A stretch of DNA of 39,067 bases, taken from assembly GCA_017443065.1 (NCBI GenBank), contig JAFSPF010000011.1, positions 1-39,067 of the forward strand, in the 5' to 3' direction. How positions within the stretch are numbered: position 1 is the stretch's first letter; the number at the start of each line of letters is the position of its first letter. Made by a program: the position numbers and the translations under genes. Below are positions 1 to 39,067 of this stretch, in pieces. Below the pieces are notes generated by a model. That model did no database searches and was not told where the DNA came from. It worked only from the letters and a program-made list of their open reading frames with translations. This stretch comes from Lachnospiraceae bacterium (GTDB lineage: Bacteria; Bacillota; Clostridia; Lachnospirales; Lachnospiraceae).

Positions 1-110
1 AAGCCATCCTGGGGTGTTACCTGCACAATACGCCTTCGACCGGACAGATAGTACTCTGCCGTCTTCTGATCAAACCCACGCTCCAAATAGTAATGAATAT
101 CCCTGCCCAT
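1..110 (-). CDS. DUF2442 domain protein (partial, cut by window edge)
   Basis: Only the first 36 or so codons are in the window; the gene continues beyond base 1. The start is ATG at 110, preceded by GAGG at a usable distance. The visible N-terminus (MGRDIHYYLERGFDQ) and the following segment, which leads into an 'RRRIVQVTP' strand, match the usual beginning of small DUF2442 proteins. It starts 7 bases after the stop of the DUF4160 gene, and DUF4160 and DUF2442 genes are recurrent neighbours in bacterial accessory regions. The molecular role is unknown. The two-gene layout resembles toxin-antitoxin pairs, but nothing in the sequence proves that. Confidence 0.7.
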   Translation of the reverse strand, partial: MGRDIHYYLERGFDQKTAEYYLSGRRRIVQVTPQDG

Positions 111-117
111 AGACGCC

Positions 118-378
118 TCACTTCATCGGTTCTATCACAAACAATTCCTGACTCTTTTCAGCCAGATTCCAGTTTTCCATCAGTTCTTCCTGATGAAACG
201 CAGCCCAGCCTAACAGCATCTTTAATTGTTTTGGAGGAATACTGCCCTCAAAGACTTCTAATTCATTAATCAGCACCAACACTTCCTCGCCGCCATAAGT
301 TGCATGAAAATGAGGCGGCCTGTGTTCCCTCCAATGAATAAAAACCTTGATACCCCTGAAAGCCGAGATTGTAGGCAT
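118..378 (-). CDS. DUF4160 domain protein
   Basis: Small protein of 86 residues. The family signature is clear: the N-terminus MPTISAFRGIKVFIHW, then EHRPPHFHATYGG. The second motif, with its His-rich PPHFHA stretch, is the hallmark of DUF4160. I chose the second ATG (378) over the one at 384 because GGAGGG lies 9 bases before it but only 3 bases before the earlier one, and because family members usually begin MPTIS. Its biochemical function is not known. It is the first gene of a two-gene unit with the DUF2442 gene, transcribed from the promoter at 494-522. Confidence 0.85.
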   Translation of the reverse strand: MPTISAFRGIKVFIHWREHRPPHFHATYGGEEVLVLINELEVFEGSIPPKQLKMLLGWAAFHQEELMENWNLAEKSQELFVIEPMK

Positions 379-401
379 CTCCATTTCCCTCCCGCCATCG
401 G

Positions 402-482
402 TTATATAGATACTTCTTCAAAATCCTTTTCATTTACAAGAGATCTGACTTCCTGTAACCTGTCTTTCATATACAATGTCAT
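402..482 (-). CDS. possible leader ORF, 26 residues
   Basis: A short open frame (MTLYMKDRLQEVRSLVNEKD...) lies between the promoter at 494-522 and the DUF4160 gene, so it would sit inside the transcript leader. It ends 23 bases before the DUF4160 start. No good ribosome binding site precedes it. It could be a leader peptide, a decayed gene remnant or chance. Confidence 0.2.
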   Translation of the reverse strand: MTLYMKDRLQEVRSLVNEKDFEEVSI

Positions 483-493
483 CAATATCTTTT

Positions 494-522
494 TTTATAT
501 CAGAACGCTCATCAGATGTCAA
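494..522 (-). promoter_or_regulatory. near-consensus sigma-70 promoter for DUF4160-DUF2442
   Basis: On the minus strand TTGACA (517-522) is followed after exactly 17 bases by TATAAA (494-499), with TG one base upstream of the -10 (extended -10). This is the best promoter match in the window. It points at the DUF4160 gene, with transcription expected from about position 487 and a leader of roughly 110 bases. Confidence 0.75.
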
Positions 523-607
523 TTATTGGTGCCGGGTTTCCAAAACAGGTCATTATAACGAGCATGCAACAATTGACTCATTCCGAAGTATTCCTCTTCT
601 ATTAAGA

Positions 608-2317
608 CTATTCAACTAATATGAACTCTGTACCCGCTATCCAGATTGATTCACCCTCCATGGAAAAACTTGGTTTCCAGACCTGATGCCCGAGAAACTC
701 ATACGTCACTATGATTCTGCCGTCTTTGATTTCATAAGTACCTTCCGCACTTATGCCAAAAGCTGACATGATAATGCCGTTTTCTCCGTAGAAGGTGAAC
801 TCTTGGTAGAATCCATCCGTGGACAGATAGGTTCCGTTCGGTATTCCGTAAGCGGAAACATCTCTATTATCGCCGACATCTTCCTCTTCTTCATAAAAAT
901 AGTCTGCCCATACCAATTCCGCAGCCAAATCGCCGTTGTATAGCACAATGTAATCAATATCTATGATTTCAACCAGAAACACACCTGTTTCACCGTTTTC
1001 AAGACTCTCACACTCCAAGTACCATTCCCCGTTTTCTTCAAAAAAAAGGTATTCATCTAACGGACTAATAAGATTACAGTACTGACCGTCAAACATAATC
1101 AGTTCACCGGGAACAGTCTGCCCAAATCCTTCCTCCCCCACGCACACCCAGTCACCTTCAATAATAAAGGTATCATCATCGTATCCCGTCTTATCTTCGA
1201 TTGGTTCTGTCGAAAACGTATTATTGTTCTCCTGCAAACCATAAACAGATGCATTATTGTTTGAAGATATTTCATTTTTGAAGTTCCCTTCGCAAACAGC
1301 ATGATAATATCCTGCCATTTCATGGTTGGCATACATATCATCCCCTTTATCAAAAAAGAGCCTGTAATCAACTGGAACTATTAGAACGCTTCCATATCGA
1401 TTATTCCATGTAATACTGCCATTTGCAGGCTTAAGCGGAAAGTCTCCGTTTGGCCCATATGAATCATAATAGTTAAATATATTCCATATATTGTTGTATG
1501 TATGCCGTTCGTCAGATTGTAATGAATTCAACGCGCCAAAAGTATATCCAAAGATTTTTTCATCATAATAATGAGACATTTCCATTGCAAAGAGATTTGC
1601 CGCAGCACCTCCGAGGCTATGACCGGATATCAAATAAACTGTTTCTTCTCCCTGAAACAAATACTGCTTCTGCTCCATATAGTACTCCAAGCCTTCCCTG
1701 ATATCTTCAGCAAATAGTGTGAAACCGCTGAATGATTTCTGTCCATGCCAGTCACTTGTAAATAGACTCGGAAAAAAAGACTTAGCATCCGCATATTTCT
1801 CGTAATCGGTCTTTGTCCCACGAATGATTATTGCAACCAGGTCAAATGCTTTTTTTTCGGTATACATCGTTTGATGTGCAATTGAAAACACATAGTTATC
1901 ATCTTCTGCCATCTTTATAGGTGCATTTAGGTCATTCCTAGGATATCCAAACAGCATAATATGATCTTTTTCAAAGCCCAACACGTTATATGCAGGAACA
2001 ATATAATCAGCACATCCCAATCGTTCCGTACTATCACAAGCTGCAGCAGTCAGAGCAGCTGCAAGTATTGCGATCTGTTGGTTATACTCAAACTCATCTA
2101 TCAGGAATAAATCAGCACCCCAATCCACTTCTGCGCGACCTTCATCATATTCCGAATAGTATAATATTTCTCTTCTATCCAAATTATCATTAATGATTTC
2201 TCCACCTGTGACAGGGTCAACATGTTGCGTCGCACATGCAGCTAAAACAAATATCAAGATCAAATACATTCTTATATCATTGATCCTTTTATACAATTGT
2301 GTTTTTTCTTTTTCCAT
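608..2317 (-). CDS. class 3 lipase-like lipoprotein
   Basis: Predicted surface lipoprotein of 569 residues. A hydrophobic stretch ends in the lipobox LAAC with Cys28, so the mature protein should be lipid-anchored. Residues 155-245 carry the lipase class 3 (alpha/beta-hydrolase) core: a strand followed by RGTKT (166-170), which contributes to the oxyanion region, and SGHSLGG (231-237) with Ser234 as the expected nucleophile. The C-terminal 200 residues are acidic, rich in Tyr, Gly and Glu, and look like repeated small beta domains; I do not recognise them. The start ATG has AGGAGAT about 6 bases upstream. Base composition is AT-richer than the genes to its right, which hints at separate acquisition. 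The substrate is unknown, and the family includes non-lipase esterases. Confidence 0.8.
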   Translation of the reverse strand: MEKEKTQLYKRINDIRMYLILIFVLAACATQHVDPVTGGEIINDNLDRREILYYSEYDEGRAEVDWGADLFLIDEFEYNQQIAILAAALTAAACDSTERLGCADYIVPAYNVLGFEKDHIMLFGYPRNDLNAPIKMAEDDNYVFSIAHQTMYTEKKAFDLVAIIIRGTKTDYEKYADAKSFFPSLFTSDWHGQKSFSGFTLFAEDIREGLEYYMEQKQYLFQGEETVYLISGHSLGGAAANLFAMEMSHYYDEKIFGYTFGALNSLQSDERHTYNNIWNIFNYYDSYGPNGDFPLKPANGSITWNNRYGSVLIVPVDYRLFFDKGDDMYANHEMAGYYHAVCEGNFKNEISSNNNASVYGLQENNNTFSTEPIEDKTGYDDDTFIIEGDWVCVGEEGFGQTVPGELIMFDGQYCNLISPLDEYLFFEENGEWYLECESLENGETGVFLVEIIDIDYIVLYNGDLAAELVWADYFYEEEEDVGDNRDVSAYGIPNGTYLSTDGFYQEFTFYGENGIIMSAFGISAEGTYEIKDGRIIVTYEFLGHQVWKPSFSMEGESIWIAGTEFILVE

Positions 2318-2377
2318 TTCTTATCTCCTAAAAACTTATGAGATAATTATTACAAAACTATTCAAGCGGTTTCATAT

Positions 2378-4357
2378 TCAGGCAAGAATACGCATCTCTT
2401 CTGCAATCACGACAAAAAAATCGCCCTCGGAAAAAGTATACTCCAGCAACGCGCCACTTTGGTCTCTTTTGGGCGGATTCAAAACCGGCGCATCGTAACT
2501 CTCGGCATTCTTTCTCCTGTAACCGATAAAGATTTCATTTCGTTGCGCAACCGCATCAATCACGGCATACAGATGCATGCGTTCGTCCGTGGGGACATAA
2601 TGCCTGCATTCCTTAATGTATATTTCATATCCGTCACTCGTCAGCAATTCCTGAAATAACCCTGTGATCTCTTTTTTCTGGGCAATCTGTGCCATCAGCA
2701 ACGAGGCCATGTGTCTGCTGATGATAAAATCATCCTCTCCCGTTGCTGCCACAAGACGCTGGTTGCGTGCCATATGGATCTCGCTCGTAATGCGAAAACC
2801 CGCCTGTTTGAAATGGCGGTACTCTCTGAGGTACAAAAGCATTTTCAGACTGTGTTCGTCTTCCTTTTCCGGTGTATCCGTCTCATGATTGGTCAATACG
2901 ATGATACTTTCCGGCTGATATGTTTCCAGCAGACGGCCGATTTCCTCTTTTCCGTACCCCTCAGGCAGCTTTGTCTCGACCAGCTCCACCCCTTTTTCCA
3001 GCAATGCCTCTCTGGTCTTCTGACTGATCTCTTTCTTTCCGTTATTGTCATCCACCGCGATGATCCGTGAGCCCCGTTGTAAATACGAAACCTCTTCGCA
3101 CAGAACATCATTTGCCAGCCGGTGAATACCAATCAGCATACAGTTGTTTCTTTCAATCCGAATCTGATCCCTGATGTCGTACAAATCCGCGCCATATGCT
3201 TCGGATTCCAGCACGAAAGGATCATCATCGCTTTGCAATACAATCAGGCGGTCTCCCTCCTCAAACATGTTCTTATCCGGCGCGTCAATCACAATCCCGC
3301 GCTCTTTCTTCCAGACTCCGATCGCGATTGCATTGTTAAGGACATGGTTGATTTCCCGTACGGATTTATGGTAAAGCTTCGGATACAACTCATCCCGGTC
3401 AATGATATAAAACTCGGAGCCCAGAAAACTGAATACCTCCGTAAATACCAGGGAAAGCCCGGGCTGTCTGGATGTGTGGACAATGATCCGGGCAAGTGTT
3501 TTTTGCAGGGAAAGCATTTCAACTCTTAAACCGTCGTTCCTGTCGGTCCCGGCGATCAACGCTGTCGCCTCATTATCCTGTTCATAAATCACGGCAACGG
3601 CGTACGTCTCTGTACTTTCGGATTCCTCACCGATGATGCGTGTACAGGCAAGAATCGCCTTCGTCGTATCGAAATCAGAAAGCGTATTGATAATGACGGA
3701 CTTTGCCGACCGGATCGAGCACATTTCCAAATCCGCAAAATCATGGATGATCCCTTTTCTGCAGATGATCTTTGTGTTTTTGTAGCCGTCAACGTTTCTC
3801 AGTCTTCCCCTGATTTCATCCCCCATCAGGCTGACATCCATCTCGTCAAGTACGGTCACCGCCTGTTTTTTGGGCTGATTCCGGTTCGCTTCGATCAGCT
3901 CCCTCAGGATGATCAGCGCGTTGTCATTGTATCCGAGGATCACCGTATGATCCTGCTCCAGTACCCTGCTCCGTCCCTTTGCAAGTTCATTCATCTTTTT
4001 TGCGATCCCGTCACTGACAAGACCGATCAACAATGCCATGAAAAAAAGGCCGAACAGGGTTGCAATCAGCATCAGAACCAGAAAAACAGGTTTTACCTGA
4101 TTGTCCAGCGCACCGAGATTACCGGTGTCCAGTGTGCTCAGAAGGGTCTCCCACATGGACCAGAGCGTAAAGCCGCCGGTTTCGCGCAACAGAAGGGTTG
4201 CGATGACACCCATGATGATAATAAAAAAGAGCAGTACCACGAACAGAAGAATGATTTTTGAGGTCATTCCCTGGGACATGATATTATCTGCCCTGTATTT
4301 CAGGCGGCTTTTCCAATCACCCCGGTGATCCTGATTCAATCCTTGCCCCCCGGTCAT
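2378..4357 (-). CDS. CASTOR/POLLUX-type ion channel with TrkA-like regulatory domains
   Basis: Membrane ion channel of 659 residues. Helix 1 (about 34-57), a pore-loop-like segment (63-85, containing TLDTGN) and helix 2 (91-114) form a two-helix pore unit. A large cytoplasmic part follows, with two Rossmann-like RCK/TrkA-N units: the first begins at HTVILGYNDNA (about 137-147) and the second at NCMLIGIHRLAND (about 407). This matches the bacterial relatives of plant CASTOR/POLLUX channels, which conduct cations such as K+ or Ca2+ and are gated through the cytoplasmic ring. Ion and ligand cannot be read from sequence. Its ATG overlaps the stop of the preceding acidic-repeat gene (ATGA), so translation is probably coupled, making it the last gene of the tubulin/vWA operon. 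Confidence 0.8.
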   Translation of the reverse strand: MTGGQGLNQDHRGDWKSRLKYRADNIMSQGMTSKIILLFVVLLFFIIIMGVIATLLLRETGGFTLWSMWETLLSTLDTGNLGALDNQVKPVFLVLMLIATLFGLFFMALLIGLVSDGIAKKMNELAKGRSRVLEQDHTVILGYNDNALIILRELIEANRNQPKKQAVTVLDEMDVSLMGDEIRGRLRNVDGYKNTKIICRKGIIHDFADLEMCSIRSAKSVIINTLSDFDTTKAILACTRIIGEESESTETYAVAVIYEQDNEATALIAGTDRNDGLRVEMLSLQKTLARIIVHTSRQPGLSLVFTEVFSFLGSEFYIIDRDELYPKLYHKSVREINHVLNNAIAIGVWKKERGIVIDAPDKNMFEEGDRLIVLQSDDDPFVLESEAYGADLYDIRDQIRIERNNCMLIGIHRLANDVLCEEVSYLQRGSRIIAVDDNNGKKEISQKTREALLEKGVELVETKLPEGYGKEEIGRLLETYQPESIIVLTNHETDTPEKEDEHSLKMLLYLREYRHFKQAGFRITSEIHMARNQRLVAATGEDDFIISRHMASLLMAQIAQKKEITGLFQELLTSDGYEIYIKECRHYVPTDERMHLYAVIDAVAQRNEIFIGYRRKNAESYDAPVLNPPKRDQSGALLEYTFSEGDFFVVIAEEMRILA

Positions 4358-5889
4358 TTCTTTGTACGTGTTCTACGGCGCTTCTTCCCTTTCGGCGCAA
4401 TCTCCTCTGCCGGCGGGGTTTCCTCCCCTGCCGACGGCGCTTCTTCCTCTGCCGGAGGCGTCTCTTCCTCTGCAGGCGGTGCTTCTTCTGTCGGTGGCGT
4501 CTCTTCCTCTGCCGGTGCCTCTTCCTCTGCCGGCGGTGCCTCTTCCTCTGCCGGCGGCGCCTCCTCTTCTGCATGCGGCGCTTCTTCTTCTGCTGCCGGC
4601 AACGTCTCTTCCTCTGCCTGCGCTTCTTCCTCTGCCTGCGGCGCCTCATCTTCTGCGGGCGGTGCTTCTTCCTCTGCCGGCGCTTCATCTTCTACCGGCA
4701 CCTCTTCTTCTGCCAACGGTGCTTCTTCTATCTGCGCTTCTTCTTCTGCCGACGGCGCCTCTTCCTCTGCCGGCGTCATTGCGCTTTCCTCTTCCTCCCG
4801 TTTCTCCGGCAGCTCGGGAAGCAGCAGGCAGCCATCCTCCATATCGTAAAACGCACCGAAGATATCTAAAGCCAGCAGCTTACACTCGTCAATAATCAAA
4901 TACGGATGTTTTTGATATACTATCTCCGGCACCGCCACGGGAATCCCGCCCCCCGGCCGCGCTTCCGGACGTTCCTCCGCCGGTGCCTGCGGTTCTTCCT
5001 CTGCGGGTTCTTCTGTGTTTTCCTCCGCGGGTTCTTCCGTATTTTCCTCCACGGGTTCCTCCGTATCATCCTCCGCGGTTTCTTCCGTGTTTTCCTCCGC
5101 GGGTTCCTCCGTATCATCCTCCGCGGTTTCTTCCGTGTTTTCCTCCGCAGATTCTTCCGTATCTTCCCCCGCGCGATCTTCCGGGCCTTCCTCCGCGGGT
5201 ACCTCTGTGCTCTCCCCGAAAGGCTCCTCCGCCGGTGCTTCCGGGTTTTCCTCTGCCGATACTTCCGGATCTCCCTCTGCCGACGTTTCCGTATCTTCCT
5301 CCGCCGGTGCTTCCGGTTCGGGGAGAACGAAGGCTTCCGCCGCATCACGGATTTCCTGCATACATGCGACAAGGCGCGCACATTCCTCTCCCCGGAGATA
5401 ACGCCTTTCCTTTTCCGCGATTTCCCGCATTCGATGATAGAGCGGTTCCTTCTGTATCACGTTCCCCGCATCAGTTTCATTTTCAAGCTTTTCAAGCTCG
5501 CTTTGGAATTCTTTTTCTTTCTGATCCAGAAACACCAGATTGCAAACCGTCTGCATATATACTCTTCTGGCATAGGGATCATCGGTAGACTCCGGATGAA
5601 TCATCATGGACCAGTTGCGCAAACGGTTAAAATTTAATTCTCTCGGCGTAACGGAAAGCATGTTTTTGCTTTCCAGATGCTGTTCCGCCTTCTTTCTGTA
5701 TTTGTTGATTTCTTCCCTGTATTCCAGTATTTTCTGCAATTGTGTCTGCAGCTTTTCGATTCTTTTTTTGCGCAGAAGCTCCCTGCCGTCTCCGTGCAGG
5801 ATCAGTTCCTGTCTGGCCGCCTCATATTCGGTATACAGACGCTCAAGATATGCGCTGCCGTTTTCATAAAACTCCAAAAACCGGTTCAT
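4354..5889 (-). CDS. coiled-coil protein with two acidic Glu/Pro/Ala repeat blocks and basic tail
   Basis: About 511 residues; no known family recognised. The first 190 residues are charged and helical, probably coiled coil. Then come an acidic repeat block of TEEPAEEN/TEETAEDD-type units (about 120 residues), a short hydrophobic island that could fold (around YLIIDECKLLALDIFGAFYD), a second acidic block of EEEAPPA-type units (about 135 residues), and a basic end (GKKRRRTRTKK). There is no signal peptide or membrane helix. I chose ATG 5889 because GAGGA sits 8 bases upstream; an in-frame ATG at 5913 lacks such a site. The gene lies just after the DA1-like gene and overlaps the channel gene by 4 bases. 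It may be a flexible linker or scaffold whose positive tail contacts membrane, nucleic acid or an acidic partner; that is inference. Confidence 0.8.
   Translation of the reverse strand: MNRFLEFYENGSAYLERLYTEYEAARQELILHGDGRELLRKKRIEKLQTQLQKILEYREEINKYRKKAEQHLESKNMLSVTPRELNFNRLRNWSMMIHPESTDDPYARRVYMQTVCNLVFLDQKEKEFQSELEKLENETDAGNVIQKEPLYHRMREIAEKERRYLRGEECARLVACMQEIRDAAEAFVLPEPEAPAEEDTETSAEGDPEVSAEENPEAPAEEPFGESTEVPAEEGPEDRAGEDTEESAEENTEETAEDDTEEPAEENTEETAEDDTEEPVEENTEEPAEENTEEPAEEEPQAPAEERPEARPGGGIPVAVPEIVYQKHPYLIIDECKLLALDIFGAFYDMEDGCLLLPELPEKREEEESAMTPAEEEAPSAEEEAQIEEAPLAEEEVPVEDEAPAEEEAPPAEDEAPQAEEEAQAEEETLPAAEEEAPHAEEEAPPAEEEAPPAEEEAPAEEETPPTEEAPPAEEETPPAEEEAPSAGEETPPAEEIAPKGKKRRRTRTKK
4396..4806. 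repeat. tandem repeat coding for acidic block 2
   Basis: Degenerate short in-frame repeats, seen on + as variations of 'cttcctctgccggcggtg', encode EEEAPPA-type units. The dominant steps are 18-24 bases, multiples of three, so copy-number changes would keep the frame. Confidence 0.85.
4954..5319. repeat. tandem repeat coding for acidic block 1
   Basis: In-frame repeats, seen on + as variations of 'ttcctccgcgggttcttccg', encode TEEPAEEN/TEETAEDD units. The best-conserved part, about 5000-5160, contains long near-identical copies, which suggests recent duplication. The unit differs from that of block 2, so the blocks did not arise as one array. Confidence 0.85.
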
Positions 5890-5919
5890 ACTCATATTCC
5901 TCATGTCAGTCATTGCCGT

Positions 5920-8900
5920 TTACAGGGGCGGGAAATTATGAAACGGTGTCATCTGTGAGACGCTTCCGTCGGTCCGTATCCCGTATTTTTCCTTGTAGAG
6001 CCTGAAGCCGATGCCGTATTCATCTTCTCTGCACTCTAACAGCTGTTCCTGCTGATGCGCATATAAAGACTCTCCGATGATATACAGCAATTGTATTTCC
6101 GCCCAGCATGCCATCCCCTCATATACAATGAGGCGGTTCTTCTGGTCCCCGTACTGCTTGACGATGTCTTTGTCATTCCAATGCAGGTACTGCCAGATAT
6201 GCGTCATTTCATGCGCAATCGTGGAAATCGTCGCCAGACGCGGACTGCCGTTCTCTATAAAAATGGTAAACTTTGTTCCTTTTCTCTGGGCAAAACCCAG
6301 TGCTCTTTCCGCAACACCTTTGGACGGCGCAAACACCATACCGCCATGCTTGGCGATTTTTCTGGCATCGGCCGTCTGAACGGAGATGCCCGCCTTGTAG
6401 CGAATATCATAGGTGTTTTCCATCATGTTTCTTGTCTGCAGGAAAACGTTTTTGAAATCCGATACATCCGAAATGGCGGACGCCGAACAGTCATTGCAGC
6501 GGATTCTGCCGTCGGGAAGCATATCATAGCTGATTCCCGTCAGCGGCAACATACAGAAATCGCAATGATTCTCCACCTCAACGTCCTGCAACGTATCCTT
6601 GAATGCCATACGTTTTCTGGCTTTGCGGAGGTCATTGTCACCGCCATATCCCCGGATCGTCAGATACGCCTTTGTTTCTTCGATCACGAGCGATTCATCA
6701 ATTTCGTCAAAGCCAAACTTCAAACAGCACCGCTTCTGATACGAGGACTCATCCGCGGGAAGCAGGAGGTCCAGATCATCCTGAACGGCATTGTCCCGGA
6801 TCAGATCATCCTCCTCGCTGCGCAACATGGACTGTTCCTCGGGAATGTCGATCGCCGTGTCACCCGCGTCCGTACCGGGAGCAGGCGCGGCGTCACCCGC
6901 CCTTTGTGCCGCCATCGGCTCCGCAGCTTTCACCGGTTCTTCCTTCGGCGATTCTTTCGACTCTTCTTCCGGCTTTCTCTGAATGATTTTACCCCGGTTT
7001 AAATGTGTCATGCGCCTCCGCAGCTTTCCGAAAAAGTGGAGGATCGCATTTCTTCCCTTGACGGCTTCGTCTACCGGCATTTGGATCTCATGCATTTCTT
7101 CCTCTTTCTCCGGAAGTGCACGGATCTGTTCAAAATGCCAGTCAAGATAATCCGCAATCATCTCGAACAGTCTTCCCAGACAGTTTTCAACAGCCTCCAG
7201 CAGTCCGAGATCCATATCGCTGTCTTCCATGATGTAGATGCACGTTTCATCCGTCATGCCGTCCAGATAATAATTCATATAATCCAGCATGCCGTTCTCT
7301 TTCGGGGCTCTGACGGAAAGCGCAGCAATATACTGCCAGGAATCCGGAAAAACCGTCCGCAGCAGTTCATTGAACAATACGCAAATCGTGAATCGTGTCT
7401 GTTCATCCGTATCGGGCAGTGTCAGGCGCAGATAGGACTTGTGATGATAGCTCCGGCTGTAGGAATCAATGGAGGGATCGTCGCAAAGATCGATCAGCTT
7501 TGCGGTTCGGAGATCAAATATATCCCGCATCTCCAGGTAACCGGTCGTATCCACGGTGAAATCTCCGGACAGCACCGTGATGCCGATATCTCCCTCTTTC
7601 CTCTCGGAAAGCACCCTGCTTTCCTCCGCCAGGTGATAATACCTGATCTGACGGTAATACTTTCTCGATGTATAGTGATCCGAGGCTCTCTGCAATACAC
7701 AACCGATTCTCGGAGATACCTGCTTTACGGTATAATACTTTCCTTCATAGGTCACATGCTGGCCCGGCATGACAAGCTGTGTGATATGCTCAAACATCCT
7801 GGCGTCAATGATTTCCTTTTCGAAAGTTTCATCTTCAACGATAAAGAAGGCATTCATCAGTGTTTTGGCAAAGCGGGATTCGAATACGCTCCTTTCAATC
7901 CCGTAGTACATGACACTGTGCCGGATCAGATCCTCACCGATGACGGTTTTGCTGTTTTGCGTAAACACCGTATCCCGGATCCCGGTATAATAATAAATCT
8001 TGTTTTGCAGCAGGGACGGAATATCGCTTCCGTCCTTTCCGATCAGCTCATAGGCATGATGAATGTCCTGCTCACTGACCGGAGAACATGCCATGGCCAG
8101 GATCAGTCTCAGCGTGACGTTTCTTTCCGTGTTTGCATAGGCTGCCGTAATCGACGGAATGGCCTTGGGATCCGCAACGAACATCCTGTGATTGAAGCTC
8201 ATATAGTCACGAAGAAGATAGTTTTCGGACAGGACGTTGACAAAGGATTGCTGTTCTCCCCGCGTTGTATAAATACGGAACATTTCAAACAGGTTACAGA
8301 ATTCGTCTTCCGCAATCACAAACGCATGCTGATTGATCCGCAAATCCCAGAGATTCGCGCTGAAATGCATATGATCATCCAGGCTTTTCTGTTGTGCGGG
8401 CAAATGTGTGTATTTGCAGAATTGCTTGTAATACTGTCCGGCAATCCATTGGATGTCCCTGACGGGGGCCTTGGATTCGGAAATCCACACGGTATCCGGC
8501 ACCTGGTTTTTGATGGCAATCCCCGATAGCTCGATCCCGTTTCCGAGATAGTGCGTCTGTTGCTGGAACATTTTCTGTCTCAGAAAATCCCCGCAAGAAT
8601 CCCATGCCAGGGCTGTATATGTCCCATGGGACATCGGAGATGAAATCACATGTACGAATTCCGTTTCCAGCACATGGGAAAGGGTATCCACCAGACCGTC
8701 CGCATCATGGTCGCTGACAAAGAATACCTGCTGTGCCGTCCTTGTCTTTTCCGCGAGCAGCTTTAATCCGCTTTGCGCGGTCGCAAGGATTCTGGACGGT
8801 TCTAAGAGAATCACCAGTCCGGTTTCACGAAAAAAAGGTTCGTTTACGGAAAGAAGCTCCAGGTCATACAGCCTGGACGCCGGAAGAATGCCGACCTCAC

Positions 8901-9963
8901 AGTCCGGCGCGTTGCGGTCGAGTTCGCAGATTCGCCACAGTTTCCTTGTCCTCCCGTAACGGATCAGTTCATCGCGAAACCAGTTTTCCACATCCTTGCT
9001 GATCGAACTGCGCGCCACCACGATCATGACCTTTTTGGCATCTAACAGCTTCTGCAGGGCGGGGAGAAGAATATAATCGCTCAAATCCCTGTAAAACGGA
9101 TTCAGTACCATGATGTTCTCTCCGTGCAACATCATGTTTGTCGCGTTCACAAGGTCGGCATCATAAAACCCGCCCTTCTTTTTCAGATGATGAAAATAGT
9201 GCGCCGTAATGCGATCCGTCTCATCGTCCGAGGAATCCAGACGCTCAATCAGTTCAAAGGCGCCTTTTCTGCCGTAAAAATCACTTCCGGTATAGGTCCC
9301 GAGCAGGGCGCCGGGCAGCAGCTTTTCATAGACCTTTTTCAGCTTCTGGTAGGTGCCCATCAGAACGGAGGAACTGCTCTCGCCGCCGATGTCGTCCATG
9401 TACTCTTCCCTTGTGTTGCCGGAAAGAAAATTGAACACCTCCGTCATCACAACGACCGCAACGACCGGATATATGTTATAGTAAAAGGCGCTTCCGCGGC
9501 CGCCGATCCACCCCAGTCCCATGATCAGGCCGGAGGTGGCGGACAGCACGACGGAGAGTATCCCCGCCATGGATTTTATGTTTCGGCAGTCATCCCTGAG
9601 AAACCAGAGATTATAATCCTCGTCATACTCGTAAAACCTCTGGCATGTGGTCTCCATGAGAAGGTTGGAGCTCCAGAAGCGATTTGCGAATCCGAGAATC
9701 ACGCCCCGGACGGGAAGCCAGCCTCCTGCCAGGATCGAGTTGGCAATGATACGCTCGGCTCCCGCCATGCGTCCGACCGGAATCAGCAGAAGTCTGTCCA
9801 GAAAAAAGGCCGTGACCATGGAAACCACCATATAAATCGGGGCAGCAATCAAAAGCGGAAACTGTCTTCCCCTGATGTCTTTCTTCAGGTTGGCCTTTCT
9901 CAGGACAAAATGAATACTGCAGAATATGACGATGGAGCTGATCAGTTTAGCCGGCCACGGCAC
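5920..9963 (-). CDS. giant multi-pass membrane protein with C-terminal DA1-like zinc metallopeptidase
   Basis: About 1347 residues. The first 200 or so contain about five hydrophobic helices. The long middle part is soluble, alternates beta strands and helices, and looks somewhat like an ATPase or helicase fold (VVARSS, LVILLEPSRIL, VFFVSDHDADG), but I see no Walker A motif. An acidic, Pro-rich linker follows. The C-terminus carries a two-CxxC zinc knuckle (Cys1134/1137 and Cys1156/1159) and, about 95 residues on, IAHEMTHIWQY (His1251, Glu1252, His1255) with YEGMACWAE about 27 residues later supplying the likely third ligand. A LIM-like knuckle followed by HExxH and a downstream EG..xWxE resembles the DA1 peptidase family of plants and its bacterial relatives. 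The start is GTG 9963, with AGGGAGGAGG about 9 bases upstream; a TTG at 9987 overlaps that site. It overlaps the end of the preceding gene by 17 bases. Confidence 0.75.
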   Translation of the reverse strand: MPWPAKLISSIVIFCSIHFVLRKANLKKDIRGRQFPLLIAAPIYMVVSMVTAFFLDRLLLIPVGRMAGAERIIANSILAGGWLPVRGVILGFANRFWSSNLLMETTCQRFYEYDEDYNLWFLRDDCRNIKSMAGILSVVLSATSGLIMGLGWIGGRGSAFYYNIYPVVAVVVMTEVFNFLSGNTREEYMDDIGGESSSSVLMGTYQKLKKVYEKLLPGALLGTYTGSDFYGRKGAFELIERLDSSDDETDRITAHYFHHLKKKGGFYDADLVNATNMMLHGENIMVLNPFYRDLSDYILLPALQKLLDAKKVMIVVARSSISKDVENWFRDELIRYGRTRKLWRICELDRNAPDCEVGILPASRLYDLELLSVNEPFFRETGLVILLEPSRILATAQSGLKLLAEKTRTAQQVFFVSDHDADGLVDTLSHVLETEFVHVISSPMSHGTYTALAWDSCGDFLRQKMFQQQTHYLGNGIELSGIAIKNQVPDTVWISESKAPVRDIQWIAGQYYKQFCKYTHLPAQQKSLDDHMHFSANLWDLRINQHAFVIAEDEFCNLFEMFRIYTTRGEQQSFVNVLSENYLLRDYMSFNHRMFVADPKAIPSITAAYANTERNVTLRLILAMACSPVSEQDIHHAYELIGKDGSDIPSLLQNKIYYYTGIRDTVFTQNSKTVIGEDLIRHSVMYYGIERSVFESRFAKTLMNAFFIVEDETFEKEIIDARMFEHITQLVMPGQHVTYEGKYYTVKQVSPRIGCVLQRASDHYTSRKYYRQIRYYHLAEESRVLSERKEGDIGITVLSGDFTVDTTGYLEMRDIFDLRTAKLIDLCDDPSIDSYSRSYHHKSYLRLTLPDTDEQTRFTICVLFNELLRTVFPDSWQYIAALSVRAPKENGMLDYMNYYLDGMTDETCIYIMEDSDMDLGLLEAVENCLGRLFEMIADYLDWHFEQIRALPEKEEEMHEIQMPVDEAVKGRNAILHFFGKLRRRMTHLNRGKIIQRKPEEESKESPKEEPVKAAEPMAAQRAGDAAPAPGTDAGDTAIDIPEEQSMLRSEEDDLIRDNAVQDDLDLLLPADESSYQKRCCLKFGFDEIDESLVIEETKAYLTIRGYGGDNDLRKARKRMAFKDTLQDVEVENHCDFCMLPLTGISYDMLPDGRIRCNDCSASAISDVSDFKNVFLQTRNMMENTYDIRYKAGISVQTADARKIAKHGGMVFAPSKGVAERALGFAQRKGTKFTIFIENGSPRLATISTIAHEMTHIWQYLHWNDKDIVKQYGDQKNRLIVYEGMACWAEIQLLYIIGESLYAHQQEQLLECREDEYGIGFRLYKEKYGIRTDGSVSQMTPFHNFPPL

Positions 9964-12046
9964 GATCGTATACCTCCTCCCTGACAATTACCAGTTTATT
10001 CACAAATTCAAACGGAGATTCTACATATACGCCCATGCGGTTCAGTTCGACCATCCTGATCTTTTCACTTTCCAGTGAATACAGCGAATCAAAATCCGTG
10101 ATATCCGGCATATCCTCAATAAACTCCGCACGTTCCTGTGAAGATACGTCGATCTCGGTATGAAGCGCATTTGACCATTGAAGGATTTTTTCCGTCAGAA
10201 GATCGATTGCCTTGATTTGTGTCCTGCTGAAATAGTACGAACTGTCCAGCTTTCTGCGCTGGTCATCCAGTGCATTCAGATAACTGCTGCCGTTTGTATG
10301 TGTGGCCACATCGGAGAGAAAATCCGAATAAGACTCCGCATTTCTTGTCAATTCGCTGACGGTCTCCTGGCAGGTCTGGCGAAAAGCGCCAACCTCTTCA
10401 TATAACTGATTCTTGTGCCAGACCAGGATCACATACACGGCGATCACGATCACGAGGATGACAAATACCGCCATGATGATCAACAGACGTTTGTCTGCGG
10501 CTCCATCGGCTGTCAGAAGCGGTTCCAGCAGGCTGTCCAGCCCCTGCTTGACCCCGGCCGGCAGAAAGGAAAGCCATCCGCTGACCGTTCCGAACAGGTC
10601 CTTGGGAATCAGCGAAAGCGGTCCGATTTCGGTGCGACGCAAAAAACCGGGAACCAGTCCCACGATCATGAGCAGGACAGCCAACAACGCCATGACGACT
10701 GCCGTCGTACGGCTCATCCGGAAACGCAGCCGCTTCTTTACCGCCCGGTTCTTCTCCTCGACCGCCTCGTTCAAGGCCGGTAAATCATCCGGCAGAAGCG
10801 CATGGTTTTCCATGACATCGCGAAATGTGTTTTGCAACGATGCACGGAGATCCTCCTCCTGATACTGATTCAGCGGTCTGATCTCCGCTTCCGCAAAACC
10901 GCTCCTGTCACGAACGGCATCTGATGCACGGTCAAGCGAACGCTCCACGTTTTTCAGAATACTTCTGATTTCGGACGTGATACGTTCCACATACTGTTTC
11001 CAGTTGGCAATATCATTTGATTTCTCCCCGCCGAACAGACCGAATTCCTTGTCGTCCAGACCGATCCCGGAAAGCCTGGAGGTGACGAATTCAACAGGTA
11101 CCTCCACGTCTATCTCCGGTACCTGCTCCGCACCGGTCTTCTCCCGTTCCTGATCGGCACGGATCCGGTTCTCGAGCATTTCCTTTGCTTTGGACATGCG
11201 ATTTACTGACATCTGAAAACAGCTGCGCAAATCCTCCCAGTTCAGATCGATCCCCAGCCGGTATAAACGGTGCGCCTGTAGGGCATTCGGATCCATGCTT
11301 TCACCGCAGATCAGTCTGACGGCGCTCCAAAACCGGAACATATCCCTTTTTTTGCGCAAATCCCCCCTGAAGTCCATATCAAAGGTCAGAAACCGGCTGC
11401 CTGCAGGATAGAGATTTCTTTTCCAGAATTCCGAACTTTCGGATTCGATATGCATTTCCCAGGAATTGCTGACACGCTCCCGCAAATCAACAAATTCTTT
11501 TCCTATACTGCGCTTCAAAAGGATCAACTCCGTGGGGGGCGGTTCCTTCAGCTGCCACTGTCTGATCCAGCGCTCAAACGCAGCCTTTTTTTCGTCAAAA
11601 CCTTCTTTGTCCTTCTTTTTAAATACAAACTGCGGCATCTTAAACTCAGATGTCAGCTCGTCCGCCTCGAACTCCGGTTCGGGCGAAGGAATACCGCTCA
11701 AAAGATGCGTCAACCGGATGAGCGGAACGGGACTGTTCTGTATGATGCCGTCCGTTTCTTCCAGGCCGGGATCATCTGCGTACATCAAATAATCAAACGG
11801 ATTGAAGCGGTCTGTCTCAAACTGTTGATCCCCGCTCTCCGGCTCAATCTGGATGATCACGGCTCTCCACTGGCGCTTGTCCGCAATCAGATCGTACAGT
11901 TTGGGTACGGCGGTTTCTATCGTTTCGCCACCGGGGGTCCACTGACACACCCCGATCTGACCCGTCTTTAACGCGTCGTGAAACAGGACTTCATATTCCC
12001 TGAAGCTGTCAAGGGTTTTTCCCGGTAGTATTAATACAGTATACAT
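9947..12046 (-). CDS. two-helix membrane protein of the tubulin/vWA operon
   Basis: 699 residues; no family recognised. The N-terminal 430 residues look cytoplasmic: a beta/alpha start (MYTVLILPGKT) followed by charged helical stretches. Two membrane helices lie at about 447-467 and 521-543, with a roughly 50-residue amphipathic loop between them. The C-terminal 150 residues are helical and probably coiled coil, returning to the same side as the N-terminus. The start is ATG 12046 with a weak GGGAT site. The gene follows the tubulin-like gene by 21 bases, and its end overlaps the DA1-like gene. It may anchor the tubulin-like protein to the membrane; this is inferred only from topology and context. 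Confidence 0.75.
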   Translation of the reverse strand: MYTVLILPGKTLDSFREYEVLFHDALKTGQIGVCQWTPGGETIETAVPKLYDLIADKRQWRAVIIQIEPESGDQQFETDRFNPFDYLMYADDPGLEETDGIIQNSPVPLIRLTHLLSGIPSPEPEFEADELTSEFKMPQFVFKKKDKEGFDEKKAAFERWIRQWQLKEPPPTELILLKRSIGKEFVDLRERVSNSWEMHIESESSEFWKRNLYPAGSRFLTFDMDFRGDLRKKRDMFRFWSAVRLICGESMDPNALQAHRLYRLGIDLNWEDLRSCFQMSVNRMSKAKEMLENRIRADQEREKTGAEQVPEIDVEVPVEFVTSRLSGIGLDDKEFGLFGGEKSNDIANWKQYVERITSEIRSILKNVERSLDRASDAVRDRSGFAEAEIRPLNQYQEEDLRASLQNTFRDVMENHALLPDDLPALNEAVEEKNRAVKKRLRFRMSRTTAVVMALLAVLLMIVGLVPGFLRRTEIGPLSLIPKDLFGTVSGWLSFLPAGVKQGLDSLLEPLLTADGAADKRLLIIMAVFVILVIVIAVYVILVWHKNQLYEEVGAFRQTCQETVSELTRNAESYSDFLSDVATHTNGSSYLNALDDQRRKLDSSYYFSRTQIKAIDLLTEKILQWSNALHTEIDVSSQERAEFIEDMPDITDFDSLYSLESEKIRMVELNRMGVYVESPFEFVNKLVIVREEVYDRAVAG

Positions 12047-12067
12047 AAGGATATCCCGAACATCGTC

Positions 12068-14488
12068 TTATCTTGTGCGCAGCTTTCTCCAGGTGTTTTC
12101 CACATTCTCCGCTTCATCCAGCATGCCGATTTCTTCCAGTTCCTTTGCGATCATCTGACACTGATAAATAAACAGTGAGTCGTTAAACAAGTCCGGATAC
12201 TGCTTCACATCGGATTTCATGTCCTCGATAAAGCGGTTGAACTGTTTGTAAAGGAAATTGCCGTATACAATGTTCAATTCCTTCTGGGTGACAAAGTATG
12301 CATGATACGCCTTTATTTCACTGACAATCGTGGCCAGAAGCTGAATCATGTTTTTCTCATAGTACAGCTCGGAGGGAACCGACATCTTCATCAGCATCGG
12401 CAGATCCAGCAGACATCTGACCTTGTCCGAGCCGTCCTCCCCCTGCAGCGGAAACTCATCCACCCGGAAGCTGTGGATGTACTTGTAGAGCGTACTGGTT
12501 TCCAACGGCGTCTTGGCATACTTGTCATTGTCAATCAGTGACTCCACGCGGTCAGATACGAGGCGGACCAGACGCGGATAAATCGTAAACGCATCCAGCA
12601 CCTCATAGAGATGATCACAGGATGTGCCGTTGGAAACAACAAGCTGATCCAGATCATCGGTCGATTTCAGATTGAGTCTGACCTCGTTCGCACTGTAAAT
12701 GTTTTTCTTTTCGTTGTCCTTCACCAGTCTGACAAACTGTCCGAGCATTCCCCAGAAGAACGATCTGTATATCCGCTTCTCCTGATCTTCCTGGCTCTGT
12801 TCGTCCAGGTCAGGCAGTTTGGTGATGACATGCCACCAGCGGTCGATATGCGGTGTAATCGCCCTGGAACGGTGGGATTCGGGATGCAGCATTTCCACCA
12901 GCTCATAATAGGCCTTGTAATACTCGCCGTCCGGCTGATCCTTGGTCTGGGTTTTCTGCGGCGGTCTGAACTTGCTCAGGTCATTTGCGCGGATATCATA
13001 AACGGAGGAGTAGAATAATATCATGTTACGGTCAATCCCCTCATCTTCCACGCCGCCTTTGCTCTTTAAATGCTTGCTGACAAACTGCTTTCTCCCGGGA
13101 AAATCGGCCTTGATCGGATCCGTGAGATCCGTGCTGTATGCACAGGCCGTGATCACACGAGGTTCTTTTCCTGCGGGCGACTCGATAAACGGCTTGGAAA
13201 GCCGGATAGCCTCTTCGATGGCATTCTGTGCGTGAAGCTTTGCCTCGTTATCATCGTAAACCGCTTCCGGTTTCTGGAATTTTGCTTCCTTTTCAAGTGC
13301 CGTCAGCACATCCATATCCACAACGGACATGTAATGTCCCATCACCTCGCCTTCCAGATACTTCACCACGGTTTCCTGGAATGCGTCCGTAAAGTAAGCT
13401 TCCGACTCAGGCTTTTTATCGGCAAGCGCATAGCGTTTCATCCTGTTAAATATTTTCGAAGAAAGATCAGAAGGAATGTCCAGGCTACTGCCCAGATTCA
13501 CGACTTCATCAGCCAGTCCCCTGAGACACATTTGATCGGCACATACGTAGCGAAGAGCCATGCCGGGCTTATACTGGTATTTCTCCTCCAACTGGTCGAT
13601 TTCCTTACCGATTTTTGCAACATTTCTGTCCAATACATCATAAAAGTCATGAAATGCGCCACTAAGGCTTGTAAGGTAATTGATCGCCTCACGGAATACC
13701 AGCTGACTGCAACATTTTTCCCAGTATTCACTTGTTTTACGAAACAGGGCAGTCATCTGTTCAACAAGATTGGATCTTCCTTCCTTCATCTTTCCCCTAA
13801 AGCGAATTCTGGCAAATTTCCCGTCCTCATTCAGCTTCATCATCTCGATATACTCGCTTTCCGTTTCCACATGGTCTTCTGTCTCATCAATATCGAATGT
13901 ATTTTTTTCGAAGTTTTTCCAGAATCCCCTGATATCCTCTACTTCGGCCTTGGACTCGGCTTCCTTCTGACGCAATTCCGCAATGGCATTATAAATGAAG
14001 AATCTGACCGCATTCGGATGGATAAAGACCTCCTTTGCACGCAGCCAGTATTCCAGCCTGTATTTCTGATCCGTTTTTGTATAATCCTTTTTATCCTTAA
14101 ACAGGCTGTATGTTGCGTTTCGCGCAATCCGCTCCGTGATTTTGATTGTGGCGTTTTTATATCCAAGCAGCTGCTGGTACCACTGGGAGAAATCCGCACC
14201 TGCCGCAGTCTTTTCATTTGCTGCTTCCGCCTTTCGCTTAATCTCGGAGATCATGTCATCAAGTTCAACCCTGTGATCCTCCACCATGGTATTGATATAG
14301 TTTTCGAGTTCTTCGATATAGCTATTCCATTTCACATTCTTTTCCGCGAACCCCTTGGCATCAAACTCCATACACAAGTTACGGATCGCGGAACGGAAAG
14401 GCTTTTGTTCCGCGAATCCCTGGTTTACAATATCGATATAATGTCTGGAACGATCCAGTTCAGCCACCTGATATCCCTGTTGCTTCAT
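12068..14488 (-). CDS. tubulin-like protein, 3' fragment of frameshifted gene
   Basis: 806 residues counted from the first ATG, although the frame is open upstream to the frameshift at about 14625. It is rich in Glu, Lys, Asp and Tyr, mostly helical, with no signal peptide, no membrane helix and no known domain that I recognise. The 14488 ATG has no ribosome binding site (upstream bases are GACCATCAAGAGC), which supports its being an internal Met of the full gene. In an intact protein this is the long C-terminal extension typical of large tubulin-like proteins and may bind the membrane partner encoded next. Confidence 0.75.
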   Translation of the reverse strand: MKQQGYQVAELDRSRHYIDIVNQGFAEQKPFRSAIRNLCMEFDAKGFAEKNVKWNSYIEELENYINTMVEDHRVELDDMISEIKRKAEAANEKTAAGADFSQWYQQLLGYKNATIKITERIARNATYSLFKDKKDYTKTDQKYRLEYWLRAKEVFIHPNAVRFFIYNAIAELRQKEAESKAEVEDIRGFWKNFEKNTFDIDETEDHVETESEYIEMMKLNEDGKFARIRFRGKMKEGRSNLVEQMTALFRKTSEYWEKCCSQLVFREAINYLTSLSGAFHDFYDVLDRNVAKIGKEIDQLEEKYQYKPGMALRYVCADQMCLRGLADEVVNLGSSLDIPSDLSSKIFNRMKRYALADKKPESEAYFTDAFQETVVKYLEGEVMGHYMSVVDMDVLTALEKEAKFQKPEAVYDDNEAKLHAQNAIEEAIRLSKPFIESPAGKEPRVITACAYSTDLTDPIKADFPGRKQFVSKHLKSKGGVEDEGIDRNMILFYSSVYDIRANDLSKFRPPQKTQTKDQPDGEYYKAYYELVEMLHPESHRSRAITPHIDRWWHVITKLPDLDEQSQEDQEKRIYRSFFWGMLGQFVRLVKDNEKKNIYSANEVRLNLKSTDDLDQLVVSNGTSCDHLYEVLDAFTIYPRLVRLVSDRVESLIDNDKYAKTPLETSTLYKYIHSFRVDEFPLQGEDGSDKVRCLLDLPMLMKMSVPSELYYEKNMIQLLATIVSEIKAYHAYFVTQKELNIVYGNFLYKQFNRFIEDMKSDVKQYPDLFNDSLFIYQCQMIAKELEEIGMLDEAENVENTWRKLRTR

Positions 14489-14607
14489 GCTCTTGATGGT
14501 CTTCTGCTCATCCGCAAACTGTCTGTCAATATCGAGCCATTCATCCGTGATGCTGTCCCTGGTCCATGACAGTGCCAGATACTTCTTTACGTCATCCGTC
14601 GGATAGA

Positions 14608-15561
14608 TCAGCAGAGACGTGCCGCTCCGGCAAAACGGTTTCTGCCGCCGCTGAATACGATTTCCCTGATTACGTTATCCTCGGAAGAGTTACTCCGCTT
14701 GCTGGTCGGCGCAATTGCCATGCCGTAAATACAGTTTGCGGCATGTTCCTTGTACTCGGAAAAGCTGTTGAGCTTCATGCCGTCCAGGTTTTGCGCATCA
14801 AACAGGAAGCAGAAATCCATGGGTCTTCCGGTATACTCATCCTGGTTCTTGGATCCGGCGCGCGGTGCCATAAAGCGCAGATCATACTGCTCCCCGAGGG
14901 AGCCGTCATCCTTCATCATGAATGCATCGATCTCACGGACGGCAGCATAGGCATTGCATCGCAGATTGTTTCGTTCGCTCTGCGTTGTGATCACATCGTT
15001 ATATACCTCCGGCAGGATGAAGAATCCCCTGATAATGGAGGAGCCCTGCTGCAGCTTTGTGGTCATGAAATTCCGAATATACATCGCCACCGGCAAAATC
15101 AGGCCGGACCCCGTTCCGCCGCAAAGTGAACCGGTCAAAATTACGCGGGGAGACTGTGTCAGGCTCTTACCGCTCAGTTTGTATAACTCTTCGATTGCCT
15201 CATTGAGGGGATTCATTCTTCCCTGCTGAATTGTGGTATTCAATGCAAGTCTCGAGATCGCCCGCACCTGTCCGGCGCCTTCCGTCAGCGCTTTGCCGTT
15301 GAGAATACGGTTCACCGGGAACCATGTATCCCTCGAATAATGATCCGCATCCAGATATTCACCGACCGTCAGTCTCGTCGATGTTTGGACCGTATGAATT
15401 GCTGGTGTCTTTTCTTCGATCCGGCGCAATTCGTTTACATCGGTGTCAAACACGACAAAACCGATGCTCTCCCGCTGCGCCTCCGTTGCCTGATTGTACA
15501 CGCGCTGTACAATCTCGGAGCCCGTTCCGCCTAAACCGACCAGTAATGTGGGTGCATTCAT
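14608..15561 (-). CDS. tubulin-like GTPase domain, 5' fragment of frameshifted gene
   Basis: 317 residues before the premature stop. A Rossmann-like nucleotide-binding start, LLVGLGGTGSEI (residues 6-17), is followed by the tubulin signature GSLCGGTGSG at 144-153. This pattern belongs to the tubulin-like family (Pfam 'Tubulin_2' type), distinct from FtsZ. Such proteins should bind GTP and may polymerise. The start is ATG 15561, with AAGGAG 6 bases upstream; a TTG at 15579 lies upstream of that site and is rejected. The gene begins 33 bases after the vWA stop. Makarova and Koonin (2010), as I recall it, linked a tubulin-like family with vWA-domain proteins in a predicted membrane-remodelling system, which fits this neighbourhood. 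Confidence 0.85.
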   Translation of the reverse strand: MNAPTLLVGLGGTGSEIVQRVYNQATEAQRESIGFVVFDTDVNELRRIEEKTPAIHTVQTSTRLTVGEYLDADHYSRDTWFPVNRILNGKALTEGAGQVRAISRLALNTTIQQGRMNPLNEAIEELYKLSGKSLTQSPRVILTGSLCGGTGSGLILPVAMYIRNFMTTKLQQGSSIIRGFFILPEVYNDVITTQSERNNLRCNAYAAVREIDAFMMKDDGSLGEQYDLRFMAPRAGSKNQDEYTGRPMDFCFLFDAQNLDGMKLNSFSEYKEHAANCIYGMAIAPTSKRSNSSEDNVIREIVFSGGRNRFAGAARLC

Positions 15562-15594
15562 GATGATCTCCTTTTTCAACTGTTGACGTGTTAT

Positions 15595-18045
15595 TTATTT
15601 AAATGTAAAGATTCCGAGCCGTTTTCCCGTTTTGGGATCAAGGCTCACGATTTCAAAACTCCCGGTGCCAAAGTTTTTCTTTCTCAGTTTCTGCATATCG
15701 TCATATTTTTCGCTGTTGATTCTCGTGTTTGGCAAATCCAGCGATTTATTCTGGATATGGAATGTGTTTTTCCCTGTTGCGACAATCTTTAAGTCCGGGA
15801 AATTGCATTGGAACCCGCTGTTATTACACTTTACGGTTGCTTTTTCCGGCACATATGGCAATATGACGCTGAAGAAATCCTTATTGATTTTGCGTTTTGC
15901 AGATATGGATTTTTTGTATTTGCAGCGCGGATTCAGTCTTTTTACCTTCAGTCTCTTTTTCTTGATATAGCCAATCAGCAAAAACAGGGCTCCCGCTGCT
16001 GCGGCTACACGGGGACCGAGGATCCTCAGCCACTCCGCCCATGTCAGCGGTTCGATATACAGATTTTTTTCCGCGCTTCCGCGATACAGATACTCACCCG
16101 ATTCTGCCTCTCCGTCGAGCCGGATTGTGACATCGCCGGAGGAAGTCCTGATCGGATCACCGCCATTATGACGCGGGGCGATCCTCCAGGTCCCCGTTTC
16201 CGTCCCCTTTTCGATCTCCCAGTCAAGACCTGCTCCGGAAATCTCGAGCTCCATGTTGTTCCATACGTCAAACGGCAGCTCCTCTTCCTCTCCGGTGACG
16301 GGATTCACCATGCGGCATTCCACGGGCATCGGTTTTGCTTCCCCGAGGTTGCTGACCCGGTACTCTCCCTCCGGTTCCCCGATCGTGAAACGGATTTCGG
16401 ATGCTTCATAGGCACTGACACTTAAGGCGAGCTCCGCAGAGCCGAATGCCGTCTGTTTGTCAACTTCAAAAGAGGCCGATACCGCAAAACCGTGATCGCC
16501 GGTTTCAATCCCCTTTACGGAATTGTCCGCGGAAAGCGGCTTCAGTTCCCAGGTGCTGTTTTCCTTTCCCTTGCTGACCTGCCACCGGATTCCGGCCTTA
16601 TCCTCGATCTGCAGATCCAGCGCATCCTGCTGTTCGTCTGTCAGCAACGCACCGGTCTCCTCATCTGTGACGGTCAGCAGGATTGGTGATGACGTTTCGG
16701 AGAACTGATCCTGCCTGTAAGAGGAAGTCTGCGGCTCAATTGTCAGCTTCAGCGCCATCGGTTCCGGCAGAACGGTATAACTGCGAACCGTGGAGAGCCG
16801 CACATGTCCCGGGAGTTCGGCAAGCGCACGCAGGGTGACATTGCCGACCGCCAGTTTGACGCTCCCCTTTTTCTGTTTCAATTCCTGCTCCGTATCATTG
16901 TTTTCGACCGTCAGCGAAAACTCCGGTGATTGCAGCAACTCCGATTCGATTTCCGTATTCGTCAGCGGGTTCACGAAATTCATCCTGACTTCGTAATCAC
17001 CGGAATACAGCGCGTCGTCTGCATTAACGGGATTGCCCCTGTATTCCAGTCCGCAGCTTACCTCAACCCCGGGCTGATAATAGTACTCGACGGACTCCGC
17101 GTCACTGACCTCCACGGAAAACGTGCCGGGTTCAAACAGCTCATCCGGCTCATAGATCGCGAGAATACCATTCAGTGTCTCATCGGCAATGGCATTGGGG
17201 CGGTTCGCGGGAACGACGTCGCTGTATTTCACCTGATGCGTTGTGGAAGGGGATACCGCTTTCCCATTGATGGAAGCTTTTCCCACCGCGACATCGTTTC
17301 CCTGTGCAAAAACAATAATCTGTCTGGTCGGTATATCAATATTCAGGATGCTTTCCTGTGCTTTTTTTTCGATAAAACGGTCATCAAGAATGAGTCTTTG
17401 GAAAATCTGGTTTGCCATTGCGCAAACCTTGATCAGCACGTCCACGCCGTCTGCGGCTCTTGTGGAATAGGCACCGTTTTGCGGATTCTCCTCCATCTCG
17501 AAAGCATCATCGCCGATAGCCAAATACGCCGTCTTCATACCTTTCGTATTGTACTCGTTTAGTGCCGCCTGCGCCGTATCCTTAGGTGTTCTTCCGTCGT
17601 CAAATTCGCCGTCCGTGATGATCACGAGCCATTTTTCATATTTATCATCCTCTTTTTCCAGGGCCTGCGAGGCACTCTGGACAGACAAAAAAGGCGTATG
17701 GCCGGCATCGGTATTCATGTCATGGATGGTCTTTACCCTGTTCCGGTCAGAACCCTTCAGGGTCAGTCCGGACGCTCCGTTCAGGCTCATCGGATAAATC
17801 ACCATCACATCATCCGCACCCATCATGGCCGCAAAAACTTCCATGGCATACTTTGCCTGACTCCAGCGCATAATCGGCGTCCCGGAAGCCGCAAACATGG
17901 ATCCGGAATCATCATAAACCACATATATCATTCTGCCTGAGAACTCTTCCGGCGCATCCGCACGCACCTTCATCGGCAGAGCGCCGAGAAGAAGAATCAG
18001 AAGAAGAATCGAAAGCATCTTTTTGGGCAATGTGCCATGAAGCAT
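15595..18045 (-). CDS. exported vWA-domain protein with C-terminal membrane anchor
   Basis: 816 residues. A signal peptide (hydrophobic core about 11-24, cleavage probably after VRA) is followed directly by a von Willebrand A domain. Its MIDAS metal site is complete: D45-x-S47-x-S49 (YDDSGSM), a Thr in GHTPF, and Asp in ITDGEFDD. Several beta-rich, Ig-like stretches follow. A single membrane helix lies at about 674-694, and a basic cytoplasmic tail of about 120 residues ends the protein. vWA domains bind ligands through the metal ion, so this subunit probably senses or binds something outside and contacts the tubulin-like protein inside through its tail. The start ATG 18045 has GGAAGG 8 bases upstream. 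The open frame continues upstream to 18657, but that part is antisense to mgtE and is not coding. Confidence 0.88.
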   Translation of the reverse strand: MLHGTLPKKMLSILLLILLLGALPMKVRADAPEEFSGRMIYVVYDDSGSMFAASGTPIMRWSQAKYAMEVFAAMMGADDVMVIYPMSLNGASGLTLKGSDRNRVKTIHDMNTDAGHTPFLSVQSASQALEKEDDKYEKWLVIITDGEFDDGRTPKDTAQAALNEYNTKGMKTAYLAIGDDAFEMEENPQNGAYSTRAADGVDVLIKVCAMANQIFQRLILDDRFIEKKAQESILNIDIPTRQIIVFAQGNDVAVGKASINGKAVSPSTTHQVKYSDVVPANRPNAIADETLNGILAIYEPDELFEPGTFSVEVSDAESVEYYYQPGVEVSCGLEYRGNPVNADDALYSGDYEVRMNFVNPLTNTEIESELLQSPEFSLTVENNDTEQELKQKKGSVKLAVGNVTLRALAELPGHVRLSTVRSYTVLPEPMALKLTIEPQTSSYRQDQFSETSSPILLTVTDEETGALLTDEQQDALDLQIEDKAGIRWQVSKGKENSTWELKPLSADNSVKGIETGDHGFAVSASFEVDKQTAFGSAELALSVSAYEASEIRFTIGEPEGEYRVSNLGEAKPMPVECRMVNPVTGEEEELPFDVWNNMELEISGAGLDWEIEKGTETGTWRIAPRHNGGDPIRTSSGDVTIRLDGEAESGEYLYRGSAEKNLYIEPLTWAEWLRILGPRVAAAAGALFLLIGYIKKKRLKVKRLNPRCKYKKSISAKRKINKDFFSVILPYVPEKATVKCNNSGFQCNFPDLKIVATGKNTFHIQNKSLDLPNTRINSEKYDDMQKLRKKNFGTGSFEIVSLDPKTGKRLGIFTFK

Positions 18046-18099
18046 ACAGCCTGCCTTCCAATTTAATACTTCGTTTTGTAAATATGTAAAGATGCAGTC

Positions 18100-18127
18100 A
18101 TAATACCATTTTTTTTTTTTTTTGCAA
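18100..18127 (-). promoter_or_regulatory. candidate promoter of the vWA/tubulin operon
   Basis: On the minus strand TTGCAA (18122-18127) and TATTAT (18100-18105) are 16 bases apart. The spacer is almost entirely an A tract, likely curved. A transcript would start near 18093, about 50 bases before the vWA ATG. Confidence 0.55.
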
Positions 18128-18170
18128 TGGTTTTTGTGCTTTTTCGTTTTTTTATATTTTCCCCGGTTTC

Positions 18171-18199
18171 TTGAGTCCGCCGCATCAGAGTGGTATACT
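18171..18199 (+). promoter_or_regulatory. promoter of mgtE
   Basis: TTGAGT (18171-18176), a 17-base spacer, then TATACT (18194-18199) with TG one base upstream (extended -10). The leader to the mgtE ATG is about 80 bases, too short for a complete M-box magnesium riboswitch, and I saw no such fold. Confidence 0.65.
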
Positions 18200-18286
18200 T
18201 TTAATGCAGGAGAATACGTTCGAAGACCGCACGGCAGACGGACCGTATGTCGACAGGTATCCCAAAAAAGGAAGGAGGTGTTTACG

Positions 18287-19642
18287 ATGAATGATGAAAC
18301 ACTGGATACATCACAGGACCTCCGCGCCCTCTTTGAGACAAAGCAATATTCCCTCCTGCGCGAGACGATTTCCGACATGAACGAGGCCGACGTGGCGGCC
18401 TTCATGAACAGCATGTCCAGGGATGAGTCTTTGCGCATGTTCCGTATTCTGCCCAAGGACATTGCGGCGGATGTTTTTGCGAACCTGGAGCTGGATGACC
18501 AGCAGTACATCATCCAGTCCCTTTCGGATAAGGAAGCCGGCACCGTCATCGATAACCTGATGGCGGACGATGCGACGGACCTTTTAGAGGAGATGCCGGC
18601 CGGTGTGGCAAGGAGGCTCCTCGCCAACGCGCAGCCGGAGACCCGGGCGGACATCAATCACCTCCTGCGCTATCCGGAGGATTCCGCGGGCAGCATTATG
18701 ACGGTGGAGTACGTTTCCTTACGGGAGCACATGACCGTCGCCGATGCCATCGAGCGCATCCGGAAAATCGGCCTGGATTCCGAAACCACCAATGTCTGTT
18801 ATGTGCTGGACGAGCGCAGAAAGCTGACCGGTACCGTGGCCCTGCGCTTTCTTCTGATCAAAAAGCCGGAGGATGTGATCGGCGATTTCATGAACACGAA
18901 CGTCATCAGCATCCAGACGACTACGGACCAGGAGGTGGCCGCCAGACAGTTCCAGAAATATGACTTCTCCGTCATGCCCGTCGTGGACGGCGAAAACCGC
19001 ATGGTCGGCATCATCACGATCGATGACGTCGTTGATATCATGCAGGAGGAGATGACGGAGGATATCGAAAAGATGGCGGCTATTTTGCCGACGGACAAGC
19101 CCTATTTCAAGGTCGGGGTCTTCGAAACCTACCGCAAGCGCATGCCCTGGCTGCTGCTCCTGATGATCTCCGCCACCTTCACCGGTGCCATCATCATGCA
19201 CTTCGAGGAGGCGCTGGCCTCTTATGTGGTCCTGACCGCCTACATCCCGATGCTGATGGACACCGGCGGCAATGCCGGCGGGCAGGCCTCCGTTTCCATC
19301 ATCCGCGGTCTGTCACTCGGGGAAATCCGCTTTGAGGATCTGCTCAAAACGGTCTTTAAGGAATTCCGCGTCTCCATCCTCTGCGGTGTGACGCTCTCTC
19401 TTGCGAACTTCGCGAAGCTCATGCTGATCGACGGCTTAAGCCTTTCCGTGTCCGCCGTGATCTGCGTGACGCTCGTGGCCGTCGTCATCATCGCAAAGCT
19501 CGTCGGCTGCGTCCTGCCCCTGCTTGCGAAGAAAATCGGCTTTGACCCGGCGGTCATGGCATCTCCCATGGTCACGACGATCGTCGATGCGCTCGCGCTC
19601 TTCGTTTATTTCAATATCGCGACGGCGGTCTTACACCTGTAG
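18287..19642 (+). CDS. mgtE: MgtE-type magnesium transporter
   Basis: 451 residues, the usual family length. An N-terminal MgtE superhelical domain (about 20-130, with repeats such as DVFANLELDDQQYIIQSL) leads into a pair of CBS domains (about 130-255, for example MPVVDGENRMVGIITIDDVVD). Five membrane helices end the protein, with the conserved MDTGGNAGGQAS segment that forms part of the Mg2+ path. The cytoplasmic domains sense internal Mg2+ and close the pore. The start at 18287 has a strong GGAAGGAGG site; the open frame begins upstream at 18122 but lacks one. This is the only + strand gene in the window, diverging from the vWA operon and converging on the substrate-binding protein gene 24 bases away. 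Confidence 0.95.
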   Translation: MNDETLDTSQDLRALFETKQYSLLRETISDMNEADVAAFMNSMSRDESLRMFRILPKDIAADVFANLELDDQQYIIQSLSDKEAGTVIDNLMADDATDLLEEMPAGVARRLLANAQPETRADINHLLRYPEDSAGSIMTVEYVSLREHMTVADAIERIRKIGLDSETTNVCYVLDERRKLTGTVALRFLLIKKPEDVIGDFMNTNVISIQTTTDQEVAARQFQKYDFSVMPVVDGENRMVGIITIDDVVDIMQEEMTEDIEKMAAILPTDKPYFKVGVFETYRKRMPWLLLLMISATFTGAIIMHFEEALASYVVLTAYIPMLMDTGGNAGGQASVSIIRGLSLGEIRFEDLLKTVFKEFRVSILCGVTLSLANFAKLMLIDGLSLSVSAVICVTLVAVVIIAKLVGCVLPLLAKKIGFDPAVMASPMVTTIVDALALFVYFNIATAVLHL

Positions 19643-19665
19643 CCGCTTCATCAGAAAAAGAATCC

Positions 19666-20757
19666 TTATTTTCCTAAAATGTCAAAGTAGAAATCATTTG
19701 TTGGGAAGGTGCCGCCGATGGAGGTATGATCCGCGTCATACAGCACCTGCAGGTAGCCCTTGAGCGCGGTCTCCATGTCCGTTCCGGTGATCCAGGCGAC
19801 GCCGCAATGCGGAAGCGCCTTTGCCGCCACCTCCTTCGAAGCGATGATGTCATGCTTGACGATCAGCTCCACCGTCCGGTCGATGTTGTTGTTGGCATCC
19901 CTGACGCTGAAGGCGTGCTCATCCAGGAACATGGCAACGACGGTCGGATGCTCCTCCAAAATCTCCCTGCGCACCACGGTCACGCCGGTGATGAGCGTCG
20001 TGCCGTTCTCCAGGGCATCCCATTCGTCCGTCAGCGAAAAGCGGATGTCCAGCGCATCATTCTGCATGACGGCGGAGGTCGCGAAGGGCTGGGGCAAAAC
20101 GGCAATCTGATCCGGATTCTCCTTTAAGAGCGCAGCGATCTCCGTGGCCTCGGAATGAAACTCCAGCTTGCAGTCCGTGACGTCATACTGATCCAGGAGA
20201 AAGCGCAGCGCGTATTCGGGTGTCGCGCCCTGTCCGGTGGTCAGCACGGTCTTTCCCTTCAAATCCGTGATATGCGCGATGCTCTCATCCGCGCTCACGC
20301 AGTCGAGGACGCCCAGGGTATTGATCTCCACCGCGGCCACGCCAGCATTCGTCCGGTTATACAGCACCGCCGCGAGGTTCGCCGGCACCAGCGCCACATC
20401 CAGATCCCCGCTGATGATGGCGGCGGAAAGCGCCGCAGGATCCGTCTCCATCGTGAACCTGTAATTGCCGACGGCATTACCGGCCTCGCTCTTTTCGATC
20501 AGGTGCAGCAGGCCGATCGTCGTCGGGCCCTTGAGGGAGCCGATCTGCAGCTCATAATCATCAAACTCCTCTTCCTCCGTGCTGCCTGCGGCGGCTGCCT
20601 CTTCCACGGTCGTCTCCGGTCCGGACGCAAGCTCTGCGGTCCCGCCCGTTTCCGCGCTGTCCGCTGCCGTCGCCTCCTCCCCGCCGGAGCAGGATGTCAG
20701 CAGGGCTGCACTTAAAAAGATTGCACACAACGGTTTCAGAATGCTGTTTTTTCTCAT
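19666..20757 (-). CDS. ABC transporter substrate-binding lipoprotein (NMT1/SsuA-like), orphan
   Basis: 363 residues. The lipobox LLTSC (Cys23) indicates a lipid-anchored extracytoplasmic protein. After an Ala/Glu-rich linker the fold begins with LQIGSLKGPTTIGLLHLIE, and ISGDLDVALVPANLAAVLYN follows. These are typical of the two-lobed periplasmic-binding family that includes nitrate, taurine and thiamine-precursor binding proteins. No ATPase or permease gene is adjacent, so it either works with a transporter encoded elsewhere or the rest has been lost; the ligand cannot be named. The start ATG has GGGGAG about 7 bases upstream. Codon use is GC-rich like the genes to its right. Confidence 0.82.
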   Translation of the reverse strand: MRKNSILKPLCAIFLSAALLTSCSGGEEATAADSAETGGTAELASGPETTVEEAAAAGSTEEEEFDDYELQIGSLKGPTTIGLLHLIEKSEAGNAVGNYRFTMETDPAALSAAIISGDLDVALVPANLAAVLYNRTNAGVAAVEINTLGVLDCVSADESIAHITDLKGKTVLTTGQGATPEYALRFLLDQYDVTDCKLEFHSEATEIAALLKENPDQIAVLPQPFATSAVMQNDALDIRFSLTDEWDALENGTTLITGVTVVRREILEEHPTVVAMFLDEHAFSVRDANNNIDRTVELIVKHDIIASKEVAAKALPHCGVAWITGTDMETALKGYLQVLYDADHTSIGGTFPTNDFYFDILGK

Positions 20758-20801
20758 GATACACTCCCCTGTCTTCTTATCCTGGCAGATGCTACCGCCT
20801 T

Positions 20802-20810
20802 ATTTTACCA
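20802..20810 (-). promoter_or_regulatory. candidate extended -10 promoter for the substrate-binding protein
   Basis: On the minus strand TGG precedes TAAAAT (20802-20807). The corresponding -35 (TGGCAT) is poor, so recognition would rely on the extended -10. It lies about 45 bases upstream of the gene. Confidence 0.35.
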
Positions 20811-20934
20811 TAAAAGAGAGCAAAATGCCATTTTCCCGAATGAATGTTCTGTGGTTTTATATTTATTTTAGAAAAAAAGATCATTTTTCCCCTCAAAAGG
20901 GGTTAAGTTTCCCGATTTGGTACCGATATAAAGT

Positions 20935-20954
20935 GTGAGATTCAAAAATCTCAC
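20935..20954. repeat. perfect 8-bp inverted repeat
   Basis: GTGAGATT and AATCTCAC separated by four bases. It lies between the symporter gene and the substrate-binding gene. Neither side has a good T run, so it could be an operator or a transcript-stabilising hairpin rather than a terminator. Confidence 0.55.
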
Positions 20955-20979
20955 TCCCCCAACAAAACTTTTTTCATAC

Positions 20980-21012
20980 GGCCGGTGTTGAACTCCCCAT
21001 TCGACACCGGCC
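20980..21012. terminator. strong 12-bp hairpin after the symporter gene
   Basis: GGCCGGTGTTGA (20980-20991) pairs with TCGACACCGGCC (21001-21012), with one G-T pair and a 9-base loop. On + it is followed by a T-rich stretch (cctctcttttt). On -, the direction of the symporter transcript, it is followed by an A-rich stretch before a few T residues. It lies 22 bases past the symporter stop, so it may end or protect that transcript, but it is not a classical minus-strand terminator. Confidence 0.5.
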
Positions 21013-21033
21013 TCCTCTCTTTTTACAAGGCTT

Positions 21034-22542
21034 TTATCCGCCCTGTGAACGTACTTCTCTTTTCTGAAGGGTGGTGTTTCGCTTATCCCATAAGCGGTCA
21101 AAGGAAAGGCCCGTGACCTTTTCGCAGACCCTTCTCTCCTCCTCCGTTGTTTCGGATGCGTCCTCGCCCTTGCGCCTTGCGATCTCCTTCTGCACGATGC
21201 GGAATTCCTTCCCGGTCAGGGGGAAGACCATCCCGGTAATCAGCAACAGCAGGGTCAAAAGCGCCGGCGCGAACACGAAGATGAGGGCGATGCCCTGCTG
21301 TGTCCCGGCCGCCTGCCGGATCCCCGCGCTGGCCGCCACCTCGTCATAGCCGACCATCGCCAGCAACAGTCCGATGGCCGCGGTGCTGAGGCCGGAGGAA
21401 ATCTTACGGCTGAAGGTTGCCATGCCGGAGACGATGCCCGGGCGGTGCACGGAGGTGATCAGCTCGTCCACATCCGCCATGTCCGCCATGACGGCAAAGA
21501 TGCCGGTCAGAGAGGCCGCGTTCCCGAAGCCGATCAGGGAAGACATCGCCAGTACCGGCACGATGCTCGCGCCCTCATAGGAAAAGGCCAGGAGCCCGAG
21601 AAGGCCGAGGAGGCGGATCGGCGCGCCGATCAGGATCACGCTACGCTTCGAGGATTTGCTCATGACCGGGCCGAAGACGAACATTCCGATGAGCTGGAAG
21701 ATCATCAGCGCCCCGAGAATATACGTAAAATAGCCGTTGTCATAGCCGTTCAGCACGTCATCCACATAATACACCGCCATGCCTGACACAAAATCCATGC
21801 CGCACTGCCCGAAGAGATAAAGGCCGATGAACAGGCGGAAGGATTTGGACTTAAAGACACTGGCCGCCTGCGGAAAACTCTCCGCAATACCGGTGCGCAC
21901 CGGGGGCTTTTTCTTTTCCCATGTGCCGAGGAAGGTCAGGATGGAGGTGATGAAAAAGACAATGCCGAACACGACGCCGTTGCGGAAATAGGCGCCCGTA
22001 TCGAGATTGTCCGCAATGAGCACCGTCGGGGCAATGCCGCAGACCATGGCGCCGAGCGTGGAGAAGATCATCCGCACATTGGAGAACTTCGCCCGCATCG
22101 TGTAGTCATCGATCATGTCCGGCAGCAGCCCGTTATAGGGCACCATGAGGATGGTGAAGCCTGTCGAAAACAGGCAGTACATCAGCATATAAAAGATGAA
22201 GCGGACCACGTTTGAGCTCGAGGGCACCGCAATCCACATGCAGACAAAGGTGAGGGAGGACGCGATGGCACCGATGAAAATATAAAAGCGTTTCGCGCCG
22301 TACTTCGACACCGTGCGGTCCGTGATGTTGCCCATGATCGGATCCGTGATGGCGTCCCAGACATGCCCGAACAGGGGCGCCGTACCCGCGAGGGCCGGCG
22401 GCATCCCCATGGCCTTGATCATAAAAACCGTATAAAAGGTACTGATGATCAGAAAGGCGCCGCCGCCGTAAAACTCCGCAATCCCGTAGAGGATCCGGGA
22501 ACGGATCCCGGTATCCGGCGTCCTGCCCGCGTATTCATTCAT
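21034..22542 (-). CDS. GPH-family sugar:cation symporter (MFS)
   Basis: 502 residues with about 12 membrane helices. The N-terminal half carries the glycoside-pentoside-hexuronide signature region (WDAITDPIMGNITDRT, then KYGAKRFYIFIGAI), where the conserved Asp residues bind the coupling cation. Family members import glycosides or hexuronides with Na+ or H+. No sugar hydrolase lies nearby, so the substrate is unknown. The ATG at 22542 has its best AGGAGG 14 bases upstream, inside a tiny upstream frame whose stop is 3 bases before the ATG, which suggests translational coupling. The C-terminal tail of about 55 residues is charged and cytoplasmic. Confidence 0.88.
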   Translation of the reverse strand: MNEYAGRTPDTGIRSRILYGIAEFYGGGAFLIISTFYTVFMIKAMGMPPALAGTAPLFGHVWDAITDPIMGNITDRTVSKYGAKRFYIFIGAIASSLTFVCMWIAVPSSSNVVRFIFYMLMYCLFSTGFTILMVPYNGLLPDMIDDYTMRAKFSNVRMIFSTLGAMVCGIAPTVLIADNLDTGAYFRNGVVFGIVFFITSILTFLGTWEKKKPPVRTGIAESFPQAASVFKSKSFRLFIGLYLFGQCGMDFVSGMAVYYVDDVLNGYDNGYFTYILGALMIFQLIGMFVFGPVMSKSSKRSVILIGAPIRLLGLLGLLAFSYEGASIVPVLAMSSLIGFGNAASLTGIFAVMADMADVDELITSVHRPGIVSGMATFSRKISSGLSTAAIGLLLAMVGYDEVAASAGIRQAAGTQQGIALIFVFAPALLTLLLLITGMVFPLTGKEFRIVQKEIARRKGEDASETTEEERRVCEKVTGLSFDRLWDKRNTTLQKREVRSQGG

Positions 22543-22545
22543 CTT

Positions 22546-22641
22546 TTATTCCGCAACCTCCTGCAGCAGCTTTTCCTCATCCTCCAGTGCCTCCTCCATG
22601 GCTTCCATACAAACCAACCGCAGAAAAGCAAGTCGATTCAC
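22546..22641 (-). CDS. possible 31-residue leader ORF upstream of the symporter
   Basis: GTG start at 22641 preceded by GGGGGAG. The frame reads into MEAMEEALEDEEKLLQEVAE and stops 3 bases before the symporter ATG. It is acidic and helical. It contains the AGGAGG nearest to the symporter start, so reading it could deliver ribosomes to that gene. An alternative start is ATG 22608. Not recognised; it may be chance. Confidence 0.3.
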   Translation of the reverse strand: MNRLAFLRLVCMEAMEEALEDEEKLLQEVAE

Positions 22642-22674
22642 CTGCTCCCCCGCGGCCCTTCAACAGTTATTATG

Positions 22675-22703
22675 ATTTTAACATGTTCCCCTGCGTTTGT
22701 CTT
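22675..22703 (-). promoter_or_regulatory. candidate promoter for the symporter unit
   Basis: On the minus strand AAGACA (22698-22703), a 17-base spacer, then TAAAAT (22675-22680) with TG one base upstream. It overlaps the stop codon of the nucleotidyltransferase gene. Confidence 0.4.
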
Positions 22704-23464
22704 TAATCGGTTGTGCGAAATGTAATTCTGTTTTTCACGATCGCATGATCGTCCGGATCATCCACCTCCGCGCAAAGCATTCCCTCCACATCAAAGGGCA
22801 GAATGCGGCAGCTGTCCGAAACCGCATTGAAGGCGTCTTCCGCATAAACCGCCGTCTTTCCTTCCCGGCAGAAGGCTTCGATCGCTTCGCACCAGATGCG
22901 CCAGTCCTGCGGATCCATCTTATACAGGGGCTGCAGGGCGATGCTGTCCGTCACATAGGGAACACCGATTTTCTCAATGCTGCCGTCCGCGCGTAAGATC
23001 GCCTTGAAATCCTTTTCCGTGACAGGCTGCAAGCTGCTGACCGTAACACGGCTGCCGGGCGCAGGCTGCGCGGACGCGGGGCGCGCCGCGGCGTGTTCCC
23101 CCTGCAGCAGATCGTACAGCACCTGCTCCTCCCAGACGAGATCCCCGTGCAGAAACAGCAGCTCCCCCTCCAGGTACTCCCTGGCCAGATAAACGGAATA
23201 AATGTAGTTCGTGCTGCGGAACACCGGATTTTCCACAAAGGTCAGCTTCATGGAGAGGGAAAGCGCACGGCAATACGCCTCCAGCTTTTTCGCATAAAGA
23301 CCCGTCGTCATCACGACCTCATCGATCCCCGCCTCCTGCAGCAGCCGCAGCTGTCTGGAAACGATGGTCTCCTCTTCCGTCAGCGGCGTCATGCACTTGG
23401 GATGGCCGGCCGCCTCTGCGCCGATGCGCGTTCCCGTGCCGGAATTCACAATCAAAGCCTTCAT
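22703..23464 (-). CDS. LicC-like sugar-1-phosphate/phosphocholine nucleotidyltransferase
   Basis: 253 residues, full length for the short NTP-transferase fold. The N-terminus ALIVNSGTGTRIG is the nucleotide-binding loop. HPKCMTPL supplies the Lys that usually contacts the phosphate, and FLHGDLVWEE has the metal-binding Asp. FRSTNYIYSVYLAREYL is typical of the LicC branch, which makes CDP-choline or related activated alcohols for surface decoration. No kinase or transferase partner lies beside it, so the substrate is uncertain. GGAG lies 8 bases before ATG 23464. An intrinsic terminator of the preceding unit ends only about 22 bases upstream of the start, leaving little room for a separate promoter. 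Confidence 0.8.
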   Translation of the reverse strand: MKALIVNSGTGTRIGAEAAGHPKCMTPLTEEETIVSRQLRLLQEAGIDEVVMTTGLYAKKLEAYCRALSLSMKLTFVENPVFRSTNYIYSVYLAREYLEGELLFLHGDLVWEEQVLYDLLQGEHAAARPASAQPAPGSRVTVSSLQPVTEKDFKAILRADGSIEKIGVPYVTDSIALQPLYKMDPQDWRIWCEAIEAFCREGKTAVYAEDAFNAVSDSCRILPFDVEGMLCAEVDDPDDHAIVKNRITFRTTD

Positions 23465-23484
23465 CTTTCAGTCTCCGTGAACGG

Positions 23485-23512
23485 GAAAAAGGCGGTTCCG
23501 TATGAACCGCCT
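23485..23512 (-). terminator. intrinsic terminator after carbonic anhydrase
   Basis: On the minus strand AGGCGGTTC, a 5-base loop and GAACCGCCT (23490-23512) form a perfect 9-bp stem followed directly by TTTTT (23485-23489). It lies 50 bases past the carbonic anhydrase stop and closes the long ion-transport operon. Confidence 0.8.
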
Positions 23513-23561
23513 CCTTTCCCTGATAAGAAGGAAAATTTGTATGGACAGAAGCATCTGCTCC

Positions 23562-24134
23562 TTATACCCATTCCACCTCGCCGGACTTGATGTCATAAAC
23601 GGCTGCCACAACCGTGGTGCCGAGGTGCTTGATGATCTCATCGCGTTTGATCTTTGCAGCCATGTTCTTCGCATTGACCTTCGCCACCTCATTGACCGTG
23701 CCGCCCTTCTTCGTGGCGGGTTTGATCTTCTTGACGATGGCGCCGATGTTCGGAGGCACCTCACCGCCGTCCACGGCCGCCGTCACGGCGCCGCAGCTCG
23801 TGTGGCCGACGACCACGACAAGCGGGCTGCCCAGGTGCTCCGCACCGTATTCAATGGAACCCAAAACCACAGGATCCACGACGTTGCCCGCATTGCGGAT
23901 GACAAAGATATCACCCAGCTTCTGGTCGAAATAGATTTCCGGCGCAACGCGGCTGTCCGCACAGCAAAGCACGATCGCAAACGGCTTCTGGCCGCCCGCC
24001 AGGGTGTTGCGGATCTTTGCGTAGTTGTTCTTGGAGCAAAGCTTGTTCTTCACGAAGCGCGCATTGCCTTCCTTCAGAAGCTTCAGTGCCTCATCCGCTT
24101 TTTTAATCTTCACTGCAGGATCATGTAAGCTCAT
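23562..24134 (-). CDS. beta-class carbonic anhydrase
   Basis: 190 residues. The zinc site is complete: CCADSR with Cys58, Asp60 and Arg62, and HTSCGA with His111 and Cys114. The enzyme interconverts CO2 and bicarbonate plus a proton. There is no signal peptide, so it is cytoplasmic. The ATG has AGGAG about 7 bases upstream. The gene follows the DUF1576 gene by 113 bases with no clear terminator between, and a terminator follows it, so it is probably the last gene of the antiporter operon, where it could supply or consume protons and bicarbonate. A minor promoter in the 113-base gap cannot be excluded. Confidence 0.93.
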   Translation of the reverse strand: MSLHDPAVKIKKADEALKLLKEGNARFVKNKLCSKNNYAKIRNTLAGGQKPFAIVLCCADSRVAPEIYFDQKLGDIFVIRNAGNVVDPVVLGSIEYGAEHLGSPLVVVVGHTSCGAVTAAVDGGEVPPNIGAIVKKIKPATKKGGTVNEVAKVNAKNMAAKIKRDEIIKHLGTTVVAAVYDIKSGEVEWV

Positions 24135-24247
24135 AATGTTCTCCTTTTCTCATACGTTTGTGTTTTACTACGGTTGCTCTTTGTTGCTTACCCCAATGTG
24201 ACTGAAAACCTTCCTGTGCACCCCCTTTCTTTCGGATCCTTTCCGGA

Positions 24248-25627
24248 TTATTCTTTTTTGTTCCGGCGAAGCAGTGTCAGTACCATCGGAACAAAGAATG
24301 TCACGACAAGGCCGATACAAAAGCCGTTGTTGTACAGAACCATCCAGCCGTGCAGACCGCCCGTATTGGGGACGAGCACGCTGTGGATACAGCCTGCCAG
24401 GAAGGCCACCAGCGCACCGTGCTTGAAGGCCACCGGTGCCATACCGCAGCCGAAGATCGCCGCGATCAGCATGTTCTTGGAGCCGACATAGGCCCAGGCC
24501 GTCTCGACCACCGGTGCGCCCGTGAGCAGCGCTTTGATGGCGGTGAGGCCGATGCTTGTCGCGTAGACACCGGCAAAGATCGGCGCCATCGTGCGCACGG
24601 AGATGCCGTTTGCGGCAAAGCCCACAACGGTGAAGAGGCAGGCAAAGAGCGGTCCATGTGCGTTGGCGGTGATCGTCAGTGCCCAGTAGATCAGGCAGAA
24701 GAAACCGCAGACGGCCATGTTGACGAGCGTCGCGCCGAAGCCGAACTGCTCCACCGCGCTGCCGCTGTACTTTTTCGCCACGATCGAATCGATCGAGCCC
24801 TTCTCCTTTGCGGTAATGAGAAGGCCGCAGAGCAGGAGGTAAATCAGCGCGATGGCGATGCAGGTGGCAAGCGTTCCGTTCGCAATGTTCGGGAATTCAT
24901 GGAAGGGTCCCGGGCCCGTATGGCCGAGGCCGATCACCTTCATCACGGCGAAGATCAAAAATCCCACGAGACCCGCCGCAAAGCCGGCATTGTAAAGGGT
25001 CAGACCCTGATGCTTCTCCGGCAGAAGTCCCCCGAAGACACCCACGAGATAGCCCGCGATCAGACCCATGACAATGGCGATGATGAGGCTCGGGAAGGTA
25101 AACATCACTTCCGTTCCGATCGTTTCGTTGGTGGAGCCGTTGGAGACGATGTAGAATGTCATGATGCTCACCATCGGGGACAGGGCCGCGGAAAACCATC
25201 CGAGACCCGTCACGGAATTGATCGGCTTCCTGTTGATCTTCGCATAGAGCATGACGCCTAAGAACAAAGGCCACACGTTCCAGAGCGTCTTTCCGCAGAA
25301 GCCGAAGCCGTAGACCATGAAGGCCGCGGCAATGGAGCCGCCGTTCACGGTCGTCTTCGTCAGCAGGTAGCTCAGCATGACGATGATCAGTAAGATACCG
25401 GCGTTGATAAAGGGTACGCCGATGTTGCCGTTCACCACGGCAAAGGTGTTGAAATCCAGCAGTCCGGAGCCTGTCTGCTGCAGCCTGAAGCCCTCCGCGA
25501 TACCGGCAAAGGACGGCGTCAGAACAAACCCCATGATGATCGATACCAGGCCGAGACCGATGAACACAAGGGCTCTTAAGGTGTTCGGGACCGGTATGAT
25601 CTCCACTTTGTTTTCACTGTTACTCAT
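24248..25627 (-). CDS. DUF1576 multi-pass membrane protein
   Basis: 459 residues, almost entirely hydrophobic, about 10-12 membrane helices. The sequence matches DUF1576 proteins of Clostridia and relatives; these look like transporters but have no established substrate. Conserved Gly- and Asn-rich stretches (VNGNIGVPFINAG, KHGALVAFLAGCIHSVLVPNTGGLHGW) may line a pathway. The start ATG has AGGAG about 6 bases upstream. It lies 24 bases after the last antiporter subunit and before carbonic anhydrase, so an anion such as bicarbonate is one possible cargo. That is inference from context only. Confidence 0.8.
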   Translation of the reverse strand: MSNSENKVEIIPVPNTLRALVFIGLGLVSIIMGFVLTPSFAGIAEGFRLQQTGSGLLDFNTFAVVNGNIGVPFINAGILLIIVMLSYLLTKTTVNGGSIAAAFMVYGFGFCGKTLWNVWPLFLGVMLYAKINRKPINSVTGLGWFSAALSPMVSIMTFYIVSNGSTNETIGTEVMFTFPSLIIAIVMGLIAGYLVGVFGGLLPEKHQGLTLYNAGFAAGLVGFLIFAVMKVIGLGHTGPGPFHEFPNIANGTLATCIAIALIYLLLCGLLITAKEKGSIDSIVAKKYSGSAVEQFGFGATLVNMAVCGFFCLIYWALTITANAHGPLFACLFTVVGFAANGISVRTMAPIFAGVYATSIGLTAIKALLTGAPVVETAWAYVGSKNMLIAAIFGCGMAPVAFKHGALVAFLAGCIHSVLVPNTGGLHGWMVLYNNGFCIGLVVTFFVPMVLTLLRRNKKE

Positions 25628-25651
25628 ATGACTCTCCTCTCCTTTGAATCC

Positions 25652-27958
25652 TTACAGCGCCGCGATAATCACGTAGGCAACAACCGCAAGCAACGCCACC
25701 GCAAAGACCAGCAGACCGTAGGACATCGTCTGCCGCAGCAGTGAAACCGTACCGGTACGTTCCTCCGCATCTCCGAATTCTCCTACGCCCCGGTCAAACC
25801 ACCGGTGAATCCCCGGAATATGGAAGGCATTGTTTCTTGCGTTCTTGACCCATGCGATCAGACGCTCAATCCAGGAAGGCTTGTCCGCACGCGCTTTCAT
25901 GGCGTCATCCCAGTCATCCAGGATCGGGATTCGCTCCATCGGCGTGACCGTGCGGTTCTCCTCATGCTTGTCCCAGGTCTCGATCCCGCTTTCGTCATAC
26001 TCCGCCTGGATCTTCGCCATGTTCTTCAGGCCGTCGACCTTATGCTTCGGATACCATTCCTTGGACTTCGCGATCACTTCATGCGCATTGGGCTTGCGCG
26101 GCATGTACCAGTTGCGGATCTTCCAGAAGACGTTGTAACCGATTCTGCCGATCACCTCCACGACGGAACCGATCGTGCGCGTCACGAAGGCGCCGATAAA
26201 GGGCAGCACCTTCAGCATCAGCGGACGGTACACCTTGTCCTCGATGTCAATGAACTTCGGCCAGGCGTTGATATAGACCTTGTTGCCGTTCTCGTCCCGG
26301 CTCATGAGGCAGCCCCGGACGACCAGGACATAAATGATGCCGCCGATCGCAAGCGAGGCGAAGGCACCCTTGAGGCACATCCATTCGAAGAAGGGCACCT
26401 CATGCGGATGACCCGTCATGTAGAAGAAGCCCGAAGCGTATTCGGAGATCGGGATCATGGTCTTATACACCGTCATGCCGAAGAACGGCAGGATCAGCGA
26501 GCAGGCCGTCAGCGTGATCGCCGAAGCCTTGTTCATGTATTTCTTGTTGGAGCTGTCCATCTTCGCCTGCTTGTAAGGATTCTTCTCCCAGAAGACGCAG
26601 ATGTAAATCTTGGTCATGTAGGCCGTCGTCAGACCGCCGGTCAGCGTAAACACGGATTCCACAAACCGGAACACATGCGCCGCAAACTCAAAGTCGTGAT
26701 AGGTCCAGATCCGTTCCACGATGGATTCGTGGATGAGGGTCTTGGATACGTAGCCGCTCCAGAAGGGCATACCGATGATCGCCAGAACGCCCATGCCGAA
26801 GATGAACTTCAAAAGCGGCTTGCGGTAGCCGAAGCCACGCACTTCGTTCAGATCCAGCTGGTGCAGGTTCATGTAAACGACACCGGCCGCCATGAAGAGC
26901 ACGAGCTTGATCAGCGAGTGGTTCATCATGTGCAGCACCGCGCCCTGCTGTGCATAGAAGTGATACTGATGCGTCTCCTCCTTTGCCATCAGGATGCACT
27001 GCATGGCGGTGGCCGTTAAGATAAAGCCGATCTGCGACATGGAGGAGCAGGCAAGCGTGCGCTTTAAGTCCACCGAGAACAGCGCAAGGAACGCGCCGCC
27101 GAACATGGTGATCACGGCGATGCCGAGGAGCACGCAGCCCCAGACCCAGTCACCGAAGAGCATGTGCGCGGAGATGATGATGATGCCGTACACACCGGTC
27201 TTCGTCAGAACGCCGGACAGCAATGCGGAAGCGGGCGCCGGCGCCACCGGGTGCGCTTTTGGCAGCCACACGTGCAGCGGGAACATACCGCTCTTTCCGC
27301 CGAAGCCGACGATCATCAGGCCGGCCGCCCAGTAGATCGGGGCCTTGCTTGGCAGGGCCGCACAGGCGTCCTTGATGAAATCGATCCGGAGTGTCCCGAT
27401 CGCGTTATACAGGAGGAAGATGCCCATCAGGGTCACCAGTCCGCCGAACACGTTCAGGTAAGTATACGTTTCCGACGCTCTCTGTGCGCCGGGCTTTTCG
27501 TCATGAATGACCATGACATAGGATGTGAAGGCCATCACCTCGAAGAAGGTGAAGAGCGTCAGCACGTCTCCGGAGATGAACACCGCCACCGTCGCGCCTT
27601 CCGTCATCAGCATGAAGAGATAATACCGGTTCCGGTTGCGGTAGTGTGCGAAGTACTCCTTGGAGAAGATCGTCGTGCACATCCACATTAAGGTGGTGAT
27701 GACCGCATAGACGCTGCGGAACGCGTCCATTTCAAAGAGCAGGCCCTCCCCGTGTCCCCACCAGAGAACCGGGAAATACTGCGTGCCCTGTCCCACCACG
27801 ACGGTCACCATATAGACCGCCACGAGGAACTCCACGGCCGTCACGATGTCCGCGAAGTAATCCCTCATGTTTTTGTTTCTTCTGCCGATCAGGTAGCTGA
27901 CGATGGACGCGATCATCGGCCAGAAGACCAAAAAAGGCAGTAAGACATGTGTACTCAT
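25652..27958 (-). CDS. antiporter-like subunit 5, NuoL/MrpA-type, with long C-terminal hydrophilic segment
   Basis: 768 residues, the largest of five proton-conducting subunits in a row. Charged residues of the family are all present: Glu140 (FFEVMAF), Lys222 (FGGKSGMFPLHVWLP), Lys253 (LTKTG), Lys351 (HSLIKLVLF) and Lys406 (GYVSKT). After the usual 14-15 helices, about 115 hydrophilic residues (Trp/Lys/Glu-rich) precede one last helix. This layout recalls the lateral-helix end of NuoL, so it may brace the complex. It lacks the MbhD/MbhE-like helices of true MrpA, which are encoded separately upstream. I chose ATG 27958; a TTG at 27967 with GGGGG upstream is also possible. It follows subunit 4 closely. 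Confidence 0.9.
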   Translation of the reverse strand: MSTHVLLPFLVFWPMIASIVSYLIGRRNKNMRDYFADIVTAVEFLVAVYMVTVVVGQGTQYFPVLWWGHGEGLLFEMDAFRSVYAVITTLMWMCTTIFSKEYFAHYRNRNRYYLFMLMTEGATVAVFISGDVLTLFTFFEVMAFTSYVMVIHDEKPGAQRASETYTYLNVFGGLVTLMGIFLLYNAIGTLRIDFIKDACAALPSKAPIYWAAGLMIVGFGGKSGMFPLHVWLPKAHPVAPAPASALLSGVLTKTGVYGIIIISAHMLFGDWVWGCVLLGIAVITMFGGAFLALFSVDLKRTLACSSMSQIGFILTATAMQCILMAKEETHQYHFYAQQGAVLHMMNHSLIKLVLFMAAGVVYMNLHQLDLNEVRGFGYRKPLLKFIFGMGVLAIIGMPFWSGYVSKTLIHESIVERIWTYHDFEFAAHVFRFVESVFTLTGGLTTAYMTKIYICVFWEKNPYKQAKMDSSNKKYMNKASAITLTACSLILPFFGMTVYKTMIPISEYASGFFYMTGHPHEVPFFEWMCLKGAFASLAIGGIIYVLVVRGCLMSRDENGNKVYINAWPKFIDIEDKVYRPLMLKVLPFIGAFVTRTIGSVVEVIGRIGYNVFWKIRNWYMPRKPNAHEVIAKSKEWYPKHKVDGLKNMAKIQAEYDESGIETWDKHEENRTVTPMERIPILDDWDDAMKARADKPSWIERLIAWVKNARNNAFHIPGIHRWFDRGVGEFGDAEERTGTVSLLRQTMSYGLLVFAVALLAVVAYVIIAAL

Positions 27959-27985
27959 TGCTTCCAACTTTATGTCCCCCTTTCC

Positions 27986-29440
27986 TTACAGCGCCATCAG
28001 CCGCGTGATCGGGCCGACCAGTACACCAAAAGCTACAATGGCCACCGCCAGAACGATCAGCGGCACCGTCATATAACGGTTCGGATCGCTGACGCCCTCA
28101 TTGGCGGCCTTTACGTCAAATCCCTCACCGGGGATGAAGGCGTTCACGCAGATGCTGAAGAGATAGATCGCCGTCAGCAATGCGGAAACGGCCAGTACCA
28201 CGGTGCCCGCAACGGCAAGCGTTGTGTTGCCGGAGCCGAAGGCCGCCGCGGTCAGGAACCATTTGCTGAAGAAGCCCGGCAGAGGCGGAATCCCCACCAG
28301 TGCGAGGGAGGCCACCGTGAAGACGATCATTGTCACCTTCATGTTCTGCCCGATGCCCTTCAGCTCCCATACATATTCCCGGTGCGTCTTGTAGAGGATC
28401 GCGCCCGCACACAGGAAGAGCGTGATCTTGACGATCGCATGTCCGACGAGGTGCATCATGCCGCCCAGATACCCCTCCGGACTCATGATGGCGAGACCGA
28501 ACAGGATGTAGGACAGCTGCGAAACCGTCGAATATGCGAGTCTTCTTTTTAAGTGCTTCTGCATCAATGCCATGGCGGAGCCGTATAAAATGGTGATGAG
28601 GCTCGCCGTAAGAACGATGGCCTGGGCGGTCGTGCCGCGCAGGGCATCCACGCCGATCGAGAAGTAGGTCACGCGCGCCACCGCGAAGACGCCGGCCTTG
28701 ACCACCGCCACCGCGTGCAGCAGGGCGGAAACCGGTGTCGGGGCAACCGAAGCCGTGGGCAGCCATGCGTGGAAGGGCATGATCGCGCTCTTTACGCCGA
28801 AGCCGAAGAAGCAGCAGACGTAGGCGATCTGCAGGGCCGTTGCGCCCTGTACCGCGCCGCCGATCACGCCGCCCGCGACGAATGCGGTCGAGCCGCCCGT
28901 CACGGCGATGATGGCGATGCCCATCATGGCCACCGTCGCGCCGGAGATCGAGAAGATCAGGTAGACGCGCGCGGCGGTTGTGCTTGCCTTGTTCTCGCTG
29001 TGGATCACCAGCGGTACCGTGATCAGTGTCAGGAACTCGTAGAACAGATACAGCGTGATGAGGTTGCCCGCGAAGCTGATGCCCATCATGATCCCGAATG
29101 CCATCATATAGAAGGCAAAGAAGCGGTTCTCTCCTCCCTCATGCGTCATGTACTCAAACGCGTAGAAGATACAGAGGATCCACAACAGGGCCACCAGCGA
29201 GGCGAACATCCCGCCCATTGCGTCCACCTTGAACATCACGGGGTTCTCCGGAACGAGCCTGAACAGCGTCAGCTCCGAACCGCTCATGAAGAAGGACAGC
29301 AACAGCACGATCACCGCGTTCCCGATAACGTTCACTGCAACATACCGCTCTCTCGCCTTACGATCCGTAAAGCCCTTTCTGAGCATGTACAGACCGGCAA
29401 TGATGGGAAGTATGACTGGAACAATCAATAATACGTTCAT
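27986..29440 (-). CDS. antiporter-like subunit 4, MrpD/NuoN-type
   Basis: 484 residues, about 14 membrane helices, proton-antiporter family. Key residues seen: Glu135 (LFYEFLTL), Lys217 (FGVKSAIMPFHAWLP), Lys248 (VVKAG), Lys338 (HAIVKITLF) and Lys393 (FFSKW). These form the hydrophilic axis that carries protons or Na+/H+ through such subunits. It is closest in style to subunit 3 (shared LYLFYE, HEG and YKxH motifs), so these two probably arose by duplication. ATG 29440 has GGGGAG at good spacing. Confidence 0.92.
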   Translation of the reverse strand: MNVLLIVPVILPIIAGLYMLRKGFTDRKARERYVAVNVIGNAVIVLLLSFFMSGSELTLFRLVPENPVMFKVDAMGGMFASLVALLWILCIFYAFEYMTHEGGENRFFAFYMMAFGIMMGISFAGNLITLYLFYEFLTLITVPLVIHSENKASTTAARVYLIFSISGATVAMMGIAIIAVTGGSTAFVAGGVIGGAVQGATALQIAYVCCFFGFGVKSAIMPFHAWLPTASVAPTPVSALLHAVAVVKAGVFAVARVTYFSIGVDALRGTTAQAIVLTASLITILYGSAMALMQKHLKRRLAYSTVSQLSYILFGLAIMSPEGYLGGMMHLVGHAIVKITLFLCAGAILYKTHREYVWELKGIGQNMKVTMIVFTVASLALVGIPPLPGFFSKWFLTAAAFGSGNTTLAVAGTVVLAVSALLTAIYLFSICVNAFIPGEGFDVKAANEGVSDPNRYMTVPLIVLAVAIVAFGVLVGPITRLMAL

Positions 29441-29461
29441 AAAAGTCTCCCCTCTTGCATC

Positions 29462-30943
29462 TTAGAATATCGTTGCAGCAATACTACTGAAGAAGTTGTA
29501 CAACGGGTTGACGAAGATACCGGAGCAGATCGCAATCACCGTCAGCACAACCAGCGGTACCGTCATGTAGGCATTGACCTCCGTCTTCCGGAAGCTTTCG
29601 TACGGATAATCCGCTCCCGGGAAGAAGCCCTTTGCCATGATCGGAAGGAGGTACCCGGCCGTCAGGAAGGCCGATGTCAGAAGCACCGCGGGTCCGAGGT
29701 AAGAGAAGAACCCGATCTCCGCTTCCAGCGCGCCCGTCGCCAGATACCATTTGCTCTCAAAGCCGCCCGTCGGCGGAATACCGACCAGGGCGATCGAGGC
29801 TAAGGAAAAGCACCAGAGCGTGATCGGCATTTCCTTGCCGATGCCCTTCAGCTCCGTCACATAGGTCTTGTGCCTCTTGTAGATGATGGCGCCGGCGCTT
29901 AAGAACAGGATGTTCTTGACGGTCGCATGGGCCACGATATGGAGGCAGGCGCCGATGAATCCGGTCGGGTTCATCGTCATGATGCCGAAGAGCACGTAGG
30001 ACACCTGCGACACCGAGGAGTACGCCAGACGCTTTTTGAAGAGCTTTTCCTTGAAGGCCAGCATCGATCCCATGAACACCGTATAGAGGGTCAGTGACAG
30101 CAGTACGTACTGTACCCAGGTGCCGCGCAGGAAGTCGACGCCCACCATGTAATAAATCACGCGCACGATTGCCAGCACACCCATCTTGGTGATGACACCG
30201 GAGAGCACCGCGGAAGCGGGCGCCGGCGCCACGGGGTGGGCGTTGGGCAGCCATGCATGTAAGGGGAACATGCCGCCCTTACAACCGAATCCGATGATGG
30301 TAAGAAGCACCATGATCTGGAATAACAACATGTGTCCGGAACCGTTGACCTTATCCAGCAGCAGTGTGCCGCCCGCCTTGAAGTCCGTGGTCTCACAGAA
30401 CTCCGCCAGGAAGAAGAACCCGGCGAGCGCGATCGTCGCACCGACAAAGGAATAGGTCAGATATTTTTTTCCGGCCTTGCCCGACTGTTCCGCCATGGAG
30501 TGCATGACCAGCGGGAACGTGATCAACGTCATCATCTCATAGAAGAGATACAGGGTCTGCAGGTTCGCCGAGTAGCTGATACCGATCAGCACACCGACCG
30601 TTGCCGTAAAGAAGGTGAAGTAACGCTCGTCCATGCCCTCGTGCTTGATGTATTCGAAGGAGTAGAACGCTGCCGTACACCATAAGAAGCCGGCAATGAT
30701 CGAAATCAGGCGGCTCATCCCGTCAATCTGCAGCGAGATATCCACGACACGGTTCAGGTGCAGGATGGTCATCTTCGTGCCGTCCGGCGCATTGATCGCC
30801 AGGAACAGCACCATCAGGAAATTGATGATGACCGTCGCTGCCACGTAGATTTGCCGTGTCTTCCTGTCATGCAGCTTGAGGGGCTGAATCAGCACACCCA
30901 TCACAATCGGGAATACGACCGGAAGAAGTAAGGCGATATTCAT
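29462..30943 (-). CDS. antiporter-like subunit 3, MrpD-type
   Basis: 493 residues, about 14 membrane helices. Key residues seen: Glu136 (LFYEMMTL), Lys222 (FGCKGGMFPLHAWLP), Lys253 (ITKMG), Lys343 (HATVKNILF) and Lys398 (FESKW). The motif NAHPVAPAPASA is shared with subunit 5, while the FYE...HEG region is shared with subunit 4, so the five paralogues are mosaic in resemblance. AAAAGGAGAGG lies 5 bases before ATG 30943. The gaps to its neighbours are 21 and 36 bases. Confidence 0.92.
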   Translation of the reverse strand: MNIALLLPVVFPIVMGVLIQPLKLHDRKTRQIYVAATVIINFLMVLFLAINAPDGTKMTILHLNRVVDISLQIDGMSRLISIIAGFLWCTAAFYSFEYIKHEGMDERYFTFFTATVGVLIGISYSANLQTLYLFYEMMTLITFPLVMHSMAEQSGKAGKKYLTYSFVGATIALAGFFFLAEFCETTDFKAGGTLLLDKVNGSGHMLLFQIMVLLTIIGFGCKGGMFPLHAWLPNAHPVAPAPASAVLSGVITKMGVLAIVRVIYYMVGVDFLRGTWVQYVLLSLTLYTVFMGSMLAFKEKLFKKRLAYSSVSQVSYVLFGIMTMNPTGFIGACLHIVAHATVKNILFLSAGAIIYKRHKTYVTELKGIGKEMPITLWCFSLASIALVGIPPTGGFESKWYLATGALEAEIGFFSYLGPAVLLTSAFLTAGYLLPIMAKGFFPGADYPYESFRKTEVNAYMTVPLVVLTVIAICSGIFVNPLYNFFSSIAATIF

Positions 30944-30979
30944 AATATCCTCTCCTTTTACCGTGAAAAACCCTCGTCG

Positions 30980-32467
30980 TTAGTGCCCGATGCTCGTCAA
31001 CAGTTCAATGCCGCTGTGCAGGAAATCGGAAACCGGTCCCGCAGCCACGCCGAAGATAATGACACCGACCGCCAGCAGGATGATCGGAAGCAGATCCTTG
31101 ACCGGACGTTCCTTGGAGGCGAAGGGCTCCTTCATCTCCTTGGCTTCCTGGCCGAAGAAGGCGCGGATCACCACCGGCAGGTAGTACAACGCGTTCAACA
31201 GAGCGGAGATCGACAGCGGGATCAGCAGCCAGTAGTTGGCGGAATCAACGATACCCGTTGCGAAATTCCATTTGCTGTTAAAGCCGACAAAGAGCGGGAT
31301 ACCGATCATGGAGAGGCCGCCGATCGTAAAAAGCGCCATGGTGATCGGCATGAGCTTGCCTAAGCCTCCCATCTTGGTCAGGTCACGGTTGTGCGTCTGC
31401 TCGATGATGGAGCCCGCCACAAGGAAGAGACCGGACTTCGTGACCGCGTGTGCCAGGATGTGGAACAGCGCCGCGAAGAGGCCGAACTCCGTGCCGATGC
31501 CGATGCCCATGAAGATGTAGCCCATCTGTGCGACAGAGGAATACGCGATCATGCGCTTGATGTCGGTCTGCATGATGGCAAGGAGCGAGCCGCAGATCAT
31601 GGCGACCACGCCGACCACCATCACGACATTCAGCAGGGTGCGGATGCCGGAGGAGGCGATCACCTCAAAGCCGACGCCGCGGAACATCATCTTCATATAG
31701 AATACGATGTATGCCTTCAGCACCAGTGCGGACAGTGTCGCGGACGAAGGCGACGGTGCGGTACCGTGCGCGTCCGGCAGCCAGATGTGGCAGGGGAACA
31801 GCGCCGCCTTGAAGGCCACACCGCCGGTGATGAGGGACATCGCCCAGACCACGTAGGAGGAATTTGAGCCCATAAAGCCGCCGCTTTGCACCACTTCGCC
31901 GATGCCGGAGATCATGAGGGAACCCGTCGCGACATACAGCAGCACCATGCCCATCAGCACGAGGGAAGAACCCAGGATGGACAGCGATAAATATTTCAGA
32001 CCGGCATGAACGTTCTCGGTCTGGTTTTTCACAATAACAATACCCGCCGCGGCGAAGGAGGAAAGCTCGATCGAAACGAAGATGCCGATCATGCTCTCGA
32101 AGAAGACGACCGCGTTCAGCGTGCCGAGCAGTGCCAGCACGAGGAAATAATAGAACGGAATCAGTCTCTCCTCGACGTCATGCGAGATCATGCTCATGGA
32201 GGCCCAGACAATCAGGAATCCGATGATTCCGAAAATACAGGCCATGAAGCATTCGATTTTACCGATGCGGATGGACTGTTCGATGAAACCGGACCCGAAG
32301 CGCATCACCTGTTCGCCGTTCGAGGCCACGTTCATCGTCATGACCACGGCAAGTACGGCATCGACCGCTGTCACAGCCAGTGCGATCAGCCTTGCCGTCT
32401 TGTCATTCTTGCAGACCCATGCTGCCACTCCTCCGAGAATAAGCAACACAATAATGGCGATTCCCAT
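30980..32467 (-). CDS. antiporter-like subunit 2, MrpD-type
   Basis: 495 residues, about 14 membrane helices. Key residues seen: Glu134 (FVSIELSSF), Lys220 (VAFKAALFPCHIWLPDAHG), Lys251 (VLKAY), Lys344 (HAVTKSGLF) and Lys399 (FNSKW). The DAHGTAPSPSS loop is shared with subunit 1, marking a second paralogue pair. The start is ATG 32467, because AGAGGAG is 7 bases upstream of it; a TTG two codons earlier sits too close to that site. Confidence 0.92.
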   Translation of the reverse strand: MGIAIIVLLILGGVAAWVCKNDKTARLIALAVTAVDAVLAVVMTMNVASNGEQVMRFGSGFIEQSIRIGKIECFMACIFGIIGFLIVWASMSMISHDVEERLIPFYYFLVLALLGTLNAVVFFESMIGIFVSIELSSFAAAGIVIVKNQTENVHAGLKYLSLSILGSSLVLMGMVLLYVATGSLMISGIGEVVQSGGFMGSNSSYVVWAMSLITGGVAFKAALFPCHIWLPDAHGTAPSPSSATLSALVLKAYIVFYMKMMFRGVGFEVIASSGIRTLLNVVMVVGVVAMICGSLLAIMQTDIKRMIAYSSVAQMGYIFMGIGIGTEFGLFAALFHILAHAVTKSGLFLVAGSIIEQTHNRDLTKMGGLGKLMPITMALFTIGGLSMIGIPLFVGFNSKWNFATGIVDSANYWLLIPLSISALLNALYYLPVVIRAFFGQEAKEMKEPFASKERPVKDLLPIILLAVGVIIFGVAAGPVSDFLHSGIELLTSIGH

Positions 32468-32533
32468 AACCAAACTCCTCTCTTTTGAATCTCTTTACAG
32501 TTACGTTACCACAAAACCGTTTTGCTATTTTAT

Positions 32534-34015
32534 CTATAGAATCTGAACACCCTGCGCGAGGATCGTGATCACCACGATGCCCGCCACGCCGAGTGCGATG
32601 TTGATAACGGAAAAGCAGGCGATGGAGATTGCGGGAACGCTCTCCTCCGCCGCATTTTCCGCTTGTGCGGTAGCCACCTCCGGCGCCTTCGAAAAGATCC
32701 GAAGTGCCACCGGCAGATAATATATCGCATTCAGGCAAGAGCTGATCGCCAATGCCGCTAAGAAAATAATACCTTTGTCCTGCGCGTTCATGGCGAGGTA
32801 CACCTTGGACGTGAAGCCCGCAAAGAAGGGGACGCCCACCATGGAGCAGGTGCCGATGACGAATCCCGCGCCCGCCCATTTGTTGCGGCGGCCCGCGCCC
32901 GTCATGTCGGCGATCAGTTTGCTGTGACCGCTTGCCTCAATGAGGCCGCCCGCGGAGCTGAACAGCAGGGGCTTCGTGAAGGCATGGACGATCATGTGGA
33001 ACAGCGCCGCGCCGAGGGCCGCAACCGTTCCCACGCCGATACCGGCGTAGATGTAGCCGATCTGTGCCACGGAGGAATAAGCGATCATACGCTTCAAATT
33101 CCGTTCACGGATCGCCAGGACCGAGCCCACGATCATGCCGACGATGCCGAGCCAGAACACCACGTTTAAGATGCCCATGTTCTTGATCGTCTCGATGCCG
33201 AAGACGCGGTAGTAAATCTTGATTAAGAGGATGATGTAGCCCTTGACCACGACACCGGACAGGATCGAGGAAGACGAGGTTGTCGCCGTTCCGTGCGCAT
33301 CCGGAAGCCAGGTGTGGAAGGGGAACATCGCGCTCTTGACGCCCAACGATACGGTCATCAGGACCGCTGCGGTCATCAACGGCCATGCGTAGCTTCCGCC
33401 GGATACCAGCCCCGCGATCGCGCCGTTTAAGGACGGGATCAGGAGCTGTCCGGTGACGGAGTACAGCATTGCGATGGAGATCAGGAAAAGTCCCGAGGCC
33501 ATCAGACTCATGAAGAGGTATTTGATGGTGGCCTTTAAGGTCTCTCCGCTCTCTCTGACCATGACAATGCCGCAGGCCGCGACCGTGTTGATCTCGATAA
33601 AGACGTAGGCGGTAAAGATGTCATTCGTGTAAATCAGTGCGAGGAGCGACAGCAGCACCAGCAGCAACAGCGAATAATAGCAGTTGCGCTTGCATTCCTG
33701 CACATCCTCCTTCATGCCGCTCTTTCCGCCCAGTACCGCAAGGAACATGACGGCGGAGAAGACGAAGGCGAGGACCGATTCCATCAGCCCGAACCTAAGC
33801 TCATTGCCCCAGGGCGCCGGGAAATGTCCCAGCTGGTAGGTGACGGTGCCGCCCTCCCGGACAAAGTGCGGAATCAGGAGGAAGGTCAGTACCGCGACGA
33901 CCGCGAAGATGACCTGCATCAGCATGTACGCCGTCTTCTCCTTCTTTCCGAGCAGGAGCGCTGCAATGGAGCCCACCATCGTCAACATGATTGTGATGAA
34001 AGGTATGTTGTTCAT
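32534..34015 (-). CDS. antiporter-like subunit 1, MrpD/MbhH-type
   Basis: 493 residues, about 14 membrane helices. Key residues seen: Glu141 (YVFIEINTVAACG), Lys227 (LGVKSAMFPFHTWLPDAHG), Lys258 (VVKGY), Lys348 (HAFTKPLLF) and Lys404 (FTSKV). It directly follows mrpC with a 4-base ATGA overlap, the position of MrpD/MbhH in standard Mrp and Mbh clusters, so it is probably the original MrpD equivalent, with the four downstream genes as additions. The 66-base gap to subunit 2 is the widest in the antiporter series and shows only weak dyads. Confidence 0.92.
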   Translation of the reverse strand: MNNIPFITIMLTMVGSIAALLLGKKEKTAYMLMQVIFAVVAVLTFLLIPHFVREGGTVTYQLGHFPAPWGNELRFGLMESVLAFVFSAVMFLAVLGGKSGMKEDVQECKRNCYYSLLLLVLLSLLALIYTNDIFTAYVFIEINTVAACGIVMVRESGETLKATIKYLFMSLMASGLFLISIAMLYSVTGQLLIPSLNGAIAGLVSGGSYAWPLMTAAVLMTVSLGVKSAMFPFHTWLPDAHGTATTSSSSILSGVVVKGYIILLIKIYYRVFGIETIKNMGILNVVFWLGIVGMIVGSVLAIRERNLKRMIAYSSVAQIGYIYAGIGVGTVAALGAALFHMIVHAFTKPLLFSSAGGLIEASGHSKLIADMTGAGRRNKWAGAGFVIGTCSMVGVPFFAGFTSKVYLAMNAQDKGIIFLAALAISSCLNAIYYLPVALRIFSKAPEVATAQAENAAEESVPAISIACFSVINIALGVAGIVVITILAQGVQIL

Positions 34016-34389
34016 TGCTCTCCTTTCTTCAGCGCGTTTTTCAGCACGGCTGCGTCAACGTCCAGCGTGTGATACTGCTGGTACCATCTCAGCGCCAGTG
34101 CGAGCGCGAATGCCGTGGTGGACACCGCGACAACGATACCCGTCAGCACCAGGCCGCTCGGAAGCGGATTGATGTAGAGCGAGGCATCCGTCACGCCGTC
34201 ACGGATGATGGGCGAGAATCTCCCGGCAATGTAGCCCTTTGCCGCAAGGAAAAGGAATACCGAGGTGTCCATGATGTTGAGCCCGATGATCTTCTTGATC
34301 AGATTGCGCTGCAGAAGCAGGATCAGAAGGCCCACCACGAACAGAATCACCGCCGCAAGTTCATAGTAATTGTTGAAGAGATTGTTCAT
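34012..34389 (-). CDS. mrpC: MrpC/MbhG-type subunit (NuoK-like)
   Basis: 125 residues with three membrane helices and the NuoK-like core (LLLQRNLIKKIIGLNIMDTSVFLFL). In Mrp and Mbh complexes this subunit joins the small membrane subunits to the MrpD-type antiporter. ATG 34389 has GGAGGG 8 bases upstream. It overlaps the next gene by 4 bases. Confidence 0.88.
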   Translation of the reverse strand: MNNLFNNYYELAAVILFVVGLLILLLQRNLIKKIIGLNIMDTSVFLFLAAKGYIAGRFSPIIRDGVTDASLYINPLPSGLVLTGIVVAVSTTAFALALALRWYQQYHTLDVDAAVLKNALKKGEQ

Positions 34390-34405
34390 CCAAGCATCCC
34401 TCCCT

Positions 34406-35635
34406 TCAAGCTTTCCAACTGGTGAACAGATGATACAGGGAATAAATCGTGCAGGCCACGATCAGTCCGACGCAGATGTTCAGCGGGAAAATGAGTCCCG
34501 CACTGAACAGGCTGCCGGCCGTGCCGAGCGGAATCGCGGATTCCATCCCGTTCGCCCCCGTCAGGACGTGATAGCTCTTTAAGGCGATATAGACGAAGAG
34601 ACCCGCCGCCATCACCTTCATGCAAAGATCCACCGTCAGGAAGCGCTCCGTATGGCGCTCGCCGAACACCAGGTGCGTCAGCACAAAGGCCGCTCCCAGG
34701 ATCGTGCCGCCGGAGAAGCCGCCGCCGGGTGACAGGTGACCGTTGACCACAACATAAATCCCGTATAACAGAATGAAGGGAATCGTGATGCCGAAGACCA
34801 CGCGTGCCGGAAGCGAGCGCATGCCCTCGTAATGCTCCCTGTCATCCATGCTGACGGCACCCTCGCCCTTGCGCTTGAACTGCTTGAGCAGGAAAATGAC
34901 GGTGACCGTCGCCGTAAATAACACCACCGATTCGCCCAGGGTATCAAAGGCACGGTAATCCAGGATGACGGCCGCCACCGCGTTGACCGCGCCGGTGTCC
35001 GTTAAGCCCTGTTCCAGATACCTTGTGCTGACCTCGTTGACCGCAGGGGCGGTGTCGGAGCCGAACTGCGGCAGAAGCGCCACCGTGACCACAAGGATCA
35101 GCGCCAACAGGACGCCGCAGACGATCGCGGTGATGTGATAACCGCGGATGACGCCGGGCTCCTTCGGTGCCTCTTCCTTTGCCTTCACGGCGGCAGCCAC
35201 CTTCTCCGCACGCTCACGCCGCTCCTCTTCTTCCTTTGCATTGGCAGCGGCGATCTGCTCCTTCCGCACCTCCTCGCGGGAAGGCTGCGGGACGCAGGGC
35301 GGATCCAGGTGCTCATGATGGCCGTGTTCGTCATGGCCGTGTTCGTCATGGCCGTGCTCTTCGTGGGCATGTTCTTCGTGACCATGCGCCTCGTGGCCGT
35401 GTTCTTCGTGACCATGCTCGTCATGGCCGTGATCGTCATGACCGTGGTCTTCGTGGCCATGCTCGTCGTGACCATGCTCGTCATGGCCGTGGCCGTCGCC
35501 GTGGTCATCATGTCCGTGATGATCATCCGGCTTCGGCGGGAATACGATCTCCTGAGGGATTTCAAAGGAGTCCGCATTCACCCAGTCCAGGAATTTTTGT
35601 CTTGTTTCTCTTCCGGATTCAGACAGCAGACTCAT
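34406..35635 (-). CDS. MbhE-MrpB fusion with His-rich N-terminal tail
   Basis: 409 residues. Residues 39-109 are pentapeptide repeats of HGHDE/HGHEE type, a probable Zn2+ or Ni2+-binding tail on the cytoplasmic side. A charged helix (about 120-160) and a membrane helix (166-190) follow. DYRAFDTLGES (226-236) is the signature found at the end of MrpA and in MbhE. From about 278 the sequence is MrpB/MnhB (PFILLYGIYVVVNGHLSPGGGFSGG). The protein therefore joins the MrpA C-terminal element to MrpB, which are separate genes in archaeal Mbh. The ATG at 35635 overlaps the end of the MbhD-like gene. The His-rich tail is not a normal part of either family. Confidence 0.85.
   Translation of the reverse strand: MSLLSESGRETRQKFLDWVNADSFEIPQEIVFPPKPDDHHGHDDHGDGHGHDEHGHDEHGHEDHGHDDHGHDEHGHEEHGHEAHGHEEHAHEEHGHDEHGHDEHGHHEHLDPPCVPQPSREEVRKEQIAAANAKEEEERRERAEKVAAAVKAKEEAPKEPGVIRGYHITAIVCGVLLALILVVTVALLPQFGSDTAPAVNEVSTRYLEQGLTDTGAVNAVAAVILDYRAFDTLGESVVLFTATVTVIFLLKQFKRKGEGAVSMDDREHYEGMRSLPARVVFGITIPFILLYGIYVVVNGHLSPGGGFSGGTILGAAFVLTHLVFGERHTERFLTVDLCMKVMAAGLFVYIALKSYHVLTGANGMESAIPLGTAGSLFSAGLIFPLNICVGLIVACTIYSLYHLFTSWKA
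35309..35521. repeat. 15-base tandem repeat coding for HGHDE-type units
   Basis: About 14 degenerate in-frame copies seen on + as 'catgctcgtcatggc'-like units encode His-Gly-His-Asp/Glu-Glu. Steps of 15 bases keep the frame if copies change. Confidence 0.85.
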
Positions 35636-35891
35636 CCTCTTCGACCCCCTCTCCTTCTTTTAATGCGTTGACCTTCTTCAAGGTCAGAATGAACAGCAGC
35701 GCCGTCACGCCGCAGCCGACCGCCGCTTCCGTGATGGCCAGGTCCGGCGATTCCAGCGAAACCCACAGCACCGCCATGACCGCGCTGTAGGACATGAACA
35801 CGATCACCGCGTTGAGCAGGCGTTTGATAAAGAAGACGCTGATCGCACAGACGATCAGAAATCCCAGCAGTAAAACCTCGATAATTGTCAT
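35619..35891 (-). CDS. MbhD-like/DUF4040 subunit (MrpA C-terminal domain homologue)
   Basis: 90 residues, three membrane helices. The segment VLWVSLESPDLAITEAAVG is the DUF4040 signature, found in MbhD and in the MrpA region after the antiporter part. ATG 35891 has GGAGG 7 bases upstream and overlaps the mrpG stop (ATGA); an earlier ATG at 35912 is less well placed. Its end overlaps the fusion gene. Confidence 0.88.
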   Translation of the reverse strand: MTIIEVLLLGFLIVCAISVFFIKRLLNAVIVFMSYSAVMAVLWVSLESPDLAITEAAVGCGVTALLFILTLKKVNALKEGEGVEEDESAV

Positions 35892-36211
35892 GGCCTGCCC
35901 TCCACTTCGCATTCGTCCTCGAGATGCTCATTCGTCTCCACCTCCACCTTGCAGATCAGGTGGTTGGCGACCGGGTTTGCCAGCCATACCAGTATGATCA
36001 CGAGCAGAAGCTTTAAGATCGTACCGATACTCGCCGAAAAGAACATCAGGCCGAAGCAGATCAGCATCACGGCAAGGGAGTCACACTTGGCCGCCACGTG
36101 CACACGGTTCAGCACATAACGGAAGCGGAACAGTCCGAGCGTCGCAACGCCGAAGATGAACAGTCCCAGGACAATCAGCACCGTTCCGGCAATGATTCTA
36201 AACAGTTCCAT
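35888..36211 (-). CDS. mrpG: MrpG/MbhC subunit
   Basis: 107 residues, three membrane helices, with the family core GLFRFRYVLNRVHVAAKCDSL. The start ATG 36211 has AAGGAG 7 bases upstream; the longer frame to 36265 lies within mrpF and is not used. It overlaps mrpF by 14 bases. Confidence 0.9.
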   Translation of the reverse strand: MELFRIIAGTVLIVLGLFIFGVATLGLFRFRYVLNRVHVAAKCDSLAVMLICFGLMFFSASIGTILKLLLVIILVWLANPVANHLICKVEVETNEHLEDECEVEGRP

Positions 36212-36503
36212 TCGTGTTCTCCTTTCCCCTCCCCCTGTCGCTCTTCGCAAGCATGTTGCGGGCAAGGCAGATCACCGCGAGGAAACTCAGCAGCGTGTAC
36301 ACCAGTGAGATGTCCAGAAACTGGTTGTCATGCAAGTATTCGCCAAGCAGAAGGATCAGCACGATACCCTTGATGCTGATCATGTTGACGGCAACCAGAC
36401 GATCCGTCATCCTGGGTCCCTTGATCGCGCGGACCAGGCAGAAAAGGATCGTGACGGATAAGAACATCATGGCGATAATCAGAATAATACTCTCCATATC
36501 CAT
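36198..36503 (-). CDS. mrpF: MrpF/MbhB subunit
   Basis: 101 residues, three membrane helices, with the MrpF motif AIKGPRMTDRLVAVNMI. It overlaps mrpE by one base (TAATG). A GGAGAGG site precedes the start. Confidence 0.9.
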   Translation of the reverse strand: MDMESIILIIAMMFLSVTILFCLVRAIKGPRMTDRLVAVNMISIKGIVLILLLGEYLHDNQFLDISLVYTLLSFLAVICLARNMLAKSDRGRGKENTNGTV

Positions 36504-36973
36504 TATGCGTTCCTCTCCATGTTTTCCAGCATTTTCTCCAGCGGATTGTCGGAAAGCCCGGCGTTCGCGTGTTCATCGATTGCATGGACAAACACGACAT
36601 CCCCCATCACGTCCACCGTCACGGTTCCGGGTGTCAGCGTGATGGAGTTGGCCAGCGCCACGCGCTTCCCCTGGGTCTTCACATTCGTCTTGTGCGCGAC
36701 GATCTTCGGCTGGATCTTTGCGTTCGGATCATCCGAAAGCACCAGCGCGATCATGTGAATGTTCGCCTTGCACACCTCGAAGACCAGTCTGCACACATAT
36801 ACAAGCGCGGCGGGAATGCGCGCCACCATCTGTGCATCCTTCTTCGTGCTCCAGCCGCTGAACCTGTACATGAACAGCGACACCAGCGCAACGGCAATCA
36901 CACCGACGATAATGACGTCGAGCGTGACACGTTCATGAAACGCGAGCCATAGCGCAAACAGCAGTACCGGCAT
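36503..36973 (-). CDS. mrpE: MrpE/MbhA subunit
   Basis: 156 residues, N-terminal membrane helices and a cytoplasmic part with the family signature LANSITLTPGTVTVDV. First of the Mrp-type structural genes; ATG 36973 has GGAGG 9 bases upstream. It follows the His-rich small protein by 19 bases. Confidence 0.92.
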   Translation of the reverse strand: MPVLLFALWLAFHERVTLDVIIVGVIAVALVSLFMYRFSGWSTKKDAQMVARIPAALVYVCRLVFEVCKANIHMIALVLSDDPNAKIQPKIVAHKTNVKTQGKRVALANSITLTPGTVTVDVMGDVVFVHAIDEHANAGLSDNPLEKMLENMERNA

Positions 36974-36992
36974 AAACTCTCACCTCCAATCC

Positions 36993-37217
36993 TTAGTGTC
37001 CACCGTGTTCCTCTTCATGTTCCTCTTCGCCATGTTCCTCTTCGCCATGCTCTTCCTCATGGCCTTCCTCCGCATGTTCGTCACCGTGCTCACTGTGTTC
37101 GCCGTGCTCGTCGTGATGGCCGGGGCCGTGACCGTGGTTGACGTTAGCGACGGCCGCAATCAGGATCGTGGTGACCATTCCCATTGCAGCCAGGAAATAA
37201 ATCAGTTTTCTTGCCAT
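36993..37217 (-). CDS. small membrane protein with His/Glu-rich tail
   Basis: 74 residues. One N-terminal hydrophobic helix (about 4-25, LIYFLAAMGMVTTILIAAVA) is followed by a tail made almost entirely of His, Glu and Gly (HGHGPGHHDEHGEHSEHGDEH and onwards). It may be an uncleaved anchor or a signal peptide; either way the tail is probably outside or at the membrane surface and should bind divalent metal. ATG 37217 has GGAGGG 6 bases upstream, while ATG 37223 is directly against that site. It lies just after the Crp/Fnr gene stop and before mrpE. No known family; the His tail echoes that of the MbhE-MrpB fusion. Confidence 0.75.
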   Translation of the reverse strand: MARKLIYFLAAMGMVTTILIAAVANVNHGHGPGHHDEHGEHSEHGDEHAEEGHEEEHGEEEHGEEEHEEEHGGH

Positions 37218-37219
37218 AG

Positions 37220-37897
37220 TCATCCCTCCGTGCTGTCGTAACTTCCGCCGCCTGCGTATATTTTTAACTGTTGCAGATCCGTCAGCCGGATCTTTCCGCG
37301 TCCCGTTTCCACGAGACCTTTTTCTTTTAAGATCGCCACGTTTCTTGTGACCACTTCCCTTGCGACCCCCGCGATCTCCGCCAGCGCCTCATGGCTGATG
37401 CGGATGGTATCGCCTTCGCTCAGACGCTCATACAAGCGGAGCAGCACCATGGCCACGCGTTTGCTGATGTCCTTCTCCATGCGCAGACAGATGCTGAAAA
37501 ACATGGCGTTCATCTGTCTGGACAGGACCTCCTTGGAGAATTCGTATGCCTCCGGCACCTCCTGCTCCGTCTCATTCCATGCGGAATACGGAATAAAACA
37601 AATCTCGCTCGGCTCCTGTATATGCAGGTCCAGGGAAGAAGCCGTAAAGTCCGCGAGGAAGGTCGGTGTCAGCAGGAGGGACTGCAGCCAGCCGGCCATA
37701 AACACGACGCGTCTGCGACCGTCCTCATGCGTACCGTATGCCGTAATGCTTCCGTCACTGACCACATATAACCCGGGCTGCTTCTCCAGATATTCTCCGG
37801 CCTCATACTCACGGATGATCGTGTCATCCAATACTTTTGCTTGCTGCAACTCAGACAGAGAGTTCCAAAACGGAAATGCCCGATACAAAGAAACCAA
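37220..37897 (-). CDS. Crp/Fnr-family transcription regulator
   Basis: 225 residues. An N-terminal cyclic-nucleotide-binding-like beta barrel (GEYLEKQPGLYVVSDGSITAYG) and long dimer helix lead to a winged-helix HTH (ISHEALAEIAGVAREVVTRNVAILKEKGLV). There is no N-terminal cysteine cluster, so it is not an Fe-S type FNR; the ligand is unknown. It is the first gene of the ion-transport operon, meeting the next gene within a few bases, so it probably controls its own operon. The start is uncertain: TTG 37897 or a TTG three codons later, both after GGGGAGGGGG. Confidence 0.85.
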   Translation of the reverse strand: MVSLYRAFPFWNSLSELQQAKVLDDTIIREYEAGEYLEKQPGLYVVSDGSITAYGTHEDGRRRVVFMAGWLQSLLLTPTFLADFTASSLDLHIQEPSEICFIPYSAWNETEQEVPEAYEFSKEVLSRQMNAMFFSICLRMEKDISKRVAMVLLRLYERLSEGDTIRISHEALAEIAGVAREVVTRNVAILKEKGLVETGRGKIRLTDLQQLKIYAGGGSYDSTEG

Positions 37898-37972
37898 GAT
37901 ACAAGCACCCCCTCCCCTTTATTAGACAGTTTACGGTTTCCTAATCTTTTGTTCAGTAACTTTAATCACACA

Positions 37973-38015
37973 ATAAAAAAAATCTTATAATTATCACAGA
38001 ATAAGATTTTTTTTT
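37973..38015 (-). terminator. bidirectional intrinsic terminator after degV
   Basis: AAAAAAAATCTTAT (37975-37988) pairs perfectly with ATAAGATTTTTTTT (38001-38014), with a 12-base loop. On the minus strand it lies 68 bases past the degV stop and ends in a T run. The T run on + would also allow termination in the other direction. Confidence 0.75.
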
Positions 38016-38082
38016 CATGCGCTATTCAATTGTGTTTCTTAATTGTAACAGAAATGTGCTGATAAATAAAGAAGAAACTAAA

Positions 38083-38973
38083 TCAGCCCGATATGACCCG
38101 GCCTTTGCCGTGATAGATAATGGCCAGAAAGTCCGGCCCGACATGGGCGCAGATCGTGGGGCCTAAATCCGTGATCGTGATGTCCGCGTCCTTCAGATGC
38201 GGATAGGTCTCGCGGATCATTTGAATGACGGCCTCGCAGTCCTCACGGTCATCGGCCGAGATTACGGTAAGCTCCTCCTCCGCGGAGTAGTCCGCCAGGT
38301 CCTCCTGCATGGACGCGACTAGCTCCTGCAGGACTTTTTTGCGGCCGCGCACCTTTTTCCAGGCAAAGAGCTTTCCCTCATCCGTCACGTAGATCATGGG
38401 CTTGATGGAGAGCAGCGTCCCGATGAAGGCCGAGGCGTTGGAAAGACGGCCGCCCCTGCGCAGCCACTGCAGATCCTCCACCATGAAGCGGTGGATGTAT
38501 TCTTTTTTGTGCGCCTCTCCCCAGCTGACGACATCATCAAAGGAGGCGCCGTCCTCCTTACGCTTCACGAGCTGCTTGACAAAGAGATTCAAGCCCCCGG
38601 TGATGCAGAAGCTGTCGATGAAATGAATCCGCTGCCCGCCGTATTCTTTCTGCAGCATTTCCAGTACGGCTTCCGCGTTTTCGATGGAGCTCGAGATCGC
38701 GCGGCTCATGTCCGTATAGATCAGATCGCAACCCCTGTCGAGGATGCCGCGGAAGAACCTTTCGTACACATCCGGCGTGATGGCGGAGGTGTGCAGCATC
38801 TTGCCCGCGCGCATGGCATCATAACAGAGTTTGCGCATTTCGGGCGTGCAGTCGTCCTCATAGACGGTATCATCGATACTGAAGGTATAGCGGATAAAGG
38901 GGACCTCATGCTTTTCCAGCCACGAGGCCTCGATATCACAGGTCGATGCGGTTGCGATCACGTAGTTTTCCAT
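38083..38973 (-). CDS. DegV-family fatty-acid-binding protein
   Basis: 296 residues, the full family length. The N-terminal DegV domain (IATASTCDIEASWLEKHEVP, then YTFSIDD) and the later GRLSNASAFIGTLLSIKP motif are typical. DegV/FakB proteins bind a fatty acid and present it to a kinase for phosphorylation. The usual SGTYQSA-like segment reads AISSSIENA here, a variant. I chose ATG 38973; an upstream GTG at 38979 is possible. No strong ribosome binding site precedes either. Confidence 0.88.
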   Translation of the reverse strand: MENYVIATASTCDIEASWLEKHEVPFIRYTFSIDDTVYEDDCTPEMRKLCYDAMRAGKMLHTSAITPDVYERFFRGILDRGCDLIYTDMSRAISSSIENAEAVLEMLQKEYGGQRIHFIDSFCITGGLNLFVKQLVKRKEDGASFDDVVSWGEAHKKEYIHRFMVEDLQWLRRGGRLSNASAFIGTLLSIKPMIYVTDEGKLFAWKKVRGRKKVLQELVASMQEDLADYSAEEELTVISADDREDCEAVIQMIRETYPHLKDADITITDLGPTICAHVGPDFLAIIYHGKGRVISG

Positions 38974-39000
38974 ACACACGATTCTAACACAAAAAGATGC

Positions 39001-39009
39001 ATTATGCCA
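39001..39009 (-). promoter_or_regulatory. candidate extended -10 element upstream of degV
   Basis: On the minus strand TGG precedes CATAAT (39001-39006), five of six bases of the consensus. The -35 is poor. A second candidate, TGT-TAGAAT at 38981-38989, would give an almost leaderless transcript. Confidence 0.3.
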
Positions 39010-39067
39010 TCCGCTGTTTCTTAGGCCCCGGAAACGCGATTCCTTACACTTTTCCCGTCAGATAAAA

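What the first reader, a model, noticed from the sequence alone, without database searches (positions are those of the whole stretch)
2378..18127. Six-gene operon combining a tubulin-like GTPase, exported vWA protein, DA1-like peptidase and CASTOR-type channel
Seen: six co-directional genes with overlaps or short gaps behind one candidate promoter. They encode an outside-facing vWA protein with a cytoplasmic tail, a tubulin-superfamily protein, a two-helix membrane protein, a 1347-residue membrane protein with a zinc peptidase module, an acidic repeat protein and an ion channel. Known: a tubulin-like family was linked to vWA proteins in a predicted membrane-remodelling system (Makarova and Koonin 2010, from memory). 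Inference: an envelope-spanning, cytoskeleton-like machine that links an outside signal to polymer state, proteolysis and ion flux. I know of no description of this gene set.
Basis: partly seen in the sequence, partly recalled or inferred. Interest (0 to 1): 0.88.

Follow-up and report, generated by a model that had tools for sequence, protein, structure and literature searches.

The report
Relic of a tubulin-linked secretion machine
A rumen-type gut bacterium carries an altered copy of a gene set, seen in dozens of related gut bacteria, that ties a bacterial cousin of tubulin to membrane proteins and, in its closest relatives, to a motor and toxins of the kind bacteria export to fight each other.

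Summary
The six genes are there, but their reading changes. (1) vWA, tubulin-like, two-helix and 1347-aa genes form a conserved core: all three partners lie upstream of the large gene in 65 of 66 loci with enough sequence. (2) The large protein's middle folds like the helicase MrfA (Foldseek E 2.9e-20), but invariant PFxxD and EP stand where I place motifs I and II (57 of 57 rows); a zinc site and HExTH follow. (3) The 'acidic repeat protein' starts with the stalk of an ATPase related to type VII EccC/YukB; its motor is gone. (4) In 18 of 85 loci the stalk carries the motor. Two small proteins follow in 14 of 14 such loci with 6 kb downstream, against 0 of 46 others (profiles largely built from these loci), and toxin domains in at least 8 of the 14. 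(5) The tubulin gene is frameshifted in this assembly. Best reading: a tubulin-linked, type-VII-like toxin exporter whose window copy lost motor and substrates. Export is inferred; I found no description in the papers searched.

The parts
15595..18045 (-). vWA protein: N-terminal export segment, vWA domain with intact MIDAS (DDSGS), one C-terminal membrane helix, about 125-residue cytoplasmic tail
   Evidence: in 66 long vWA frames of the loci 66 have the C-terminal helix and 64 a hydrophobic segment within the first 120 residues
14608..15561 (-). tubulin-like GTPase (Tubulin_2), N-terminal part with GGTGSG
   Evidence: Pfam Tubulin_2 3.8e-53; 60-62% identical to intact relatives
12068..14488 (-). 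tubulin-like GTPase, C-terminal helical part, in another frame (listed from its first ATG): the gene is broken between the two parts in this assembly
   Evidence: 33% identical to residues from 361 on of intact 1154-1165 aa relatives
9947..12046 (-). two-helix membrane protein, alpha/beta N-terminal half and long helices; no solved fold matches
   Evidence: pLDDT 84.5; best E 0.053
5920..9963 (-). 1347-aa membrane protein: N-terminal membrane helices, SF2/DUF1998-helicase-like core without helicase motifs, zinc module, HExTH metallopeptidase motif
   Evidence: (pLDDT 84.0)
9085..9099 (-). PFYRD, with P, F and D invariant, where I place helicase motif I
   Evidence: P, F and D in 57 of 57 rows
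6487..6564 (-). four-cysteine zinc-type site (C-x2-C ... C-x2-C), LIM-like
   Evidence: each cysteine in 56 of 57 rows
6199..6213 (-). HEMTH metallopeptidase motif
   Evidence: HExTH in 55 of 57 rows
4354..5913 (-). acidic protein: ATPase stalk (5377-5889), acidic repeats, short possible remnant of the first inactive FtsK-like domain; no ATPase domain
   Evidence: no motor homologue elsewhere in the genome except a weak match in another ATPase on C78 (26% identity)
2378..4357 (-). CASTOR/DMI1-type ion channel
   Evidence: Pfam 1.2e-16; PDB CASTOR 6o6j 4e-37
608..2317 (-). lipase-like lipoprotein, possible seventh gene
   Evidence: Lipase_3 1.1e-8; 60-base gap; GC 0.392

Best explanation
The window holds a derived member of a conserved envelope complex. 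Its four core genes encode an exported vWA protein, a tubulin-family GTPase, a two-helix membrane protein and a membrane-anchored pseudo-helicase/metallopeptidase. In the window's own clade the complex works, I infer, like a type VII secretion system: an EccC-like ATPase docks on the core through its N-terminal stalk and exports a pair of small, probably helical proteins together with polymorphic toxins. The tubulin-like GTPase would form or gate the cytoplasmic base, the vWA protein would sense or open the cell-surface side, and the peptidase would process the substrate or a component. The window copy has lost the motor, the small proteins and the toxins, keeps the stalk (now extended by acidic repeats) and has a CASTOR-type channel, and its tubulin frame is broken, so it is probably not an active exporter. 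Shown: gene linkage, homologies, fold match, motif conservation. Inferred: export, docking, gating, processing, loss of function.
For: Core linkage: twoTM 78 of 80, tubulin 73 of 73, vWA 66 of 66, all three 65 of 66 loci with enough upstream sequence (85 loci = 80 returned of 135 relatives, plus 11 from G genomes, minus 6 duplicates). Motor: best solved relatives are the EccC/YukB type (4nh0 1.6e-15, 5fv0 and 4lya about 1e-9, 9qks 2.9e-9) ahead of FtsK (2.8e-4); Walker A in 19 of 19 ATPases examined, one of them the separate EssC-type protein of G334. Toxin domains after the motor: Gln_amidase, ADP-ribosyltransferase, colicin-type/WHH nuclease, DNA/RNA endonuclease, above the Pfam cut-off in 5 of 10 downstream frames scanned and in 2 of the 4 frames downstream of the G009 motor scanned; some carry the second small-protein domain at the N terminus. 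Small pair: 14 of 14 with fused motor and at least 6 kb downstream, 0 of 46 without (with L082 put by hand among the motor loci because its large gene is split; by the bare rule 13 of 13 and 1 of 47). Loss in the window: stalk matches the motor profile at E 9.3e-39 and the stalk of motor-bearing L064 at 49% over 137 residues; the tree puts the window in a set of 5 rows with support 100, two of them with fused motor; no full motor homologue in its genome, and no small-protein match where the same search finds them in G009, G051 and G123.
Against: Most loci have no motor: of 65 with at least 4 kb downstream, 15 have fused stalk and motor, 7 stalk alone, 43 neither. Motor plus small pair also occurs without any tubulin in about 40 kb (G123). 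The small proteins lack the WXG motif (0 of 16 and 0 of 26 profile hits) and match the WXG100 profile only weakly (hhalign 73.9% and 37.6%); no structure of them was predicted. Their profiles were built largely from these same loci, so 14 of 14 is mostly by construction: apart from G051, a near copy of G009, only L077 and L130 were in neither profile; the informative part is the absence in the 46. Five of ten downstream frames scanned showed no toxin family above cut-off. No experiment shows export. The helicase relation rests on fold alone; a profile comparison with three DUF1998 helicases found nothing. The tree is of the quick kind (FastTree).
Confidence: 0.58

Rival explanations
1. The four-gene core is a sensing or conflict-signalling device, not an exporter. 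The motor-toxin cassette was added in one clade; the general partners are TIR proteins, CASTOR-type channels, TrkA/RyR-like proteins and transglutaminase-like lipoproteins.
For: Of 35 loci without stalk or motor and with at least 8 kb downstream, 23 have at least one of these partners: transglutaminase 16, TIR 14, TrkA/RyR 14, channel 8 (families named, RyR at E 0.0054 only, below its cut-off). Strong channel homologues occur in 5 of 397 family genomes, 4 of them genomes with the core (p 6e-7).
Against: The same partners also accompany the motor-bearing loci (12 of 13 have at least one), and PADLOC models hit nothing in the eight window frames below E 0.028. No background rate of these partner families was measured.
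Confidence: 0.27
2. It is the membrane-remodelling machine that Makarova and Koonin predicted for FtsZl1/vWA genes.
For: Tubulin_2 family, vWA neighbour with intact MIDAS and several membrane partners; their text.
Against: No GTPase or OmpA partner among the eight window frames; relatives add an EccC-like motor and toxins, which remodelling does not explain. A second operon type also joins tandem tubulins to an EccC-like ATPase (G292, G444, G466).
Confidence: 0.1
3. The window copy is a decaying relic without present function.
For: Frameshift in the tubulin gene, lost motor domain, no small-protein match in the genome.
Against: Five of the six genes are full open frames, including the 1347-aa protein with its motifs; the frameshift may be an assembly error in a draft genome of 144 contigs. 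Stalk-only loci recur in several branches (9 of 85 loci; 5-6 changes of that label on the tree), so a motor-free form may work.
Confidence: 0.35

Closest known systems
FtsZl1/vWA predicted system (Makarova and Koonin 2010, PMC2875224)
   Same: Tubulin_2-type protein with GGTGSG and a helical C-terminal extension, beside an exported vWA protein with intact MIDAS
   Different: No GTPase, kinase or OmpA hit here; instead a two-helix protein, a pseudo-helicase/peptidase, an ATPase stalk and a channel; in relatives an EccC-like motor and toxins
Type VII secretion systems T7SSa-j (Garrett et al. 2024, PMC11217815)
   Same: In relatives of the window: EccC/EssC-related ATPase, small proteins, polymorphic toxins with small-protein-like N-terminal domains
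   Different: That paper holds 'tubulin' 0 times (search listing) and 'FtsZ' 0 times; its T7SSc has a vWA protein but predicts it cytoplasmic. Here no WXG motif, no FHA hit in the G009 motor, and the window copy has no ATPase
Type VII variants with a YueA-like ATPase of 3 FtsK/HerA domains, only the middle one active (footnote in Zhang et al. 2012, PMC3482391)
   Same: Walker A motif near residue 520 of about 1170 in all 18 fused motors examined; a second Walker-A-like pattern only in L079
   Different: The footnote names other phyla and solo WXG proteins; 'tubulin' and 'FtsZ' occur 0 times in the held part of the text
MrfA / DUF1998 SF2 helicases
   Same: Fold over 816 alignment columns (6znp, E 2.9e-20)
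   Different: Helicase motifs I and II replaced, membrane helices added, peptidase domain added; no profile-level similarity
DA1-type peptidases
   Same: LIM-like cysteines followed by HExxH and a distal EGMA motif (the comparison with DA1 motifs is recalled)
   Different: Below Pfam cut-off (12.1 against 25 bits); different context
CASTOR/POLLUX/DMI1 channels
   Same: Window channel matches CASTOR 6o6j at 4e-37
   Different: Bacterial, coupled to this operon; the channel family usual in these loci is only about 19-24% identical to it

Membership tests
FtsZl1/vWA system | Tubulin_2 (FtsZl1) protein with GGGTG(S/T)G-type loop | tested here: met
   GGTGS-type motif in 65 of 72 tubulin frames examined, the other 7 being the window's C part or frames cut at a contig edge
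FtsZl1/vWA system | adjacent vWA gene with MIDAS | tested here: met
   66 of 66 loci with enough upstream sequence; DxSxS in 62 of 65 vWA frames, the other 3 being two cut frames and the window frame read from too early a start (the window's DDSGS is seen)
FtsZl1/vWA system | P-loop GTPase, kinase or OmpA partner | tested here: not met
   no such Pfam hit among the 8 window frames
Type VII secretion system | EccC/EssC ATPase in the window or its genome | tested here: not met
   only the stalk and a weak match in another ATPase, which I take, untested, for a SpoIIIE/FtsK DNA translocase
Type VII secretion system | EccC/EssC-related ATPase in relatives of the same clade | tested here: met
Type VII secretion system | ATPase anchored in the membrane | tested here: inconclusive
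   hydropathy scan: no segment in 14 of 17 motors and one marginal one in 3, but it finds none in the EssC-type protein of G334 either
Type VII secretion system | WXG100 protein | tested here: not met
   window genome: no match at E 0.001 (where 17 of 41 genomes rang); relatives: small pair without WXG motif, weak profile similarity
Type VII secretion system | export of substrates that depends on the ATPase | not testable with these tools
   needs culture
Type VII secretion system | ubiquitin-like TsxB/YukD | not tested
   not searched
SF2/DUF1998 helicase | two RecA-like domains plus DUF1998-type fold | tested here: met
   Foldseek (MrfA chains are ranks 1-3)
SF2/DUF1998 helicase | Walker A / DExH / motif VI | tested here: not met
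   invariant PFxxD and EP at the places taken for motifs I and II; no QxxGRxxR pattern in 57 rows; a Walker-A-like pattern somewhere in 2 of 57
DA1-like peptidase | zinc cysteines and HExxH | tested here: met
DA1-like peptidase | curated profile score | tested here: not met
CASTOR/POLLUX channel | Castor_Poll_mid and similarity along the channel | tested here: met

The most novel reading that the evidence does not exclude
A separate class of protein-export machine in which a tubulin-family GTPase, instead of the usual membrane ring of type VII systems, builds or gates the cytoplasmic base of a channel, and an EccC-like motor plugs in through a detachable stalk. FtsZl1/vWA operons, known since 2010 without a function, would be at least in part secretion systems: two different operon types link them to EccC-like ATPases.
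Probability: 0.3. Interest if true: 0.93.

Novelty: new variant of a known kind. Interest (0 to 1): 0.8.

Why it matters
FtsZl1 (Tubulin_2) proteins have been a family without a known function since 2010, as far as the papers that I searched tell. Linking them to EccC-like motors and polymorphic toxins in gut and rumen Clostridia gives a concrete hypothesis that can be tested in existing isolates, and it would be the first tubulin-family component of a protein-export machine known to me. The pseudo-helicase fused to a conserved peptidase is a protein architecture that I know of no description of (it was not searched for by name in the papers). The graded loss of the motor (full, cut before the active domain, stalk only, stalk plus acidic repeats) suggests that the stalk is a separate docking module.

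Tried and rejected
Anti-phage defence system: PADLOC scan of the eight window frames gave one hit, at E 0.028. Membership in T7SSa-j: rejected for the window because no ATPase and no WXG100 was found. Sequence-profile proof of the helicase relation: hhalign against three DUF1998 helicases of relatives gave 1.1%; I keep the relation as a fold match only. Fold of the two-helix protein: no PDB match below E 0.05. Promoter: number of such sites not clearly above chance. First counting run for stalk and motor gave 0 stalks because the large-protein profile ends before its gene does; redone from gene ends, and with L082 (split large gene, motor present) put by hand among the motor loci. The stalk profile was seeded with the window itself; I therefore rely, which were not. 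Orthology of the window channel with the usual channel of these loci: only distant (19-24%), so I do not call it the same gene. An empty search for the small proteins in the own genome had no positive control; one search repeats it with G009, G051 and G123, which ring. Rows dropped: 6 duplicate loci; 55 of the 135 relatives, which the tool did not return; 3 of 85 loci from the tree (no large-protein frame in the first gene table, or one under 900 aa); (23 of 397 genomes) I count 19 as true Tubulin_2, leaving out G271, G281 and G450 (below cut-off) and G275 (39 bits, over the cut-off but partial, not inspected). In the first gene tables antisense frames hid some real genes (for example the channel of G222 and genes of L094, L099, L103); one search used all frames.
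Full report
WHERE IT IS. The window is the whole contig C68 (39067 bases) of a draft genome of 2.83 Mb in 144 contigs. Two genomes of the same genus, G051 and G009, have contigs of the same lengths as the named records L065 and L084, both titled Butyrivibrio sp.; I infer a Butyrivibrio-like rumen bacterium.

WHAT IS IN THE WINDOW. Six genes on the minus strand follow one another with overlaps or short gaps. The tubulin-like gene is broken by a frameshift near 14630; its two parts match one continuous protein of 1154-1165 aa in G051 and G009. Whether this is real or an assembly error cannot be told here; intact copies exist in relatives. A lipase-like lipoprotein gene of low GC (0.392) starts 60 bases after the channel.

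THE CORE IS FOUR GENES. A profile of the large protein found it in 9 of 397 genomes of the family; in 99 nearer relatives it gave matches in 4 genomes at the reporting limit, three of them strong (G000, G009, G051) and one a 91-position match at E 6e-4; and in a collection of 84,980 species genomes 135 relatives were confirmed, of which 80 were returned. By their titles these are mostly gut and rumen Clostridia; two are titled Solobacterium, one Humibacter albus and one an uncultured actinobacterium. In 85 non-redundant loci, counting only those with enough upstream sequence, the two-helix gene is upstream in 78 of 80, the tubulin gene in 73 of 73, the vWA gene in 66 of 66, and all three in 65 of 66; the exception, G334, has a 701-aa protein in the two-helix position that the profile does not recognise. 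All 9 family genomes with the large protein also hold Tubulin_2, against 19 of 397 that I count as true Tubulin_2 (p 1.5e-13).

THE LARGE PROTEIN. AlphaFold2 of residues 200-1347 with 57 sequences gave mean pLDDT 84.0. Against solved structures the first three ranks are chains of MrfA, an SF2 helicase of the DUF1998 family (E 2.9e-20 to 4.0e-16, about 800 columns, 11-13% identity), followed by Hel308, Mtr4 and Lhr. The sequence does not show this: a profile comparison with three DUF1998 helicases of relatives gave nothing, and Pfam sees only the C-terminal end. Where I place motif I all 57 rows have the P, F and D of 'PFYRD', and where I place motif II all 57 have 'EP' (the placing is my reading of the fold and of the sequence order). 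Four cysteines are each kept in 56 of 57 rows and HExTH in 55 of 57. I conclude: a membrane-anchored pseudo-helicase with a probably active metallopeptidase.

THE ACIDIC PROTEIN IS A STRIPPED ATPASE. In G051 and G009 the gene in this place encodes 1194-1196 aa, in G009 with an FtsK/SpoIIIE domain (Pfam 2.2e-16). Its best solved relatives are EccC, EssC-like and YukB proteins of type VII secretion (the same entries with a profile of 14; that some of these entries are EccC or EssC proteins although titled otherwise is recalled). The window protein matches the first 190 positions of that profile, which does not contain the window, at E 9.3e-39; to the ATPase of L064 it is 49% identical over 137 residues, and a 27-residue piece further on matches the start of the first, inactive domain at E 0.005 to 0.07. 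Fused stalk and motor occur in 18 of 85 loci (L082, whose large gene is split, counted in), stalk alone in 9. L066 and L109 keep stalk and first domain and stop before the active one; G385, G252, L055, L057 and L086 keep the stalk alone; L097 is cut by a contig edge. In a FastTree of 82 large proteins the loci with stalk or motor lie in one set (30 rows, support 97: 18 motor, 8 stalk, 4 neither), and the window lies in a set of 5 (support 100) with two motor-bearing rows. Motor loss in the window's line, and several times elsewhere, is the simplest reading; the tree is of the quick kind.

WHAT FOLLOWS THE MOTOR. In motor-bearing loci come two small proteins of mostly 90-116 aa (probably helical by their sequence; no structure was run), toxin domains (glutamine deamidase, ADP-ribosyltransferase, colicin-type/WHH nuclease, DNA/RNA endonuclease), small partner proteins that may be immunity proteins, and often a CASTOR-like channel, a TrkA/RyR-like protein or TIR proteins. 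Toxin families were above cut-off in 2 of the 4 frames scanned downstream of the G009 motor and in 5 of 10 frames from seven other loci; with the like genes of G051 and L083 that is at least 8 of the 14 motor loci with 6 kb downstream; L064, L068, L081 and L130 were not scanned for toxins. Some toxins carry the second small-protein domain at the N terminus. Both small proteins are found in 14 of 14 such loci and in 0 of 46 others (13 of 13 and 1 of 47 before L082 was moved by hand). The profiles were made largely from these loci, so the 14 of 14 is mostly by construction; apart from G051, a near copy of G009, only L077 and L130 were in neither profile. Similarity to WXG100 is weak and no profile hit has the WXG motif (0 of 16 and 0 of 26). 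A Pfam EspC hit is at E 7.5e-4, below its cut-off.

A SECOND LINK. The motor profile also hit genomes without the large protein: in all 34 of 397 genomes at E 1e-10, many at scores that other FtsK/EssC/SpoIIIE-type ATPases would reach; the hits in G000, G252 and G385 are stalk only. I looked at six others. G444, G466 and G292 have a vWA gene, two or three tandem Tubulin_2 genes and an EccC-like ATPase in one run of genes; G123 has motor, both small proteins and a transglutaminase-like gene but no tubulin in about 40 kb; the G345 contig is 7 kb long and shows no tubulin; the G299 ATPase lies on another contig than its Tubulin_2 gene. Of the other Tubulin_2 genomes in the family sample, G299 and G443 have vWA genes next to tubulin without a motor in the fetched stretch, and G138, G227, G258, G278 and G306 have Tubulin_2 genes without a recognised vWA gene or motor near. 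In four more Tubulin_2 genomes of the order (G070, G085, G086, G098) no motor was found in the stretches fetched. So the link to an EccC-like ATPase is recurrent but not universal.

THE CHANNEL. The window channel is a clear CASTOR/DMI1 relative and rare: in 99 relatives only the window, a second copy in the same genome with an in-frame TAG, and G062. The channel usual in these loci is a distant cousin (19-24% identity), with strong homologues (50% identity or more) in 5 of 397 family genomes, 4 of which have the core: next to it in G222, G252 and G331, and about 29 kb beyond it on the same contig in G334. The window thus has a different channel in a comparable place.

MECHANISM. Shown: linkage, homologies, motif conservation, fold. 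Inferred: the core spans the membrane (vWA outside with a C-terminal helix and a tail of 107-205 residues in 66 of 66 long frames; the two-helix and large proteins in the membrane; tubulin inside); the motor docks through its stalk; small proteins and toxins are exported. In the window, motor and small proteins are missing and no toxin gene was seen in the operon, so if the copy does anything it is sensing, ion flux or proteolysis through the remaining parts.

NOVELTY. Seen: Makarova and Koonin 2010 (PMC2875224, parts 1-3 of 5), Garrett et al. 2024 (PMC11217815, outline, passages and part 2 of 3 of the results), Zhang et al. 2012 (PMC3482391, passages; the library holds its first 300,000 characters), a survey of the FtsZ/tubulin family of 2023 (PMC9871819, passages). 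None of the read parts describes a tubulin with a type VII-like motor. Literature searches were in an open-access library only; subscription papers and preprints were not searched.

Noticed in passing
window 608-2317: Lipase_3 lipoprotein gene of low GC directly after the channel; possible seventh gene or recent arrival.
   Followed up: partly
L049/L050 (G334:C16 80843-117999): One long cluster with TIR proteins, the tubulin core, a kinase, an FHA-bearing EssC-type ATPase and WXG100 genes (WXG100 E 1.4e-14): the core sits beside what looks like a more ordinary type VII locus.
   Followed up: partly
L178/L194/L195 (G444:C6) and L179/L190 (G466:C12): Three tandem Tubulin_2 paralogues in one run of genes with vWA and an EccC-like ATPase; G292 has two, each split into two frames.
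   Followed up: partly
L199 (G227), L201 (G278), L207 (G138): Short Tubulin_2 genes (800-843 aa) without a recognised vWA gene, next to a gene that looks like peptide release factor 3 (name recalled from the sequence).
   Followed up: no
L177 (G123:C66): EccC-like motor, both small proteins and a transglutaminase-like gene near a recombinase-like gene (name recalled), without tubulin in about 40 kb: perhaps a mobile motor cassette.
   Followed up: partly
G000:C136:354-2153: A second CASTOR-type channel in the same genome, 33% identical, with one in-frame TAG.
   Followed up: no
L016 12278-13251 (G051) and L079 9744-10675: The first toxin frame overlaps the preceding small-protein frame in another reading frame.
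   Followed up: no
L090, L094, L112, L118, L119, L120, L124, L133: The transglutaminase-like domain is in one frame with the large core protein (1823-1970 aa), which suggests that it works on the same side or substrate.
   Followed up: no
window 18122-39067: The other half of the window (an MgtE-like transporter and a substrate-binding lipoprotein, names recalled from the sequence, and further genes) was not studied.
   Followed up: no
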